Below, piece by piece: positions 1 through 64,000 of a DNA stretch of 64,000 nucleotides (within the stretch, counting starts at the first letter, position 1; each line of letters opens with the position of its first letter). Below the pieces are notes generated by a model. The model ran no database searches. It worked only from the letters and a program-made list of their open reading frames with translations, and was not told the DNA's origin. The stretch comes from Burkholderiaceae bacterium (GTDB lineage: Bacteria > Pseudomonadota > Gammaproteobacteria > Burkholderiales > Burkholderiaceae_E), in NCBI GenBank assembly GCA_021166725.1, contig JAJPES010000079.1:1-64000 (forward strand), given 5' to 3'. The position numbers and the translations under genes are program-made.

Positions 1-17
1 TTTTGACCCCACACACC

Positions 18-72
18 CGCCCCCCCCCCCCGTATTCCCTATTCCCGTTTTCCCTCTTCCCGATTTCCCTTC
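18..72. repeat. C12 homopolymer and TTCCC-rich tract (G-rich on minus strand)
   Basis: Positions 20-31 are twelve consecutive C. They are followed up to the stop of the methyltransferase gene by repeated TTCCC/TTTCCC units. On the minus strand, which is the strand transcribed from that gene, this reads as six or more GGG runs spaced by 4-5 bases plus a G12 run, a pattern able to form a G-quadruplex. It lies directly downstream of the gene, so a role in 3' end formation is possible but not shown. The homopolymer is also a likely slippage or sequencing-error site. Confidence 0.6.
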
Positions 73-660
73 TCAGCTCTTGCACCACCGATAGCAACGC
101 ATCGGCGGAATATTGACCAGTTCGAGCGAGGATTCCGGTTCGCCCAGGATCGGGCGGGCGCGGTCGGCGACGGCGCCACGGAACTGGTAGGCGACGAAGC
201 AGCCGCCCGGGGCAAGCACGTCGCGGATCGCTTCGATGATGCGGGTGCCGACGTCCACCGGCATCGTGGAAAACGGAATGCCCGAGAGGATCGCCTTCGG
301 CGGCTTCAGTCGATGCGTGGCGATCAGTTCGCGCAGGTTTTCCGCGCTGCCTTGATGCACCATCAGGCGCTTGTCGTCGAAGCCGCGCACGAGATCGGCG
401 AACACCGGGTCGAGTTCGACGGCAAGCAGCGTTGAGCTTTCCGGCATCGCCGAGAGAATCGCACGCGTCGTCCCGCCCGTACCCGGTCCCAGTTCGATGA
501 CGGAATCGGCATCGCGCACGCCCGCCATGCGCACCATGCGGCGCTCGAGAAAACGGGAGCTGGGGATGACCGACCCGACGTCCTTGGGCTCCCGTAGGAA
601 CCCCTTCAGAAAGGCCAGGCGGTCATCCTGCTGCGGGCGCAGCGCTTCGAGACGAAACAT
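73..660 (-). CDS. Phospholipid N-methyltransferase-like SAM-dependent methyltransferase
   Basis: This 195-residue protein has the class I SAM-binding motif VIELGPGTGGTTRAIL near residue 60, followed by an acidic strand-2 end (LLAVELDP). That pattern resembles bacterial phosphatidylethanolamine N-methyltransferases (PmtA-like) and rRNA-adenine-methylase-like folds. The start was set at the ATG at 660, because GGAGGAG lies eight bases upstream and homologous sequence begins there; the longer open frame upstream is antisense to rpiA. There is no signal peptide or membrane segment. The substrate cannot be decided from sequence: membrane lipid methylation is the family expectation. It follows rpiA on the same strand after 58 bp and is unrelated to the motility genes beyond. 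Confidence 0.7.
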   Translation of the reverse strand: MFRLEALRPQQDDRLAFLKGFLREPKDVGSVIPSSRFLERRMVRMAGVRDADSVIELGPGTGGTTRAILSAMPESSTLLAVELDPVFADLVRGFDDKRLMVHQGSAENLRELIATHRLKPPKAILSGIPFSTMPVDVGTRIIEAIRDVLAPGGCFVAYQFRGAVADRARPILGEPESSLELVNIPPMRCYRWCKS

Positions 661-718
661 CGGGCGATCTCCTCCGGCTGACACAACGAGTTCCGATGGC
701 CGGAGGGGGCGATGGACC

Positions 719-1405
719 TCATCCCCGCGCCCCGGTCGCCTTGCGGCGCACGATTCCTTCGCGCGCCGCGATGATTGCAATATCGGCCCCGTGGGCGGCA
801 AAAAGCCCCGCCGCCACCACGCCGGGCCACTGTTCGATACGCGCCTCGACCTGCTCGGGACGAGCGAGGTCGAGTCCGTGCACGTCGAGGATTTCGTTTC
901 CGTTGTCGGTGAGGCCGCTCTCGCGAAGCCGCGGTTCGCCGCCCAGCGCGCGCAGGCGCTGCGCCACGAGTTCGCGTGCCATCGGAACGACTTCGACCGG
1001 CAACGGAAAGGCGCCGAGCTGCTCGACGCACTTGGAGGCATCGACGATGCACACGAAGTGCCCGCTAGCCGAGGCAACGATCTTCTCGCGCGTGAGCGCG
1101 GCGCCGCCACCCTTGATCATGCGCAGCTGGGGATCGATCTCGTCGGCGCCGTCGACGTAGACGGGAATCGATGCACCGCTGGCCAGCACTTCGTTGAGCT
1201 CGACCACGCGAAGCCCGTTCGCGCGAGCGCGTGCGGCGGTGCGCTCGGAAGCGCAGACGAGCGCGGCAGGAGGAGAAGCGAGCGCGGCCAGTTCGTCGAC
1301 GAAAAGGTCGACGGTGGAGCCGCTGCCGACGCCGAGAACGGCGCCGACGACGATCTCGTCGAGCGCCGCGCGCGCGGCGGCCCGCTTCAGTTCGCTGGAT
1401 TGCAT
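719..1405 (-). CDS. rpiA: Ribose-5-phosphate isomerase A
   Basis: RpiA interconverts ribose-5-phosphate and ribulose-5-phosphate in the non-oxidative pentose phosphate pathway in the cytosol. The 228-residue product carries the family landmarks in order: GVGSGSTV near residue 25 (phosphate binding), DGADEID near residue 83 with the catalytic acid region, and KGGGAALTREK just after. The length matches the family (about 220-230). Two ATGs are possible; the one at 1405 gives the usual N-terminus (QSSELKRAAARAAL), while the one at 1423 would add six residues. It is a housekeeping gene at the edge of the flagellar locus, separated from the HDOD gene by 185 bp. Confidence 0.93.
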   Translation of the reverse strand: MQSSELKRAAARAALDEIVVGAVLGVGSGSTVDLFVDELAALASPPAALVCASERTAARARANGLRVVELNEVLASGASIPVYVDGADEIDPQLRMIKGGGAALTREKIVASASGHFVCIVDASKCVEQLGAFPLPVEVVPMARELVAQRLRALGGEPRLRESGLTDNGNEILDVHGLDLARPEQVEARIEQWPGVVAAGLFAAHGADIAIIAAREGIVRRKATGARG

Positions 1406-1590
1406 CGCCGGGAGTTTACACATTCCCAAGGCGGCTCTCGGACATTCCGGAAAGACCAAAAGCCACCGGGAGGATCGGCACTCCGGCTGTCCACGTTCCG
1501 CTCACGCGGCTGCCCAACCGCCGATCGATGCGGGACCGATTGCAGCAGGCGATCGACGCGGGCGGCGCGACGACGGCCGGGCGGTGCCGC

Positions 1591-2793
1591 TCAGGTCGCC
1601 ACGAGATCGGGCGCCGTCAGCGCGCGCATCACCGCCTGGTTGCAATGCGACAGCGACATCACGCAATCGTCCAGGCGCGACTGCAGTTCGTGGTCCGGGC
1701 CGTTCTCGATCGACTCGACGACCTTGAGATACGGCAGGTACGGCCCGCTCCGCTCCACGAGCGTCTCGTGCACCCGTTCCGGAACGTGCAGGTTGCGAAA
1801 GAGTTCGGCGAACGGGCGCTTGAGCAGTTTGTCGAGCAGCGACAGCACGCCGAGGATGAACACCTCGTCGCGAAGCTGCTCGTCCTGCCCGGTGCCGAGC
1901 AGGTACTCGAGGAAGACACCACGCCGGAACGACGCGACCATCACCGGCCGCAGATTCGAGTCCTTGCAGGCGGTTGCGAGCAGTAGCGCGCACCAGCGCT
2001 TCAGGCGCCCGTAGCCGAGCATCATCACCGCGTGTCGGAACGACTGCACTTCCACCGACAGACCGAAGCCCGGCGAGTTGATGTACCGCAGCAGCTTGTA
2101 GGCAAGCGCCGCATCCCGACGGACGACCTTCTCGATCGCCACGGGATCCTCGCCGCGATCGATCATCGTCATCATCTCGACGATCGTCGCGTAGTTCGGA
2201 TTTCCGTTCTCCCTGCCGACGTGCTGCAGCGCGTCTTCGGTAGGCCAGCCGACGACCGCCGCCGCACCACGCTCGAAGCACTTCTCCATCATCGCGATCG
2301 TGCGCACGCCTTCGTTCACGTGCGGGATCGCGCGCCTGGCGTTCGACGAATCCTGCATCGCCTGCAGCAACGGCTGGTTCAGCCGACGGTCGGCGTCCAC
2401 GTGGATGATCGACATCCGGAACGCGGGCACGAGCTCCGGCGTCAGCGGTGTCTCGGGCCGCCCGCCGAGCACCATCGGAAAGCCGGCCGCATGCAGTTGC
2501 TGCACCAGCGACCTTCCGTCCTCGGTGTCGACGAGGGTTCCGGGTACCTCTATCCACAGCGACGGCGACGGCTCGAGCGCGAGCAGGTCGCCGTCGATCG
2601 GCGCCGACGAGCGCAATGCGATCGTGCCGCCGTCGCCGGCGCGCTGCTCGGCGAACTCGCGATACAGCGTCGCCATGTTCGCAGCCGTCCTGCCCGGTAC
2701 GACACTCACCCGCATCGCCAGCGCGTTGCGTTGCCGGTCGACGATCGGCTCGTAGCCGATCAGTGCGTTGGTGAACAGCGGAGTCGGGCTCAT
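1591..2793 (-). CDS. Degenerate EAL / HDOD signalling protein
   Basis: The 400-residue protein starts with YEPIVDRQRNALAMRV, which matches the first strand of EAL domains (family YQPIVD...). The EAL, DDFG and metal-binding motifs that define active c-di-GMP phosphodiesterases are absent over residues 1-190. Residues about 200-390 form an HDOD domain (LLRYINSPGFGL, then MLGYGRLKRWCALLL). This is the YuxH/CdgJ-type architecture, used in other bacteria as a non-catalytic regulator of motility or adhesion. The start is 6 bp after the flgL stop, so it is probably translated as the last gene of the flg operon. I infer a regulatory rather than enzymatic role. Confidence 0.85.
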   Translation of the reverse strand: MSPTPLFTNALIGYEPIVDRQRNALAMRVSVVPGRTAANMATLYREFAEQRAGDGGTIALRSSAPIDGDLLALEPSPSLWIEVPGTLVDTEDGRSLVQQLHAAGFPMVLGGRPETPLTPELVPAFRMSIIHVDADRRLNQPLLQAMQDSSNARRAIPHVNEGVRTIAMMEKCFERGAAAVVGWPTEDALQHVGRENGNPNYATIVEMMTMIDRGEDPVAIEKVVRRDAALAYKLLRYINSPGFGLSVEVQSFRHAVMMLGYGRLKRWCALLLATACKDSNLRPVMVASFRRGVFLEYLLGTGQDEQLRDEVFILGVLSLLDKLLKRPFAELFRNLHVPERVHETLVERSGPYLPYLKVVESIENGPDHELQSRLDDCVMSLSHCNQAVMRALTAPDLVAT

Positions 2794-2799
2794 GGTGCT

Positions 2800-3714
2800 T
2801 CAGAGGTAGTCGAAAAGCGAGAGGCGCGCGATCTGCGCGTAGGCGGTCATCGCTGCGTCGAGCGACGTGCGGTTGTTCTGGAAACTCGAAATGGCGGCGG
2901 CGTAATCGAGATCGACGAGATCGGACAGGCGCTCGCGCGCGTCGAGATCGCCGGCCGCCAGCGCACTCTCATGGGCGTCGATCTGGCGCAGCTGTTCGCC
3001 GGCGCGCGTGCGTGCCATCAACACGCGCTCGAGACCCGCGTCGATTGCGTCGATCGTCGTGGACACCTTCGCGCTCACCAATGCAGGGTCGGCGCCGGCG
3101 TCGGCCAGCGCGGCGACGACATCGTCGAGCTGCCGGAAAAGCGTCGCGCCTCCGCCCGCGTCGACGAAGACCGCCCGACCGTCCATGCTCGTCGCGTACG
3201 ACGCGTCGAGACCGGTCTGCTGCTCGCCCGGGTGCGGCCCCGGTGCGGGCGCGACCGGGTCGCCGTTCGCGTCGAAAGGCGCCGCAGCCGTGCCCTGGCC
3301 GCCGAACACGTAGCCGCCCGCGCCGTCGCGCCGATTGGCGAGCGTGAGCAATTGATCGCGCACGCCGCTCAATTGCTGCGCGACGAGCGCGCGATCGCCG
3401 GCGGACATCGCGCCGTTGCCGGCCGCGACGAGGTTCTCGCGCGCGAACTGCAGCGAGTCGCCCACCTGTCCGAGCGTGCTCTCGGCGGTCGACAGCATCT
3501 GCCGGGCGAAACCGATCATCCGGTTCTCGATCGAGATGCGCGCCAACTGCGAGCGCAGTCGCTCGGCCTGCGCCACCGCGAGCGGATCGTCGGAGGGATC
3601 GTTCACCCGCTTTCCGGTGGAGAGCTGCAACTGGTCGCCGTTGAGCGCCGTGCGTCGCTGCGCCATCGCATCGAGGGCCCGCTGGTGCGCGTACAGGGTC
3701 GGAATGCGGGTCAT
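2800..3714 (-). CDS. flgL: Flagellar hook-filament junction protein FlgL
   Basis: FlgL (HAP3) joins the hook via FlgK to the flagellin filament. The 304-residue product has the flagellin-like N-terminal helix (LSTGKRVNDPSDDP near residue 32) and a matching C-terminal coiled region (LDYAAAISSFQNN, then AQIARLSLFDYL). The middle is short and variable, as usual for the family. It follows flgK after 22 bp and precedes the HDOD gene. It is exported by the flagellar type III system, with no cleavable signal, which fits the sequence. Confidence 0.93.
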   Translation of the reverse strand: MTRIPTLYAHQRALDAMAQRRTALNGDQLQLSTGKRVNDPSDDPLAVAQAERLRSQLARISIENRMIGFARQMLSTAESTLGQVGDSLQFARENLVAAGNGAMSAGDRALVAQQLSGVRDQLLTLANRRDGAGGYVFGGQGTAAAPFDANGDPVAPAPGPHPGEQQTGLDASYATSMDGRAVFVDAGGGATLFRQLDDVVAALADAGADPALVSAKVSTTIDAIDAGLERVLMARTRAGEQLRQIDAHESALAAGDLDARERLSDLVDLDYAAAISSFQNNRTSLDAAMTAYAQIARLSLFDYL

Positions 3715-3736
3715 CGCCTGGGCTCCTCTGCAGCGG

Positions 3737-5359
3737 TCAGCGCGCCGTCGCGGCGAGCAGGGAATCGAACATCGACTGCGCCGCCTGGATGACCTTTGCA
3801 GCGGCCTGGTACATCTGCTGGTACTGCATCAGGCGCGCCGCCTCCTCGTCGAGGTTCACCGCCGAGTGCTCGGCCTGCGCGGCCTGCGCGTTCGACAACA
3901 GACCCGCAGACGATGTGCGGCTCGCCTGCGCCGACTGCGTGAGCGCGCCAACGCCGCCGAGCATCGTCGCGAAGGAGTCGGTGAGCGAGCCCGAGGTCGT
4001 GGCGGCGGCGGACTGCGAGTCCAGGATCATCGCGCGCGCGTTGCGCCCGTCGGTAGCCGGATTGGCATTCGGCACGATGTCGATCACGTCGCCCATCTGC
4101 GGCGTCCCGCGCAGCGTCAGTGACCAGCCGTCGTGCGCGATCGTCGGACCCGACGGAGCCGGGTAGTGGGTCGACGTGCCGCCGGACGACAGATCGTAGC
4201 TGCCGTCGGCCCGGAAGGCGATCGTCGTCGACGGTTGCGTGACCGCGCCGACCACGTCGAAAGCGCCGATCTTCAGCGTGCCGGAGGTTCCGGCGCCGAG
4301 TTGCGCGGTCACCGGCCAGGCGGCGGCAAGCTGCGAACCCGAGGCGAGCAGGCTGCGGAAATCGCTTCCGGGACCGGCGTAGGCGAACATGTCGCCGCCG
4401 GTGTTGCCGCCTGCATCGAGACCGAATTTCTGCCGATCGTTGTACGTCGTCGCGATATCCGTCGCGAGTGTCGAGAGTGCGCTCCGCGCAGCGACCAGGT
4501 CCTCGTCGCGAAAGCGCATCAGTCCGCCGATCGAGCCGCCGCCGAAGGACGCGGCGCTCATCGGGAGCGCTGCGGTGCCGTTCTTCAGCACGATGCGCTG
4601 GCGCGAAGCGTCGTTCGGATCGGTGCCCACGTCGAGCCTTGCCGCGCGCGACCCGACGAGCAGGCCCTCGCCCCCCGCGGCGAACAGGTTGACCGTCCCG
4701 TCGTCCTGCGCCTGCGCGGTGACCTTCATGTACCCGTTCAATTCCAGCAGCACGCGATCGCGCTCGTCGAGCAGGTCGTTCGGTGCATGACCGCTCGCCT
4801 GCACCGCCGAGATCCGTTCGTTCAATCCGGCGAACCGACCCAGCAACTCGTTGACGCGCTCCGCTGCGTTGCCGATCTGCTCGTCGGCGTCGCGCCCGAG
4901 CGCGTGCATCTGCGCATCGGCGTTGCGGATGCGCTGCGCGAGCGTGTCGGCGCGCTGCACGACGACCTGTCGCGCGGTCGGGTCGGAGGCGCGGTTCGCG
5001 ACGTCAGCCAGCGCCGCGTTCAGGTCGTCGATCGCGGCGCCGATGCCGTTGTCGGTATCGGCGAGCACGCGTTGCAGGCGCTCGAGATGCGCCGCGCGCG
5101 TAGTGTCGGCTGCCGAGGCGGCCGTGCTCGAAGCCAGCTCCCCGGCAAGAAAGCGGTCGTAGCGCCGCTGCACGGTGACGAGGTCCACGCCCATGCCGAG
5201 GAAGCCGCCGCCGGTGTAGGTGCCGCCTGCAGTCGCGAATACCGCCTCCTGCCGGCTGTAGCCCGGCGTGTTGGCGTTCGCGATGTTGTGGCCGGTGGTC
5301 TGCAGCTGCGCATAGGCCGCCATCAGCGCGCTCTGCCCGATCCCCAGCAGTCCGGCCAT
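3737..5359 (-). CDS. flgK: Flagellar hook-associated protein 1 FlgK
   Basis: The 540-residue protein has the rod/hook/HAP N-terminal signature (TTGHNIANANTPGYSRQ near residue 20) and a C-terminal coiled-coil module (VNLDEEAARLMQYQQMYQAAAKVI) that packs with it. The start was placed at the ATG at 5359, preceded by GAGGAGACGACG; the open frame continues 39 codons upstream into flgJ but has no homology there. FlgK forms the first of the two junction layers between hook and filament. It sits 10 bp after flgJ in the flg operon. Confidence 0.93.
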   Translation of the reverse strand: MAGLLGIGQSALMAAYAQLQTTGHNIANANTPGYSRQEAVFATAGGTYTGGGFLGMGVDLVTVQRRYDRFLAGELASSTAASAADTTRAAHLERLQRVLADTDNGIGAAIDDLNAALADVANRASDPTARQVVVQRADTLAQRIRNADAQMHALGRDADEQIGNAAERVNELLGRFAGLNERISAVQASGHAPNDLLDERDRVLLELNGYMKVTAQAQDDGTVNLFAAGGEGLLVGSRAARLDVGTDPNDASRQRIVLKNGTAALPMSAASFGGGSIGGLMRFRDEDLVAARSALSTLATDIATTYNDRQKFGLDAGGNTGGDMFAYAGPGSDFRSLLASGSQLAAAWPVTAQLGAGTSGTLKIGAFDVVGAVTQPSTTIAFRADGSYDLSSGGTSTHYPAPSGPTIAHDGWSLTLRGTPQMGDVIDIVPNANPATDGRNARAMILDSQSAAATTSGSLTDSFATMLGGVGALTQSAQASRTSSAGLLSNAQAAQAEHSAVNLDEEAARLMQYQQMYQAAAKVIQAAQSMFDSLLAATAR

Positions 5360-5369
5360 CGTCGTCTCC

Positions 5370-6296
5370 TCAGACGCCCGTGCGCGCCAGGCGCAGCGCG
5401 CGCTGGATCGTGCTCTCGAGCTTGTCGGCGTAGTCGGGATCGGTTGCGTAGCCGGCGCGCTGCAGCCCCTGCGCAAAGCCTTCCGGCGATTTCGCCTCGC
5501 GCAGCACGCCGCCGTAGCGCGCGCTCGTCGACATCAGCGAAGCCCAGTCGCGAAACGCCTCGGCGTAGGAGCCGTAGGCGCGAAACTTCTCGACGCTCTT
5601 CACCGCCTTTCCGTCGACGTATTCGGTGGTCGTCACGTCGACGGTCGGGCCGCGCCATCCGCCGGTGGCCTTGATGCCGAACAGGTTGTGCGCGCTGCGG
5701 CCATCGGCGTGGCGGATCTCGTGCCGCCCCCAGCCCGATTCGAGCGCGGCCTGTCCGACGACGAAGGCGGCCGGAACGCCGGTCGTGCGCTGCGCGTCGA
5801 TCGCATGCGGCCACATGCGATCGACGAAAGCGGCCTGCGGCGCATCGAGCCGCTTCTCGAGCGATTCCTTCAGTGCCCGCGAAGCGTTGGAGTCGAGCGA
5901 CGGCGCATCCGGCGCGCGTTGCCCGAGCGGCACCGGGCGAGGCGACTCGGCCGCTGACGCGTCTGCGGCCGCGTTCGACTTCGTCGCGGGACCCAGGTTG
6001 CGTTCGAGCTGCCGCGCGATGATTTCCGCCAGCCCTCCGGGCCGGTTCGACATCGACTGCGCGAGTTGCTGGTCGAGCATGCCGACGTAGGTCTCGTGCC
6101 CGGGTCCGTCGAACATGCCGCTCTTCGGCATCGCGTCGCGCATGCTCTTCAGCAACTGTTGCATGAACAGCGCCTCGAACTGCCCGGCCGCCTGGCGCAG
6201 CGTCGCGCGTGGGTCGTCGGACGCATTGCGACGCAACGCGTCGAGCGAGCGCGCATCGAGCGCAAGCCCATCGAGCGACGTCGACCCCAGCGCCAT
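5370..6296 (-). CDS. flgJ: FlgJ: rod-cap scaffold fused to peptidoglycan hydrolase
   Basis: FlgJ caps the growing rod and opens the peptidoglycan for it. The 308-residue protein has the N-terminal rod-cap domain (AAGQFEALFMQQLLKSMRDA near residue 36) and a C-terminal glucosaminidase-type domain of residues about 155-305. The glutamate in AALESGWG (about residue 185) is the catalytic acid of this family. The two-domain form is the beta/gammaproteobacterial one. Its ATG overlaps the flgI stop as ATGA, which indicates translational coupling. Confidence 0.93.
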   Translation of the reverse strand: MALGSTSLDGLALDARSLDALRRNASDDPRATLRQAAGQFEALFMQQLLKSMRDAMPKSGMFDGPGHETYVGMLDQQLAQSMSNRPGGLAEIIARQLERNLGPATKSNAAADASAAESPRPVPLGQRAPDAPSLDSNASRALKESLEKRLDAPQAAFVDRMWPHAIDAQRTTGVPAAFVVGQAALESGWGRHEIRHADGRSAHNLFGIKATGGWRGPTVDVTTTEYVDGKAVKSVEKFRAYGSYAEAFRDWASLMSTSARYGGVLREAKSPEGFAQGLQRAGYATDPDYADKLESTIQRALRLARTGV

Positions 6297-7483
6297 CAGA
6301 TGATCTCCAGTTCCGCCTTGAGGCTGCCCGCGGCTTTCAGCGCCTGAAGGATCGCGATCAGGTCCTGCGGCGTGGCGCCGAGGCTGTTGAGCGCCTTCAC
6401 GACGTCGGGCAGCTTCGCCGACCCCTCGAGCATCATCATCGACCCGCCGTCCTGGCGGATCTCGATGTCGGCTCTTTCGGCAACCACGGTCGAACCTTTA
6501 GAGAAGGGAGCCGGCTGGCTGACCATCGGCATCGCCTGCACGGTGACCGACAGGTTGCCGTGCGCGACTGCGCTCGGCGCGAGCGTCACCGACTGGTTCA
6601 TCACCACCGAACCGGTGCGCGCATTGACGATCACGCGCGCGAGCGGCGCGGCAAGCCGCACGTCGAGGTTCTCCAGGCCGGCGAGAAAGGGCACCCGCTG
6701 CGCCGGATCGGCCGGAAGCTGCACGCGGATCACGCGCGCATCGAGCGGTTGCGCGATCGGCACTGCCGCCCCCGAGCCCGGCAGCACGCTCGCATTGATC
6801 GCTTCCGCGACGCGGTGCGCGGTGGCGAAATCGGTCTGGTTCAGCTCGATGTGGATCGAGTCCGAAGCGAGCGTCTGGTTCGGCACGATGCGCTCGACGG
6901 TGGCGCCGCCCGGCACGCGACCTGCGCTCAGGTGGTTGATCTGCACCTTGCTGCCGGCCGCCGACGCTCCGGCGCCGCCAACGACGAGGTTGCCCTGCGC
7001 CATCGCATACACCTGCCCGTCGGCGCCACGCAGCGGCGTGAGCAGCAGCGTGCCTCCGCGCAGGCTCTTGGCATTGCCGAGCGACGAAACCGTCACGTCG
7101 ATCGCCTGCCCCGGCCGCGCGTACGGCGGCAGTTGCGCGGTGACCATCACCGCGGCGGCGTTGCGCAGTTGCGGCGTGATGCCCGGCGGCAACTGCACGC
7201 CGAGCTGCGAGAGCATCGACTGCAGGCTCTGCACGGTAAACGGCGCCTGCGTCGTCTGGTCGCCGCTGCCGTCCAGCCCGACGACCAGGCCATAGCCGAT
7301 CAGCTGGTTCGCGCGCACGCCCTGGATCGACGCGAGCTCCTTGACACGCTCGGCGTGCGCCGGCGCGGCGAGCCACGACAGCGAGAGCAGCGCCGCAAGG
7401 ATCGCGCAACGCATTCCGGCGGCGAAGCGCCGCAGCGCAAAGAACGCGTCGCGCAACGACGACGCGGAGGAAGGCATCCCCAT
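6296..7483 (-). CDS. flgI: Flagellar P-ring protein FlgI
   Basis: FlgI forms the periplasmic P-ring around the rod in peptidoglycan. The 395-residue precursor has a signal peptide (hydrophobic stretch CAILAALLSLSWLAAPAHA, cleaved after AHA) followed directly by the conserved mature start RVKELASIQGVRANQLIGYG. The long open frame continues upstream through flgH in another reading, so the start was set at the ATG at 7483, with AAAGGAGAATCCG before it. It ends with LKAELEII. It lies between flgH (20 bp upstream) and flgJ (ATGA overlap). Confidence 0.94.
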   Translation of the reverse strand: MGMPSSASSLRDAFFALRRFAAGMRCAILAALLSLSWLAAPAHAERVKELASIQGVRANQLIGYGLVVGLDGSGDQTTQAPFTVQSLQSMLSQLGVQLPPGITPQLRNAAAVMVTAQLPPYARPGQAIDVTVSSLGNAKSLRGGTLLLTPLRGADGQVYAMAQGNLVVGGAGASAAGSKVQINHLSAGRVPGGATVERIVPNQTLASDSIHIELNQTDFATAHRVAEAINASVLPGSGAAVPIAQPLDARVIRVQLPADPAQRVPFLAGLENLDVRLAAPLARVIVNARTGSVVMNQSVTLAPSAVAHGNLSVTVQAMPMVSQPAPFSKGSTVVAERADIEIRQDGGSMMMLEGSAKLPDVVKALNSLGATPQDLIAILQALKAAGSLKAELEII

Positions 7484-7503
7484 CGGATTCTCCTTTGCGC
7501 GAC

Positions 7504-8265
7504 TCAGATCGGCAGGAAGCTGAGGAAGAAGCGCGCGAGCCAGCCGACCGTCTGCGCATGGTCGATGTCGCCGCGACCGCGCACCTCGAGTCGTGCATCG
7601 GCCACGCGCGTGGACGCCACGACGTTGCCCGGCAGCAGGCTCACCGGATCGACGACGCCCGAGAAGCGCAACACCTCGACGTTCTGGTTGATTCCCACCT
7701 GCTTCTCGCCGGATACGACCAGATTGCCGTTGGGCAGGACGTCGACGACGGTCACGGTGATCGTTCCGGAGAACGCGGCATCGGAGCCCGTTTCGCCCTT
7801 GCCTTCGAAGGTGTTGCTCGAACTGCCCGCGACGCCGAGCTTCGGGATCAGGCTCGACGTGGGCGACCTGAAGGGCAGCCGTCCGATGCTCGCGTCCACC
7901 GACGCATTGCGGTCGACCGAGCTGTTCGAACTGCTGCGCGCGGAGGTCTTCTCCTGGATCTGGATCGTCAGGATGTCGCCGACGAGGCGCGCGCGCCGGT
8001 CCTCGAAAAGTCCGCGAAAGCTCGACGGGTGGAAGATCGCGCCGTCGGCGGCCTGCACACGCGGCGCGTTGGCTGCCGCCACCGCAGTCGGCGTCGGCTG
8101 CGGTCGCGCGGACGTGGGCTCGAGCACGTGCACGCTCGGCGTCGCCGCGCAACCGGCGAGCGCTGCGAGCGCGCTCGCCGAGACGATGCGCGCGAAGCGG
8201 GCTCGCACGCCGGCGACCAGCCGGGAGTTCGACGAACACCGGGAGTCTTTCGCCGCGTCGATCAT
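7504..8265 (-). CDS. flgH: Flagellar L-ring lipoprotein FlgH
   Basis: FlgH makes the outer-membrane L-ring. The 253-residue precursor carries a lipoprotein signal with lipobox LAGC (lipidated Cys near residue 39), then the family stretch LVGDILTIQIQEKTSA and the C-terminal GWLARFFLSFLPI. The start was set at the ATG at 8265, 8 bp after flgG, because upstream sequence in this frame is antisense-like and lacks homology. The ribosome site is weak, so translational coupling to flgG is likely. Confidence 0.93.
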   Translation of the reverse strand: MIDAAKDSRCSSNSRLVAGVRARFARIVSASALAALAGCAATPSVHVLEPTSARPQPTPTAVAAANAPRVQAADGAIFHPSSFRGLFEDRRARLVGDILTIQIQEKTSARSSSNSSVDRNASVDASIGRLPFRSPTSSLIPKLGVAGSSSNTFEGKGETGSDAAFSGTITVTVVDVLPNGNLVVSGEKQVGINQNVEVLRFSGVVDPVSLLPGNVVASTRVADARLEVRGRGDIDHAQTVGWLARFFLSFLPI

Positions 8266-8273
8266 CGCGCCGC

Positions 8274-9056
8274 TCACAACTGCGACAGTCGCGCGAGCAT
8301 CTGGTCCGAAGTCTGGATCGACTTCGAATTGATCTCGTAGGCGCGCTGCGTCTGGATCATCGCCACCAGTTCCTCGACGACGTTGACGTTCGAGGTCTCG
8401 ACGTAGCCCTGGTTGATCAGCCCGGCGCCGTTGTTGCCCGGCGTGCCGATGGTGGGCGCGCCCGACGCCGCGGTCTCGAGGTAGAGGTTCTGTCCTTTCG
8501 GATCGAGACCGGCCGGGTTCACGAAGGTTGCGAGCTGCACCTGCCCGACCTGCGTCGGATTCGGCTGCCCTGCCTGCATCACCGAGACGACGCCGTCGGC
8601 GCCGATCGTCACGCTGACCGCATTCGGCGGAATCACGATCGGCGGCGACATCGGCATGCCGTTGGAGGTCACCAGCTGGCCCGTCGAATCGACGCGGAAC
8701 GATCCGTCGCGCGTGTAGGCGACGCTGCCGTCGGGCATCTGCAGGCTGAAGAAGCCGTTGCCGTCGATCGCCATGTCGAAGGTGTTGCCGGTCTGCTGCA
8801 GGTTGCCCTGCGTGAACAGCCGCGCCGTCGCGACGGGACGCACGCCGGTGCCGACCTGCAGGCCGGTGGGCAACTGGTTCTGTTGCGTTTCCTGCCCGCC
8901 CGCCTGCCGCATGTTCTGGTAGAGCAGGTCCTCGAACACCGCGTGCGAGCGCTTGTAGCCGTTCGTGCTGACGTTGGCGAGGTTGTGCGAGATCGTGTCG
9001 AGCTGCATCTGCTGCGCGTCGAGCCCGGTCTTCGCGATCCAAAGCGAACGAATCAT
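8274..9056 (-). CDS. flgG: Flagellar distal rod protein FlgG
   Basis: FlgG builds the distal rod. The 260-residue protein has the canonical length and both signatures: N-terminal [20 protein letters not shown] and C-terminal [20 protein letters not shown]. No signal peptide is present, as expected for a type III export substrate. It is four bases from the flgF stop and eight from flgH. Confidence 0.95.
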
Positions 9057-9060
9057 GGTT

Positions 9061-9798
9061 TCAGCCCTTCAGCGAAAGAAGTTGCGAGGCCTTCTGCTCG
9101 TTGCCTTCGGCGGTCTGCAGCATCCGCATCTGCATCTCGAACTGCCGGGCGAGCGCGATCATGCCGACCATCGACTCGACGACGTTGACATTGCTGCCCT
9201 CGACCGATCCGGGCACGACGCGCACCGACTCGTCGGTGGGCGCTGCATCCTCGGTGCGCATGCGCACGAGCCCGTCGGCGTCCTTGCGCAGTTCCTCGAG
9301 CGGCGGATTCACCAGCTTCAGCCGGCCGACCTGGAATGGCGGCTGGTTGCCGATACGCGCGCTCACGGTGCCGTCGCCGCCGATCGAGACTTCGGCGCCG
9401 GGTGGAATCGTCAGCGGTCCGCCGTCGCCGAGCACGATCTGCCCACGGCGGTTCTGCAGCGTGCCGTCGGCGCCCAGTTCGAGCGCGCCGTCGCGCGTGT
9501 AGGCTTCGCCGCCGTCGGCGCCCTGCACCGCGAGCCAGCCGGCGCCGGCGACGGCGACATCGAGCGCGCGCCCGGTCTGGCGAATCGGGCCCGACGAGGC
9601 GTCGAAGCCGGCGCTCGCCTCGAGCGCCCAGACGCGCGTCGTCGCGGCATTCGGCTGCTCGCCCGGCACCGAGCGGAACGCCATCAGGTCGGCGCGAAAG
9701 CCGTCGGTGCTGCCGTTGGCGAGGTTGTGCGCGAGCGCGTCCTGGCGCTGCATCAGCGCCTTGGCCCCGCTCATCGACTGGTAGATCAATCGGTCCAT
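9061..9798 (-). CDS. flgF: Flagellar proximal rod protein FlgF
   Basis: The 245-residue rod protein has the N-terminal rod signature ([18 protein letters not shown]) and the C-terminal [19 protein letters not shown]. FlgF is a minor component of the proximal rod. It is shorter than FlgG and directly precedes it, the usual order. The region between flgE and flgF (9799-9859) contains no gene. Confidence 0.94.
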
Positions 9799-9859
9799 GG
9801 CGTCTCCCGTCGCGCGGTGCCGGCCTCGGCCGGCGTGCCGCGCGACGCCGTCGAATCCG

Positions 9860-11074
9860 TCAACGCAGGTTGACGATCGTCTGCATCACCTGATCCTGCG
9901 TGCGGATCGTCTGCGCGTTGGCCTGGTAGACGCGTTGCGCGGTGATCATGTTCACGAGCTCGGCCGTGAGGTCGACGTTCGACTGCTCGACCGCACCGGA
10001 CTGGATCACGCCGAGGCTGCCCGCGCCGGGCGTGCCGGCCATCGGCGCGCCCGAGTCGGCGGTCTCGGCCCACTGGTTGCCGCCGAGCGGCTGCAGTCCC
10101 TGCGGGTTGGTGAAGTTCACCAGGACGACGCGGCCCTGCGCGAGCGTCTTGCCGTTCGTGTAGCGCGAGACGACGGTGCCGTCGGAGGCGATCGAGAAGC
10201 CCGACAGGCGACCGGCGGCGAAGCCGTCCTGCGAAAGCTCGGAAACCGAGAAAGCCGAGCCGAACTGGGTCATCTTCGAGAGGTCGAGCGTGACCGGAAA
10301 GGTCGGCCCTGCGCCCGTCGAATCGGGAACCGCCACCGTCAGCGTCGCGGGCGTCGTCACGAGCTTGCCGCTCGAATCGAAGTTGAAGGTATTCGGGCCG
10401 GCAACGGTGCCGTCGGCGGCGGTGTACACCTGCCACTCGTTCGGAGTCGCCGTCTGACGGAAATAGACGGCCACCGTGTGCTCGGCGCCCTGCGAGTCGT
10501 AGACGGCGAGCGACGTGGCTCCGTTGTAGCTCGCTCCGTCGTTGATGTTGAACGGATTGGTCGCCCCCGGGGCCGTTGCGCGAGCATCCAGGTTCGCCGT
10601 GATCGCCCCGTTCACGGTCGCTTTGGGCGCGACGTCGCCGGTCTGCAGTCGCAGCTCGCCCGGCACGCCCGCCATCACGCGCCCGTTCGCGTCGGCCGGA
10701 TACCCGGTCAGCCGCCCGCCCTGCGCATTCACGAGATAGCCTTCCTTGTCGAGCTGGAACTGCCCGTTCCTCGTGTAGGTGATCTCGCCGCCATCCGACA
10801 TGCGGAAGAACCCGCGGCCGTTGATCGCCATGTCGAGCGCGCTGTTGGTCGTCGCGATGTCGCCCTGCGTGAACTGCTGCGTGATCGCCGCGACCGTCAC
10901 GCCGATCCCGTTGTAGTGCGTGCCCGCGCCGTACAGCGAGGTCGCGTAGATGTCGGCGAACTCGGCGCGCGAAGCCTTCGCGCCCACCGTGTTGCTGTTG
11001 GCGACGTTGTTGCCGATCACGTCGAGGTTGCGCGCTGCGGCGTTCAACCCGCTCAATCCCTGCTGGAAAGACAT
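9860..11074 (-). CDS. flgE: Flagellar hook protein FlgE
   Basis: FlgE polymerises into the hook. The 404-residue product starts SFQQGLSGLNAAARNLDVIG and ends with VNMITAQRVYQANAQTI, the hook/rod family pair. The ATG at 11074 has CCAGGAGCCACGA upstream; the frame is open further upstream through flgD but is not flgE sequence. The length is normal for betaproteobacteria. Export and length control depend on flgD (next upstream) and on fliK at 39468-40838. Confidence 0.95.
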   Translation of the reverse strand: MSFQQGLSGLNAAARNLDVIGNNVANSNTVGAKASRAEFADIYATSLYGAGTHYNGIGVTVAAITQQFTQGDIATTNSALDMAINGRGFFRMSDGGEITYTRNGQFQLDKEGYLVNAQGGRLTGYPADANGRVMAGVPGELRLQTGDVAPKATVNGAITANLDARATAPGATNPFNINDGASYNGATSLAVYDSQGAEHTVAVYFRQTATPNEWQVYTAADGTVAGPNTFNFDSSGKLVTTPATLTVAVPDSTGAGPTFPVTLDLSKMTQFGSAFSVSELSQDGFAAGRLSGFSIASDGTVVSRYTNGKTLAQGRVVLVNFTNPQGLQPLGGNQWAETADSGAPMAGTPGAGSLGVIQSGAVEQSNVDLTAELVNMITAQRVYQANAQTIRTQDQVMQTIVNLR

Positions 11075-11103
11075 TCGTGGCTCCTGGTGGAAGTGCTGCG
11101 GGT

Positions 11104-11865
11104 TCAGAGAACGGCGCGGATCGCCGAAGCGGCAACGGGATCGCGCCCGACGAGTTCGAGTCGGGCGCCGCCGGGTGCCTGGCTCACGCCGTTCACGCGC
11201 GCCGGCACGAGCGCGACGACGCGGGATTCGCCGCCCTTTTCGTCGACGCCGTAGGCGCGCAGGGTGTACTTGCCCGACGACACCGCGCGCCCGTCGGCAT
11301 CGACGCCGTCCCAGTCGAGGGTGTGCACGCCGGCTTCGGGTTCGGCGAAGTCGCGCGCGTGGACGACGCGGCCAGCCGCGTCGATGATTTCGACACGCAC
11401 CGCGCGCGCCGCAGCCGGCAACTCGAAGCCGACGCGCACCGATTTCGCGCCGCTCGCGTCGACGTTCGGCATCGTCGGGTCGTTGTTGACGATGCCGGCG
11501 TCCGGAGCGGACCACTCGAAGCGCTCGCCCTCGACGAGCACCTGGCGTCCGAGCATCCCCACCGCCGACAGCGGCGAGACGGCCGTCGACGCGGCGGCAA
11601 CTTTCGTCATCGACGCGTTCAGCTGCTCGATGCCGCGCACGGTGTTGATCTGCGCGAGCTGGCTCGTGACCTGCGCGTTGTCCAGCGGATTGAGCGGATC
11701 CTGGTTGCGCATCTGCGCGACGAGCAGCTTCAGGAAGCGGTCCTCGGTTCCGTCGGCGGTGTCGGTGCCGTCGGCGGGCGCACCGTAGGCCGCGGCGGCC
11801 GACTTCGCCGCCGCGTCGGCGGCGGCCGCGCGACTCGCGGCGTCGTTCTGCGTGCTGCCGATCAT
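11104..11865 (-). CDS. flgD: Hook-cap assembly protein FlgD
   Basis: FlgD caps the growing hook and directs FlgE assembly. The 253-residue product has the conserved N-terminal motif (FLKLLVAQMRNQDPLNPLDN near residue 64) and a C-terminal FlgD Ig-like/tudor region (SSGKYTLRAYGVDEKG). The N-terminal 35 residues are alanine-rich low-complexity sequence. It lies 29 bp before flgE and 16 bp after flgC. Confidence 0.93.
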   Translation of the reverse strand: MIGSTQNDAASRAAAADAAAKSAAAAYGAPADGTDTADGTEDRFLKLLVAQMRNQDPLNPLDNAQVTSQLAQINTVRGIEQLNASMTKVAAASTAVSPLSAVGMLGRQVLVEGERFEWSAPDAGIVNNDPTMPNVDASGAKSVRVGFELPAAARAVRVEIIDAAGRVVHARDFAEPEAGVHTLDWDGVDADGRAVSSGKYTLRAYGVDEKGGESRVVALVPARVNGVSQAPGGARLELVGRDPVAASAIRAVL

Positions 11866-11881
11866 TCGCGTTCTCCTGCGT

Positions 11882-12289
11882 TCACTGGCCGAGTTGCAGC
11901 GTCTTCAGTGCGAGCTGCTGCGTCGTGTTCATCACTTCGACGTTGTTCTGGTACGAACGCGACGCCGAGATCATGTCGACCATCTGCTCGACGACGTTGA
12001 CGTTGCTCTGCGTGACGTAGCCGTCGGCGTCGGCCAGCGGGTGCGAAGGATCGTGCAGCCGCTTGCCCGGTGTCGCGTCCTCGATCACGTTGCTCACGCG
12101 CACGCCGACCTGCGCCGCATCGGCCGCGTCCGCCTGCGCCTGGAACACCACCTGCCGCGCGCGATAGGCCTGGCCGTCGGGGCCGGCGACGCTGTCGGCG
12201 TTGGCGAGGTTCGATGCAACGACGTTCAGCCGCTGGCTCTGCGCGGACACTGCGCTGCCGGAAATTCCGAGGATGTTCAGAAGCGACAC
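11882..12289 (-). CDS. flgC: Flagellar proximal rod protein FlgC
   Basis: The 135-residue protein uses a GTG start at 12289, chosen because GGGAG lies eight bases upstream and the product then begins [20 protein letters not shown] as the family does. The C-terminus has [20 protein letters not shown]. The annotated open frame runs much further upstream, but that part is flgB in another frame. FlgC is a component of the proximal rod with FlgB and FlgF. Confidence 0.93.
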
Positions 12290-12305
12290 CGTTCGACTCC
12301 CTGGT

Positions 12306-12782
12306 TCATTCGCCGCGGATGGCGGCCAGTACGTTGCGCACGTTGCCGTTGATGAAGCGCAGCGTCGCCTCGTAGCGCAACGAGTTGTCGGCGAAGTCCG
12401 CCCGCTCGCGATCGAGGTCAACCGTGTTGCGATCGAGCGACGGCTGCTGCGGCGTGCGCCACAGCAGCGCCGGAGGCGACGCCGACGCCGAGCCGCCCGT
12501 GGGCAGGAAGGCCTTGCCGGTCGCCGCAGCGGCGACGTCGGGCTGCGCGAGCACCACGCGCATTGCCGTTCCGGAGGACGAGAGCAGCGACGCGCCGCCC
12601 GGCGGCGTGCCGCCGATGCGTGCCGTCGCCTGCGCGAGCGCCTGGCCGAAATCGAAATCGCGCGCCTGGTAACTCGGCGTGTCGGCGTTGGCAATGTTCG
12701 ACGCCAGCACCTGCTGTCGCTGCGAACGCAGCGCGAGCGCCTCGCCCTGGAACTGCAGCGTGCCGGTGAGCCGATCGAGCAT
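12306..12782 (-). CDS. flgB: Flagellar proximal rod protein FlgB, first gene of the flg operon
   Basis: The 158-residue protein has the FlgB core ([20 protein letters not shown] near residue 17) and the C-terminal [20 protein letters not shown]. It is slightly longer than usual because of a Gly/Ala/Ser-rich middle. AGGAGGGGGCGAG gives a strong ribosome site before the ATG. It heads the operon that runs to the HDOD gene and is divergent from flgA; a predicted FlhDC-activated promoter lies in between. Confidence 0.94.
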
Positions 12783-12814
12783 CTCGCCCCCTCCTGTTTC
12801 TCCGATCGCTGCCG

Positions 12815-12906
12815 ATTATTCGTCGCGGCTCTCGCGCGGATGAGGCGATAAGCACGGGCTTTGCCCCGTATCTCGCGCAACCGCCGTCGCAGGCCGGCAC
12901 TACGCT
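12815..12906. promoter_or_regulatory. Divergent flgB/flgA promoter with FlhDC-type box
   Basis: The half-sites GATAAGCA (12847-12854) and CGTATCTC (12867-12874) are separated by 12 bp and form an imperfect inverted repeat. Leftwards, 26 bp beyond the first half-site, AATAAT (minus strand, 12820-12815) is a good -10 for flgB. Rightwards, 26 bp beyond the second, TACGCT (12901-12906) is a -10 for flgA. No -35 consensus is visible, as expected for activator-dependent promoters. The same geometry recurs at 24738, 34079, 40850 and 50505. The assignment to FlhD4C2 is an inference from the known inverted-repeat consensus in enterobacteria and from the gene set. Confidence 0.75.
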
Positions 12907-12912
12907 GCGCGA

Positions 12913-13920
12913 ATGGGCTCGCCGACAGCGATTTCTCGAATCACGTTCGCGGATGCGGAGACAACATTCGCGCGGGCGACGACAACGCTTGCGCGGGCGA
13001 AGACGATGCTCGCGCAGGCGAGGACCACGCTCGCGCAAACGAGAACCACGCTCGCGCAAAAACGGACTACGCTCGCGCAAACGCTCGGCACCTTCGCCGC
13101 GCTCGGCTTCGCCGCCTCGACTGTTGCCGTCGCGGCACAACAGGCGCCGAACGCCGCACAGCACGCCGCGGCGATGGCAAACCCGCCCGCCGTGCAGCAC
13201 GCTCCTGCCCGACCCTCGTCGGACGACGCATCGCCGCTGGCCGAAATGGCACCCCAGCTGCAACGCTGGATCGAGGAGTCGGCCGCGTCTACGTGGATGA
13301 TTCGCCTGCCGGCCGGCGCCGATTCCGGAGCCACGGACGGTGCCGACGGCGACGTTGGTGCCGCCGGATTGCGCGTCGAGGTAAAGGTCGGCCGGCTGAA
13401 TCGCGGAATGCGGTTGGCGCCGTGCGCGCGCATCGAGCCGTTCCTGCCGCCCAACGCGCGCCTCTGGGGCCGCGGCTTCGTCGGCGTGCGCTGCACCGAG
13501 GGCGCGACGTGGTCGACGATGATTCCCGTCACGGTGTCGGTATTCGGTCCGGCGCTGGTCGCGAACCTCCCACTACCGGCCGGTTCGATGCCGAGCCCCG
13601 GAGACTTCCGGATCGACGAAGTCGACTGGACCCGTACCACCGGCGTGCCGGTCACCGATCCGGCGTGGCTTGCCGGCCGCTCGCTGGCCCGCCCGCTGTC
13701 GGCCGGGCAGGTACTGCGCGCCAACGACCTGCGCGTTCCGCAGACGATCGCCGCCGGCGATCCGGTGCGCATCCGCATGGTCGGCACCGGCTTCAGCGTC
13801 TCGGCCAGCGGCTTCGCGCTGGCCGGCGCCGGCGAAGGACAGTCGTTGCGCGTGCGTACCGAAAGCGGCAGGATGCTGGTCGGCACGGTCCGCGAACGCA
13901 CGGTCGAGATCCGACTTTGA
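12913..13920 (+). CDS. flgA: P-ring assembly chaperone FlgA with repeat-extended N-terminus
   Basis: FlgA is a periplasmic chaperone for P-ring (FlgI) assembly. The C-terminal 140 residues hold the SAF-like family core ([19 protein letters not shown], then [19 protein letters not shown]). The protein is 335 residues long, well over the usual 220-250. The excess is N-terminal: residues 10-58 are seven copies of a TTLAQxR-like heptad, followed by a hydrophobic stretch ([18 protein letters not shown]) that is probably the signal-peptide core. The ATG at 12913 has no Shine-Dalgarno and lies six bases after a predicted -10, so it would be leaderless; the alternative is the ATG at 13006, inside the repeat. 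Confidence 0.87.
12940..13086 (+). repeat. 21-bp tandem repeat (about 7 units) in flgA 5' end
   Basis: The seven units of 21 bp each encode a heptad of the form TTLAQTR (earlier units [21 protein letters not shown]). The best conserved are the units at 13024-13086, sharing ACGCTCGCGCAAACG-like DNA. Units at the 5' end are more diverged, as in an ageing minisatellite. Since 21 is a multiple of three, copy-number change would keep the flgA frame. The repeat supplies three to five basic residues before the hydrophobic segment of the signal peptide. Confidence 0.85.
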
Positions 13921-13964
13921 TGCAATCGCCGTCCATCGGACTCGAGCGTGCGGGGCCGCAAGCC

Positions 13965-13991
13965 TCAAGTTCGGCGCAAACCGGCCGAAAC
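13965..13991 (+). promoter_or_regulatory. Predicted sigma-28 promoter of flgM
   Basis: TCAAGTTC (13965-13972), an 11-bp spacer and GCCGAAAC (13984-13991) match the FliA consensus (TAAAGTTT-N11-GCCGATAA), with the TCAAG -35 variant that recurs elsewhere in this window. It lies 45 bp before the flgM ATG, allowing FliA to drive its own anti-sigma factor. Confidence 0.75.
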
Positions 13992-14035
13992 TCCCGGCAT
14001 CCGGGCGCGTACCCGGATTCGATAGGGGAATCGCC

Positions 14036-14356
14036 ATGAAGATCGGCAAACCCGAAGCACAGCAACCGGACGCACTGTCGCGTGCAGGCCACGGTACGCC
14101 TGTCGCCGGCGCCGTCGGCGGCGCCCGCCCGGATGCGGTCGAGAAGACGCCGCCGGCCGACGCCGTGCATCTTTCGCAAACCTCCCGGAGCCTGGCCGCC
14201 GAAGGCGCCGACGACGAGCAGCAGCGCCTGCGCAAGGTCGAGGAAGTCAAGGCAGCGATCCGCGAGGGCCGTTTCCAGGTGAGCGCCCACGCCGTGGCCG
14301 ACAAGATGATCTCGCAGGCGGCCGAACTGCTCGAGACGCTCTCGCGTCCCAAATGA
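14036..14356 (+). CDS. flgM: Anti-sigma-28 factor FlgM
   Basis: FlgM holds FliA inactive until the hook is complete, when it is exported. The 106-residue protein has an unstructured, charged N-terminus (MKIGKPEAQQPDALSRAG) and the FliA-binding C-terminus (VEEVKAAIREGRFQVSAHAVADKMI, split here as VEEVKAAIREGRFQ followed by a VSAHAVADKMI helix). The start was set at the ATG at 14036, after GAUAGGGGAA-like sequence. Its stop overlaps the flgN start as ATGA. FliA itself is encoded at 18483-19193. Confidence 0.92.
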   Translation: MKIGKPEAQQPDALSRAGHGTPVAGAVGGARPDAVEKTPPADAVHLSQTSRSLAAEGADDEQQRLRKVEEVKAAIREGRFQVSAHAVADKMISQAAELLETLSRPK

Positions 14357-14700
14357 CCGAGCAATCGCGCGCGAAAGAGGCGCCGCTCGACGAAGGGCTT
14401 GCCCTGCTCGAGGAGCAGCGACTGGCGATGCTCGCGCGCGACGCAGAACGGCTCGACGAGGTGAATGCTCGCCTGTCGGCGTGGATCGCCGCCTGCCGCC
14501 ACGTCGCGCGCAATGTCGATCCGACGGCCCGTCTTCTCCCGCTGCGCGTCGCGCTCGACGCGAACGCAGCGCTTGCACGCCGCTCGGCGCTGCAGGCTTC
14601 GCGCGCCCTCGGCGCGCTGCTCGGGCCCGACGCCCGCCTGTACACCGAAGAAGGGCTGACCCCGGCTCCCGCGCCTCGCCGCGAAGCCCGTTCGGCCTGA
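14353..14700 (+). CDS. flgN: FlgK/FlgL export chaperone FlgN
   Basis: This 115-residue protein is mostly helical and rich in Leu, Ala and Arg (LALLEEQRLAMLARDAERLD), with the size and position of FlgN. FlgN binds the hook-junction proteins FlgK and FlgL and delivers them to the export gate. Sequence conservation is weak in this family, so the call rests largely on context: it follows flgM with an ATGA overlap, as in most flgAMN clusters. Start and stop are unambiguous. Confidence 0.82.
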   Translation: MTEQSRAKEAPLDEGLALLEEQRLAMLARDAERLDEVNARLSAWIAACRHVARNVDPTARLLPLRVALDANAALARRSALQASRALGALLGPDARLYTEEGLTPAPAPRREARSA

Positions 14701-14788
14701 CGCATCCCCGGCACGAATCTCTCGATGCCCGCTCGGGGCCTTCAGGCCTGGCGGATGTCGTTGAGCCGAGCAGCCCGCCCGACATGAA

Positions 14789-14826
14789 AACCGCGCGCGT
14801 CCGCACTGCGGCGGATGCGCGCGGTT
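14789..14826. terminator. Bidirectional terminator between flgN and MCP
   Basis: A 16-bp stem (15 of 16 paired; AACCGCGCGCGTCCGC against its complement) closes a 6-base loop. Read on the minus strand it is followed by a run of four T, so it best serves the chemoreceptor gene ending at 14831. It lies between two convergent genes and can stop both. Confidence 0.75.
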
Positions 14827-14830
14827 GTCC

Positions 14831-16753
14831 TCAGAACGTTTCCCAGCCGTCGTCGGCAGCAACGGCCTTCGCCGGTTGAGCGGCCCCGTCGCGCGCGGTC
14901 GCTGCGGGAATGGCTCCGCCCGCTTGCGCGCGGACGACGGCAGCGGTCGGCACGGCCAGCGCAGGAAGCTTCGCGCCGGCGCCGCCGGTTTGTGAAGGCT
15001 TCGGCGTCGGCACGCCGCGGCGCGTGCCCGCTTCGCTGCGAGCCGACGTACCGGAGTCGCGCTGGCTCGCGACGCCACCGGCCCTCGCCACGCGCGCGGG
15101 CGATGCGGATTCCCTGCCCGCCGCGCTCGGCAGACCCTGCCGCGCAGACTCGCGTGCCCGCGCGATCGCCGCTTCGGCCTCGCCCGACTCGCCCACCTGG
15201 AACACACCGACCACTTCTGCCAGGTTGACCGCCTGGTGCTTCAGGCTCTCGGCCGCCGCCGCCGACTCCTCGACCAGCGCGGCGTTCTGCTGCGTCATCT
15301 GGTCGAGTTGCGTGACCGCGACATTGATCTGGTCTATACCGCTGCTCTGTTCGTTGGCCGCCGCGGTGATCTCGCCGATGATGTCGGTGACGCGCTGCAC
15401 CGACACGACGATTTCGCGCATCGACGCACCGGCATCCTGCACCAGCCGCGAGCCCGCCTCGACGCGCTCCACGCTGGTACCGATCAGCGCCTTGATCTCC
15501 TTGGCAGCATCGGCACTGCGCTGCGCGAGGCTACGCACCTCGCTGGCCACCACCGCGAAGCCGCGACCCTGCTCGCCGGCGCGCGCCGCCTCGACAGCCG
15601 CGTTCAGCGCGAGGATGTTCGTCTGGAACGCGATGCCGTCGATCGTGCCGATGATGTCGGCGATGCGCCGGCTCGAATCGTCGATCTCGCCCATTGTCGC
15701 GACGACCTGATCGACGACCCCACCGCCGCGTGCCGCGACGTCCGAGGCCGTGGTCGCGAGCTGGTTCGCCGTGCGCGCCGAGTCGGCGGTCTGGCGTACG
15801 GTGCCGGTGATCTGCTCAAGCGAGGCGGCGGTTTCCTGCAGGTTCGACGCCGTCTCCTCGGTGCGCTGGCTCAGGTCCAGGTTGCCGACCGCGATCTCGT
15901 CGGCCGCGGTGCGAATGCTCTCGGTGGAAACGTGCACCTGCTCGATCATCCGCCGCAACGACGCGATCATCGTCTGCAGGCCGTCGAGCAGGCTGCCGTG
16001 CGCCGCACGATCGAGCCGCGCAGCGAGGTTCCCGCGCGCCACCTCGTCCATCACGCGCATCGCCTCGGCGGGGTCGCCGCCGATCTGGCGCAGCACGCTG
16101 CGCGCAACCAGCCAGCCGACGCCCGCGACCACCGCGAGCAGCGCGAGCGCGGTCGCGACCTCGCGCATGCGCTGACCCTGGACGAGCGCATCGAGGTCAT
16201 CCATGTACACGCCGGAGCCGACGACCCAGTTCCAGCCGTCGATGCGCGTGCCGTACTGCAGCTTCGGCAACGCCTTCGTCTGCCCTGGCCGCGGGAAATA
16301 GGCCTGCGCGAACGCGCGCCCGTCCGCGCTCGCCGCCACCGCATCGAGCAGGCTCTTCAACGAGTCGCCTCCTGCGGCGTCGAGCAGCTTGCCGATCATC
16401 GACTGGCCGGTCCACTCGGGATGCGTCGGGTGCATGACCGTCGAGCCGTCGACGGTCCAGATGTAGAAGTACTCGGTCTTGCCGTCCGCGCCACCGTAGC
16501 GCGCCATGCGGATCGCCTCCACCGCGGCTTTCTTCGCGTCGTCGACCGGCATCTCGCCGGCGGCCGCGCGCGCACGGTAGGCGGAGGCGATGTTCGCCGC
16601 GGACTGCACCGCGGCGACGAGTTCGCCGCGGCGCCCGTCGACCGTCAGGCGTTCGTTGCGCAGCGAGGAAATGACCGAAAGCACGACGAAACCGAGCACT
16701 GCGGTCGCGACGAGCAGGAGAATCTTGTGCTTGAAACCGAAACGGCGAAACAT
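14831..16753 (-). CDS. Membrane chemoreceptor (MCP) with single Cache domain and GWETF tail
   Basis: The 640-residue receptor has an N-terminal membrane segment ([20 protein letters not shown], residues about 11-30), a periplasmic single-Cache domain ([20 protein letters not shown], near 112), a second membrane segment ([16 protein letters not shown]), then HAMP and the MCP signalling hairpin ([20 protein letters not shown] near 415). The last five residues, GWETF, match the CheR/CheB-docking pentapeptide (NWETF in enterics), so this is a high-abundance-type receptor that can recruit the adaptation enzymes. The start was set at the ATG at 16753, giving the usual basic N-terminus. The ligand is unknown; small organic acids are common for this Cache class. 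Confidence 0.92.
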
Positions 16754-16833
16754 CTTGGCACTTCTCTGTAGTGGTTGCAGGGAGGGAAGGCAGCGTCCGG
16801 CCTGGCATGCGAAGCGCCAGACGCCATATATCT

Positions 16834-16860
16834 TCTTCGGCAGCAAAAAGCCGGACCTGA
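16834..16860 (-). promoter_or_regulatory. Possible weak sigma-28 promoter of the MCP gene
   Basis: On the minus strand TCAGGTCC, an 11-bp spacer and GCCGAAGA resemble the sigma-28 pattern. The -35 is poor and overlaps the terminator hairpin of the upstream gene. A FliA promoter is expected for a receptor, but this site is only a candidate. Confidence 0.3.
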
Positions 16861-16868
16861 AGTCCGGC
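16845..16868 (-). terminator. Rho-independent terminator after the soluble MCP gene
   Basis: On the minus strand an AGCCGGAC stem, four-base loop, perfect GTCCGGCT return and five T form a textbook intrinsic terminator. It begins six bases after the stop codon of the soluble receptor gene (stop at 16874) and separates it from the membrane receptor. Confidence 0.88.
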
Positions 16869-16873
16869 TGCGT

Positions 16874-18283
16874 TCAGAACTGGTACGCGAGGCGCAATCC
16901 GCCCCAGTGGCGTCCCCGGACGACGATCGGCGCCGACAGGTCCTTCATGTAGACGAACTGCCCGCCGCCCATGTCGCGCCGGTAGGTCTGCAGCAGGAAG
17001 CGGCGCTTGTTGCGTCCTGCGCCGAGCCCGGTACGGTCGTTGAACAGGCGCCGGTTGCGGCAGTGCGCCGCGTTCCATACCGGGTCGGGCCCCTGCGGGC
17101 GCGAGTAGCGCGCGTTGTGCGTGGGCAGGTAGCCGTTGCGGTCCACCGCCGCACAAAGGGACGCCTTCGGCGAGCACTGCAGCATCGGCTCCTGGACCTG
17201 CGGCAGCAGCCGGTCGGTGAGCGCGACGAAGCGTGTCGTGTACTGCTGCGGATTGGTTCCGGGCACCGGCACGTAGTTCTCGTCGAAGAGCTCGGCCATC
17301 GTGATCGCGCCGCTGTCGAGCGCGTCCTCGAACAGGCGCGAGACCTGCGCCGCCGCGCCGATCACTTTCTCGATGAGCGGCGTGTCCTCGGTGTGGATGC
17401 CCGACTCCACGGTGAGCTCGATCAGCGACTCCGACAGCCCGAGGAACTTCTCGGCCTTGCGCCGCGTCCCCGCGATCACGTCGGCGCTGGCGTGCGAGTC
17501 GCTCGCGAGCTGGCGCACCGACTCGAGCACCTCCTCGCAGCACTGGACGTTGCGCACCGCCGCCTGCACGACCTCGCTGGCCTGCGCCTCCGAGCGCGCG
17601 AGTGCCGCCCGAAAGGTGCCTTCGCGCTTCGCGTCGTCGTCGATCTCGCTCGATAGGCCGGCAAGCCGCGCCTCGAGCCTCGACACCGTCTGCATGATCT
17701 GGCGCGAGGCTTCCTCGACGCGTGCGGCGAGGTCCTTGACTGCCTCGGCCACCACCGAAAAGCCGCGCCCCGCCTCTCCGGCGCGCTTGGCTTCCACCGA
17801 GGCATTGAAGGCGACCAGACGCGTCTGCAAGGCGATCTGCGTGATCTCGCGCGCCGACGAGGTGACGTGCGAAAGCGATTCCGTCGTCTCGCCGAAGCCG
17901 GAGACGACCTTGGCGACCGCCGCGCGCGCCTCGACCAGGCACTGCTGCCCGGCGCGCGAAGCGTCGCCGATGCGCCGGTTCGAATCGACCATGGTCGTGA
18001 TCGTCTGCATCGCACCGTCGAGCGTCTGCGCCTGCGCGACGGCAGCTGCGGCAACCTCCTCGAGCACGCCGTTCACCTCGGCCGCCTCGCGCCCGAGGCC
18101 CGCCGCCTGCCGCGCGATTCCCTCGAGCACGGCACCGGCCTGCGCGCCGTCAGCAACGGCGCGACCGCCGTCCGCGTCGACGCCCGCGCCGTTCGCCGGA
18201 TGCACGCCGGAGCCTGTCTTGCGCGCGGCGAGCGCCTCGCTCTTCGGCGTTTGCGCCCGCCGGCGCGTCGTGAACATCAGCAT
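16874..18283 (-). CDS. Soluble methyl-accepting chemotaxis protein with C-terminal sensor-like domain
   Basis: The 469-residue protein has no membrane segment. The MCP signalling hairpin lies in the first two thirds (VEAKRAGEAGRGFSVVAEAV near residue 175). The last ~130 residues form a separate Cys/Trp-containing domain (DRNGYLPTHNARYSRPQGPD, then RRDMGGGQFVYMKDLSAPI) of Cache-like character, as seen in other cytoplasmic receptors. The order is the reverse of ordinary receptors. There is no CheR pentapeptide. The ATG at 18283 was chosen because GGGAGACAAGTC precedes it; the next ATG is two codons in. The signal sensed is unknown and presumably cytoplasmic. Confidence 0.85.
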   Translation of the reverse strand: MLMFTTRRRAQTPKSEALAARKTGSGVHPANGAGVDADGGRAVADGAQAGAVLEGIARQAAGLGREAAEVNGVLEEVAAAAVAQAQTLDGAMQTITTMVDSNRRIGDASRAGQQCLVEARAAVAKVVSGFGETTESLSHVTSSAREITQIALQTRLVAFNASVEAKRAGEAGRGFSVVAEAVKDLAARVEEASRQIMQTVSRLEARLAGLSSEIDDDAKREGTFRAALARSEAQASEVVQAAVRNVQCCEEVLESVRQLASDSHASADVIAGTRRKAEKFLGLSESLIELTVESGIHTEDTPLIEKVIGAAAQVSRLFEDALDSGAITMAELFDENYVPVPGTNPQQYTTRFVALTDRLLPQVQEPMLQCSPKASLCAAVDRNGYLPTHNARYSRPQGPDPVWNAAHCRNRRLFNDRTGLGAGRNKRRFLLQTYRRDMGGGQFVYMKDLSAPIVVRGRHWGGLRLAYQF

Positions 18284-18318
18284 GACTTGTCTCCCGTAGC
18301 GGTGGCCCGGTACCGCAG

Positions 18319-18487
18319 CCTCAGAAGCTGTGAATGAATCCGGCGTGCCCGAGCGGGCCGCCGAGGCACGCCCAATCAAGGCGCAAAGCGCAGCCGTAGC
18401 TCGGGCTACGGCGAGCATTTGCAACGCAGAGTGGGCGCGCCTGGGCGGAACGAGCGGGCATGACGGATTCGTTCACAGCTTCTCAGG
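18319..18487. repeat. Foldback (MITE-like) element between fliA and the soluble MCP gene
   Basis: Arms 18319-18349 and 18456-18487 are inverted copies with about three mismatches (outer core AGAAGCTGTGAA against TTCACAGCTTCT). Inside them a second pair (GGCGCGCCCA / TGGGCGTGCC) and a central perfect hairpin (CCGTAGCTCGGGCTACGG) let nearly the whole ~170 bp fold on itself. The right end coincides with the fliA stop codon (TGA at 18485-18483). It encodes nothing. The form suggests a multi-copy palindromic element. Confidence 0.8.
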
Positions 18488-19193
18488 TCCATTGCTTCAT
18501 CTGCGTGCGCAACCGGGCGACCGCCTGGCTGTGCAATTGCGAGATGCGCGACTCGGTCACGCCGAGCACCGCGCCGATCTCCTTCAGGTTCATCTCCTGC
18601 TCGTAGTACATGCCCATCACCATCCGTTCGCGCTCGGGCAGCTTCTCGATCGCCTCGACGAGCGCGTGACGGAAGCGCAGGTCGCCGAGAATCTCCTGCG
18701 GATCGACATCGGCCGAAGCGGCATGCCTGTCCAGGAACGATTCGTCTTCGTCGTCGTAGTCGTCCAGATGCAGGAGCTGCGCGCCGCGCGCGCCGTCGAG
18801 CAGGCGCTGGTACTCGCCCAGCGGCAGCCCGAGTTCCTCGGCGATGTCGGCCTCGCCGGGCGCGCGCCCGAGGCGCTGCTCGGCGCGATGGATCGCCGAC
18901 TCGATGGTGCGCTGGCTGCGCCGCACCGAGCGCGGCAACCAGTCGCTGCCGCGCAACTCGTCGAGCATCGCGCCCCGCACGCGCTGCGTGGCGAAGGTCT
19001 CGAACTGCGCACCCCGGTCGCTCTCGTAGCGCGTCATGGCGTCGAACAGCCCGATCATCCCGGCCTGCACGAGGTCGTCGAGTTCCACGTTGGCCGGCAG
19101 CCGGCCGATCAGCTGGTTCGCCATGCGGCGAACCATGGGCCCGTAGCGCTCGATGGCGCTCTTTCGATCGAGGGTTCCTTGCGCTGTGTACAT
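18483..19193 (-). CDS. fliA: Flagellar sigma factor sigma-28 FliA
   Basis: FliA directs RNA polymerase to late flagellar promoters. The 236-residue protein has region 2 (LDDLVQAGMIGLFDAMTRYE near 38), region 3 (WLPRSVRRSQRTIE) and region 4 with its helix-turn-helix (MNLKEIGAVLGVTESRISQL near 203). The start was set at the ATG at 19193 (YTAQGTLDRKSAIERYGPMV). It lies 29 bp after flhG. Its stop codon falls within the foldback element. FlgM (14036) is its inhibitor, and candidate target promoters occur at 13965, 26824, 28047, 29284 and 31915. Confidence 0.96.
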   Translation of the reverse strand: MYTAQGTLDRKSAIERYGPMVRRMANQLIGRLPANVELDDLVQAGMIGLFDAMTRYESDRGAQFETFATQRVRGAMLDELRGSDWLPRSVRRSQRTIESAIHRAEQRLGRAPGEADIAEELGLPLGEYQRLLDGARGAQLLHLDDYDDEDESFLDRHAASADVDPQEILGDLRFRHALVEAIEKLPERERMVMGMYYEQEMNLKEIGAVLGVTESRISQLHSQAVARLRTQMKQWT

Positions 19194-19222
19194 GGCGTGG
19201 GCGGATCCGATGGCGACCGGTT

Positions 19223-19903
19223 TCAGTGCGTCGCCGCACGCGGACGCGCGACGATCGGTTGCGACCAGCGCAGCGCCTCGTCGGCGAAGCGTTCGGCGTC
19301 GATCGCTTCTCGCGTGCCGCCGAACTCGATCGCCGCCCCCAGAAAGCGCGCCGCAGTGTCGGCGAGCCGGCGATGCGACGCGAGCGCCGCTGCGCGCGAG
19401 CCAGCATCGAAGAACAGCGCGCAGTAGGCGCGAAAGCCGTGCGCCAGGTGCATCGCCTTGATCTGCGAGTACGTACGCGCGAGCCCATCGCCGCGTGTGC
19501 GCGCGACCAGCACGATCCGCTCGGCCACGCCCGCCGTGAGATCGGCCAGGCGCAGCGGATCGGCGGCAACCAGCGCCACGTCGAAAGCGCCGCGGCCATC
19601 GTCGCCGGGTTGGGTAAGCGAGGCGACGAAGCGCGCGAGCTCGCGCACCCCGGCGCCCTCGGGCAACAGCGCGCCGGCATCGATGTGAGCGAACGACGTG
19701 TCGTCGTCGCGCCGCGCAGCGCCGCCGAGCAGGTCGACGAGCAGCGGTCGGCGCCCGGCGCGCGCGAGCGCGCGCGCCATCGCCTCGACGCCCGCCCGAT
19801 CGGCCGCGTCGCCCGTCGTGCAACCGAGCGGCAGCAGCCGTGGCTGCTGCGGCCGAAACAGGCGCCTCAATCCGGCGGCCTGATCGCGCGCGACCTCAAA
19901 CAC
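19223..19903 (-). CDS. flhG: FlhG-like (FleN/YlxH) protein without P-loop
   Basis: FlhG is normally a MinD-type ATPase that sets flagellar number by stimulating the FlhF GTPase. This 226-residue product keeps the N-terminal DQAAGLRRLF, matching the DQAxxLR helix that activates FlhF. Where the KGGVGKT P-loop should be, it has LGCTTGDAADRAG, and the second motif is reduced to LLVDLLGG. Membrane-targeting and ATP hydrolysis are therefore unlikely. The start is the GTG at 19903, which overlaps the flhF stop by eight bases and puts the DQA motif at residue 6. An ATG at 19951 would add 16 unrelated residues. Confidence 0.82.
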   Translation of the reverse strand: MFEVARDQAAGLRRLFRPQQPRLLPLGCTTGDAADRAGVEAMARALARAGRRPLLVDLLGGAARRDDDTSFAHIDAGALLPEGAGVRELARFVASLTQPGDDGRGAFDVALVAADPLRLADLTAGVAERIVLVARTRGDGLARTYSQIKAMHLAHGFRAYCALFFDAGSRAAALASHRRLADTAARFLGAAIEFGGTREAIDAERFADEALRWSQPIVARPRAATH

Positions 19904-21398
19904 GCTGCGCCTCGCGTGCGCGTTGCGCCGCCGTGCTGTGGCCGGCGGCAAGCAGCATCGCCAGTTCGGCTTCCTCGAAGGAGAACGACGTCGAAGCGCG
20001 CGACGACTCGGTGGCCAGCGCGCGCTCGACGAGCATCCGCGGTTCGGGCCGGTGCCAGTCCTCGGGGACGCGCTGGCCGTTGGCCACGCCCTGCAGCGTC
20101 AGCCGATGGCGGATCAGGCAGTCCAGCGCACCGCCCAGCCGCACCGCCTCGTCGACCTTCGACAGCACGACGCCGGCCGCGCTGCGTCCCTGGTAGGCCT
20201 CGATCGTCTCGTCGATCGCCTCCGCCTGCGAGGCGGCATTGAGGACGAGCACCTTGCGCACCTGCGCCGACGACAGCGCGGCGAGCAACTCGCCGACGCG
20301 CTCGTCGCGCTGCGCGACGCCCGCGGTGTCGATCAGCACGAGCTTGCGGTTCATGTACATCTGCAGGAAGTCGGCGAGCGTCGACACGTCGTGCGCGACG
20401 TGCACCGGCACGCCGAGCAGGCGGCCGAAGGTACGCAGCTGGTCCTGCGCGCCGATCCGGTAGACGTCGGCGGTGATCAGCCCCACCGATTGCGCGCCGT
20501 GCTTGAGCGCGAACTGCGCCGCGATCTTCGCGGCGGTCGTCGTCTTGCCGACGCCCGTGGGCCCGAGCAGCGCGTAGGTGCCGCCCGCGTCGAAGATCGT
20601 GTGCTCGGGCGAATCGATGCGCAGATTGCGCACCAGCGCCTCGCGCAGCCAGCGCTCGGCTTCGCCCTCGCCGAAATCGGCGGGCAGGTGGTTGGCGAGC
20701 GTGCGCGACAGCGACGGCGAGAACCCCGCCTGCAGCAGCCGGCGCAGCATGCGCGACTGGCCCGGGCGGCGGCGCACGCCCTCGAACCAGCTCAGCGATT
20801 CGAGCTGGTCGGACAGCGCGCCGCGCATCTCGCGCAGTTCGTTCATCAGCGAACTTGCATCGAGGCGGTCATCGGCGAAGGCCGGGGCCGTCGACGACGG
20901 CTGCAGGGACGACGACGTCTGCGCAACTGGCGCGAAACCGGCGGCAACGTGCACGCCAGGGGCGTCGAAATCCTCACGCGCAACCGCGCGCGCTGCCGGA
21001 TTCACATCCTCATGCACATCCTGCACCGCCGCGGCGATCCGCCGCTGCTGGCGCTCGCGCACGTAGTTCTCGAAGTTCACCGTGCTCATCGCGGGCGCGC
21101 GCTCGAGGTCGCCGGCGGCCGGCGTTCGCGCCGCGGACGCCGCTTCGGACCCGGGCCCCGCACCGGCGGCACCCGCCGTGCCGCGCGCAGGCGCCGCAGC
21201 CGGTTCGTCGTCGTACGCGCGAGGCTGCGCGGCCGCCGCATGCCCGTCCGCGGCAAGATCCGACTCGGCCAACGCCAGGATCTCGACGCCGCCGTCGACC
21301 GGCCGATTCTTCAGCACGATCGCGTCCTCGCCGAGTTCGGCGCGCACGCGGCTCATCGCCTCGCGGGCGGTACGGGCGAAATAGCGCTTCACGTTCAC
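19896..21398 (-). CDS. flhF: Flagellar SRP-type GTPase FlhF
   Basis: FlhF is an SRP-family GTPase that places and promotes assembly of flagella. The 500-residue product has the FlhF N-terminus (MNVKRYFARTAREAMSRVRA), a long low-complexity B domain (residues about 60-200) and the NG domain with P-loop GPTGVGKTTTAAKIA near residue 278, then LVLIDTAGVAQRDER. Its ATG overlaps the flhA stop (ATGA). FlhF plus FlhG usually implies polar flagella, but FlhDC-based systems also carry it, so placement is uncertain. Confidence 0.95.
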   Translation of the reverse strand: MNVKRYFARTAREAMSRVRAELGEDAIVLKNRPVDGGVEILALAESDLAADGHAAAAQPRAYDDEPAAAPARGTAGAAGAGPGSEAASAARTPAAGDLERAPAMSTVNFENYVRERQQRRIAAAVQDVHEDVNPAARAVAREDFDAPGVHVAAGFAPVAQTSSSLQPSSTAPAFADDRLDASSLMNELREMRGALSDQLESLSWFEGVRRRPGQSRMLRRLLQAGFSPSLSRTLANHLPADFGEGEAERWLREALVRNLRIDSPEHTIFDAGGTYALLGPTGVGKTTTAAKIAAQFALKHGAQSVGLITADVYRIGAQDQLRTFGRLLGVPVHVAHDVSTLADFLQMYMNRKLVLIDTAGVAQRDERVGELLAALSSAQVRKVLVLNAASQAEAIDETIEAYQGRSAAGVVLSKVDEAVRLGGALDCLIRHRLTLQGVANGQRVPEDWHRPEPRMLVERALATESSRASTSFSFEEAELAMLLAAGHSTAAQRAREAQRV

Positions 21399-23503
21399 TT
21401 CGCTTCTCCGATCAATCGACCGATGCGGATCGAATGGGTGTCAGGGATTTCGGCGTGCCCGAGCACGCGCAGCCGCGGGGCGGCCTTCTTCAGCAGCCGC
21501 GCAAGGGGTACGCGTATCCGGTCGGGAACGAGCAGGCACGAGGGGTGGCCTTCGTCCTCCTGCTTCTGCGCGGCCTCGGCGCCGGCGGCGACCAGGTACT
21601 CGGCAACGCCCGGCTCGAGCGCCGACGCGGCACTGGGTGCCAGCGCCTGCACCAGCAGGTTCTCGAGGTTCGGCTCGATCGCGATCACGCTGAGTTCCTG
21701 CGTCGGTCCGAAGGTCTGCTGCACGATCGCCGGCGCGAGCGCGACGCGCACTTCGCGCGTGAGTTCGGCCGGGTCCTGCGTGCGCACGCCGTGCTCGCCG
21801 AGCGTCTCGACGATGCCGCGCAGGTCTCGCACGTGCACCGACTCGTCGAGCAGGTTCTGCAGCACTTTCTGGAACACCGCCAGCGGCACGAGCTTGGGCA
21901 CGATGTCGTCAGCGAGTTTCGGCGCGTAGCGGCCCAGGTGTTCGAGCAGCTGCTGCGCCTCGCTGCGCCCGAGCAGGCGCGAGGCGTGCGTCTGCATCAG
22001 GTGGTGCAGGTGCGTGGCGACGACGGTGGCCGCGTCGACCACGGTGTAGCCGGCGCCTTGCGCGGCATCGCGCTGGTTCGCGTCGATCCACACGGCGGGC
22101 AGCCCGAAGGCCGGATCGCGCGTCGGCGTGCCGGGAATCGAGCCCGAAGCCGAACCCGGATCGATCGCGAGCATCATTCCGGGGAAAGCCTCTCCGTCGC
22201 CGACGACCACGCCCTTCAACAGCACGCGGTACGCGGAGGGCTTCAGTTCGAGCTGGTCGCGGATGTGCACCGGCGGCGGCAGGAAGCCGACCTCGTATGC
22301 GAATTTCTTGCGCACGCCCTTGATGCGCGCGAGCAGGTCGGCGCCGTTGTCGCGATCGACGAGCGTGATCAGGCGGTAGCCCACTTCGAGCGCGAGCATG
22401 TCCACCGGCTCGACGTCGTCCCAGCTCGCCTCGGTGTTCGCGGGCGTCGGCTCGGCACTGGCCTCGGGTGGTGCCGCGCGCCTCGCCTGCTGTTGCGACA
22501 GCCACCACGCGGCCCAGCCGATCGCCCCCGCCAGCACGAGGAACGCGAAATGCGGCATGCCCGGCACGACGCCCAGCAGCGCAACGACGGCGGCGGTGAG
22601 GCCGAGCGCGCGCGGCAGCGACAGCAGCTGCTTCATCACCTGGCCGCCGATGTCGTCGTCGTCGGCCACGCGCGAGACGATCAGGCCCGCCGCCACCGAG
22701 ATCACGAGCCCCGGCACCTGCGCGACGAGCGCGTCGCCGATCGCCAGCAGCACGTAGTTGTTCGCCGCCTGCTCGACCGACAGCGAATGCTGCGAGACGC
22801 CGATCAGCAACCCGCCGATCACGTTGATGAAGACGATCAGGATGCCGGCGATCGCATCGCCGCGCACGAACTTCGAGGCGCCGTCCATCGAGCCGAAGAA
22901 GTCGGCCTCGCGCGCGACCTCGCTGCGCCGACGGCGCGCCTCGGCCTGGTCGATCTGTCCGGCGTTCAGGTCGGCGTCGATCGCCATCTGCTTGCCGGGC
23001 ATCGCATCGAGCGCGAAGCGTGCCGACACCTCGGCGATGCGCCCGGCCCCCTTCGTGACGACGACGAAGTTGATGACGGTGAGGATCGAGAAGACGATGA
23101 TCCCGACGGCGAAATTGCCGCCGACGAGAAAGGTCGCGAAGGACTCGATCACGCGGCCGGCGGCGTCCGTCCCGGTGTGCCCGTGCATCAGCACCGCGCG
23201 GGTGGAGGCGACGTTCAGCGACAAGCGCAGCAGCGTCGTCACCAGCAGCACGGTGGGAAACACCGCGAAGTCGAGCGGCCGGATGCTGTACGAGGACACC
23301 AGCAGCACCAGCAGCGCCAGCGCGATGTTGAAGGTGAACAGCAGATCGAGCAGCGGAGCCGGCAGCGGCAGGATCATCATCGCCAGCACGAGCACGATGA
23401 CGACCGGCGCGCCGATCGCCCTCACCGGCGGCACGATCATCGTGACGCCGCCGATCTGCATCGTGCGCACGCCGGCGGCGTTGGCGGGTCCGAACAGGCT
23501 CAT
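21395..23503 (-). CDS. flhA: Flagellar type III export gate protein FlhA
   Basis: FlhA is the central export-gate channel and docking platform. The 702-residue protein has about eight N-terminal membrane segments (VVIVLVLAMMILPLPAPLLD near 30), the FHIPEP signature region (RLSLNVASTRAVLMHGHTGT) and a cytosolic C-terminal domain from about residue 330. The length matches the family. It overlaps flhB and flhF by ATGA at both ends, indicating a tightly coupled flhB-flhA-flhF-flhG-fliA operon. Confidence 0.96.
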   Translation of the reverse strand: MSLFGPANAAGVRTMQIGGVTMIVPPVRAIGAPVVIVLVLAMMILPLPAPLLDLLFTFNIALALLVLLVSSYSIRPLDFAVFPTVLLVTTLLRLSLNVASTRAVLMHGHTGTDAAGRVIESFATFLVGGNFAVGIIVFSILTVINFVVVTKGAGRIAEVSARFALDAMPGKQMAIDADLNAGQIDQAEARRRRSEVAREADFFGSMDGASKFVRGDAIAGILIVFINVIGGLLIGVSQHSLSVEQAANNYVLLAIGDALVAQVPGLVISVAAGLIVSRVADDDDIGGQVMKQLLSLPRALGLTAAVVALLGVVPGMPHFAFLVLAGAIGWAAWWLSQQQARRAAPPEASAEPTPANTEASWDDVEPVDMLALEVGYRLITLVDRDNGADLLARIKGVRKKFAYEVGFLPPPVHIRDQLELKPSAYRVLLKGVVVGDGEAFPGMMLAIDPGSASGSIPGTPTRDPAFGLPAVWIDANQRDAAQGAGYTVVDAATVVATHLHHLMQTHASRLLGRSEAQQLLEHLGRYAPKLADDIVPKLVPLAVFQKVLQNLLDESVHVRDLRGIVETLGEHGVRTQDPAELTREVRVALAPAIVQQTFGPTQELSVIAIEPNLENLLVQALAPSAASALEPGVAEYLVAAGAEAAQKQEDEGHPSCLLVPDRIRVPLARLLKKAAPRLRVLGHAEIPDTHSIRIGRLIGEAK

Positions 23504-24696
23504 CGTGCGTCACTCGTGCCGGCCGGGCCGGAAGCCTGCGCCGCGTTCGCGCGCGTATCGTTGGCCGGATCCAGCGCCTCGGGAACCTCGAAGTTCTCGG
23601 GCATGCGCGGCGCTGCGCTGCGTCCCGGCACCCAGTTGCGCAACCGATGAACGTAGGCGAGCACCTGCGCCACCGCGTTGTACAGCGCCACCGGGATCTC
23701 GCGATCGAGTTCGACGTGCGCGTACAGCGCGCGCGCAAGCGGCGGCGCTTCCACCAGCGGCACGCTCGCGGCGCGCGCGATCTCGCGAATGCGACCCGCG
23801 AGCAGATCGACGCCCTTCGCCACGACGCGCGGGGCGCCGCCCTTGGTCTCGTCGTAGCGGATCGCCACGGCGTAGTGCGTCGGGTTCGTGACGATGACAT
23901 CGGCGGCGGGCACCGCAGCGAGCATCCGTCGCGAAGCGATCTCGCGCTGACGCTGCCGGATCCGGCTGCGCAGCATCGGATCGCCGTCGGACTCTTTCGC
24001 CTCCTGCTTCGCCTCCTGGTGCGTCATGCGCAACTCGGCGCGATGGCGAAACCACTGGAACGGCAGGTCGACGAGCGCCACTGTCGCGAGCACCGCGAGC
24101 AGCGTCGCCAGGCCCGCACCCAGCAGCGCCGAGCCGCTGTCCAGCGCCTGCGCAAGCGGCCAGGTGGCGAGCCCGGCGAATTCGGCCAGGCTCGACGAGA
24201 CGAACCAGGCACTCACCGCGATCAGCGCGATCGCCAGCACGATGAGCTTGAGCAGCTCGACGCTGCCGCGGATCGAGAAGATCCGCTTCAGGCCGTTGAT
24301 CGGGCTGAGCTTCGACGCATCGACTTTCAGCGCCTTGCCGGAGAAGACGATGCCACCCGGAATGGCGCTGGCGGCGATCGCGGCGAGCGCAAAGGCGCCC
24401 AGCAGTGGCAGCAACGCGATGAACGCATCGAGCCCGACCGCGGCGAAGAGCTGCGGCAGCCGCTCGGCGGTGAGCGCCTCGGGTCGGCCGAAACGCATCG
24501 CATCGCGCACCATCCCGATCGACGCCTGCGCAAGACCCGGCCCGAGCGCGGCCGCGGCGAGCAGCGCGCCGCCGAGCATCGCAAAATGCCCGAAATCGCG
24601 CGACCTGGGGACTCGCCCCTCTTCGCGTGCCTTCTGCAGCCGCCGTTCGGAGGCCGGCAGCTGGCGGTCTTCGCGGGATGCGTCGTTATCGGCCAT
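23500..24696 (-). CDS. flhB: Flagellar export switch protein FlhB
   Basis: FlhB switches export specificity from hook to filament substrates after self-cleavage. The 398-residue protein has four membrane segments in the first half and the autocleavage motif NPTH at about residues 271-274, followed by the family C-terminal domain. A C-terminal tail rich in Ala/Pro/Asn extends beyond the usual end. It begins the export operon; a predicted FlhDC-activated promoter (24738-24797) lies 42 bp upstream. Confidence 0.95.
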   Translation of the reverse strand: MADNDASREDRQLPASERRLQKAREEGRVPRSRDFGHFAMLGGALLAAAALGPGLAQASIGMVRDAMRFGRPEALTAERLPQLFAAVGLDAFIALLPLLGAFALAAIAASAIPGGIVFSGKALKVDASKLSPINGLKRIFSIRGSVELLKLIVLAIALIAVSAWFVSSSLAEFAGLATWPLAQALDSGSALLGAGLATLLAVLATVALVDLPFQWFRHRAELRMTHQEAKQEAKESDGDPMLRSRIRQRQREIASRRMLAAVPAADVIVTNPTHYAVAIRYDETKGGAPRVVAKGVDLLAGRIREIARAASVPLVEAPPLARALYAHVELDREIPVALYNAVAQVLAYVHRLRNWVPGRSAAPRMPENFEVPEALDPANDTRANAAQASGPAGTSDAR

Positions 24697-24737
24697 TGCG
24701 CCCGGAAATCGATACCCGAAATTCTTTCTCGGGGCCG

Positions 24738-24797
24738 ATTATTCGCGCGAGGCGTCGAACGCGTTCCGGGATAAGCGGCACTCCGGCCGCGCTGTTC
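24738..24797 (-). promoter_or_regulatory. FlhDC-type box and -10 for flhB operon
   Basis: GATAAGCG (24770-24777), a 12-bp spacer and CGCTGTTC (24790-24797) form the inverted repeat. On the minus strand AATAAT (24743-24738) follows exactly 26 bp beyond the first half-site, as at flgB, fliE, fliF, fliL and cheW. The second half-site overlaps the motB stop codon, so the export operon is predicted to be transcribed independently of motAB. Confidence 0.72.
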
Positions 24798-25875
24798 AGT
24801 GCGGGGCGCTGCCGGGGGCGGCGTTCGAGTCGAAGCGAAGGGGAGCGTCCGCGGCAGCGCCGGCACCCGGCAGCGCCGGCGCGCCGACGGCGCTGGGCGC
24901 GGACGCATCGCGGGCGATCGTTTCGTTCGCAGTCGGTGCCCGGTTTGCCCGCACTGCCCGGCTTGCGAGCGCAGCTTCGGTATCCGCAGCGCCTTGCGCC
25001 GTGTCGACCTCGGTGCCCGAGAACACGCGCTCCTCCGCCTCCGAGTTCAGCACGACGATCGAGATGCGTCGGTTCATCGGGCTGCGCGGATTCTCGGCGT
25101 CGAACATCACCGTCGAGCCCAGCCCCACCACCCGGACGACCTTCGATTCCTGCATGCCGCCGGCGACCAGCTCGCGGCGCGAGGCGTTAGCCCGGTCGGC
25201 CGACAGCTCCCAGTTCGAGTAGCCACGTTCGCCCGAGCCGTAGGGCGCCGAATCGGTGTGACCCGAGATGCTGATCCGGTTCTCGACGCTGTTGAGCACG
25301 CTCGCGATCTCGCGCAGCAGTTCGCGCATGTATTCCTTCACCGTCGCGCGACCGTTGTCGAACATCGGCCGGCTCTGGTCGTCTACGATCTGGATGCGCA
25401 GCCCGTCGGCCGTCAGGTCGAGCTTGATCTGCGAGCGGAACTCCGCGAGCTTCACGTTGCGCGTGATCGCCTCGTCGAGCTGCGAGCGCAGCTTCGTGAG
25501 CCGTTTCGTCTCGGCCGCGCGCAACTCGGCGCGCAGCGCCTGCAGGTTCAGCTTGCGCTGGCGCTCGGGCGTGTCGCCGCGCGGCTGCGCGCCGATCGTG
25601 CGGGTGAGATCGGTGCCGCCGCCCTGGATCACCGACGAGCTGTCGCCCGAGCCGTTGCCGCCCGAGAGCGCCACTTTCAGCGGCGTGCGGAAATACTCGG
25701 CGATGCCCTGCAGGTCGCCCTGCGTCGTCGAGCCCAGCAGCCACATCAGCAGGAAGAACGCCATCATCGCGGTGACGAAGTCGGCGTAGGCGATCTTCCA
25801 CGCACCCCCATGGCTCGCCTGCTTCGTCTTGCGGATGCGCTTGACGACGATCGGCTGCAGTTTGCGTTCGGCCAC
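24796..25875 (-). CDS. motB: Motor stator protein MotB
   Basis: MotB anchors the stator to peptidoglycan. The 359-residue protein has a basic N-terminus, one membrane segment with the proton-accepting aspartate (YADFVTAMMAFFLLMWLL; Asp32) and a C-terminal OmpA-like peptidoglycan-binding domain (ISGHTDSAPYGSGERG near 215). The start is GTG at 25875. The Ala/Pro-rich C-terminal tail of about 60 residues is longer than usual. It follows motA after 31 bp. Confidence 0.95.
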   Translation of the reverse strand: MAERKLQPIVVKRIRKTKQASHGGAWKIAYADFVTAMMAFFLLMWLLGSTTQGDLQGIAEYFRTPLKVALSGGNGSGDSSSVIQGGGTDLTRTIGAQPRGDTPERQRKLNLQALRAELRAAETKRLTKLRSQLDEAITRNVKLAEFRSQIKLDLTADGLRIQIVDDQSRPMFDNGRATVKEYMRELLREIASVLNSVENRISISGHTDSAPYGSGERGYSNWELSADRANASRRELVAGGMQESKVVRVVGLGSTVMFDAENPRSPMNRRISIVVLNSEAEERVFSGTEVDTAQGAADTEAALASRAVRANRAPTANETIARDASAPSAVGAPALPGAGAAADAPLRFDSNAAPGSAPH

Positions 25876-25906
25876 GGCGATCAGCGTTCGTCGAAGCGGC
25901 GCCCGC

Positions 25907-26764
25907 TCAGGCGCGCTTCTGCTTCACGTGCGACTCGAGCTCGACGAAGCTCGGGCGCTCGGTGGAGAACAGCACCTTGCGCCCGAACTCCACCGCGATC
26001 GTCGGCGCGTAGCCCTGCATGCTCGCCAGCAGCGTCACCTTCACGCACTGCAGCTCCTTCGTCGTCTCGTCGGCCTTCTGCTCGAGCAGCGTCGACAACG
26101 GCGCAACAAAACCGTAGGCGAGCAGGATGCCGAGGAAGGTGCCGACCAGCGCGTGCGCGATCATCTGGCCGAGTTCGGACGGCGGGCGCCCCACCGAGCC
26201 CATCGTGTGCACGACGCCCATCACCGCCGCGACGATACCGAAGGCGGGCAGCCCGTCGGCCACTTTCTGGATCGCGTGCGACGGCACCATCGCCTCGTGG
26301 TGGTGCGTCTCGATCTCGTTGTCCATCAGGTTCTCGAGCTCGAAGGTGTTCAGGTTGCCCGAGACCATCATGCGCAGGTAGTCGGTGACGAACTCGACGA
26401 CCTCGTGCTCGGCGGCGATCGCCGGATAGCGCCGGAAGATCGCGCTGTCCTGCGGCGCGTCGACGTCGGCCTCGATCGCCATCAGCCCTTCCTTGCGCGC
26501 CTTCTGCAGCAGGTCGTAGAGCAGCGCCATCAGCTCCATGTAGCGCGCCTTCGTGTACTTCGAGCCTTTCAGCAACCCGGGCAGCGCGCGGAAAACGGCC
26601 TTCAGCACCTTGACGTTGTTCGAGACGACGAACGAGCCGAAGGCGGCGCCGGCGATGATCAGCAGTTCGAGCGGCTGGAAGAGCGCGCCCATGTGGCCGC
26701 CGGCCAGCGCGTATCCCCCCAGGACCGAGCCGATGACGACGAGATAACCGAAGAGAACGAGCAT
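25907..26764 (-). CDS. motA: Motor stator protein MotA
   Basis: MotA forms the proton channel with MotB and turns the rotor. The 285-residue protein starts LVLFGYLVVIGSVLGGYALA (first membrane segment) and has the conserved AVMGVVHTMGSVGRPPSELG in the third/fourth segment. The ATG at 26764 gives this standard N-terminus; a GTG at 26803 would add 13 residues with no better ribosome site. A sigma-28-like promoter lies at 26824-26850. Confidence 0.94.
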   Translation of the reverse strand: MLVLFGYLVVIGSVLGGYALAGGHMGALFQPLELLIIAGAAFGSFVVSNNVKVLKAVFRALPGLLKGSKYTKARYMELMALLYDLLQKARKEGLMAIEADVDAPQDSAIFRRYPAIAAEHEVVEFVTDYLRMMVSGNLNTFELENLMDNEIETHHHEAMVPSHAIQKVADGLPAFGIVAAVMGVVHTMGSVGRPPSELGQMIAHALVGTFLGILLAYGFVAPLSTLLEQKADETTKELQCVKVTLLASMQGYAPTIAVEFGRKVLFSTERPSFVELESHVKQKRA

Positions 26765-26823
26765 GCGCGGCGCGTACCGGAAGGCAGGGACGTCGGCGTA
26801 CACCGACGGAGGCTACCTTTGCG

Positions 26824-26850
26824 TTTTCGGACTCGCGGCCGGGTTCTTGA
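26824..26850 (-). promoter_or_regulatory. Predicted sigma-28 promoter of motAB
   Basis: On the minus strand TCAAGAAC (26850-26843), 11 bp, then TCCGAAAA (26831-26824), seven of eight matches to the -10 form GCCGAAAA. It lies 60 bp before the motA ATG. If used, the alternative GTG start at 26803 would still be in the transcript. motAB is a FliA-dependent class III operon in many species. Confidence 0.65.
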
Positions 26851-26931
26851 ATCAGGACCTGGGTCGACGGCGCTGGCCGCCGTAATCAAGGCGGGAGCGC
26901 ACAGCACCTTGCGGCTGCTTGCGAGGGACAA

Positions 26932-27002
26932 CGCTGCATAACGCAGCATTTTGAGCCGTACACATCGTTCCCGACCGAGAAGCGCTGCATTTCGCAGCGC
27001 TT
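26932..27002. repeat. Two related palindromes in the flhC-motA gap
   Basis: GCTGCATAACGCAGC (26933-26947) and the larger AAGCGCTGCATTTCGCAGCGCTT (26980-27002) share 13 of 15 core bases. The second has a perfect 9-bp stem and would form a stable hairpin after flhC. No T run follows on the minus strand. The rest of the 300-bp gap 26765-27064 holds only the motA promoter; no gene is visible. Confidence 0.6.
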
Positions 27003-27064
27003 CGCAGTCCGAGCGATGGCCTCGGTTGCGTTCCGGGGCGCGTGTCGGTGCACGCTCAGCTGTG

Positions 27065-27637
27065 TCAGTGGATAGTTCCGCTGCGCCGCCCCTTCCCCGC
27101 GCGCGCCGGCGGCGCGCACAGCCCGCAGACGTAGTTGCGCTCGATCTCGTGCGGGTGCGTGACGAACTGCCCGCCGCAACGGCTGCATTTCGTCGTGCCG
27201 AGCAGGCCCGCGTCAACGAAGCGCACGAGGCGCCAGGCGCGCGTGACCGACAGCAGCGGCTCGACGCCGAGCGATTCGATCTCCGCCGCGTAGAGCCGGT
27301 ACGCCTTGACGATCGCCTCGACGTCGTCGAGCGGGCTCGTCTTCAGCAGGTAGCCGTACAGGTTGTAGAACAGCGACGCGTGGATGTTCGGCTGCCACGC
27401 GACGAACCAGTCGGTGGAGAACGGCAGCTGGCCTTTCGACGGCGAGCGACCCGCGACTTCCTTGTACAGGCGCAGCAGCCGTTCGTAGGGCAGCTCGGTC
27501 TCGGCCTGCAGCATCTGCAGCCGCGCGCCCAGTTCGATCATCTCGATCGCGCGCGCGACCTGGCGGTTGTCCTCGAGAAGGCTGCGGCGCGCAGCACCCG
27601 TCGCCTCTCGTGTAGCCACGCCCGCCGGCGCGCTCAC
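27065..27637 (-). CDS. flhC: Flagellar master regulator subunit FlhC
   Basis: FlhC with FlhD forms the FlhD4C2 activator of class II flagellar genes. The 190-residue protein has the family core (ARAIEMIELGARLQMLQAET, then ETELPYERLLRLYKEVAG) and the zinc-binding cysteines Cys151, Cys154, Cys171 and Cys174 (KCSRCGGQF and YVCGLC). The start is GTG at 27637, overlapping the flhD stop (GTGA). Candidate FlhDC boxes in this window are at 12847, 24770, 34112, 40850 and 50537. Confidence 0.96.
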   Translation of the reverse strand: MSAPAGVATREATGAARRSLLEDNRQVARAIEMIELGARLQMLQAETELPYERLLRLYKEVAGRSPSKGQLPFSTDWFVAWQPNIHASLFYNLYGYLLKTSPLDDVEAIVKAYRLYAAEIESLGVEPLLSVTRAWRLVRFVDAGLLGTTKCSRCGGQFVTHPHEIERNYVCGLCAPPARAGKGRRSGTIH

Positions 27638-27969
27638 GGTTGTGCCTCGGCGTAGTTGCCCGCCATCAGGATCGACGCGTGCAGGCGACGCGCGCTGCCC
27701 TCGTCGCGCTCGGTGGCGCGGCCGTGGTCGGCGAGCAGCGACCAGACGAGTTCGTCGTCGAAGCGCATCCGGCACATCAGCTGGTTGCCCGAGGCGATGC
27801 GCAGCAGCTGGCTCGGCGTGAGCGCATCGAGCAGGTCGGCCACTTCCTCGGACACGCCGAGGCGGTAGAGCGCCTGTGCACGGTCCTCCCGGATCAGACG
27901 CTGCGCGAGGATCAGGTACGAGAGATTCGTTTCGCGAATCTCCGACATCCAGCGTTGTTCGTTGTTCAT
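27634..27969 (-). CDS. flhD: Flagellar master regulator subunit FlhD
   Basis: The 111-residue product has the FlhD core (IRETNLSYLILAQRLIREDR and ALYRLGVSEEVADLL) and the usual length. It dimerises and binds FlhC to form the master activator. The ATG at 27969 is preceded by a purine-rich GGGGTTGCGGA. A sigma-28-like element lies about 78 bp upstream, suggesting feedback from FliA onto the master operon. Confidence 0.95.
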   Translation of the reverse strand: MNNEQRWMSEIRETNLSYLILAQRLIREDRAQALYRLGVSEEVADLLDALTPSQLLRIASGNQLMCRMRFDDELVWSLLADHGRATERDEGSARRLHASILMAGNYAEAQP

Positions 27970-28046
27970 TCCGCAACCCCTGTCTTCTTCGTCGGCGGCC
28001 GGCGGCGCCGGCGCGTGGTCTTCGTTCGGATTCGACCGTGGCGCCA

Positions 28047-28073
28047 GTGTCGGCTGCGGGCGGGGGTTCTTGA
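28047..28073 (-). promoter_or_regulatory. Sigma-28-like promoter upstream of flhDC
   Basis: On the minus strand TCAAGAAC (28073-28066), 11 bp, GCCGACAC (28054-28047). The -35 half is identical in eight bases to that of motA, and the -10 keeps GCCGA with a substituted end. FlhDC is usually transcribed by sigma-70, so this would be an autoregulatory input. No other promoter was recognised in the 720-bp upstream region. Confidence 0.5.
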
Positions 28074-28673
28074 ATCGGAAAAGGGAGGCAGCGGGGGGCG
28101 GAAGAAATCTGGGACGGATAGGAAGAAGTCCTACGCGCGGGTGGCGAAAGCAGATTTCGTGGCGGCGCCGAGGGATTGATCACCGGAGCGCCGTTGCGCA
28201 GATGGGTGCAGCAAGGAAAAGGTGGAGCAGCAGCGCCTCTGCTGTTCGCAGCGTGAGCAGCAGCGCGCGAACGATTGCAGTGCCTCGGCGCTTCCGCATC
28301 GACTTTCGCCGCTGCGTCCTTGTCGAGACGGCCGCGCTCGCTTCCGGGTCAATCGGGTGAAGCGCTCGCACGTGCGATCAACCTGACGGGCACGCACGTT
28401 ACGATGGGTACTAGAGCGGCGAACGACGTCGGCTTCGTGCTCGAGGATGAAAGGCACGCGGTGCAATACACCGAATCCTTCGCAATGCACTGCATCGACC
28501 CTTCGCCTTAACTGCAGGACACGGCGGCGTATGGCTTCGACTGCAGCACGCGAAACGACAATGGCGGACAATTGCGGTCCGGTTCGCCGGTAGTGCCTCG
28601 AAGGCCGTTCCGGTAGCCACAACCCCGCAAACTCAGGAGTCGGTCTTCGACGGTTCGAAGACCTCCCTCATTG
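28074..28673. other. Non-coding region upstream of flhDC
   Basis: About 600 bp between flhDC and the transposon remnant. Open frames here are short, on both strands, and lack recognisable domains. A GCAGCAG-rich stretch near 28220-28270 can fold on itself. The region probably holds the long regulatory leader typical of flhDC, but I recognise no binding site with confidence. Confidence 0.5.
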
Positions 28674-29149
28674 GTAGTGTCCGGGGTTATATGTGGCGAT
28701 CGAGACCCTGCTCGGGCAGGACCGAGACCTCTTCAAGCAGCTGCTGCGAGAGTCGATCTAGGAGGTGCCGGAAGCCGAGATGACCGAGGTTATCGGCGCC
28801 GGTACTGGAGAGCGTTGCTCGGATCGATCCGGCTATCGAGCCGGCTACTACAGAGAAGTGATCATTCGGATTGGCATGCTGGCTACGAGCGGCGCGACCC
28901 GAAGGAGGCGCAGACCGACCTCTCGGCGTGGCTCAAGCGCTGGGAGCGGCGTCATCCGAAGCTCACCGACTGGGCCGAGGAGAACATCGGTCAGACGCTG
29001 GCCTTCTACCCTTCTGCCTGCGGCTCATGCGGGCGCTCTGCGCCGAGATTCAAGAAACCTGGCTGCAGGAGATGAAGCTCGCCGCCTCTAACGAGCCCAG
29101 TCTCGTGGCGCTGCCTGTCTATTTGCGCAACTTGACGGACACAACCCCT
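28674..29149 (+). mobile_element. Degenerate IS256/Mutator-type insertion sequence
   Basis: The remnant is defined by the transposase pseudogene inside it and by short terminal matches: GTGTCCG near 28678 and its complement CGGACAC near 29137, followed by CAACTTGACGG-like sequence typical of this family's ends. Large internal deletions reduce it to under 480 bp, against more than 1.2 kb for an intact copy. It lies between the flhDC leader and the fliC promoter. Confidence 0.7.
28693..29106 (+). pseudogene. Broken IS256-family (Mutator) transposase
   Basis: Frame 1 from 28693 reads VAIETLLGQDRDLFKQLLRE, an in-frame TAG at 28759, then AEMTEVIGAGTGERCSDRSG and YRAGYYREVIIRIG, which matches the N-terminus of IS256-type transposases. 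After about 28878 the frame changes and the sequence jumps to KEAQTDLSAWLKRWERRHPK and WAEENIGQTLAFY from the C-terminal part. A second deletion joins CLRLMRALCAEIQETWLQEM. The catalytic core is missing, so it cannot transpose. Confidence 0.82.
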
Positions 29150-29283
29150 CATTTTGCAGCGCGGCTCGTTGTCCGCCAACTCGATTCACTTCTGAATTCT
29201 TCGGGTTTCCGCCGCGCCGATCGGGAAGAGGCACCCGGTCGATAGGAAAAAATCGTATCCGTCTGTAAGCGGGCGTCGGATGC

Positions 29284-29310
29284 TAAAGCGGAAGGGGGCT
29301 TCGCCGATAA
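29284..29310 (+). promoter_or_regulatory. Sigma-28 promoter of fliC
   Basis: TAAAGCGG (29284-29291), an 11-bp spacer and a perfect GCCGATAA (29303-29310) give the best FliA promoter in the window. It lies 90 bp before the fliC ATG. The rest of 29107-29400 contains the end of the transposon remnant and the leader only. Confidence 0.9.
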
Positions 29311-29400
29311 CCCAGGGACCGGGGGCACTTCCCCGTTGTCCGGCGAGGCCGAAACCCCGCCGAATTCAACGAAACTCAGGACAAGTCAGGAGTTCGGCAC

Positions 29401-30252
29401 ATGGCAGCTATCAATACCAACATGATCTCGCTGAACGCTCAGCGAAACCTCGGGGTGACTCAGAGTTCGCTGGCGCTTTCGATTCAACGTCTGTCTTCGG
29501 GCCTGCGCGTGAACAGCGCAAAGGACGACGCGGCAGGACTGGCAATCGCCGAGCGCATGAACACGCAAGTGCGCGGAATGAACGTCGCGATCCGGAATGC
29601 GAACGACGGGATCTCGCTGGCGCAGACCGCTGAGGGCGCGCTCGGGAAAATCGGCGACTCCTTGCAGCGCATGCGCGAACTCGCCGTCCAAGCTCGCAAC
29701 TCGACGAACACGCAAGCAGACAAGGTTTCGCTTCAGGAAGAGTTTGCTCAATTGCAGGCGGAAGTGTTGCGGGTTGCCGGCGGCACGACGTTCAACGGGA
29801 AAGCCATGATCGGCGCAGACGCCGGCGCGATGACCTTCCAGGTCGGAGCTAACACCACCAGTAATGACGAGATTTCGGTCACTACGGTCAACATGGTGAC
29901 CAATGCGGACGTTGCCGCTGTCACGGCCAACACGGCAAAAATCGGCGATGCGACGACAGACCCGAGTGCTAACGATATCAAGACAGTCATTGACAACCTG
30001 GACAAAGCACTCGGCACCGTCAACAGCCAGCGGGCAAACTACGGCGCAGTGCAAAACCGCTTCGAGGCCGTGATCGGAAGTCTGCAGGTGGCAGTCGAAA
30101 ACCAGTCCGCCGCCCGCGGCCGCATCATGGACACCGACTTCGCGGCCGAAACCGCGAACCTGTCGCGTGCCCAGGTCCTCCAGCAGGCCGGCATGGCGAT
30201 GCTCTCGCAAGCCAACGCGGTGCCGCAGAACGTCCTGTCGCTGCTGCGCTGA
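29401..30252 (+). CDS. fliC: Flagellin FliC, minimal-length
   Basis: FliC polymerises into the filament. The 283-residue protein has the conserved D0/D1 N-terminus (MAAINTNMISLNAQRNLGVT and LSSGLRVNSAKDDAAGLAI) and C-terminus (RIMDTDFAAETANLSRAQVL, ending NVLSLLR). The middle is only about 80 residues, so the surface domains D2/D3 seem to be missing. AGTCAGGAG precedes the ATG. It is the only flagellin gene in the window; base use is visibly less GC-rich than in neighbouring genes. Confidence 0.96.
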   Translation: MAAINTNMISLNAQRNLGVTQSSLALSIQRLSSGLRVNSAKDDAAGLAIAERMNTQVRGMNVAIRNANDGISLAQTAEGALGKIGDSLQRMRELAVQARNSTNTQADKVSLQEEFAQLQAEVLRVAGGTTFNGKAMIGADAGAMTFQVGANTTSNDEISVTTVNMVTNADVAAVTANTAKIGDATTDPSANDIKTVIDNLDKALGTVNSQRANYGAVQNRFEAVIGSLQVAVENQSAARGRIMDTDFAAETANLSRAQVLQQAGMAMLSQANAVPQNVLSLLR

Positions 30253-30318
30253 GCGGCAAGCGGGGCGATCGGTCGATGACGAGTCGCCCGCGCGCCCCGC
30301 ACGTTCGAATGGGCCAAG

Positions 30319-30349
30319 ACGGCCGGCGCCGAAAAGCGCCGGCCGTTTT
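30319..30349 (+). terminator. Rho-independent terminator after fliC
   Basis: An 11-bp perfect GC stem (ACGGCCGGCGC and its complement) with a short loop is followed by TTTT. It lies 66 bp after the fliC stop and isolates this highly expressed gene from fliD. Confidence 0.9.
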
Positions 30350-30455
30350 CCGTTGATCGGCCCTTCGCCGCCGCTCGCCGCCGGTACAGTCGCCTGACCA
30401 AACGGGCACTCGCCCCTTCACAACCGCCCGCCTCGCCTTACGCCCGGAGTTACTC

Positions 30456-31871
30456 ATGGCCACCATCAGCGGCACCTCGAATCTCGACGTCGCCGGCATA
30501 GTCTCCCAGCTGATGCAAATCGAGCGTCGTCCGATGCAGGCCATCGAGAGCAAGTTGTCTGGTATCCAGACGCAACTCTCGGCGTGGGGCAAGATGCAGT
30601 CCGCGCTCTCCACCTTGCAGGATGCCGCGCGCAAGCTCGGCCGCAACGAAACCTGGAAGGCGGCCACAGCCACGAGCAGCGACGAGAGCTTCGTGAAGGC
30701 CACCGCCGGCAGCGGCGCCATCACGGGTTCGTACTCGATCGAAGTGCTGGCGCTCGCGAGCCGCCAGACCCTGGCGAGCGGGTCGTACGCATCGACCGAC
30801 ACCGTCGTCGGCGGCGGCACGATGAGTATCCAGCTCGGCACATTGAGTACCGACGGAAGCACGTTCACGGCGGATGCCGAACGTGCGAAAGTGGACATCA
30901 CGATCGCCGACGGCGCCACGCTCGCGCAGGTGCGCGACGCGATCAACGCCGCCGACGCCGGCGTAACCGCCTCGCTGGTCGCCGACGGCACCGGCCAACG
31001 CCTGATGCTGCGCAGCGCGGATACCGGGGCCGCGCAGGCGTTTTCCGTGGCCAGCGCCAACGCCGGCACCGATCCTGCAAGCCAACTCTCCGCGCTGTCC
31101 TTCGATCCCGTGACGGGAAGCGGAATGCAGCGCACCCAGAGCGCGAGCGACGCCTCGGTGAAGGTCAACGGCCTGACCGTCGCCGCCGCGGGCAATCGCC
31201 TGGACGGCGTCATCGAGAACGTCACGCTCGAGCTGAGGCGCGAGACGACCACGCCGATCGACATCGGCGTGACGAGTGACGCGAAAGCGCTGCGCGAGTC
31301 GCTCGACGGCTTCGTGAAGGCCTACAACGACCTGAACAAGCTGATCGCCGACCAGACGCGCTACGACCCCGCGACGAAATCCGCCGGGCCGCTGCAAGGC
31401 AACCAGAGCGCCGTGCGCGTGCAACAGCGCATGCGCGAGATGCTGCGCACGACGGTAGGCGACGGTTCGTTCAACAGCCTGAATGCGATCGGGCTCGAAC
31501 TGCAGCGCGACGGGTCGTTGTCGGTGAACGAGTCGAAGATGACGAAGGCACTGGCCTCTCCCGACAAGCTCCAAAACTTCTTTGCCGCCGTCGGTGCGAC
31601 GCCGGACGAGGGCGGCTTCTCGGGGCGGCTCTCGGCGAGCATCGGCGCGCTGCTCGACCCGGAAGGCACGCTCCCGGCGGTGACCGACTCGTTGAACAGC
31701 CAACGGCGCAGCGCCGAACAGCAGCAGGAGCGCCTCGAAGCGCGCCTCGACGCCATCCAGAAACGCCTGATGCGCCAGTACACCGCGCTCGATGCGAACC
31801 TCTCGCGCATCAGCGGTTCGTTCGCCGGCGTCGAAGGCCTGCTGAACAACATGAATCAGCAGCAGAAGTGA
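30456..31871 (+). CDS. fliD: Filament cap protein FliD
   Basis: FliD caps the filament tip and folds flagellin into place. The 471-residue protein has the N-terminal HAP2 domain (SNLDVAGIVSQLMQIERRPM near 8) and the C-terminal coiled region (LDAIQKRLMRQYTALDANLS) with the usual ending. Length is normal. No sigma-28 motif is obvious in the 100 bp upstream; it lies beyond the fliC terminator, so its promoter is unidentified. Confidence 0.95.
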   Translation: MATISGTSNLDVAGIVSQLMQIERRPMQAIESKLSGIQTQLSAWGKMQSALSTLQDAARKLGRNETWKAATATSSDESFVKATAGSGAITGSYSIEVLALASRQTLASGSYASTDTVVGGGTMSIQLGTLSTDGSTFTADAERAKVDITIADGATLAQVRDAINAADAGVTASLVADGTGQRLMLRSADTGAAQAFSVASANAGTDPASQLSALSFDPVTGSGMQRTQSASDASVKVNGLTVAAAGNRLDGVIENVTLELRRETTTPIDIGVTSDAKALRESLDGFVKAYNDLNKLIADQTRYDPATKSAGPLQGNQSAVRVQQRMREMLRTTVGDGSFNSLNAIGLELQRDGSLSVNESKMTKALASPDKLQNFFAAVGATPDEGGFSGRLSASIGALLDPEGTLPAVTDSLNSQRRSAEQQQERLEARLDAIQKRLMRQYTALDANLSRISGSFAGVEGLLNNMNQQQK

Positions 31872-31914
31872 AACGAATGCCCACGGCGAGCATCGATCGA
31901 CGATCGTCCTCGCA

Positions 31915-31941
31915 TCAAGCCAGGCGACGAACGGCCGATAA
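31915..31941 (+). promoter_or_regulatory. Predicted sigma-28 promoter of fliST
   Basis: TCAAGCCA (31915-31922), 11 bp and a perfect GCCGATAA (31934-31941). It lies 34 bp before the fliS ATG and 44 bp after the fliD stop. Confidence 0.7.
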
Positions 31942-31975
31942 CGAGGACATCGGTTCACACGAAGGACGCCACCCG

Positions 31976-32437
31976 ATGTTCGCCCCGCACCGCAATAACG
32001 CTGGCTCGTATCGCAACCTCGACCTGGAAACCTCGGTGGCGCAGGCCGATCCGCACAAGCTCATCGAAATGCTCTTCGACGGCGCTGCCGGCGCGATCGC
32101 ACAGGCGCGCAACGCGCTACGCGAAGGTCGCATCCCGGCCAAGGGCGAGGCCACCGGGCGCGCCGTCCGCATCCTCGACGAAGGCCTCAAGGCCTCGCTC
32201 GATCCGCGCGGCGGCGAGCTCGCGGCGAACCTGAAGTCGCTCTACGAATACATGACGCACCGCCTGCTCGAAGCGAACCTGGCGAACGACGACGCGAAGT
32301 ACGCAGAAGTCGGCGGCATGCTCGATCAGCTGCGCGACGCCTGGAAGCGCATCGCCTCGCAGGTGCGCGGCTCCGCTGCCGGCGCGGCGGCTGCGCCCGT
32401 TGCCACTGCGCGCGGCGCGGCGCCTGTTCCGGCGTGA
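31976..32437 (+). CDS. fliS: Flagellin export chaperone FliS
   Basis: FliS binds flagellin C-termini before export. The 153-residue protein has the family motif YRNLDLETSVAQADPHKLIE followed by MLFDGAAGAIAQA. It carries an Ala/Pro-rich C-terminal extension of about 25 residues beyond the usual fold. The ATG at 31976 was chosen because it starts at the conserved N-terminus and follows the sigma-28 promoter; an upstream ATG-free extension overlaps fliD. Confidence 0.93.
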   Translation: MFAPHRNNAGSYRNLDLETSVAQADPHKLIEMLFDGAAGAIAQARNALREGRIPAKGEATGRAVRILDEGLKASLDPRGGELAANLKSLYEYMTHRLLEANLANDDAKYAEVGGMLDQLRDAWKRIASQVRGSAAGAAAAPVATARGAAPVPA

Positions 32438-32805
32438 ACGACCGCCGCCGCATGCGCGCACGCCGCCGCGCTCCACGCAAGCCGGCTGCGCTTAGCTCGC
32501 TGCCGGTCATCGACCGCTACCGCGAGATCGAATCGGTCGCACTCGAGATGCTCGAGGCGGGCCGCGCGGGCGACTGGGCACGCGTGGGCGATCTCGGCTC
32601 GACGATCCGCACGCTCGCCGACGGTGTCGCGCGTGCAGGCGGCCCCGACACGCTCGACGCCCAGCAGCGCCGCGAGCGCCTGAGGATCCTCGCGCGGCTG
32701 GTGGCGGTCGACGCCGACCTGCGCCGGCTCTCCGACCCGGCCAGCGCATGGCTCGATTCGATGTTCGGCCCCGCCCGGCACGACGCGCACAACCGCCCGC
32801 TCTGA
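32434..32805 (+). CDS. fliT: FliT-like chaperone
   Basis: The 123-residue protein follows fliS with a GTGA overlap, the normal place of FliT, which chaperones FliD and in enterics inhibits FlhDC. Residues 25-105 are helical (YREIESVALEMLEAGRAGDW near 29). Conservation of FliT is low, so the name rests on position, size and helicity. The first 20 residues are unusually basic (RRRMRARRRAPRKP); the true start might be downstream, but no better ribosome site is visible. Confidence 0.75.
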   Translation: MNDRRRMRARRRAPRKPAALSSLPVIDRYREIESVALEMLEAGRAGDWARVGDLGSTIRTLADGVARAGGPDTLDAQQRRERLRILARLVAVDADLRRLSDPASAWLDSMFGPARHDAHNRPL

Positions 32806-32876
32806 TCCGCGCGTCGGGCGCAGCGCTTGACAGCGCTGCGGCGAGCGGAAATGATCCGGCGCTTGCCGAGCCGCAG

Positions 32877-33659
32877 ATGCCGCACGAAGCCCCCTCGCCG
32901 ATCGGTCCGGACGCGCCCTACGCGCTGGACCCGCAATTCCGCATCGAAGGCGCCTTCGCCGTTCGCGCGGTGCTGCGCGAGCTGATGACGCGGCGTACGC
33001 TCGTCACGATCTACCCCGAAAACCGTATCGACGATGCGCTCGTCACGCGCATCGTTCATGTCGACACCGACGGAATCGAGTTCGATGCCTCGGGACAGGC
33101 GCGCAGCGCACAGGCGCTGCGCGCGGCGCGCTTCGCAACCGGCGTTTCGTTTCCGGAGAACGTCAAGACTCAGTTCCGGCTCGAACCGCTCACGCTGGAG
33201 GAAGGGTCGGTGCCGCTTGCCACCGGCAACCCGGCGCCGGGGGCGGACTGGACGACGCTGCACGCACCGGTTCCCGCCGAGGTCTACCGGCTGCAGCGAC
33301 GCGACGCGTTCCGCGTGCGTCCGCCCGTCGAGGACGACGCACATTGCGTGCAGCGCCTCGGCGTGGGACGCGAACTGCGCCACCCGCTGATCGATCTCAG
33401 CGCGGGCGGCCTGTCGATCCGGATGCCTGCGGAGGAGCCGGTGCCCTCGCGCGGACGCATCTGGCGCCACAGCCGCATCGAGGCCGCCGGGACACTCGTG
33501 ATTCCATGCGAGCTCGTCGTGCGTGGCGTCTACGAGGATCCGGCGCTCGAAGGCGCACGGCGCGTCGCCTTCGCGTTCCACGCGATGCCGAGCGAGGTGC
33601 TGCGGCGCGTGCAGATGTATGTGATCGACATCGAGAAGCGGCTGCGGTTCGAGGAGTGA
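32877..33659 (+). CDS. ycgR: YcgR-type flagellar brake protein (PilZ domain)
   Basis: YcgR binds c-di-GMP and slows the motor through FliG/MotA. The 260-residue protein has an N-terminal YcgR domain (residues about 15-115) and a C-terminal PilZ domain with both ligand motifs: QRRDAFR (RxxxR) near residue 140 and DLSAGGLS (D/NxSxxG) near 175. The ATG at 32877 gives a normal length; a longer frame overlaps fliT. Its placement beside fliST and fliE supports a motility role. Confidence 0.9.
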   Translation: MPHEAPSPIGPDAPYALDPQFRIEGAFAVRAVLRELMTRRTLVTIYPENRIDDALVTRIVHVDTDGIEFDASGQARSAQALRAARFATGVSFPENVKTQFRLEPLTLEEGSVPLATGNPAPGADWTTLHAPVPAEVYRLQRRDAFRVRPPVEDDAHCVQRLGVGRELRHPLIDLSAGGLSIRMPAEEPVPSRGRIWRHSRIEAAGTLVIPCELVVRGVYEDPALEGARRVAFAFHAMPSEVLRRVQMYVIDIEKRLRFEE

Positions 33660-33696
33660 AAGGCCCGGGCCGAAGGCCGATCGAAACCGGATACGC

Positions 33697-34047
33697 TCAC
33701 ACCGGCATGTTCATGATGTCCGTATACGCCGCCACCAGCCGGTTGCGCACCGTCAGCGCCGCCTGGAACGCGACCTGCGACTTCTGCATCGCCATCATCG
33801 TGCGCTCGAGGCTCGCACCCTCGTCCCCCATCAGGAACTGGCGCTGCAGCGTCGCGCTGTCCTCCTGCAGCTTGCTCACTCCCTGAAGCGCATCCTTCAA
33901 CGCTCCCGAGAACGAGCCCGACTCCTCGCCGCCAACGGCACCCGAGGAGCCCACTGCCGACCCACCCGCGCCGGCACTGCCCACGCCGGCCGAGCCCGAG
34001 GTCGCACTCGCAAGCAGGTTATGGAAAGCGGGAAAGCGTACGTCCAT
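33697..34047 (-). CDS. fliE: Hook-basal body complex protein FliE
   Basis: FliE links the MS-ring to the rod. The 116-residue product has the conserved C-terminus (QVAFQAALTVRNRLVAAYTD). A glycine/serine-rich insert lies in the first half. It is divergent from fliF; the shared region contains an FlhDC-type box with -10 elements in both directions. Confidence 0.93.
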   Translation of the reverse strand: MDVRFPAFHNLLASATSGSAGVGSAGAGGSAVGSSGAVGGEESGSFSGALKDALQGVSKLQEDSATLQRQFLMGDEGASLERTMMAMQKSQVAFQAALTVRNRLVAAYTDIMNMPV

Positions 34048-34078
34048 CGTCGTCCAACTCCCTCGGCAGCGACGAACG

Positions 34079-34172
34079 CATCTTGACCCCGGTCCGGCAC
34101 GCGCGGGACGCGAAATAGCGGCATCCCCACCCGCTTATTCGGCCTCGAGTTTCGGCGCGCTCGCCCGATACT
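34079..34172. promoter_or_regulatory. Divergent fliE/fliF promoter with FlhDC-type box
   Basis: GAAATAGCG (34112-34120) and CGCTTATTC (34132-34140) form a near-perfect inverted repeat with an 11-bp spacer. Exactly 26 bp leftwards, CAAGAT (minus strand, 34085-34080) serves fliE; 26 bp rightwards, GATACT (34167-34172) serves fliF. The fliF -10 lies only seven bases before the annotated ATG. A sigma-28-like TCAAGATG...GCCGAGGG overlaps the fliE -10 but has a poor -10. Confidence 0.78.
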
Positions 34173-34179
34173 GCGCCGC

Positions 34180-35865
34180 ATGGAAGCTGCCGCCCGCACC
34201 CTGCCGACGCCCGTCGCCCCGATGTCCGCGTTCGCCGCCATTCCGCCGAAGCGCAAGTGGATGGCGGCCGCCGGTGTCGCGGCGCTGATCGCCATTCTCG
34301 CCGTCGCCGTGCTGTGGACGCGCGAGCCCGACTGGCGCGTGCTCTTTGCGAACACCACCGACAAGGACGGCGGCGCGATCATCGCGGCGCTGTCGCAGAT
34401 GAACGTGCCCTACCGCTTCGCGCCCGGCGGCGCGGCGATCCTCGTCCCGGAAGACCGGGTGCACGACGCACGGCTCAAGCTCGCCTCGCAGGGCCTGCCG
34501 CGCGGCGGCACCGTCGGCTTCGAGCTGCTCGAGAACCAGAAGTTCGGCGTCACGCAGTTCCAGGAGCGGCTCAATTTCCAGCGCGGGCTCGAAGGCGAGC
34601 TGGCGCGCTCGATCCAGTCGATCGCCGCCGTGCAGGGCGCGCGCGTGCATCTTGCGCTGCCGACGCAGAACGGCTTCCTGCGCGAGCAGCAGAAGCCTTC
34701 GGCGTCGGTGCTGCTGTCGCTGCATCCGGGCCGGCAGATCGACCGCGCGCAGGTGGCCGGCATCGTGCACCTCGTCGCCGCGTCCGTGCCGAATCTGTCG
34801 CCGAAGCAGGTCAGCGTCATCGACCAGAGCGGCGCACTGCTGTCGTCCGACAGCGACGTCGCGGCCAACGGCCTGGACGCGACGCAGCTGAACTACCTGC
34901 GCAGCATCGAGGCCACGCTGAACCGGCGCGTGCTCGACATCCTCGAGCCGATCGTCGGTGCCGGCAACGTGCGCGCGCAGGTCACCGCCGACGTCGACTT
35001 CACGCAGAGCGAGTCGACCGCCGAGCAGTACCGCCCGAACCAGGGCGCCGAGCCCGCTGCCGTGCGCAGCCAGCAGAAGGTGGAAGCGCCCACCGGCAGC
35101 GCAGCGCTCGCGCAGGGCGTGCCCGGCGCGCTGTCGAACCAGCCGCCGCAGGCGACGACCGCGCCGGTGAACGGCGCGGCTCAGGCCACGCACGCAGCCG
35201 GCTCAGCCGGTGCGGGCGGCACCGGCGCCGCCAGCGCCGACCCCGCATCCGCCTCGAACACCCGCCGCGAGTCGGTGACGAACTACGAGGTCGACAAGAC
35301 CGTTCGCGTCACGCGCAACGCCACCGGCACGATCAAGCGCCTGAGCGCCGCGGTCGTCGTCGATCATCGCCGTGCCGTCGACGCCGACGGCAAGGTCACG
35401 CGCACCGCCCTCACCGCCGAGCAACTGCAGAACGTGCAGTCGCTCGTGCGCGAGGCGATCGGCTTCGTCGCCGAGCGCGGCGACTCGATCAACGTCGTCA
35501 ACGCGCCGTTTACCGAGATCGAGGCGCCGAAGGAGGTCGTGCTGCCGCTGTGGCGCCAGCCGGAAACCCTCGCGGTCGCCCGCGACCTGGGCAAGCAGTT
35601 CGGGCTCGTCGCGCTCGCGCTGATCGTGATCTTCGCGTTCATCCGGCCGGCGTTGAAGGCGGCGGCACGCGCGCAGCCGCGCGCGCACGCAGTTGCCGCC
35701 CAGGTCGACGATCCGCTTCAGCTGCCCGAGCCGGCAGCGTCGCCGAGGGCGCTGCCGTCGGGCAGCCCGCGCAACGACGACGTGCTGAAGACCGCGCGCG
35801 ACAACCCGGGAACGGTGGCGAACGTCGTACGCGACTGGATCGCCTCGGATCCGAAAGGCGCCTGA
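34180..35865 (+). CDS. fliF: Flagellar MS-ring protein FliF
   Basis: FliF is the first structure of the basal body, spanning the inner membrane. The 561-residue protein has an N-terminal membrane segment (residues about 28-46), the conserved LLENQKFGVTQFQERLNFQR near 110, and a C-terminal membrane segment near 475 followed by the FliG-binding tail. No ribosome site precedes the ATG at 34180 and a predicted -10 ends seven bases before it, so the message may be leaderless; the ATG at 34222 (MSAFAAIPPKRKW) is the alternative. Confidence 0.94.
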   Translation: MEAAARTLPTPVAPMSAFAAIPPKRKWMAAAGVAALIAILAVAVLWTREPDWRVLFANTTDKDGGAIIAALSQMNVPYRFAPGGAAILVPEDRVHDARLKLASQGLPRGGTVGFELLENQKFGVTQFQERLNFQRGLEGELARSIQSIAAVQGARVHLALPTQNGFLREQQKPSASVLLSLHPGRQIDRAQVAGIVHLVAASVPNLSPKQVSVIDQSGALLSSDSDVAANGLDATQLNYLRSIEATLNRRVLDILEPIVGAGNVRAQVTADVDFTQSESTAEQYRPNQGAEPAAVRSQQKVEAPTGSAALAQGVPGALSNQPPQATTAPVNGAAQATHAAGSAGAGGTGAASADPASASNTRRESVTNYEVDKTVRVTRNATGTIKRLSAAVVVDHRRAVDADGKVTRTALTAEQLQNVQSLVREAIGFVAERGDSINVVNAPFTEIEAPKEVVLPLWRQPETLAVARDLGKQFGLVALALIVIFAFIRPALKAAARAQPRAHAVAAQVDDPLQLPEPAASPRALPSGSPRNDDVLKTARDNPGTVANVVRDWIASDPKGA

Positions 35866-35878
35866 GAAGGCCTGCGCG

Positions 35879-36874
35879 ATGAACGAACCCGGACTCGTGG
35901 ACGCCGCCATCCTGCTGATGGCACTCGGGGAAGACGCGGCGGCGGAGGTCTTCAAGCACCTGTCGCCGAAGGAAGTGCAACGGCTCGGCGAGACGATGTC
36001 GCGCACGCGCACGACCAGCCGCGAGCGCATGCAGTCGGTGCTCGATCGCTTCCAGAAGGACGCGGGCGACCTGCGCACGCTGGTGGACGACACCGACGAA
36101 TACATCCGCGCGGTGCTGCGCCGGGCGCTGGGCGACGACAAGGCGGGGTTGCTGATCGAGCGCATCCTGCAGGGCGGGGACGTGTCGGGCATCGAGAGCC
36201 TGAAGTGGATGGATCCGCAGTCGGTGGCCGAGCTCATCCGCAACGAACATCCGCAGATCATCGCGTCGATCCTCGTGCACCTCGAGCGCGACCAGGCTTC
36301 GGCGGTGCTGATGCACCTGGCCGATCGGCTGCGCCACGACGTGATGCTGCGCATCGCCACGCTGGACGGCATCCAGCCGAACGCGCTGCGCGAACTCAAC
36401 GACGTGCTGACCAAGGTGCTCGCCGGCGGCGAGAAGCTCAAGCGCAAGAAGCTCGGCGGCACGAAGGCCGCCGCCGAGATCCTGAACTTCTTCGGCGGCT
36501 CCAACGAAACGGTGGTGCTCGACGCGATCCGCGAGCACGACGCCGATCTCGCGCAGCGCATCGCCGACCAGATGTTCACCTTCGAGGACCTGAACCGCCT
36601 CGACGACCGCGCGATCCAACTGCTGCTGCGCGAAGTCGCCAACGATTCGCTGATCGTCGCGCTCAAGGGTGCCGACGCCGAGTTGCGCGAACGCATCTTC
36701 CGCAACATGAGCCAGCGCGCGGCCGAGACGCTGCGCGAGGACCTCGAATCGAAGGGCCCTGTGCGCCTCTCCGAGGTCGAAGCCGAGCAGAAGGAGATCC
36801 TCAAGACGGTGCGCCGCCTGGCCGACGAGGGACAGATCGCGCTCGGCGGCGGAGGCGACGATGCCTTCGTTTGA
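35879..36874 (+). CDS. fliG: Flagellar motor switch protein FliG
   Basis: FliG carries torque from MotA to the rotor. The 331-residue protein has the three expected modules, with the middle EHPQ motif (NEHPQIIASILVHLERDQAS near 120) and the C-terminal charged ridge (LDDRAIQLLLREVANDSLIV). It starts 13 bp after fliF and overlaps fliH by 14 bp. Confidence 0.95.
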   Translation: MNEPGLVDAAILLMALGEDAAAEVFKHLSPKEVQRLGETMSRTRTTSRERMQSVLDRFQKDAGDLRTLVDDTDEYIRAVLRRALGDDKAGLLIERILQGGDVSGIESLKWMDPQSVAELIRNEHPQIIASILVHLERDQASAVLMHLADRLRHDVMLRIATLDGIQPNALRELNDVLTKVLAGGEKLKRKKLGGTKAAAEILNFFGGSNETVVLDAIREHDADLAQRIADQMFTFEDLNRLDDRAIQLLLREVANDSLIVALKGADAELRERIFRNMSQRAAETLREDLESKGPVRLSEVEAEQKEILKTVRRLADEGQIALGGGGDDAFV

Positions 36875-37619
36875 GGCGCGCGGCACCAGCCGCATCATCG
36901 CTTCCGAGCGGCTCGACGGCTACACGCCGTTCTCGATGGGCACGCTCGCTTCGGGCGCCGATCGCTTCGGCGATGCGGAACCGGCTTCTGCGCCCGCCAG
37001 CGCACCCGACTACGCCGCCGGACGCAAGTCGGGCCTGTCCGAAGGGTTCCAGCGCGGCTTCGAGGCCGGCGCCGCGCAGGCCCGCGCCGAGCACGAAGCG
37101 GCGCAGAAGGCGGCGGGCGGCGCGCTCGCGCAACGCATCGAAGCGCTCGCCGGCGCCTTCGACGAGCGTCTGCAGGCCATCGAGCGCGATGCCGCCGACG
37201 ACGTCGTCGCGCTCGCCATCGAGATCGCGCGCCACGCCGTGCGCGCGACGCCCGCGCTGCGTCCCGAGACCGTCGTTCCCGTCGTGCAGGAGGCGCTCGC
37301 CAGCCTCGTCGACGACTCGGTGCGCATGCACCTGCACCTGAACCCGTCCGACGCCGCGCTCGTGCGCAACGAACTCGGCACGCGACTGGCGAACGCCAAC
37401 TGCGAAATCGTTGCCGACGCGACGATCAGCGCCGGAGGCTGCCGGATCGAGACTCCACGTGCGCGCGTCGACGCCACTGTCGAGACACGCTGGCAGCGTA
37501 CGCTCGCGGCGCTCGGGCTCGACGACGCGACGATCGCAGCGCCGGGCGCGGCCGATGCGCGGAGGACGGCCGGACATGCGCGGCCTGTCGGCACCGCCGA
37601 CATCGGCGGCGACGCATGA
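36861..37619 (+). CDS. fliH: Flagellar export ATPase regulator FliH
   Basis: FliH binds and regulates the FliI ATPase. The 252-residue protein has an Ala/Glu-rich coiled middle ([20 protein letters not shown] near 58, a GxxxG-like stretch typical of FliH) and a C-terminal domain ([20 protein letters not shown]). The last 30 residues are a low-complexity tail. It overlaps both fliG and fliI. Confidence 0.92.
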
Positions 37620-39031
37620 GCCTCTCGCCCGACTGGTCGGCGCTGTTCGCGAACCAGCGCGCGCTCCTCTCTTCCGCCGCGCCGCTCGCCGTGCAGGGCC
37701 GTCTGGTGCGCGCCGCCGGCCTCGTGCTCGAGGCTTCGGGCCTGCGCCTTCCGGTAGGCAGCCTGTGCCTGGTCTCGCAGGGCGACGAAGCGCACGAGTC
37801 GCCTCCGGTGGAGGCCGAGGTCGTCGGCTTCTCCGAAGACCGCCTGTTCCTGATGCCCACCGGCGAGACGCTGGGTCTGTCGCCGGGCGCGCTCGTCACG
37901 CCGGTGGAGTCGCCGGTGCGCGCTGCACGACTGCGTGCGCTCTCGCATCCACGCCGACGCGCGATCGACCGCATGCGCCAGTTGCCGATCGGCGACGGCA
38001 TGCTCGGCCGCGTCGTCGACGCGCACGGCGCGCCGCTCGACAGGCGCGGTGCGCTTGCCGACACCGCGATGCGGCCGGTGAACGCGCGCCCGATCAACGC
38101 GATGGAGCGCGAGCCGGTGCGCCAGCCGCTCGACACCGGCGTGCGCGCGATCAACGCGATGCTCACCGTCGGTCGCGGCCAGCGGCTGGGACTCTTCGCC
38201 GGCGCGGGCCTGGGCAAGAGCGTGCTGCTGGGCATGATGGCGCGCTACACCTCGGCCGACGTGATCGTGGTCGGGCTGATCGGCGAGCGCGGCCGCGAGG
38301 TGAAGGAGTTCATCGACGATATCCTGGGCGAGGAAGGCCGGCGCCGCTCGGTCGTCGTCGCCGCGCCGGCGGATTCACCGCCGCTCGCGCGCATGCAGGG
38401 CGCGGTCTACGCGACCGCGATCGCCGAGCACTTCCGCGATCGCGGCCGACACGTGCTGCTGCTGATGGATTCGCTGACGCGCTACGCGATGGCGGCGCGC
38501 GAGGTCGCGCTGGCGATCGGCGAGCCGCCGGCCACCAAGGGCTATCCGCCGTCGGTATTCGCGCGCCTGCCGCTGCTGGTGGAGCGCACCGGCAACGGCG
38601 CCAACGGAGTCGGCTCGATCACCGCCTTCTACACGGTGCTCGCCGAAGGCGACGATCCGCACGACCCGATCGCCGATTCGGCGCGCTCGCACCTGGACGG
38701 ACACTTCGTGCTCAGCCGCCTGCTCGCCGACGCCGGCCACTATCCGGCGATCGACATCGAGCAGTCGATCTCGCGCGTGATGACGAACGTGACGACACCC
38801 GCCGCGCAGGCCCGTGCGCGCCGCTTCAAGTCGCTGTGGTCGCAGTACCAGCGCAGCCGCGACCTGATCTCGGTGGGCGCCTACGTGCCCGGCACCGACG
38901 CCGAAACCGATCGCGCGATCGCCCTGCATCCGGCGATGCAAGCCTTCCTGCAGCAGGACCTGGCCGAGCGCTGCGACCTCGCGTCGGCCGACGACGCACT
39001 CGCCGCGCTCCTCGATCCGCAGGCCGCATGA
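37616..39031 (+). CDS. fliI: Flagellar export ATPase FliI
   Basis: FliI energises early steps of flagellar export. The 471-residue product resembles F1-beta, with Walker [11 protein letters not shown] near residue 196, Walker B region [20 protein letters not shown], and [20 protein letters not shown]. It has an ATGA overlap with fliH before and fliJ after. Confidence 0.96.
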
Positions 39032-39471
39032 AGCGACGGGCACTGGATACGCTGATCGAGCAGGCACTGCGCGTGCGCGACGACGCCGCGCTGCGCGTGG
39101 CCAGCGCGCACCGCGACGCCGATGCCGCGCAGCGCACGCTCGACACGCTGTCCTCGTATCGCGACGAACAGGCACGCAACGCCGCGCAGCGCACCGAGAC
39201 CGGCGCCGCGCTGCTGCGCGTGCGCGAACGCTTCGCGCGCAAGCTCGACGGGGCGATCGACGAGCAGTCTCGCGTACGCGACGGCCTGCACGACGCGGTC
39301 GAGCGACGCCGCGTCGAGCTCGTCGAGCGCCAGCAGCGCCTGCTCGCCTTCCGCACGCTGCAGGCGCGGCGCGACGCGGACGAAGCACGCCGGCGCGAGC
39401 GCCTCGCGCAGCGCGAAACCGACGAGATCGCCGCGCGCAGCGCCGCGCTGCGCAACGGAGAACGAAAATGA
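39028..39471 (+). CDS. fliJ: Flagellar export chaperone FliJ
   Basis: The 147-residue protein is a long coiled coil rich in Arg, Ala, Glu and Gln, with no other domain, as is FliJ, the gamma-like stalk of the export ATPase. Sequence identity in this family is low; the call rests on length, composition and its place between fliI and fliK with ATGA overlaps. The annotated long frame upstream belongs to the opposite reading of fliI. Confidence 0.87.
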
Positions 39472-40838
39472 CGATGAGCTCTGCATCCGCGCGAGGATCG
39501 GGCGAGGCGCGCGCTCCGATGGACGCGCTCACGGCGAGCACCAGCGCGCGACGCGCGGCCGGCGAGGACCGCAGGTCGGTCGAAGGGCGAAACGGGCCGG
39601 TCGGGCCGCGCGAAGGCTTCGATGCGACGATGTCTCGCGCGCTGCAACAGGCACGCCGCGATGCGGCCGGGCACAAGGGCGAGGGCAAGGGCGACTGCAC
39701 GCAGGCGACAGGCCCGAGCGCCTCGCGGCCGGGCGCCGAACCCGCCCGCAACGCAGCCACGCAGGACGGCGCCGCCCGCGCGGCGGAAGGCAAGGAGCCC
39801 GCGGAAGACCGCTCCGGCCGGGGCGACGACGACGAGACGAGAACCGACGACAGCAACGACACGGTCGCCGCGCTGCTCGCATCGGTCGATGCCGCTGCGA
39901 ACGGCGCGCCGCCCATCGCAGCCGCTTCCGCGTCGTCCGTTGAATCCGCGACCCCTCTCGCCACGCAGGCCGACGCCGCTGCCGCCCTCGCGGACGCATC
40001 GGATGCACGCGCGCCCGCTGCAGGGAAGGATCCAGTGTCCGGCGCTGCTTCGCCCGACGGCGGCGCAAACGCGCAGCAGCACGGCGCCGCGTTCGCGGCG
40101 GCGGCCCCCGGGCGCCGGAAGATCGGCGCAGACACCGACGCGGGACCGGCAACGACCGCGGGCACGGACGACGCCACCCACGCCTCGTCGACCGGCGCCG
40201 ACGCGGCGTCCGACTCCGCCGCCGCTGCAGCCTCGTCCAAGGCTTCGCCGACGGATTCCGCAACGCATCGCACGAGCCTCGACTTCGCGGTGCAGTTGGC
40301 GCAGGCACGCTCCGCGCCGGCACACGTCGCCCCCTTCGCCGACGCTTCGCGCAACGCCGCCGCGCCACCGGCTGCCGCGCCGGCAGCGCAGGCCGGCGTC
40401 GTTTCCACGCCGCTGCACGCCGCCGCCTTCCCCGCGCACTTCGCCGCCGAGGTGGCGGTGCTCGGCGCGGCCGGCATCGAGCGCGCGGAGATCCAGTTGC
40501 AGCCCCCCGAACTCGGCCCGGTGCGCATCGAACTGTCGCTCAGCGGCGAGTCGACGCGCGTCGCCTTCTCGGCGGCGCAGCCGGAGACGCGCCAGGCGAT
40601 CGAGCAGTCGTTGCCGATCCTGAAGGAACTGCTCGCCGAGCGCGGGCTGATGCTCGGCAATGCGAGCGTCTCCGACGGCGACGGCCACACCGGCTTCGGA
40701 GCGAACGGCAGCGCGGGCTCGTCCGCCGGCGGGGCGGCAGCGCGCGACGCCGGCGGCAATGCTGCCGACGGACGCACCCTCGCGGGCGACACGCGGCGCG
40801 CCGCGCTGCGCCGCAGCCTGCTCGACGTCTACGCCTGA
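39468..40838 (+). CDS. fliK: Hook-length control protein FliK
   Basis: FliK measures hook length and triggers the FlhB switch. The 456-residue protein has a long disordered Ala/Asp/Ser-rich N-terminal ruler region and the C-terminal hook-length domain (IERAEIQLQPPELGPVRIEL near 340, with the PPxLG motif). The ending is Gly/Ala-rich. It closes the fliFGHIJK operon; a new promoter lies before fliL. Confidence 0.92.
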   Translation: MTMSSASARGSGEARAPMDALTASTSARRAAGEDRRSVEGRNGPVGPREGFDATMSRALQQARRDAAGHKGEGKGDCTQATGPSASRPGAEPARNAATQDGAARAAEGKEPAEDRSGRGDDDETRTDDSNDTVAALLASVDAAANGAPPIAAASASSVESATPLATQADAAAALADASDARAPAAGKDPVSGAASPDGGANAQQHGAAFAAAAPGRRKIGADTDAGPATTAGTDDATHASSTGADAASDSAAAAASSKASPTDSATHRTSLDFAVQLAQARSAPAHVAPFADASRNAAAPPAAAPAAQAGVVSTPLHAAAFPAHFAAEVAVLGAAGIERAEIQLQPPELGPVRIELSLSGESTRVAFSAAQPETRQAIEQSLPILKELLAERGLMLGNASVSDGDGHTGFGANGSAGSSAGGAAARDAGGNAADGRTLAGDTRRAALRRSLLDVYA

Positions 40839-40849
40839 CGACGACCCGC

Positions 40850-40909
40850 AAATAGCGCCGCGCCACCCGCGCTTATCGCGCTTTGGAAAGCCGCTCCGCG
40901 GCCGAGAAT
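40850..40909 (+). promoter_or_regulatory. FlhDC-type box and -10 for the fliL operon
   Basis: AAATAGCG (40850-40857), 12 bp, CGCTTATC (40870-40877) form the inverted repeat. GAGAAT (40904-40909) lies exactly 26 bp beyond, 65 bp before the fliL ATG. The minus direction has no -10 and no gene, consistent with a one-way site. Confidence 0.78.
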
Positions 40910-40974
40910 CGATTTCGTTGCATCGGCCCCCGAGCGTTCCAGCGGGCCGACGATCGATCACGACAGGAGCACCG

Positions 40975-41460
40975 ATGGCCGAAGCAGCGTCCGTTGAACT
41001 CGAAGCCCCGCGCCCGAACCGGGGAAAGAAGTGGACGCTGATCGTCGCGATCGTCGTCGTGCTCGCCGCGACCGCAGGCGCTGCAATGCAGTTCCTCGGC
41101 GCAAGCGCCGACGGCGAACAACAGACGGCGAGGACGCGCGCCCCGGTCTTCGTCTCGCTCGAGCAGTTCACCGTGAATCTCGCCGACGAAGGCGGCGAGC
41201 GCTTCGCGCAGATCGGCGTGACGCTCGAGGTTGCCGACGAACAGGCCGACAAGGTGCTGCGGGGGCTGCTGCCGTCGGTGCGCAATTCGGTGCTGCTGCT
41301 GCTTTCGTCGAAGAAGAGCGAAGAGCTGCTGACGCTCGAGGGAAAGAAGCTGCTCGCCTCGCAGATCGCGGCCGGCGCGGCCAGGGAAATGGGCTGGTCC
41401 GACGGCGAGAAGCCGAACCCGATCGTCGCCGTGAACTTCTCGCATTTCATCATCCAGTGA
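40975..41460 (+). CDS. fliL: Flagellar basal body-associated protein FliL
   Basis: FliL surrounds the stator and supports motor function. The 161-residue protein has one membrane segment (TLIVAIVVVLAATAGAAMQF near 21) and the family C-terminus (EKPNPIVAVNFSHFIIQ). ACAGGAGCACCG gives a good ribosome site; the start was set at the ATG at 40975 rather than at an earlier frame extension. First gene of fliLMNOPQR. Confidence 0.94.
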   Translation: MAEAASVELEAPRPNRGKKWTLIVAIVVVLAATAGAAMQFLGASADGEQQTARTRAPVFVSLEQFTVNLADEGGERFAQIGVTLEVADEQADKVLRGLLPSVRNSVLLLLSSKKSEELLTLEGKKLLASQIAAGAAREMGWSDGEKPNPIVAVNFSHFIIQ

Positions 41461-41491
41461 ACGAGACCCCGCGCGCCGGAGAGCACGAACG

Positions 41492-42490
41492 ATGATGGCC
41501 GGACAGTTCCTCTCGCAGGACGAGGTCGACGCGCTGCTCGAAGGCGCGAGCGACGAGCCCGATGCCGGCAGCGAGCCGGTCGCCGGCATCCGGCCCTACG
41601 ACCTCGCCACCCAGGAGCGCATCGTGCGCGGGCGCATGCCCACGCTCGAGCTCGTGCACGAACGCTTCGCGCGCAATCTGCGCGTCGGGCTGTTCAACTT
41701 CATGCGCCGCAACCCGGAGATCTCGGTCGGCCCGGTCAAGGTGCAGAAATATTCGGCGTTCCTGCGCGACGTCGTCGTGCCCACCAACATCAACATCATG
41801 CAGGTCAAGCCGTTGCGCGGCAGCGGCCTGCTGATCTGCGAGCCGCAGCTCGTCTTCGCGATCGTCGACTCGCTGTTCGGCGGCGACGGTCGCGTGCACT
41901 CGCGCATCGAAGGGCGCGACTTCTCGGCCACCGAGCAGCGGATCATCGAACGCATGCTCGAGGTCGTCTGCGGCGAGTACCGCAAGGCATGGGCGGGCGT
42001 CTACCCGATCGAGCTCGAGTACACGCGATCGGAGATGCAGCCGCAGTTCGCCAACATCGCCACGCCCAGCGAGATCGTCGTCACCGCGCGCTTCGAGTTC
42101 GAGATCGGCAACGTCGGCGGCGCCATGCACCTGTGCATCCCGTACTCGACGCTCGAGCCGATCCGCGAGACCTTGTACTCGACGCTCGCCGGCGACGCGC
42201 ACACCAGCGACCGGCGCTGGGTCGTCAAGCTCTCGCGCCAGATCCAGTCGGCCGAGGTCGAGCTGGTTGCCGAACTCGGCCATGCGCGCGCCGATGTGGC
42301 CGACCTGATCCGGCTGAAGGCCGGCGACTTCATCGAGCTCGACCTCGACGAGACGCTGGTGGCGAAGGTCGACGGCGTGCCGGTCTTCGACTGCCGCTAC
42401 GGCATATCGAACGGTCGCTACGCGATCAAGGTGCAGTCCTTTCTCACCCGCCACGACGACGAACCCGGAGTTCCCCATGACGACCGATGA
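41492..42490 (+). CDS. fliM: Flagellar motor switch protein FliM
   Basis: FliM is the CheY-P receptor in the rotor. The 332-residue protein has the N-terminal CheY-binding motif (LSQDEVDALLEG) and the conserved LFNFMRRNPEISVGPVKVQK near 69, ending with the SpoA fold. It overlaps fliN by 14 bp. Confidence 0.96.
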   Translation: MMAGQFLSQDEVDALLEGASDEPDAGSEPVAGIRPYDLATQERIVRGRMPTLELVHERFARNLRVGLFNFMRRNPEISVGPVKVQKYSAFLRDVVVPTNINIMQVKPLRGSGLLICEPQLVFAIVDSLFGGDGRVHSRIEGRDFSATEQRIIERMLEVVCGEYRKAWAGVYPIELEYTRSEMQPQFANIATPSEIVVTARFEFEIGNVGGAMHLCIPYSTLEPIRETLYSTLAGDAHTSDRRWVVKLSRQIQSAEVELVAELGHARADVADLIRLKAGDFIELDLDETLVAKVDGVPVFDCRYGISNGRYAIKVQSFLTRHDDEPGVPHDDR

Positions 42491-42938
42491 CCAGAACGCC
42501 ACGAGCGCCGTCGACGAGGATTGGGCGGCGGCGCTCGCCGAGCAGTCCGCCTCGGCTGCGCGCGCCACAGGTGCCGGCGCCTCCGCCGTGGCGTCGGCCG
42601 GCGTGACGGTCGAAAGCGCGGGCGACGCATCGCAGCTCTTCCCGCGACTGTCGGGCGCGGCGAGCGAAGCGCGCAACGACATCGACATGATCCTCGACAT
42701 TCCGGTGCAGCTCACCGTCGAACTCGGGCGCACGCGGATCCCGATCAAGCACATCCTTCAGCTCGCGCAGGGCTCGGTGATCGAGCTCGACGCCCTGGCC
42801 GGCGAGCCGATGGACGTGCTCGTGAACGGCTGCCTGATCGCGCAGGGCGAGGTCGTCGTCGTCAACGACAAGTTCGGCATACGCCTGACCGACATCGTCA
42901 CGCCGAACGAGCGCGTGCGCCGCCTCAACCGGGCCTGA
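42477..42938 (+). CDS. fliN: Flagellar motor switch protein FliN
   Basis: The 153-residue protein has a long disordered N-terminal part (residues 1-60) and the SpoA-type C-terminus (DIPVQLTVELGRTRIPIKHI and NGCLIAQGEVVVVNDKFGIR). FliN with FliM and FliG forms the C-ring. Confidence 0.95.
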   Translation: MTTDDQNATSAVDEDWAAALAEQSASAARATGAGASAVASAGVTVESAGDASQLFPRLSGAASEARNDIDMILDIPVQLTVELGRTRIPIKHILQLAQGSVIELDALAGEPMDVLVNGCLIAQGEVVVVNDKFGIRLTDIVTPNERVRRLNRA

Positions 42939-42943
42939 TTCCG

Positions 42944-43282
42944 ATGACGTCCACCTGGCCGTCGCTGCTGGCGCTGGCGCTGATCCTGGGCGCACTGCCG
43001 CTGGCGGCGTGGCTCGTGCGCCGCGGGCCCGCGTCGATCGGCACGCGCGGCACCGCGCTGGGAGTCGTCGCGGCCGTGCCGGTGGGCGCGCGCGAACGCA
43101 TCGCGCTCGTGCGTGCCGATCGAAAGTGGCTCGTCGTCGGCATCACCACGCAGGCGATCACCACCCTCGCCGAGCTCGACGAGGCGCCGGCCGGCATCGA
43201 TCCCGATGCCACGGCGATCGCCGCGAACAGCTTCGGCGATGTACTCCGGGCGATCTCGAATCGTGCGACGCGCAATCGCTGA
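42944..43282 (+). CDS. fliO: Flagellar export gate assembly protein FliO
   Basis: FliO helps assemble the FliP ring. The 112-residue protein has a single N-terminal membrane segment (LLALALILGALPLAAWLV) and a short cytosolic part ending in a cluster of basic residues. The ATG at 42944 is five bases after fliN. FliO is poorly conserved; context fixes the call. Confidence 0.88.
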   Translation: MTSTWPSLLALALILGALPLAAWLVRRGPASIGTRGTALGVVAAVPVGARERIALVRADRKWLVVGITTQAITTLAELDEAPAGIDPDATAIAANSFGDVLRAISNRATRNR

Positions 43283-44090
43283 CGATCGGGCGCTCGCCGC
43301 ACGCCGCGCGGCCGCTGCTCGCGGCGCAGCCGAAGCGCGCCGCGCGCCGGCCGCGTACGCACTGCGCATCCCGACGGCAGCGCTGCTGCTCCTCGCGTCG
43401 ACCTTCGCCCACGCGCAGCAGGGGCTGCTCACGCTGAACAGCTCGAGCGGCCCCGGCGGTACCACCTGGTCGGTGCCGATCGAGACGATGCTGATCTTCT
43501 CGGCGCTGTCGTTCCTGCCCGCGATGCTGCTGCTGATGACGAGCTTCACGCGCATCGTCATCGTTCTCTCGCTGGTGCGCCAGGCGCTCGGCCTGCAGTC
43601 GAGCCCGCCGAACCAGGTGCTCGTGGGCATCGCGCTCTTTCTCACTTTCTTCGTGATGGGGCCGACCTTCGACCGGCTCTATGCCGAGGCGTACAAGCCC
43701 TATTCCGAGCAGCGGATGAACCTCGAACAGGCGCTCGCCAGCGGCAGCACGCCGCTGCGCGAGTTCATGCTGCGCCAGACGCGCGCGACCGACGTGTCGC
43801 TGTTCGCGCGCGTCGCGCGCTACGAGCCCGCCGCGGAAGACGAGGCGCTGCCGATGCGCATCGTGATCCCCGCCTTCGTCATCAGCGAACTGAAGACCGC
43901 GTTCCAGATCGGCTTCATGGTCTTCGTGCCCTTCCTGCTGATCGACCTGATCGTCGCCAGCGTGCTGATGTCGATGGGGATGATGATGCTCTCGCCGGTG
44001 CTCGTCGCCCTGCCCTTCAAGCTGATCCTGTTCGTGCTCGCCGACGGCTGGAACCTGCTGGTCGGCTCGCTCGTCACGAGTTTCGGGTGA
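43239..44090 (+). CDS. fliP: Flagellar type III export protein FliP
   Basis: FliP forms the core export channel with FliQ and FliR. The product has a cleavable-type N-terminal hydrophobic stretch (IPTAALLLLASTFAHAQQ), then FLPAMLLLMTSFTRIVIVLS and the C-terminal FQIGFMVFVPFLLIDLIVAS. The start is uncertain: the ATG at 43239 gives 283 residues with an Arg/Ala-rich leader, while a GTG at 43263 would give a shorter one. Both overlap fliO. Confidence 0.93.
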   Translation: MYSGRSRIVRRAIADDRALAARRAAAARGAAEARRAPAAYALRIPTAALLLLASTFAHAQQGLLTLNSSSGPGGTTWSVPIETMLIFSALSFLPAMLLLMTSFTRIVIVLSLVRQALGLQSSPPNQVLVGIALFLTFFVMGPTFDRLYAEAYKPYSEQRMNLEQALASGSTPLREFMLRQTRATDVSLFARVARYEPAAEDEALPMRIVIPAFVISELKTAFQIGFMVFVPFLLIDLIVASVLMSMGMMMLSPVLVALPFKLILFVLADGWNLLVGSLVTSFG

Positions 44091-44097
44091 AGCCGCG

Positions 44098-44382
44098 GTG
44101 ACGCCCGAATCGGTGCTCGGCTTCGGCCGCCAGGGGCTCGAGATCCTGCTGGCGGCGGCCGCGCCGGTGCTGCTGGCCGCGCTCGCGGTCGGCCTCGTCG
44201 TCAGCATCCTGCAGGCGCTCACGCAGATCAACGAAGCGACGCTCTCCTTCCTGCCCAAGCTCGTCGCGATCGCCGTCACGTTGATGCTCGCCGGTCCCTG
44301 GATGCTCGCACTGCTGGTCGACTACCTGCAGCGTGTACTGACCGGAATCCCGTCGGCAATCCTCGGCTCGCCGGTACCGTGA
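44098..44382 (+). CDS. fliQ: Flagellar export protein FliQ
   Basis: The 94-residue protein has two membrane segments and the family motif (QALTQINEATLSFLPKLVAI). The start is a GTG at 44098, seven bases after fliP; it gives the normal length. It overlaps fliR by GTGA. Confidence 0.94.
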   Translation: MTPESVLGFGRQGLEILLAAAAPVLLAALAVGLVVSILQALTQINEATLSFLPKLVAIAVTLMLAGPWMLALLVDYLQRVLTGIPSAILGSPVP

Positions 44383-45140
44383 TCGCGGTCGGCGAGACGC
44401 AGCTTCTCGCCTGGCTGGGCGCGCTGCTGCTGCCTTTCTTCCGCGTGCTCGGACTCTTCACCAGCGCGCCGATCCTTTCGCAGCGTTCGGTGCCCGTTCG
44501 CCTGCGCGTCGCGGTGTCGCTCGCAGTCGCAGCGCTCGTCGCGCCGCTCGTTCCGCCGGCGGCGGCGCTGGACATCGCGTCGCCCATCGGCTGGCTCGCG
44601 GTGGCGAGCGAGGCACTGATCGGCTTTGCCATCGGCTTCGTCGCGCGCGTCGTGCTTGCGGCGGTCGAAGTGGCGGGCGAGACGATCGGCCTGCAGATGG
44701 GGCTGTCCTTCGCCGGCTTCTTCGACCCCGACAGCGGACAGTCCAACGGCGTCAGCCGCCTGCTCAACACCTTGTCGCTGTGGGCCTTCGTCGCGATCAA
44801 CGGTCCGCTGCTGCTGGTGGCGGCCGTCGTGCGCAGCTTCGACGTGATCCCTCCGGCCGCGGTGCTCGCGGAGTGGATCGGCCGGATGCAGCCGGCGTCG
44901 CTCGGCGCCGGCGTCTTCGAACTGGGCGTGATGATCGCGCTGCCTTTCATGGCGCTGCTGCTGTTCGTCAACCTCGGCTTGGGCATCGTCTCGCGGATCG
45001 CCCCACAGCTGAATATCTTCGCGATCGGCTTTCCGGTGACGATCGGTGCCGGACTCCTGCTGCTCGCGCTGGCGATGCCGCTGATGCAGCAGCCGTTCGC
45101 GCTGCTGATCGAGCGGGTGCTGGGGGCCTGGGGCGGCTGA
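44379..45140 (+). CDS. fliR: Flagellar export protein FliR
   Basis: FliR is the last export-gate component. The 253-residue protein has about six membrane segments and the conserved VAGETIGLQMGLSFAGFFDP near 97. GTG start at 44379, overlapping the fliQ stop. It ends the fliLMNOPQR operon; a hairpin at 45180-45212 follows. Confidence 0.95.
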   Translation: MIAVGETQLLAWLGALLLPFFRVLGLFTSAPILSQRSVPVRLRVAVSLAVAALVAPLVPPAAALDIASPIGWLAVASEALIGFAIGFVARVVLAAVEVAGETIGLQMGLSFAGFFDPDSGQSNGVSRLLNTLSLWAFVAINGPLLLVAAVVRSFDVIPPAAVLAEWIGRMQPASLGAGVFELGVMIALPFMALLLFVNLGLGIVSRIAPQLNIFAIGFPVTIGAGLLLLALAMPLMQQPFALLIERVLGAWGG

Positions 45141-45179
45141 GGAGCGGTTGCCGCAGCGTGGGCAGGCGCAACGATCCAC

Positions 45180-45212
45180 GAGCCGGCGCGCGAGAAGCGC
45201 GCATTTCGGCTC
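45180..45212. terminator. Probable bidirectional terminator between fliR and the HD-GYP gene
   Basis: GAGCCG and CGGCTC close an inner perfect stem of GCGCGC with a five-base loop, followed by an ATTT bulge. It lies between convergent genes. No long T run follows on either strand, so the assignment is tentative. Confidence 0.5.
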
Positions 45213-45262
45213 GCGTCGACCCTCCGCCGCGGCGGTCGCCCCGTGCGAAGCCCCCGTCCCGA

Positions 45263-46606
45263 TTACGCCATCACGCCGCCAGCGAGCTGCCGATGGATCT
45301 CCTCGCCCATCAGCAGCTCCGGCAGGTGCTTGAACCCCCATTGCGCATTCGACTCGCGCGCCACGATCCGATCGCCGACGCCGGCGTCCGCGAGATCGAC
45401 GCGTTCGACACGCACCGGCAGCGACTTGCGCGTCGACCAGAAGATCTTCACACACGGCTGCGCCGGCAACTGCGGGTTCTGGTCGATCACGATACCCAGC
45501 CGCTCCGACTTCATGCGCACCAGCGAACCGACCGGATAGATGCCCACCGTATTCGCGAAAGCGCGGAACAATGCGGGATCGAACTGTCCGGCCTTGGTCC
45601 ACGCGGCCATCTTCGCGATGGATTCGGCGGGGTCCCACGGCTCCTTGTAGGCGCGCAGCGAAGTGATCGCGTCGTAGACGTCGCACAGCGCGTTCATCCG
45701 TGCAGCGTAGGGAATCGCCTCGCCGGCGAGCCGCGCCGGATAGCCGTCGCCGTCGTAGCGCTCGTGGTGATGCAGGCATGCAAGCAACACGACCTCGTTC
45801 ACCGCGTGCTTCTCGCTCAGCATCCGGTGACCGATCCGGGGATGCTGCTGCATCGCGACGAACTCCTCGTCGCTCAGCCGTCCGGGCTTGTCGAGAAGCT
45901 CGCGCCCGACGCCCGTCTTGCCGATGTCGTGCAGCAGTCCCGCCAGCGCGGCGTCGCGCGTGGCCGCCTCGTCGAAGCCGAGTTGGCGCGCGAGCGCGGT
46001 CATCAGCGCGCAGACGGCTATCGAATGCATGAAGGTATAGCTGTGATGCGTGCGCACGCGCGCCAGCGAGACGAGCGCCGACGGATTGCGCGTCGCCGAC
46101 GCGGCGATCTGCCGAGCGACTTCCGCGCAGCGCTCGAGCTCGATTGCGCGACCGAGCCGCGCTTCGCGGAACAGCGATTGCGTGGCGCGCGCCGCCTGGG
46201 CGCAGACTACCGCCGCACGCTCCACTTCGTCCTCGTAGCGCAGGCCCGGGGCCGACGCCTGGGCCGATCCGTCGCGAAGTGCCGGGTCGTCACCCCTTTC
46301 TCGAAGCGCGGGTTCCCCCCGCCCCGCTGCGCCCGACGCCAGCGGCTGCGCATCCGCGTCCGCCGGCTCTGCAGCCATCGGCGGTACGCGGTCGTGCGCA
46401 GGCACACCCGACGCATCGGCGCGCTCCACGCCCTTCGAGCGGTCGATCCAGCACTCGGCTACGCCGCTGGCACGCAACGCCGCGAGCTCGCGCTCGTTGC
46501 GCACGAGAAACCGCGTGCGCCAGAACGGATGGTCGATCCATTTCCCGCACAGCGACTCGACGTGCATGCCGATCTCGAGTCGGTCGACGCGGATCTTTTC
46601 GCGCAC
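45263..46606 (-). CDS. HD-GYP domain c-di-GMP phosphodiesterase
   Basis: The 447-residue protein carries an intact HD-GYP domain: THHSYTFMHS near residue 205, HDIGK near 250, and HHERYDGDGYP near 312, which are the metal and substrate motifs of c-di-GMP phosphodiesterases. The N-terminus has a DUF3391-type domain (RLEIGMHVESLCGKWIDHPF). The start is GTG at 46606, 19 bases after the cheZ stop, with GGAGCGG upstream. As the last gene of the cheW operon it probably lowers c-di-GMP, which would relieve YcgR braking. Confidence 0.92.
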   Translation of the reverse strand: MREKIRVDRLEIGMHVESLCGKWIDHPFWRTRFLVRNERELAALRASGVAECWIDRSKGVERADASGVPAHDRVPPMAAEPADADAQPLASGAAGRGEPALRERGDDPALRDGSAQASAPGLRYEDEVERAAVVCAQAARATQSLFREARLGRAIELERCAEVARQIAASATRNPSALVSLARVRTHHSYTFMHSIAVCALMTALARQLGFDEAATRDAALAGLLHDIGKTGVGRELLDKPGRLSDEEFVAMQQHPRIGHRMLSEKHAVNEVVLLACLHHHERYDGDGYPARLAGEAIPYAARMNALCDVYDAITSLRAYKEPWDPAESIAKMAAWTKAGQFDPALFRAFANTVGIYPVGSLVRMKSERLGIVIDQNPQLPAQPCVKIFWSTRKSLPVRVERVDLADAGVGDRIVARESNAQWGFKHLPELLMGEEIHRQLAGGVMA

Positions 46607-46624
46607 CGCCCGCTCCGACGCCGA

Positions 46625-47263
46625 TCAGAACCCGAAACTGGCGAGCAGCTCGTCGACCTCGCCCTGGCTGGAGACGACATCCGCCGCGCGCGCATCGACG
46701 ACGGGACCGGCGAGCATTTCTTCGCCCGCCGCACCGGAGGCCGTCGCCGGTGCCGCCTGCACCAGCAGCCGCACGAGATTGGCCTCGAGATCGCCGGCCA
46801 ACGCAACGACTTTCGCCACCACCTGGCCGGTCAGGTCATGGAAGTCCTGCGCCACGATGATGTCTGTCAGGTGCCGGTCGACGCGCTCCATCGCTTCGTC
46901 GACCTCCTGGACGAATCCGATAAGTGCCCCGCTTGCCACCGCGCGCACAGGATCGGCCTGGATCGACGCCGCGATCCGGTGCGTGGCTTCGCCCACGCGC
47001 GAGCGCTCGAGCTTGGCCTGGTCGACCGAGTTGAGCACCTTGTCGGCGGCCTCGCCGGTCTTGCGCGCGATGTAGTCGAGACGGCTGCGTGCGTCGGGCA
47101 GCCCGTTGGCCGCGCTCTGCAGGCGCGACATCAGGCTCAGTTCCTGCAGCGAATCGTGCAGCTCGCGGGTGAGATGGCCGAGCTGCTGGAATACCTGTGA
47201 GGCGATCTCGGCGACGACTTCCGGCTCCACGGCCGGCCGGTTCGCGGTGGACGCTTGAATCAT
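46625..47263 (-). CDS. cheZ: CheY-P phosphatase CheZ
   Basis: The 212-residue protein contains the catalytic DxxxQ in VAQDFHDLTGQVV, with Asp143 and Gln147 at the same numbers as in E. coli. The C-terminus EVDELLASFGF is the CheY-binding peptide. The ATG at 47263 was chosen over an upstream frame extension because it starts the family N-terminus. It follows cheY after 50 bp in the same operon. Confidence 0.95.
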   Translation of the reverse strand: MIQASTANRPAVEPEVVAEIASQVFQQLGHLTRELHDSLQELSLMSRLQSAANGLPDARSRLDYIARKTGEAADKVLNSVDQAKLERSRVGEATHRIAASIQADPVRAVASGALIGFVQEVDEAMERVDRHLTDIIVAQDFHDLTGQVVAKVVALAGDLEANLVRLLVQAAPATASGAAGEEMLAGPVVDARAADVVSSQGEVDELLASFGF

Positions 47264-47313
47264 GAAGGGGTACCTGCTCCGGTTCTTCCTGCTCGTTGTC
47301 GGTTCCGGCCGCT

Positions 47314-47706
47314 TCACGCCGTGGCACGTCGCTGCATGATCTTGCCGACCTTCTCCTCCAGCGTCGCCTTCGTGAAGGGCTTGACGATGTAGCCCGCGGC
47401 GCCACCCTGCGCGGCCTGCACGATGTCTTCCTTGCGCGCCTCGGCGGTCACCATCAGCACCGGAAGGTGCTTGAGCTCGTCGTCCGCCTTGATCGCCTGC
47501 AGCAACTCGAAGCCGTTCATGTTCGGCATGTTGATGTCGGAGACGACGAAATCGAAGGACTGCGAGCGCAGCTTCGCCATCGCGGCGGCGCCGTCCTCGG
47601 CCTCGTCCGCATTGTGGTAGCCCATCTCCTTGAGCAGGCTGCGCACGATGCGGCGCATCGTGGAGAAATCGTCGACGATCAGGAATCGCAGGTCGGGTCT
47701 GGACAT
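47314..47706 (-). CDS. cheY: Chemotaxis response regulator CheY (motor-type)
   Basis: CheY-P binds FliM and switches rotation. The 130-residue receiver has Asp12, Asp13, phospho-acceptor Asp57 ([12 protein letters not shown]), Thr87 and Lys109, and tyrosine at 106 (GYIVKP), all matching E. coli CheY numbering. It lies between the MCP gene and cheZ. A second CheY-like gene at 52761-53147 has Trp at the equivalent of 106. Confidence 0.95.
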
Positions 47707-47718
47707 CGGTTTCCTCGG

Positions 47719-49875
47719 TCAGGCACTCATCTCGCGTCGGGCTTCGCCCACCGCGTCATCGTCGTCGTTCATTTCAGGAACCACGCCGCCGTGCGCCGCG
47801 GGCGCCGGAAGACGCGAGACATTGGTCGCCCGGTTCGGCCCGCGGCGCTCGACGCCGATCGAGGCCGGGTCCGCATGCGCGCGGAAGTCGTCTACATCCA
47901 GGCGCGCTGCATCTCCCGCCAGGCGGAATGCGGCCACCGCGCGCAGCAGCTCCTGCGCCTGCGTCTCGAGGCTGGCCGCGGCCGCGGCGCTCTCCTCGAC
48001 CAGCGCCGCGTTGTGCTGCGTCGCCTGGTCCATCTGGTTCACCGCTTCACCGACCTGCGCGACGCCGGCGCTCTGCTCGGTGCTGGCGCTGCTGATCTCG
48101 CTCATCAGGTCGGTGACGCGACGGATCGAGGCGACCACGTCCTGCATCGTGGCGCCGGCGCGGTCGACGAGCTTCGTTCCGCGCTCGACCCGCTCCACGC
48201 TCGCGCCGATCAGCACCTTGATCTCGCGCGCCGCGTCGGCCGAGCGCTGCGCGAGGTTGCGCACCTCGCCGGCGACCACGGCAAAGCCCCGGCCCTGCTC
48301 CCCGGCTCGCGCGGCCTCGACGGCCGCATTGAGTGCCAGGATGTTGGTCTGGAAGGCTATGCCGTCGATCACGTTGATGATGTCGGCGATACGACGCGAG
48401 CTGTCGTTGATCTCCCTCATCGTGCTGACGACCTCGCCGACCACCTGTCCGCCCGAGACCGCGACCTCGCTCGCTCCGCGCGCAAGCTCGTCGGCGCGCT
48501 GTGCGTGATCGGCGTTCTGCTGTACGGTGGCACTGAGCTCCTCCATCGAGGCGGCCGTCTGCTCGAGCGTGCTCGCCTGCTCCTCGGTGCGCGAAGAGAG
48601 ATCCGAGTTGCCCTGCGCGATCTGCGCGCTGGCGGCAGCCACGCTCTCGGCACGACGACGCACCTCCGCGACGACCTCGGCGATGTGGTCCTTCATCGCG
48701 ACGAGCGCATGGGCCAGCTGTCCGATCTCGTTGTCGCCGCGGGGTTGCAGCGTGACGTCGAGATCGCCTTCCGCGACCGAACGGGCCATCGACACCGCTT
48801 CGGCCACCGGAACGGTGAGGCTGCGAACGAATACCACCATCAATGCCAGCGACGCGACCAGGATCGCGGCCAGCGCGCCGACGACCGCGAACGCCGTGCG
48901 GCGCAGCTCGGCCACGCGCGATTCGAACAGCGAAGACAGCACCGCCATCGTCGCTTCGTCGAAGGCATAAAGGCTGTCGATGGTTGCGCTGATCCCGTCG
49001 TAGTACTCGTTGCTCGCGAGGTCCAGTTGCTGCGCAGTGATCAGCCGCTGGTCGACGACGGCCAGCGAGGCGGCAATCTTCGCCTTCGTCTCCGCGACCC
49101 TGGCCTCGAGGCGTTGCTTCAGCGCCGGATCGGCCGCGTAGGCGAGCGACAGGCTGTGGTCGACCTCCGCGAGTCGCTCGTTCATCCGCTCCTTCATCGC
49201 GCTGAGCGAGGCGCGGCCACCGTACGAAAGGTTCTTGTCGACCAGCGCCGTGGTGCCGAAGGCGCGCATGCGGCCGAGCATCTCGGCGGCCCGCGGCATG
49301 TGCAGGAGCGACGCGTCGACCAGCGCGTTGCTGTCGCGTTCCGGCGCCAGCGTCAGGCCGAACTCTTCGGTCAGCCGTTCGGAGAGCACGAGCAGCGAGG
49401 CGATCCACTCGGTGTGAAGATCGGTGCTGCGCTCGGCAGATTTCAACTCGCCCGAGGCGAGCGCCTTGTCGAGTGCGCTCCAGCGTTGCATCGCTTCGTT
49501 CCACCCGCTGATGAAAGCCGCCGACAGCGCGACCTCCTTCATGCGAGCCTCGAAGCCGGCGATGGCCTGCACGAGCGAAGCACGCGCCGCCGGTCGCTTC
49601 GACTTCAGCGCCTCGTTGTCGTCCTGCCACAGGGCGGACAGCGAGGCTTCCGAGCCGAGCGACGCGGCCACGACGTCGCGGTGGTTCTGCGCGTGCTGGA
49701 TCGCCTTCTGCAGGGCGATCACCGAAGCCGCGCCGTCGACCCGGCGCTCGGCGGTGCTCACCTCGTCGGTGACGCGCAGCAGGTACAGCGTGGTAGGCAG
49801 CGCCATCATCGCTATCGCGAGCACGCCGAGGACCAGAAACTTCTGCGAAAGGCGGATTCGGTGCAACCAGGACAT
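47719..49875 (-). CDS. Membrane chemoreceptor with nitrate/nitrite-sensor-type four-helix domain
   Basis: The 718-residue receptor has an N-terminal membrane segment ([20 protein letters not shown]), a ~300-residue helical periplasmic domain ([19 protein letters not shown]), a second membrane segment ([20 protein letters not shown]), HAMP, and the MCP hairpin ([20 protein letters not shown] near 525). The C-terminus has no WxxF-type pentapeptide. The ATG at 49875 follows AGGGGAAGCC; a GTG at 49911 overlapping the cheW stop is possible. The large helical sensor differs from the Cache receptor at 14831. Ligand unknown. Confidence 0.92.
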
Positions 49876-49907
49876 GGCTTCCCCTATCCAGGAGGGCAAT
49901 CGGGCAC

Positions 49908-50444
49908 TCACTGCACGGCGGGTTCGACGAGACCCATGTCGGCGCTCGTCATCAGCTTCTCGATATCGACGAGGATCAGCATCCGGTCGTCGATCGCTCC
50001 GATCGCGAGCAGGTGATCGGCCTCGATGCTGGCGGCGAACTCGGGCACCGGACGCAACTGCTCGGGCGCCAGCGTGATCACGTCGGACACCGAATCGACG
50101 ACCATGCCGACCACGCGCGAGCCGATGTTCAGCACGATGACGACGGTGAAGTGGTCGTATTTCGCCTCGTCGAGACGGAACTTCAGCCGCATGTCGACGA
50201 TCGGCACGATCACGCCACGCAGGTTGACCACGCCCCGGATGAATTCGGGAACGTTGGCCAGCCGCGTCGGCTCCTCGTACGAACGGATCTCCTGCACGCG
50301 CAGGATGTCGATGCCGTATTCCTCGTTGCCGAGCTTGAACGCGAGGAACTCGCGCGCGCGGGTCGCGGCTTCACCCTGCCCCGCCGTGACCTTCGCGGCA
50401 TTCGCGGCCGCGGTGGTGGTCGGGATCGCGGTAGTGGCGCTCAT
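49908..50444 (-). CDS. cheW: Chemotaxis coupling protein CheW
   Basis: CheW links receptors to CheA. The 178-residue protein has the SH3-like CheW fold ([20 protein letters not shown] near 32 and [16 protein letters not shown] near 73). AAGGAAGACATCCG precedes the ATG. It starts the second che operon and lies below a predicted FlhDC-activated promoter. An Ala/Thr-rich N-terminal extension of about 30 residues precedes the domain. Confidence 0.95.
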
Positions 50445-50504
50445 CGGATGTCTTCCTTTGCTTCAATGGAACGGGCAGACCACGCATTGGCGGTCGATGA
50501 ATCG

Positions 50505-50564
50505 ATCTTCGGCGCAAGTGCGCGCCGCTCGCGCCCGAAAAGCGCAACGCGAAGGTCGCTTATC
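50505..50564 (-). promoter_or_regulatory. FlhDC-type box and -10 for the cheW operon
   Basis: GAAAAGCG (50537-50544), 12 bp, CGCTTATC (50557-50564) form the inverted repeat. On the minus strand GAAGAT (50510-50505) lies 26 bp beyond, 60 bp before the cheW ATG. It sits in the 157-bp gap after cheA, so the cheW-MCP-cheY-cheZ-HD-GYP group is predicted to have its own class II promoter. Confidence 0.72.
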
Positions 50565-50601
50565 GCGGCGACGCGAGCGTTCGCCGCGGTCGCGCAAGCA
50601 T

Positions 50602-52764
50602 TCAGTGCACCCACTTCGACGCTCCGCGCGGCTCGCTCGCGCAGCGTGCGAGCGAAGCGACGTCGAGGATCAGCGCGACGCGCCCGTCGCCGAGGATCGT
50701 CGCTCCCGAGATCCCCTCGACGCGCCGGTAGTTCGCCTCGAGGTTCTTCACGACCACCTGCTGCTGGCCGACGAGCGCGTCGACGACCAGAGCGGCACGA
50801 CGGCCCTCGCTCTCGACGACGACCATGATCGCCATTTCCGCGGGCGTCTCGTGCGCCGGCACGGCGAAGACCTGCTTCAACTCGATCACCGGCAGGTACT
50901 CGTCGCGCACCTGCACGACGCGTCCGCCACCGCCGATCGTGCGCACCACCGCATCGCGCGACTGGAACGATTCGACCACCGATGCGAGCGGAACGATGTA
51001 GCAGTCGCGCCCCACGGCGACGCTCATTCCATCCATGATCGCCAGCGTGAGCGGCAGGCGCACCTTCACGCTCATTCCGCGGCCTTCGCACGAATCGATC
51101 TCGACCGTGCCGCCCAGCGCGACGATGTTCTTCTTCACCACGTCCATGCCCACGCCGCGCCCGGAGACGTCGGTGACCGCATCGGCCGTCGAGAAGCCCG
51201 GCGCGAAAACGAGGTTCCACACTTCGGCATCCGGCATCGCGTCCGTCACGTCGAGACCGCGCTCGCGTGCCTTCGCCAGCAGCCGCGCGCGCGAGAGGCC
51301 GCGGCCGTCGTCGCAGACCTCGATGACGATCGAGCCGCCCTGGTGCGACGCCGCCAGCGAGATCGTCCCTGTCTCGGCCTTTCCGGCAGCGACGCGCTCG
51401 TGCGGCATCTCGATGCCGTGGTCGCAGCTGTTGCGAACCAGGTGGGTGAGCGGATCGATGATCTTCTCGATGACGCCCTTGTCGAGCTCGGTGGCCTCGC
51501 CACGGGTGACGAAGTCGACCTTCTTGCCCAGTCGGTTCGCCAGGTCGCGCAGCATGCGCGGGAAGCGGTTGAAGACGACCGACATCGGAATCATGCGGAT
51601 CGACATCACCGATTCCTGCAGGTTGCGCGTATTGCGCTCGAGGTCGGCGAGTCCGGCGGCCATCTGCTCCTGGGCGGCGGGCTCCAGGTGCGCGCCGTTC
51701 TGCGCGAGCATCGCCTGCGTGATCACCAGTTCGCCCACCAGGTTGATCAGCTGATCGACCTTGTCGACCGAAACGCGCAGCGTCGACGTCTCGCCCGCGG
51801 CGTTGCGAGGCACGGAACGCCGTTCGACGGCCACCTCGGCGCCGCGCGGTGCATCGGATGCCGCCGCCTGCGCGCCGTCGTGCCACTCGACGTGCGTCGC
51901 GTCGTCGCTTGCGGTCGCGATCGAGGCACCGTGCGTCGGCGCGGGCGCCCGCGTGTCGTCGCTCGCGCCGAGCTGCGGCGCACCGGGAGCGCCTTCGTGA
52001 AAACCATAGCCGTCGGAGATCGGCTGCAGGTGAACGCGATCGCGATCGACGTGGAAAGTGAACAGGTCGATCAGGTCTGCGTCGGCGCTCGTCGTACGGA
52101 TGCGAAAGCGACGCATGCCCTCGGCCGCCTGGCCGGCATCGAGGCGCTCGATCGTTCCGAGTTCCTCGATCTCGCGAAACAGCTCGAAGAGCTGGTCGGC
52201 CTGTTCGGGAGCGTCCAGCGGACCGACGACCAGCTCGAGCGTTCGCGGCTCCGCGCGCGCTGCGTCGGCGTCGGCGTCGGCGCCGGGCGCCTGCACTGGC
52301 ACCGACGTTGGCGCCGGCGCCGTCGCAGGCGCTGCAGCGAAGGCGCGCCCGTCGGCCAGCGCTCGCAGGTTTGCTCTGAGCGCCGCGTCGTCGACGCCGG
52401 GCACGTCGCACTCCGAGCGGTAGCGATCCAGGTGCGCGCGCATCGCATCGCCTGCCTGCAGCAGGACGTCGACCATCGCGGTGCTCGGCGCCAGCTCGCG
52501 GCGACGCAGCCGGTCGAGCAGCGTCTCCATGTCGTGCGTGAGCTCGGCGAGATCCGAGAAGCCGAACGTCGCCGCGCCGCCCTTCACCGAATGCGCACAG
52601 CGGAAGATCGCGTTCAGCGTCTCGTCGTCCGCCGTGTGCAGATCGATGCCGAGCAGCAACTGCTCCATGCGCTCGAGGTTCTCGGCGGCCTCCTCGAAGA
52701 AGACCTGGAAGAACTGGCTGAGATCGAGCGAGCCGCCGTTCGGGGTAGAGGTCGTTTCACTCAT
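50602..52764 (-). CDS. cheA: Chemotaxis histidine kinase CheA
   Basis: The 720-residue kinase has the P1 phosphotransfer domain with His58 (CAHSVKGGAATFGF), a P2 region rich in Ala/Pro with a CheY-binding domain near 200-280, the dimerisation/ATPase region (NSCDHGIEMP, DDGRGLSRAR) and the C-terminal CheW-like P5. The start at 52764 overlaps the cheY stop as ATGA. The frame is open much further upstream, but that part is antisense-like. It ends the cheR-to-cheA operon. Confidence 0.95.
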   Translation of the reverse strand: MSETTSTPNGGSLDLSQFFQVFFEEAAENLERMEQLLLGIDLHTADDETLNAIFRCAHSVKGGAATFGFSDLAELTHDMETLLDRLRRRELAPSTAMVDVLLQAGDAMRAHLDRYRSECDVPGVDDAALRANLRALADGRAFAAAPATAPAPTSVPVQAPGADADADAARAEPRTLELVVGPLDAPEQADQLFELFREIEELGTIERLDAGQAAEGMRRFRIRTTSADADLIDLFTFHVDRDRVHLQPISDGYGFHEGAPGAPQLGASDDTRAPAPTHGASIATASDDATHVEWHDGAQAAASDAPRGAEVAVERRSVPRNAAGETSTLRVSVDKVDQLINLVGELVITQAMLAQNGAHLEPAAQEQMAAGLADLERNTRNLQESVMSIRMIPMSVVFNRFPRMLRDLANRLGKKVDFVTRGEATELDKGVIEKIIDPLTHLVRNSCDHGIEMPHERVAAGKAETGTISLAASHQGGSIVIEVCDDGRGLSRARLLAKARERGLDVTDAMPDAEVWNLVFAPGFSTADAVTDVSGRGVGMDVVKKNIVALGGTVEIDSCEGRGMSVKVRLPLTLAIMDGMSVAVGRDCYIVPLASVVESFQSRDAVVRTIGGGGRVVQVRDEYLPVIELKQVFAVPAHETPAEMAIMVVVESEGRRAALVVDALVGQQQVVVKNLEANYRRVEGISGATILGDGRVALILDVASLARCASEPRGASKWVH

Positions 52765-53147
52765 TGTCGCTTCCCGCAACCGGGCATCACCATGCGGATC
52801 ACCTCGACCAGCTTGGCCGGATCGAAAGGCTTGACCATCCAACCGGTGGCACCGGCTTCGCGTCCCGCGCGCTTCATGTCGTCGCCCGACTCGGTCGTGA
52901 GGATCAGGATCGGCGTCGAGCGGTACTGCGGCAACTCGCGCAGCTTGCGCGTGAGCCCTATACCGTCGAGGCGCGGCATGTTCTGGTCGGTGAGCACGAG
53001 ATCGAAGTGCCGCCCGCTCGACTTGTCCCAGGCATCCTGGCCGTCGACGGCGACGACGACATCGAATCCCGCGCCACGCAGCGTGAACGACACCATCTGG
53101 CGCATCGAGACCGAATCGTCCACTGCGAGAATCGTCTGCATCTGCAT
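52761..53147 (-). CDS. CheY-like response regulator with Trp at the Tyr106 position
   Basis: The 128-residue receiver has Asp10, Asp11 and Asp54 (VLTDQNMPRLDG), Thr84 and Lys106 (TGWMVKPFDP). The residue equivalent to CheY Tyr106 is Trp103, as in several non-motor or phosphate-sink CheYs. The ATG at 53147, with GGGGGATAGAC upstream, was preferred to one at 53162. It is coupled to cheA by ATGA overlap, so CheA is its likely kinase. Confidence 0.9.
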   Translation of the reverse strand: MQMQTILAVDDSVSMRQMVSFTLRGAGFDVVVAVDGQDAWDKSSGRHFDLVLTDQNMPRLDGIGLTRKLRELPQYRSTPILILTTESGDDMKRAGREAGATGWMVKPFDPAKLVEVIRMVMPGCGKRQ

Positions 53148-53170
53148 GTCTATCCCCCGCATCTCCCTGG

Positions 53171-53557
53171 TCAGCCGAACAGCTCGATCGAGCCCGCGTC
53201 CATCTCGGCACTGGTGACCGGGTTGGCCCGGACATGGATTTCCTCGACGGCAGACTCGCCCTCCTCGTCGCAGCCGAACGCGTCCTGCGCGAGCCGGTCG
53301 GCGCAATACTGCAGCCGCTTGCGCGTGTGCGCGATCAGCTGCACGCCGAGATCGTGGAACTGCATCGACGTCACCGCCGTTCTCGCGTCTGCGCTCAACG
53401 GCGCCGCCTCGAGCGGAAGGATCGCCAGCAGCGACCCGAACGCGTCGTCGAGCAGGTCGCGCAGGCGATCGAGGTCGTTGCACGCGGCAACCAGTCCTTC
53501 CTGTATATCGGCCACCAGCGGCAGCGGCAGTGCGCCGCTCGTCGGGTCGTCGTGCAT
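53171..53557 (-). CDS. Small CheZ-like protein with DxxxQ motif
   Basis: I do not recognise a named family with certainty. The 128-residue protein is mostly helical and contains SMQFHDLGVQLIAHTRKRLQ, in which Asp69 and Gln73 reproduce the DxxxQ active pair of CheZ (compare DFHDLTGQVV at 46625-47263). The end AGSIELFG resembles the CheY-binding tail of CheZ. It is about half the length of CheZ and would lack most of the long hairpin. It lies between cheB and the second cheY, so a phosphatase or sink partner of that CheY is plausible. Small CheZ-like DxxxQ proteins (CheT) are known in Sinorhizobium. Confidence 0.6.
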   Translation of the reverse strand: MHDDPTSGALPLPLVADIQEGLVAACNDLDRLRDLLDDAFGSLLAILPLEAAPLSADARTAVTSMQFHDLGVQLIAHTRKRLQYCADRLAQDAFGCDEEGESAVEEIHVRANPVTSAEMDAGSIELFG

Positions 53558-53561
53558 CGTG

Positions 53562-54761
53562 TCACTCCGTTTGGAGGGCAGCGGGCACGGCGACGCGCCC
53601 GCTGCGAATGCGTTCGATCAGGCGCGGTGCGATCGCCGGCAGCGGCAGCACCTCGTGCGCCGCGCCGTGCGCGATCGCCTCGCGCGGCATGCCGAAGATC
53701 ACGCAGCTGGCCTCGTCCTGAACCACGTTCCAGCTGCCCGCGTCGCGCATCTCGCGCATCGCGCGTGCGCCGTCCGCACCCATTCCGGTGAGCATCACGC
53801 CGATCGCATTGGCGCCCACGAGACGCGCTGCCGAGCGGAACAGCACCTCGACCGAGGGACGATGGCGGTTCACCGGTTCGCCGGCGTCGACGCGTGCCAC
53901 GTAGCTCGCGCCGTTGCGTTCCACCGACAGGTGCAGGCCGCCGGGCGCGATGTAGGCGTGGCCGGGCAGGATGCGCTCGCCATCGACGGCCTCCTTGACG
54001 GCGATTCGGCACAGCGAGTTCAACCGCGACGCGTAACTCGTCGTGAAGCCGGCCGGCATATGCTGCGTGACGAGGATCGCCGGAAAGTCAGCGGGCAGTT
54101 GCACGAGCAATTCGCGCGTCGCCTCGGTGCCGCCGGTCGAGGCGCCGATGAAGACGAGCTTCTCGGTCGTCAGCCAGCGCCGCTGCACGGCAGGCGTCGT
54201 CGTGCCGGCGCTTGCGCGTGCAGCCGAAGCGACCTGCGCCGCGGTTGCCGTCGACGCGCCGCTCGCTCCCGGGTATCCCGGCTGCGCCGGCGCCGGATGG
54301 ATGACCGGCGCGCTCGCAGCGGCTTTACGCGCGGGCCGCAGCCGGGCACGCGCCGCCACGCGCAGCTTCTCGACGATCTCGCTGGCGAGCGCCTCCAGGC
54401 CGCCCGCCACGCCGAGGCGCGGCTTGGCGACGAAATCGACCGCGCCGAGCTCGAGCGCCTGCAGCGTGACCTCGGCGCCCCGTTCGGTGAGCGTGGACAC
54501 CATCACGACCGGCATCGGACGCAACCGCATCAGCCGGCCGAGGAAATCGAGCCCGTCCATGCGCGGCATCTCGACGTCGAGCGTGAGCACGTCCGGGTCG
54601 AGCTTGCGGATCATCTCGCGCGCGACCAGCGGATCGCCTGCCACGCCCACGCACTCGAGATCGGGCTGGCGGTCGATGATCTGCTTGAGCAGGCTGCGAA
54701 CGAGCGCCGAGTCGTCGACGACGAGCACGCGCAGCGGGCGTGCGGGCGACACGACGCTCAT
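53562..54761 (-). CDS. cheB: Chemoreceptor methylesterase CheB
   Basis: CheB demethylates and deamidates receptors when phosphorylated. The 399-residue protein has an N-terminal receiver ([31 protein letters not shown]) and a C-terminal esterase with the serine in IGASTGG, His in QHMP and Asp in [10 protein letters not shown]. The linker of about 70 residues is Ala/Pro-rich. ATGA overlap with cheD. Confidence 0.95.
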
Positions 54762-55438
54762 CGCCCGCTCCCCGCATCGGGGCCGACGAAGAGCTCGACG
54801 CTGCCGCCGGCACGCGCCATCGGCTGCGCGCGCTGCGCCGCGGCCCGGTCCTGGCGCAACAGCGCCGCCGCATCGGTCGGCAGCAGCCGCTTGACGACGA
54901 CGCGCCCGTTGATCGGCATGAAGCAGACCTTGCGCGGGTGCACGTCGAGCACGTCGCGGCTGACGATCGGGATGCGCTCGGTCTGCAGGTAGTCGAGCAC
55001 GAAGCGCGTGTTTCGCTCGCCGACGTTCAGCGTGTCCATGCCGGCGATGACCTGCGCGCCGCCGAACACCTTGGCGTCGAGGGCGTTCCGCGAGGCACCC
55101 TGGCGCAGCATCTCGTTGATTAGCAGCTCCATCGCGTACGATCCGTAGCGCCCGTCGCTGCTCGACCCCTCGGGCAGCATGAAGTGATTCAGCCCGCCGA
55201 TGCGCCGCTCACGATCCCACAGGCAGACGGCGATGCACGAGCCCAGCGTCGTCATGATCAGGATGTCGTCGGCGTGCACGAAGTACTCGCCGGGCAGCAC
55301 CTTGACCGCGTCGTTGCCGAAATGCGAGTCGTACCAGAAGAACGACGCCTCTCCGGGCCGGCGCGCAGACGCGCGCAGTTGCGCCAGCCGCGTGTTGCGC
55401 GCCTGACCGGCCGACGTCGATTGCTGCGGCCGCACCAT
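54758..55438 (-). CDS. cheD: Chemoreceptor deamidase CheD
   Basis: CheD deamidates receptor glutamines. The 226-residue protein has the Cys-His pair in the conserved stretch [20 protein letters not shown] followed by LNHFMLP, near residue 65. It has an N-terminal extension of about 35 residues. The ATG at 55438 is two bases after cheR. Presence of CheD with CheB, CheR and CheZ is a common betaproteobacterial set. Confidence 0.94.
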
Positions 55439-55440
55439 CG

Positions 55441-56301
55441 TCACTGGCGCTGGTACACGGTCTTGCCCAGCGCACGGAACAGGTCGCGCGAGGCCGCGAA
55501 GTTCTCCGAGTGGCCGGCGAAGAGCCAGCCGCTCGGGGACATCGCGCAATGAATGCGCTCGAGAACGAGGCGCTGCACCTCGGCATCGAAATAGATCATG
55601 ACGTTGCGGCAGAAGACGATGTCCACCGGTTCGTCGAGTTTCCAGTGCGTATCGGCAAGATTCAGCACGCGAAACGAGACGAGCCTGCGCAGTTCCGGAC
55701 GCACGCGGACGAAACCCCGGTTCGTCCCCGTCCCGCGCAGGAAGTGGCGACGAAGCCGCTCGACGCTCAGGCCTCGTGCGTCCTCCGGATAGACACCGCG
55801 CGCCGCAGTCCCGAGCACCTTCGTGTTGATGTCGCTGCAGATGATGTGCACGTCGGCGCCCGTTCCGAGCACCTCGGCGACGGTCATCGCCAGCGAGTAC
55901 GGCTCCTCGCCGGTGGAGGCGGCGTTGCACCAGATGCGCACGCGCTTCCCTGCGCGCCGCCGCAATTCGGCGGCGAGCAGTTCGAAATGATGTTCCTCGC
56001 GGAAGAAGGCGGTGAGGTTCGTCGTCAGGCAGTTCACGAACTCCTGCCATTCGTGCTGCGCAGCCGCCTCGGCCGACGACTCGAGCCAGTGCAGGTAGCT
56101 GGCGAACGACGGGTGGCCGAGCTCGCGCAGGCGTCGCGACAACCGGCTGTACACCATCGCCTGCTTCGCGTCGCCCAGATGGATCCCGGCGCGCTGCCGG
56201 ATGAGCGCACGCACGCGCTCGAAGTCGGCGCGATCGATTGCGAAATCGCCCGCCCCCGGCGTCGGTACCGTGCGGGGCAGAACGAAGGAAGCGGGGCGCA
56301 T
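55441..56301 (-). CDS. cheR: Chemoreceptor methyltransferase CheR
   Basis: CheR methylates receptor glutamates. The 286-residue protein has the N-terminal helical domain (RLSRRLRELGHPSFASYLHW), the SAM motif region (IWCNAASTGEEPYSLAMTVA near 135) and IVFCRNVMIYFD. The ATG at 56301 was chosen over an upstream TTG; neither has a strong ribosome site. It begins the cheRDB-X-cheY-cheA operon. Only one receptor here (14831) has a docking tail. Confidence 0.94.
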   Translation of the reverse strand: MRPASFVLPRTVPTPGAGDFAIDRADFERVRALIRQRAGIHLGDAKQAMVYSRLSRRLRELGHPSFASYLHWLESSAEAAAQHEWQEFVNCLTTNLTAFFREEHHFELLAAELRRRAGKRVRIWCNAASTGEEPYSLAMTVAEVLGTGADVHIICSDINTKVLGTAARGVYPEDARGLSVERLRRHFLRGTGTNRGFVRVRPELRRLVSFRVLNLADTHWKLDEPVDIVFCRNVMIYFDAEVQRLVLERIHCAMSPSGWLFAGHSENFAASRDLFRALGKTVYQRQ

Positions 56302-56423
56302 TCGGGCTCGGGAGCAAGGCGGCAAGGCAGCGGCCGACGGAACGCAACCCCTGCTGTTCCGTTATCGGCACGTTTCGCTGCGACTGTAGGGTCGAGCGAT
56401 TGTCGCGACGATGCGAAACGCGG

Positions 56424-57605
56424 ATGCGCCGAACAGCGGCGCGAAGACCGTACAATTCCGCTGTCGCGGCCCACGCTCTCGCGCCCTTGAACGTCGACAA
56501 CGCCGGTTCGCTCGTCATCGAGCGTCCGTTTCGCCTGCTCGTACTCGAAGACTCCGAGCTCGACTACGAGCTGCTGGTGGCCACCCTGTCGCGCGACCGG
56601 CTGCCGGTCGCCGCCCGTCGCATCGAGACGCGCGCCCAACTGCTGGAGGCGCTGCGCGACGACAAATGGGACGCCGTGATCGCCGACCACCAGTTGCCCA
56701 CGTTTTCCGGCACCGAGGCGCTACAGCTGGTGCGCGCGAGCGATCGCGTCCTGCCTTTCCTGGTCGTCTCGGGCACGCTCGGCGAGGAGGCGGCGGTGGC
56801 GGCGATGCGCAGCGGAGCCGACGACTACCTCGTGAAAGGGCGCCTGGCGCGACTCGCGCCTGCGCTGCTCAATGCGATGGCGCTCGCGCAGGCGCGCCGC
56901 GAGCGCGAGAGTGCTGCGCGCGCTCTCGAACGCTCCGAGCAGCAGCTCCGCGAGCTGTACCTGCATCTGCAGACGGTCGTCGACGACGAGCGTGCCGCGA
57001 TCGCGCGGGAGATCCACGACGACATCGGCGGCATGCTCACCACGCTGCGGCTCGACCTGTCGTGGATCGAGCGTAACGGCGACACGGCTGCCGCCGATCG
57101 CGCGCGCCATGCCCTGCAAACCGTCATCGGCATCATGCAGTCGGCACAGCGCATCCAGCGCAACCTGCGTCCGCCGGTGCTCGACGCCGGCCTGGTCGAC
57201 GCAATGAGCTGGCACATCGGCGAGTTCCGGCGCTCCACCGGGATCGGCGTGACGTTCTCGCATAACGTGAAGGCGGTCGAACTCGACGAATCGCGCGCGA
57301 TGACGGTCTACCGTACTCTGCAGGAGTCGCTGACCAACGTCGCGCGTCACGCCGGCGCATCGGTCGTGCGCATCGACCTCATCGTCACCGCCGGAGAACT
57401 GTCGCTGGAGATCGCCGACGACGGCGTCGGACTCGCCCCCGACGCGCTGGAGAAAGCACAATCCTTCGGCCTGCGCGGCCTGGTCGAGCGCGCGCGCCAG
57501 GTGGGCGGCTGGATCGACCTCTCCGGCGGCGAGCGCGGCGCCTGCGTGTTGCTCTCGATGCCGCTGGCCGGGCAGGCAGCCTCGAAAGCGGAGGCTGCAA
57601 CGTGA
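56424..57605 (+). CDS. Receiver-histidine kinase hybrid (HisKA_3 type)
   Basis: The product has an N-terminal receiver domain (LLVLEDSELDYELL, with acceptor in VIADHQLPTFSG) and a HisKA_3 kinase with the phospho-His in IAREIHDDIGGMLTTL, then a HATPase (LEIADDGVGLAPDALE). It has no sensor or membrane segment. The ATG at 56424 lacks a clear ribosome site; a TTG at 56487 would start closer to the receiver. It overlaps the NarL-type regulator gene by GTGA, so the two are a matched pair. Confidence 0.85.
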   Translation: MRRTAARRPYNSAVAAHALAPLNVDNAGSLVIERPFRLLVLEDSELDYELLVATLSRDRLPVAARRIETRAQLLEALRDDKWDAVIADHQLPTFSGTEALQLVRASDRVLPFLVVSGTLGEEAAVAAMRSGADDYLVKGRLARLAPALLNAMALAQARRERESAARALERSEQQLRELYLHLQTVVDDERAAIAREIHDDIGGMLTTLRLDLSWIERNGDTAAADRARHALQTVIGIMQSAQRIQRNLRPPVLDAGLVDAMSWHIGEFRRSTGIGVTFSHNVKAVELDESRAMTVYRTLQESLTNVARHAGASVVRIDLIVTAGELSLEIADDGVGLAPDALEKAQSFGLRGLVERARQVGGWIDLSGGERGACVLLSMPLAGQAASKAEAAT

Positions 57606-58234
57606 TCCGCGTCGCGCTGGTCGATGATCACGCGATGATCCGGCGCGGGTTGCGCGAAACGCTGGCGGAGGCAGGCGACATCGAGATCGTCGGCGAGGCG
57701 GGTGACTACGCATCGCTGCGCAGCCTGCTGCGGCAGGCGCGCATCGACGTGCTCGTGCTCGACATGAACCTGCCCGGTCGCAGCGGCATCGACGTGCTCA
57801 AGGCGCTCGCCGGAGACGAAGACGCTCCGCGCGTCGTGGTGCTGTCGCAGTACCCCGAGGACCAGTACGCGATCCGCGCGCTGCGCAACGGCGCGATGGC
57901 GTACCTGAACAAGACGACCGAGCCGCGCGACATCGTCGCCGCGGTGCGCAGCGTCGCAGCCGGGCGCAAGCACCTTACCCCGGAGGTCGCGCAGTTGCTG
58001 CTCGATGCGGTCACCGGCACCGGCGGCGGCGCCCGCCACGAGCAGCTGTCCGACCGGGAACTCCAGACGCTGCTGCTGATCGCCTCGGGGCACCGGTTGT
58101 CGGAAATCGCCGAAGCGCTCACCCTGTCGCCGAAAACGGTCAGCGTCTATCGCGCGCGCGTGCTCGAGAAGCTCGGCGTCGCCACGAACGCGGAGCTCGC
58201 CTCGTACGCGTTGCGCCACGGACTGATCGAATAG
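57602..58234 (+). CDS. NarL/FixJ-type response regulator
   Basis: The 210-residue protein has a receiver (ALVDDHAMIRRGLRETLAEA; acceptor in VLVLDMNLPGRSG near 55) and a LuxR-type helix-turn-helix (LSDRELQTLLLIASGHRLSE, then LSPKTVSVYRARVLEKLGV near 175). GTG start. It forms a two-component system with the preceding kinase. Targets are unknown; the position next to cheR suggests a motility-related or adjacent unrelated signal. Confidence 0.92.
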   Translation: MIRVALVDDHAMIRRGLRETLAEAGDIEIVGEAGDYASLRSLLRQARIDVLVLDMNLPGRSGIDVLKALAGDEDAPRVVVLSQYPEDQYAIRALRNGAMAYLNKTTEPRDIVAAVRSVAAGRKHLTPEVAQLLLDAVTGTGGGARHEQLSDRELQTLLLIASGHRLSEIAEALTLSPKTVSVYRARVLEKLGVATNAELASYALRHGLIE

Positions 58235-58242
58235 GATCGACC

Positions 58243-58272
58243 AGGAGGCTGTCCATAGTCCGACAGCCTCCT
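58243..58272 (+). terminator. Perfect 11-bp hairpin after the regulator gene
   Basis: AGGAGGCTGTC and its exact complement enclose an 8-base loop, eight bases after the stop codon. No T run follows, so it may be a weak or Rho-assisted terminator or an mRNA-stabilising hairpin. The rest of the gap to 58402 holds no gene. Confidence 0.5.
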
Positions 58273-58401
58273 AGGCTGGACGGCGTCGTTTCCCCGACCG
58301 CTCGTCGCGCCGGCGCCTCGCTACGTTGCGATCCGTGCACGGGTTCCTTGTTTTCGCTCGCCGCTCGGGTAGATTGGGACGCCTTTCGAACCTGCGCCTC
58401 C

Positions 58402-60258
58402 ATGTCCTCCATCGCTCCCGGCAACGCGGCCCGAAGCAACGCCCGGGTCTTCGTCGTCCTGGCGGCGCTCGCCGCCGTGCTCGCTTTCCAGCCGATCCGG
58501 TTCGCGATCGACCGCCTCTACACGGCAGCGCCGGATTCGAGCCCGGGCGCCGGAATCGGTCCTCCCTGGTTCGCCCTGTTCGCCTCGGGCGTCCTCACGA
58601 TCCTCGCCATCGGCTTCGCCCTTGTTGCCTGGCTGCGCTGGACACGCACCGAAGCCGCACTCGACAGCCTGGTCACCACTGCGGCCCGTCTCGCGATCGG
58701 CGAGCGCGGCCTGCGCGCCAGGCCACGCTCGCCGGTGCTCGAACCGCTTGCCGGCGCGCTGAACCGGCTGGGCGCGCTGAACGAGTCGGCCGAGCAGATG
58801 CTGCTCGATCGCGAGCGGCAGCTCGCCGTCGTGCGACGGCACGCGCGCGCAGCCTATTGGGAAACCGATCGCGACGGCCGGCTGCAACGCATCGAATACG
58901 AGCCGACCTGGCCGAACGCCGAGCGCTGCGCATGGGTCGGCGCGGCGCATCTCGAAAACGCGGGCGCGCTCGATCCGCAGGCCTGGCAGGCCGCGCTCGA
59001 GGCGCTCGCTGCGCGCCAGGCGTACGAGGGACTCGTGCTCGAGCGGACAAGCGCCGAAGGCCGGCCGATCCGGGTGATCGAGTCGGGCGAACCGCGCTTC
59101 GGCGCCGATGGCGATTTCCTCGGCTATTGCGGAACGATGCGCCGCATCGACCCGGATTCCACCCTGCGACAGACGGCGCTGCGCACGGCATTCGAGACGA
59201 GTCCACGGCCCGTCTTCGTCGTTGCCTGCGCGCCGTGGCCACTGCCCATCGTCTGGATGAACGCCTCCGGTCGCGCCCTGCTCGGCGGGAACGGCCCACG
59301 CGACGTGCAGCCCACGATCGGCGCACTGCTCGAGGCGAGCGACGGCGAAGCCGTGCGTGAGTTGCAGCAGGCGATCCTGCGCCGCAGCCCGCTGCGCCGC
59401 GCGCTGCAGGTGCGCGATCGCTACGGCACGCGCAGCGAGGCGATCGCGCGCCTGGAGCCACTCGACGACGGATCGCAGGCATTCGTGCTCGTGCTCGATG
59501 CGAACGAGGCGCAGCTGGAACGCCTGCGCCTGTCGGCCGATGCGGCGCACGCTCTCGGCACGCGCGTGCGCGAACTCGAGCGGCACGCACACCAGCTCGA
59601 TGTCTTCGCCTGGAGCGTCTCGCACGATCTGCGCGCGCCGCTGCGCGCCGTCGACGGATTCGCCCGCATCGTGCTCGAGGATTACGCCGCGCAACTGGCG
59701 CCGGCGGCGCGGGAGCACCTGCAGCGCGTCGTCTCTGCCAGTGCGCGGATGGAGCGGATGATCGATGCGCTGATGGCGCTGGCGCGCTCGACGACGCAGC
59801 CGATGCAGCGCACACCGGTCGATCTCGGCCGGCTCGCGCACGACATCATGCGCAACCTGCTGCGCAGCGATCCGGCACGCGAGGCCCAGATGCATTGCGA
59901 GCCGTCGCTCGTGGTCGAAGGAGACCCCGACCTGCTTCGCCTGATGCTGCAGAACCTGCTCGGGAACGCATGGAAATACACTTCGAAGCGCGCGGTCGCA
60001 TCGATCCGCTTCGACGCGGCCGCCGACGCGCGCGGCCGCACCGTCTACTGCGTCTCCGACAACGGCATCGGCTTCGACTCGGCGAACGCCGACCGGCTGT
60101 TCTCGCCCTTCCAGCGGCTGCATCCGGAAGAAGACATCCCCGGCACCGGGATCGGACTGGCCATCGTGCAACAGATCGTGCAGCGCCACGGCGGCACCAT
60201 CCGCGCGGAGTCGAAGCCCGGCGAAGGCAGCCGCTTCCTCTTCACGATCGGCGGCTGA
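58402..60258 (+). CDS. Membrane-anchored PAS histidine kinase
   Basis: The 618-residue protein has two membrane segments in the first 90 residues (VFVVLAALAAVLAFQPI and FALFASGVLTILAIGFALVA) around a short periplasmic loop. It has one or two PAS-like regions (AYWETDRDGRLQRIEYEP near 152, and 255-370), then HisKA with FAWSVSHDLRAPLRAVDGF and a HATPase (NLLGNAWKYTS, DNGIGF, GTGIGLAIVQQIVQRHGG). This resembles phytochrome-type or light-independent PAS kinases. No partner regulator gene follows; it could feed the NarL-type regulator or an unlinked one. Confidence 0.9.
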   Translation: MSSIAPGNAARSNARVFVVLAALAAVLAFQPIRFAIDRLYTAAPDSSPGAGIGPPWFALFASGVLTILAIGFALVAWLRWTRTEAALDSLVTTAARLAIGERGLRARPRSPVLEPLAGALNRLGALNESAEQMLLDRERQLAVVRRHARAAYWETDRDGRLQRIEYEPTWPNAERCAWVGAAHLENAGALDPQAWQAALEALAARQAYEGLVLERTSAEGRPIRVIESGEPRFGADGDFLGYCGTMRRIDPDSTLRQTALRTAFETSPRPVFVVACAPWPLPIVWMNASGRALLGGNGPRDVQPTIGALLEASDGEAVRELQQAILRRSPLRRALQVRDRYGTRSEAIARLEPLDDGSQAFVLVLDANEAQLERLRLSADAAHALGTRVRELERHAHQLDVFAWSVSHDLRAPLRAVDGFARIVLEDYAAQLAPAAREHLQRVVSASARMERMIDALMALARSTTQPMQRTPVDLGRLAHDIMRNLLRSDPAREAQMHCEPSLVVEGDPDLLRLMLQNLLGNAWKYTSKRAVASIRFDAAADARGRTVYCVSDNGIGFDSANADRLFSPFQRLHPEEDIPGTGIGLAIVQQIVQRHGGTIRAESKPGEGSRFLFTIGG

Positions 60259-60285
60259 TCCGGACCCGGCCGGACCCGAAGTCTC

Positions 60286-60792
60286 CTACGGATTGCCCAG
60301 GAAATCCCGCTTGCCGATCGGAACGCCGTTGTGCCGCAGGATGTTGTATGCGGTCACCGAGTGGAAATACACGTTGGGCATCGAATGCCCAAGCAGCAAC
60401 TGCATCCCCTTGTAGCGCGTTTCCTTGCCGGTTACCGGCAGCACGATCTCGTCGTCCTCCGTTCCGTCGATCCGCTCGGCCGGCACGCTTCGAATGAACT
60501 CGACGCTTCGTGCGATCCGCAACTTCAATTCGGCGAACGTCTTTTCGTCGTCGGGGTAGTACGGCACTTCCATGCCCGCCAGGCGGGCAACGACGCTGCG
60601 CGCCTTGTCGCAGGCAATCTGCACCTGCTTGGAGAACGGATACATGTCGGGCGCGAGCCGACAGTCCATCACCGTTGCCATGTCGATCTTTCCCGCATCG
60701 GCATGCGCCTGCGCCTTGTCGAGGATTCCCGAGAGGTTCCCCAGCAGGTTTGCCAGGCGCGGAACGCTCGCCTGGTACATCGAAATCTTCAT
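60286..60792 (-). CDS. DUF1993 family protein
   Basis: The 168-residue protein matches DUF1993 (MKISMYQASVPRLANLLGNL at the start, GHSMPNVYFHSVTAYNILRH near 135). The fold is DinB-like with an HxxxH-type pattern (HSMPNVYFH). Function unknown. Notably SenA at 62927 also uses a DinB-like iron-binding domain, but there is no evidence of a link. A ribosome site (GAGGTATCGCG) precedes the ATG. Confidence 0.85.
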   Translation of the reverse strand: MKISMYQASVPRLANLLGNLSGILDKAQAHADAGKIDMATVMDCRLAPDMYPFSKQVQIACDKARSVVARLAGMEVPYYPDDEKTFAELKLRIARSVEFIRSVPAERIDGTEDDEIVLPVTGKETRYKGMQLLLGHSMPNVYFHSVTAYNILRHNGVPIGKRDFLGNP

Positions 60793-60905
60793 CGCGATAC
60801 CTCCTCGTGCAGCGCGACTGCGAAGTCGCCCAGGAAAGCGCCCTGTTCCCGCAGTGGTGTCCGCAGCAATTCGATCGGCAGTGCGCGAAGACTACACCGC
60901 TCGGA

Positions 60906-61694
60906 TCATGCTGCTCCTCGTCTGCTGCGCGACACGAAGCGGTCGCTCGCCTGCCAGTGATCGGGATGGACCCAGGTGGCGACCAGCGCCTCGCGCTCTC
61001 GCTGCTCGCGCTGCGCCCTCGTCAAGGCGAGTCGGTCGCCGGACGCGATGGCCTTGAATGCGCGCAGCACCTGCGGTGCGTGCACACGAATCGGTTGAAG
61101 GAAACGCTCCACGCACGCATCGAGCGTTTCGCCTTCGGCGGCGACCTCATCGACCAGTCCGGCCGCGCGCGCCTGCTCGGCAGGCATCGTCTCGGCCCGA
61201 ATGAGGATCGACAGCGCACGATGTCCGCCCACGAGCGCAACGAGATCGGCCCCGCCGCCGAAACCGGTGCAGATGTTCAGCCGGCCCTGCACGAAGCCGA
61301 TCGCCGCATGTCGCGCCGCAACGCGGAAATCACAGGCGACGGCCAGCTCGGCCCCGCCGCCGAGCGCGACTCCGTTCAGCGCCGCGATCACCGGCAACGG
61401 AAACTCGCGCACTGCGCGCAATGCCTCGTTCGCATGCGCCCAGAGTCGCTCGGCGTCGTCCTTCCCACGGAGCTTGTCGAACTCCTTGAGGTCGCCGCCC
61501 GCGGCGAAGCTCTTCTCGCCGGCTCCGGTGACGACCGCCGCCTGCAGCGCGAGATCGTCGGCCGATTCGGTGAACGCCCGTCGCAACTCGCCGAGCACCT
61601 CGGTGCTCAGCGGATTGCGCTGTTCCGGTCGGTCGATCGTCACGTGCAGGACGGCGTCGCGCCGCTCGACTCTCAGGTGGCGGTATCCGGTCAT
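60906..61694 (-). CDS. Enoyl-CoA hydratase/isomerase family protein
   Basis: The 262-residue crotonase-fold protein has the oxyanion-hole segments SFAAGGDLKEFDKLRG near 61 and ALGGGAELAVACDFRVAA near 108, and FGGGADLVALVGGHRAL. The two catalytic glutamates of classical hydratases are not clearly both present (GGGADL replaces the usual GGxQR-type region), so the reaction cannot be named. The start was set at the ATG at 61694, overlapping the small upstream ORF. Confidence 0.85.
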   Translation of the reverse strand: MTGYRHLRVERRDAVLHVTIDRPEQRNPLSTEVLGELRRAFTESADDLALQAAVVTGAGEKSFAAGGDLKEFDKLRGKDDAERLWAHANEALRAVREFPLPVIAALNGVALGGGAELAVACDFRVAARHAAIGFVQGRLNICTGFGGGADLVALVGGHRALSILIRAETMPAEQARAAGLVDEVAAEGETLDACVERFLQPIRVHAPQVLRAFKAIASGDRLALTRAQREQREREALVATWVHPDHWQASDRFVSRSRRGAA

Positions 61695-61867
61695 TGATGG
61701 AAGACCTCCTCGATTCGTCCTCGTGCCGCGACGAGCCGCGCAGCCAGATCGTCGATGTGCTTGTCGCGCCGCAATCGCTTGCCGGCGGCGAGCGTGTGAC
61801 CGGTGATCGCCGGTATCGGAGGGGGACGCAGACGATTGTACGGAAGACGATTCAGGCTGCAAGCCAT
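61691..61867 (-). CDS. Small ORF coupled to the enoyl-CoA hydratase gene
   Basis: A 58-residue product (MACSLNRLPYNRLRPPPIPA, ending ARGRIEEVFHQ). AAGGGAGAA gives a strong ribosome site eight bases before the ATG, and the stop overlaps the hydratase start as ATGA. There is no recognised domain, signal or membrane segment. It may be a real small protein or a translated leader that couples the next gene. Confidence 0.42.
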   Translation of the reverse strand: MACSLNRLPYNRLRPPPIPAITGHTLAAGKRLRRDKHIDDLAARLVAARGRIEEVFHQ

Positions 61868-61945
61868 CGGCAATTCTCCCTTCGAGAAATGACCGAAGTC
61901 CCGGCGAGTCGCGGGGCCCGCGCGCCCGACGGGCGGACGACCACG

Positions 61946-62905
61946 CTATCGTCGACGAAGCAGGTCGCTCACCATGGAACGCACAGCCTCGGACTCCAGC
62001 GCCGGCTCGAACAGCGCGGCGCGCGCATCGCACTGCGCCTGCAGCGTCTCCAACGAGTGCGAGTCGTCGCGCACGCGCTGCAACAACGCGGCAAGCGTCG
62101 CCGAGTCATCGACCGGAAAATAGCCCGCGTAATCTTCGCCGAGCAGGCCGACATTGCCGTCGATGCGCGAAGCGAGCACCGCAGTGCCGCTGCGCACCGC
62201 TTCGATCACCACGTGCGCGCCGCCCTCGATGCGACTCGGGTGAACGAGAACGTGCGCCGCGCGGATGCGCGCGAGCGTTTGTCGGTGAGAGAGCGGACCG
62301 CGCCAGCGGTAGCGCGTGTCGTCAGCGGCAAGCGCTAGCGCCTCGGCGGCGATCGTCGGATCGAGCGCATCGCCGATATGCTCGAAGAAGATGTCGCTGC
62401 GATCCGCAAGCCTGCGTGCGGCATCGAAGAACGTACCGGGGCGCTTCTCCTCGCGCAGGTGGCCGACCATGACCGCCCGCAGCTCGCGCCTCGTCTTCGC
62501 CGCGCGGCTGCGCGCCGGAAACGACTGCAGGATCACCACCGTCCTGGACCGGAACTGCACTGGCAACGCCGCCGGACCGCGCTCGTTGAGCACGACCAGG
62601 CGATCGGCGATCGCGAGCGAGCGCTGCGCGTCTGCGTCCACGTCGATGTCGCGATACAGATCGGTGCCCGTCAGCACGAGCGCCAGCGGACGCCGGGGGT
62701 GTCGCGCGCGCCACGCGGCGATCGACGCGGCCGAGCGTCGCGCATGCAGCGCGATCATCAATGCGTCGTCGCCGCCGCACCATTCCTGCACCAAGCGCAC
62801 CCGATGATCGACCGACAGAAAGCGTGCCCAGCGTCGTGCCGTTCGCCAGTTTCCGTTGTTGGCATCGGCGTTCGCCGGTGTCACGATGACGAGGTGCGGC
62901 CTCAT
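61946..62905 (-). CDS. senB: Selenosugar synthase SenB (selenoneine biosynthesis)
   Basis: SenB makes a selenosugar from selenophosphate and a UDP-sugar. The 319-residue protein belongs to the glycosyltransferase group known by NNGNWRTARRWARFL near residue 16, ALVLTGTDLYRDI near 75, LVVLNERGPAALP and RIEGGAHVVIEA near 222. The start at 62905 fits the family N-terminus (RPHLVIVTPA). It is divergent from senA with 21 bp between start codons. The selenophosphate synthetase SenC is not seen in the window. Assignment is from recall of the family, not a search. Confidence 0.85.
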   Translation of the reverse strand: MRPHLVIVTPANADANNGNWRTARRWARFLSVDHRVRLVQEWCGGDDALMIALHARRSAASIAAWRARHPRRPLALVLTGTDLYRDIDVDADAQRSLAIADRLVVLNERGPAALPVQFRSRTVVILQSFPARSRAAKTRRELRAVMVGHLREEKRPGTFFDAARRLADRSDIFFEHIGDALDPTIAAEALALAADDTRYRWRGPLSHRQTLARIRAAHVLVHPSRIEGGAHVVIEAVRSGTAVLASRIDGNVGLLGEDYAGYFPVDDSATLAALLQRVRDDSHSLETLQAQCDARAALFEPALESEAVRSMVSDLLRRR

Positions 62906-62926
62906 GTCGACGGATCAGGGGCGGGA

Positions 62927-64000
62927 ATGATCGAGAACCGAACGGCCGGCATCGCGATCCGGCGCGCCGGGACCGAAGCGCTCGCCGAGGCGCTGGCGGC
63001 CAGCCGTCGCGACACGCTCGCCGCCTTCGAATCCTTCGAGCGGAACCTCGAATCGCTCGTCGTGCCGCGATGCGTCGAGCTGAATCCGCCGCTGTGGGAA
63101 CTGGGACACATCGGATGGTTCCAGGAGTGGTGGATCGCGCGCAACCCGCAACGCGCACTCGGCGCGCGCGCCGATCCCGAGGCGCCGCGCACGGCAGGCA
63201 TCCGTCGCGATGCGGACCGTCTCTACGATTCGGCAAAGGTCGCGCATGAAACGCGTTGGAACCTGCCGCTGCCCGACGCGGACGAAATCCGCGCCGACCT
63301 GCATGCGCAACTGGAAGGAACGCTTGCGCTGTTGCAGCGCGCCGACGAGACCGACGCCGGATTGTATTTCTTTCGGCTGGCGCTCTTTCACGAGGACATG
63401 CATCACGAAGCGGCGAGCTACATGGCACACGCGCTCGGCTTCGAGATCGACGAATCGACGCACCCTGCTCCACTTGCCGAAGGATGCCGGGAGATCGGGT
63501 TCGGCACGGGTCGGTGGCGCCTCGGCTTCGAGGGCCCGGGCTTCGCCTTCGACAACGAATGCCGGTCGCACGAGATCCGGTTGCCCGAATACTGCATCGA
63601 CGACCGCGTCGTTCGCTGGGCGGAATACCTGCCCTTCGCCGAAGACGGAGGCTACGAGCACGAACACTGGTGGAGCGGGTCCGGTCGCGCATGGCTCCGT
63701 GCGCAGGGCCGGTGCGCGCCGCGCTATCTGGAGCGCACGTCGCGCGGCTGGCGGCGATGGTCGAACGGCCGCTGGAGCGAGTTGGATCCGGCGCTGCCTG
63801 CCTGCCATCTGACCCTGCACGAAGCGCTCGCCTGGTGCAACTGGGCCGGCCGCCGCCTTCCGAGCGAAGCGGAATGGGAACGCGCGGCGATCGAAGCAGG
63901 CGATGCGTTCCGTTGGGCAGACGTCTGGGAATGGACGTCGAGCGCGTTCGCCCCGTACCCGGGCTTCACCGCGCATCCGTACCGCGCTTACTCGTCACCC
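62927..64000 (+). CDS. senA: Selenoneine synthase SenA (EgtB-like), truncated by window end
   Basis: SenA joins the selenosugar to hercynine (N-trimethyl-histidine) to make selenoneine. The visible 358 residues show an N-terminal DinB-like domain with a 3-His iron set: His61 (LGHIGWFQEW) and His155/His159 (FHEDMHHEA), and a C-terminal FGE-sulfatase domain (RLPSEAEWERAAIEAG and VWEWTSSAFAPYPGF). This is the EgtB layout; linkage to senB favours SenA over EgtB. ATG at 62927, weak ribosome site (GGGGCGGGA). The last residues and the stop are beyond the window. Confidence 0.85.
   Translation, partial: MIENRTAGIAIRRAGTEALAEALAASRRDTLAAFESFERNLESLVVPRCVELNPPLWELGHIGWFQEWWIARNPQRALGARADPEAPRTAGIRRDADRLYDSAKVAHETRWNLPLPDADEIRADLHAQLEGTLALLQRADETDAGLYFFRLALFHEDMHHEAASYMAHALGFEIDESTHPAPLAEGCREIGFGTGRWRLGFEGPGFAFDNECRSHEIRLPEYCIDDRVVRWAEYLPFAEDGGYEHEHWWSGSGRAWLRAQGRCAPRYLERTSRGWRRWSNGRWSELDPALPACHLTLHEALAWCNWAGRRLPSEAEWERAAIEAGDAFRWADVWEWTSSAFAPYPGFTAHPYRAYSSP

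Follow-up and report, generated by a model that had tools for sequence, protein, structure and literature searches.

Six predicted FlhDC operator-promoters with a fixed box to −10 spacing in a Burkholderiaceae flagellar gene cluster

The window analysed here, a stretch of 64,000 nucleotides from a Burkholderiaceae bacterium, carries flagellar and chemotaxis genes. Family models identified flgB, flgA, flhB, fliE, fliF, fliL and fliD, with FliL and FliD below the curated cut-off. As originally predicted, flhDC is encoded in the same window: flhD (27634..27969, minus strand) encodes a protein with 39% identity to E. coli FlhD over 97 residues, and flhC (27065..27631, minus strand, start codon approximate) matches PF05280 (6.5e-79), with 50% identity to E. 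coli FlhC over 170 residues. The sigma-28 gene fliA (18495..19154, minus strand) lies downstream of flhB-flhA on the same strand, and the cheW, MCP, cheY, cheZ and DUF3391/HD (HD-GYP type) genes (45263..50444, minus strand) share one strand as a presumed operon. Searches of the window with Rfam (gathering scores) and for tRNAs gave no matches.

Five inverted repeats had been predicted in this cluster, and all five are present at the given coordinates, as predicted FlhDC boxes. Two of them, assigned to no strand, lie between divergent genes. The flgB (−)/flgA (+) box (12847..12874, N12 spacer) is flanked by the −10-like hexamers AATAAT for flgB (12815..12820, minus) and TACGCT for flgA (12901..12906, plus). 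The fliE (−)/fliF (+) box (34112..34140, N11 spacer, 9-base arms), which has orthologous boxes in kin, is flanked by CAAGAT for fliE (34080..34085, minus) and GATACT for fliF (34167..34172, plus). The flhB box lies at the 3′ end of motB (24770..24797, minus) and has a −10 on one side only (AATAAT, 24738..24743, minus). The fliL box, after fliK (40850..40877, plus), is paired with GAGAAT (40904..40909, plus), and the box between cheA and cheW (50537..50564, minus) with GAAGAT (50505..50510, minus). A sixth predicted box, missed by the original prediction, stands before fliD (30331..30358, plus), with TACAGT (30385..30390, plus) again 26 bp from the near arm. The boxes stand before class II flagellar operons, with cheW as the exception. 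Their arms are not uniform (GATAAGCG, AAATAGCG, AATAAGCG, GAACAGCG, GAAAAGCG and GAGATACG), and the single repeat form proposed for them, GATAAGCG-N-CGCTATTTC, proved to be a composite.

In all seven gene-serving directions of the five boxes, as had been claimed, a −10-like NANNNT follows the near half-site and starts at a distance of exactly 26 bp, counted from the half-site's outer edge. The count takes arms of 8 bases in the 28-bp sites and of 9 bases in the 29-bp site, and corresponds to 40–40.5 bp from the box centre. The seven hexamers share A as second and T as sixth base; they are weak, with 3 to 5 of 6 matches to TATAAT, and NANNNT is a loose criterion, found at a rate of 0.023 in the window. 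No other common offset from 0 to 59 fits even two of the seven directions. When the seven downstream stretches were shuffled 200,000 times, the best of 60 common offsets fitted at most five directions, and this once, versus seven observed. Directions without a gene had been said to lack the hexamer, and it was absent from them (0/3); they number three rather than two (the direction right of 24797 faces the motB 3′ end). In a leave-one-out PWM analysis, with known-site positions uncounted and the partner direction of divergent boxes kept in the training set, each held-out promoter was beaten by 0–2 of 127,870 positions.

The arms were scored against RAWWARCG twice, for a maximum of 16 points. 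The fliE/fliF, fliL and cheW boxes reach 16/16, flhB 15/16 and flgB/flgA, the most degenerate of the six, 13/16; over all six boxes, fliD included, the score is 15–16 in five and 13 in flgB/flgA, which agrees with the published inverted repeat AAATA(A/G)CG with N10–12. On the base-specific E. coli consensus (seven fixed positions) the fliL and fliD boxes score 7/7 and flgA 4/7; a full match occurs at 4 of 127,934 window positions, two of which are the fliL and fliD boxes. The outer part of the consensus is SSCRTT, or W33 T34, and this outer W-T pair is present at flgB, fliL and fliD and absent at flgA, flhB, fliE, fliF and cheW. At the level of sequence, the arms fit the published E. coli consensuses (PMC9962212), the flgB/flgA box only loosely, in keeping with the FlhD4C2 inverted-repeat layout of the original prediction.

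A profile built from the seven promoters, −10 spacing included, was run against the organism's own genome. The seven model promoters ranked 1–7 (29.7–34.9 bits), followed at rank 8 by the fliD site, which lies outside the model (20.2 bits); the following match scored 17.4 bits. Since the fliD box was also found by the box pattern without a −10, its −10 at +26 is an independent check of the spacing. Further class II promoters elsewhere in the genome were rejected as candidates: of 38 model matches below fliD at E≤10, seven were inspected and all lie inside a predicted ORF, the best of them (C46, 17.4 bits, arms 12/16) also adjoining the start of a divergent ORF. Five of the six boxes are within two mismatches of the box pattern, and the flgB/flgA box is absent from the genome matches at this threshold, at which the pattern is unspecific (15 matches per strand with N11 and 12 with N12, versus 4 and 8 for the reversed pattern). 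Two of three inspected pattern matches are inside an ORF and one, C70, is between ORFs. The genome scan found no box of its own for fliA, which is probably driven by the flhB box.

The same layout is found in E. coli K-12, where a NANNNT lies 39.5–41 bp from the box centre in 8/8 class II directions, at boxes that are weak on the arm score (11–14 of 16). For fliA this count uses the second-ranked box candidate, because the first-ranked one overlaps the fliA start; the latter has no NANNNT at the class II distance. The two systems share the inverted repeat with its N10–12 spacer, mostly the same target genes and the same centre to −10 distance, and fliD is a weak site in E. coli too (PMC4183435). 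They differ in that the window arms are often GATAAGCG or GAAAAGCG, in that the consensus outer W-T pair is confined in the window to the three promoters named above, and in that the window fliA lies downstream of flhB-flhA without a detected box, while cheW has one. Published FlhDC targets include flgA, flgB, flhB, fliE, fliF and fliL (PMC12888815). An FlhDC-box has likewise been published for another member of the Burkholderiales, Acidovorax delafieldii LR140, in an article that does not appear to mention either the box to −10 spacing or a cheW site (PMC12888815).

Relatives were also compared, after dropping duplicate regions and regions shorter than 200 bases from the box counts. The E. 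coli half-site AAATARCG, tried as the sole yardstick, recovered few boxes beyond those of fliE and fliF (11 kin regions for each gene); RAWWARCG, given a shuffled null of its own, took its place. Among near kin (a hand-picked set of 27 loci), 43 of 49 regions carry a box of at least 14/16, all 43 with a −10 at 39.5–41 bp; this spacing count drops the odd-length rows L020 and L023 and includes no kin flgA region, for which there was no usable start. Among other Burkholderiales, 46 of 141 regions carry such a box, 41 of them with a −10 at the distance, and 95 have none at this threshold. Control regions upstream of fliM gave 0/31, and 1% of 1115 shuffled regions reached the threshold. The geometry is not special to this lineage: E. 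coli and other Burkholderiales have the same spacing. A lineage-specific consensus, as originally proposed, is also doubtful: five of nine near-kin fliE/fliF boxes are exactly AAATAGCG-N11-CGCTATTT, with plain E. coli arms (the comparison covers 46 of 48 fliF loci, leaving out L015 and L020). By eye, arm variants seem to follow the promoter to which they belong, with GAGATGCG as the flgB far arm, GAACAGCG or GAATAGCC at flhB and GAATAGCG at fliL in kin.

The clustering of matches before class II flagellar genes anticipated by the original prediction was also seen with model R1, which itself imposes the spacing on its matches. Across 40 relatives, 27 of the 33 matches at E≤0.01 (those judged, out of 56 non-own matches listed) fall in flagellar class II intergenic regions. 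Of these, 23 were called by script, one of them (G035, L206) 511 bp from the fliD match, and four were added by eye because they lie at the opposite side of a flagellar box (L157, L176, L202 and L217). Twenty of the 40 relatives have no R1 match at E≤0.05, including 10 of the 21 in which FlhD was found.

The cheW box is the one unusual element among the sites. Among 15 kin regions from 13 genomes, none showed a box with a −10 before cheW; these include the two nearest kin (CheW 80% identical), which have the same gene order, and the original prediction had overlooked this absence. The order cheW-MCP-cheY-cheZ is kept in two kin, and the HD gene in one of those two. Promoters of sigma-28 (FliA) have the consensus TAAAG-N14-GCCGATAA. 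In the kin genome G022 a sigma-28-like site with three mismatches extends over GCCGAAGATCGA, the letters over which the window −10 also lies; this genome may use a sigma-28 promoter at cheW. It is accordingly conceivable, if unlikely, that only the flagellar sites are real: the cheW site would then resemble a box by chance or without function, and transcription of cheW would come from cheA or depend on sigma-28, as perhaps in kin. Yet the cheW arms score 16/16, a frequency below 1 in 1000 in the 1115 shuffled regions, the −10 is exactly at +26, and the best sigma-28 match before the window cheW has five mismatches, beyond the roughly three allowed, against three at the kin locus L114. Its third rank in the genome scan is not independent, because cheW is in the model; when held out of the PWM, it was beaten by 1 of 127,870 positions.

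A functional cheW box suggests recent capture of the cheW-MCP-cheY-cheZ-HD-GYP operon into class II. A wider version of this proposal is tentative, and we hold it somewhat less probable than its negation: the cheW-MCP-cheY-cheZ-DUF3391/HD-GYP genes, a chemotaxis and c-di-GMP module, would have shifted recently from a sigma-28/cheA-linked late class to the early FlhDC class through a box gained 26 bp upstream of a pre-existing −10, and elsewhere in the family stand-alone DUF3391/HD-GYP genes would have gained boxes independently, amounting to repeated FlhDC capture of a presumed c-di-GMP-degrading family. The cheW case, if real, would be a readable example of a gene set changing place in the flagellar timetable.

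The presence of FlhD agrees in part with that of the boxes, which is suggestive: within the genus, flagellar box matches occur in 6/8 FlhD-positive versus 2/9 FlhD-negative genomes, and flagella may be missing altogether from genomes that lack FlhD. Boxes are also present in three genomes that yielded no FlhD (G024, G030 and G039), G039 having a clean fliE box in a 99% complete genome. Binding of the repeats by another regulator that shares flagellar targets, such as a sigma-54 activator of the FleQ/FlrA kind, could account for these cases, but the other two genomes have a completeness of only 83%, the arms agree with the FlhDC consensus in the literature, the −10 hexamers are of the sigma-70 type and the E. 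coli layout is the same, and we regard this explanation as very improbable. Two divergent promoters use one box between them, and orthologous promoters cannot be counted as independent (there are 67 distinct box sequences among 89 boxed directions), yet coincidence among few promoters, or shared ancestry, is a negligible explanation of the fixed spacing given the shuffles, the E. coli distances and a kin centre to −10 distance that peaks at 39–41, with one count in all at 32–38.

The presence of flhD and flhC is directly established, as are the sequence, position, spacing and conservation of the sites. From these we infer with high confidence six FlhD4C2 operator-promoters serving eight transcription directions; their binding, activation, start sites and operon extents are predictions. 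Judged from the DNA, the sites are of a known kind, FlhDC class II switches with the E. coli layout. FlhD4C2, whose subunits are encoded by flhDC within this cluster, would bind the inverted repeat of two 8–9-base arms 11–12 bp apart. Through the alpha-CTD, a route described in E. coli, it would bring sigma-70 RNA polymerase to a weak −10 hexamer whose distance from the box centre is constant at about 40 bp. As the near arm would end some 38 bp upstream of the start, FlhD4C2 would stand in place of a −35 element. At flgB/flgA and fliE/fliF a single box would serve both sides, and elsewhere only the side bearing the −10 would be used. The class II architecture, including its near-invariant operator to −10 distance, is common to E. 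coli and Burkholderiales of 69% G+C, so class II promoters could be callable from DNA alone, by box and spacing, in uncultured genomes. In this species the cheW-MCP-cheY-cheZ-HD-GYP chemotaxis genes would be joined to class II. FliA would then drive class III genes such as fliC. Unlike the class II sites of the window, sigma-28 class III promoters have no FlhDC box; within this cluster they serve the flagellar and chemotaxis genes that come later, and a perfect sigma-28 site stands before the window fliC.

The window, bases 1–64000 of contig 26 in a draft genome of 3.57 Mb, holds a flagellar-chemotaxis cluster that includes flhD, flhC and fliA. The closest relatives of its FliF, at 82% and 78% identity, come from MAGs labelled Burkholderiaceae and Burkholderiales, so that the organism appears to be a Burkholderiales bacterium. 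All five inverted repeats and all seven hexamers in the original prediction are present as described, and flhD and flhC were found in the same window, where it had placed them.

A −10-like hexamer had also been claimed exactly 26 bp from the near arm in each direction that serves a gene. A hexamer of the form NANNNT, which occurs at 2.3% of window positions, was found at this distance in 7/7 gene-serving directions (flgB, flgA, flhB, fliE, fliF, fliL and cheW) and in none of the three directions without a gene, two of which had been claimed to lack one. None of the other offsets between 0 and 59 fitted even two of the seven directions, and among 200,000 shuffles a best offset fitting five of seven arose once, with none fitting more. 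When promoters were held out of the PWM one at a time, each was outscored by only 0–2 other positions of 127,870, the opposite direction of the same box being kept in the training set for flgB/flgA and fliE/fliF. An extended −10, GAATAATCGGC, is common to flgB and flhB (12811–12821 and 24734–24744).

Boxes before class II genes of E. coli K-12, placed with the published half-site, score 11–14 of 16. NANNNT lies 39.5–41 bp from the box centre in 8/8 directions (flgB, flgA, fliF, fliE, fliL, flhB, fliA and fliD), although single matches weigh less there because E. coli is richer in A+T. For fliA the second-ranked box was used, since the first-ranked, which has no NANNNT at the class II distance, overlaps the fliA start. 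The corresponding distance in the window is 40–40.5 bp; E. coli and the window therefore share this geometry, and a lineage-specific spacing is not borne out. The window sites are very probably FlhDC class II promoters of the known kind with E. coli-like geometry, our confidence being slightly lowered by the degenerate flgB/flgA box and by FlhD-positive relatives without matches to R1, the sequence-only profile built from the seven promoters.

PMC9962212 gives the FlhDC consensus as AAYGSSNNAAATAGCG-N10-12-CGCTATTTNNSSCRTT; PMC12888815 quotes a base-specific consensus, ANNAN18TNWTN6WT. Of its seven positions, fliL and fliD match all, flgB and flhB six, fliE, fliF and cheW five, and flgA four; a full fit occurs at 4 of 127,934 window positions. 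The passages on FlhDC that were consulted, mostly outside subscription papers, showed no statement of a fixed distance from box to −10, and one may have been published elsewhere.

The proposed scan of the organism's own genome with R1 returned the seven training promoters first, as expected by construction. Rank 8 (20.2 bits, E 0.002; rank 9, 17.4 bits) lies upstream of fliD. This box is also among the matches of the box pattern alone, which does not contain the −10, and its −10, TACAGT, stands at +26. The five predicted sites are real, but the count was one short, the fliD box having been missed. FliD is the best family model for the gene behind it, with a score under the curated cut-off; a weak FlhDC site is known for E. 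coli fliDST (PMC4183435). Seven of the 38 lower matches were inspected, and all seven fall within predicted ORFs.

Regions upstream of flgB, flhB, fliE, fliF, fliL, cheW and fliD were compared among relatives, using an arm score (match to RAWWARCG, both arms) of at least 14 of 16, a threshold reached in 1% of 1115 shuffled regions. Near kin have such a box in 43/49 regions, all 43 with a −10 at 39–41 bp, and other Burkholderiales in 46/141, of which 41 have a −10. At control distances a −10 was found in a mean of 1.8/43 and 3.8/47, respectively, in a count that still contained an artefact row, and regions upstream of fliM have no such box (0/31). Among other Burkholderiales the boxes are unevenly spread by gene: flgB 8/9, fliD 0/17 and cheW 1/15, the last without a −10. 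AATAAT is the most frequent −10 hexamer in near kin (15/43). Before flgB or flhB at loci L058, L060, L061, L064, L067, L138, L140, L143 and L152, which belong to other Burkholderiales and to some of the kin, a CTTAAGTTTTCC-like stretch lies directly downstream of the near arm, at the position expected of a −35 element; by eye, it is absent from the window's own promoters.

At E≤0.05, R1 has a match in 20 of 40 relatives; FlhD was found in 21 of the 40, and 10 of these 21 are among the 20 without a match. Judging the 33 matches at E≤0.01, out of 56 outside the own genome, the proposed PWM scan of related genomes placed 27 in intergenic regions before flagellar class II genes and six elsewhere. 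A clean FlhDC box (arms AAATAGCG and CGCTATTT) precedes fliE at L164 (G039:C98:24037-24093), in a 99% complete genome where PF05247 did not find FlhD. Three of the six non-flagellar matches are in genomes without detected FlhD (G023 twice, G029; arm scores 9, 11 and 13) and three in FlhD-positive genomes (15, 15 and 14). Of the latter, L208 (G035:C29:50831-50886) precedes a TPR/GT41 glycosyltransferase gene, possibly for flagellin glycosylation, while L203 (G032:C25:195373-195437) and L167 (G041:C14:3889-3956), from two genera, each lie directly before a DUF3391/HD gene. Arm scores and spacing of these extra matches are not independent evidence, because R1 contains both; the recurrence of the DUF3391/HD family is independent of the model. 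Both genes combine PF11871 with PF13487, which we take to be the HD-GYP type; the matches before them suggest that FlhDC controls c-di-GMP breakdown in G032 and G041. The window's cheW operon likewise ends in a DUF3391/HD gene.

The window's cheW box scores 16 of 16, with its −10 at +26. In kin, 15 regions upstream of cheW, taken from 13 genomes and including some paralogues, showed no box with a −10. The order cheR-cheB-cheA-cheW-MCP-cheY-cheZ (CheR, CheB and CheY named from family models) is kept in the two nearest kin, G032 and G022; the HD-GYP gene at the operon end is present in G032 and absent from G022. The gap from cheA to cheW is ∼35 bp in G032. Upstream of cheW, G022 has a σ28-like sequence with three mismatches, including GCCGAAGA, and shares the stretch GCCGAAGATCGA with the window's cheW −10 region. 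Judged from one genome, that of the window, an FlhDC box was likely gained over an older −10 region before cheW, which would have placed cheW-MCP-cheY-cheZ-HD-GYP under early control. This presumed capture of cheW is the part of the promoter set worth following.

Because a σ28-like site with one mismatch precedes cheR (56362–56388, minus strand), cheR-cheB-cheA look class III, whereas cheW looks class II. A perfect σ28 promoter stands before fliC (29284–29310, plus strand). A weak σ28-like site with three mismatches lies before flhDC (28047–28073, minus strand); through it FliA might act back on the master operon, but at three mismatches the site may well be due to chance.
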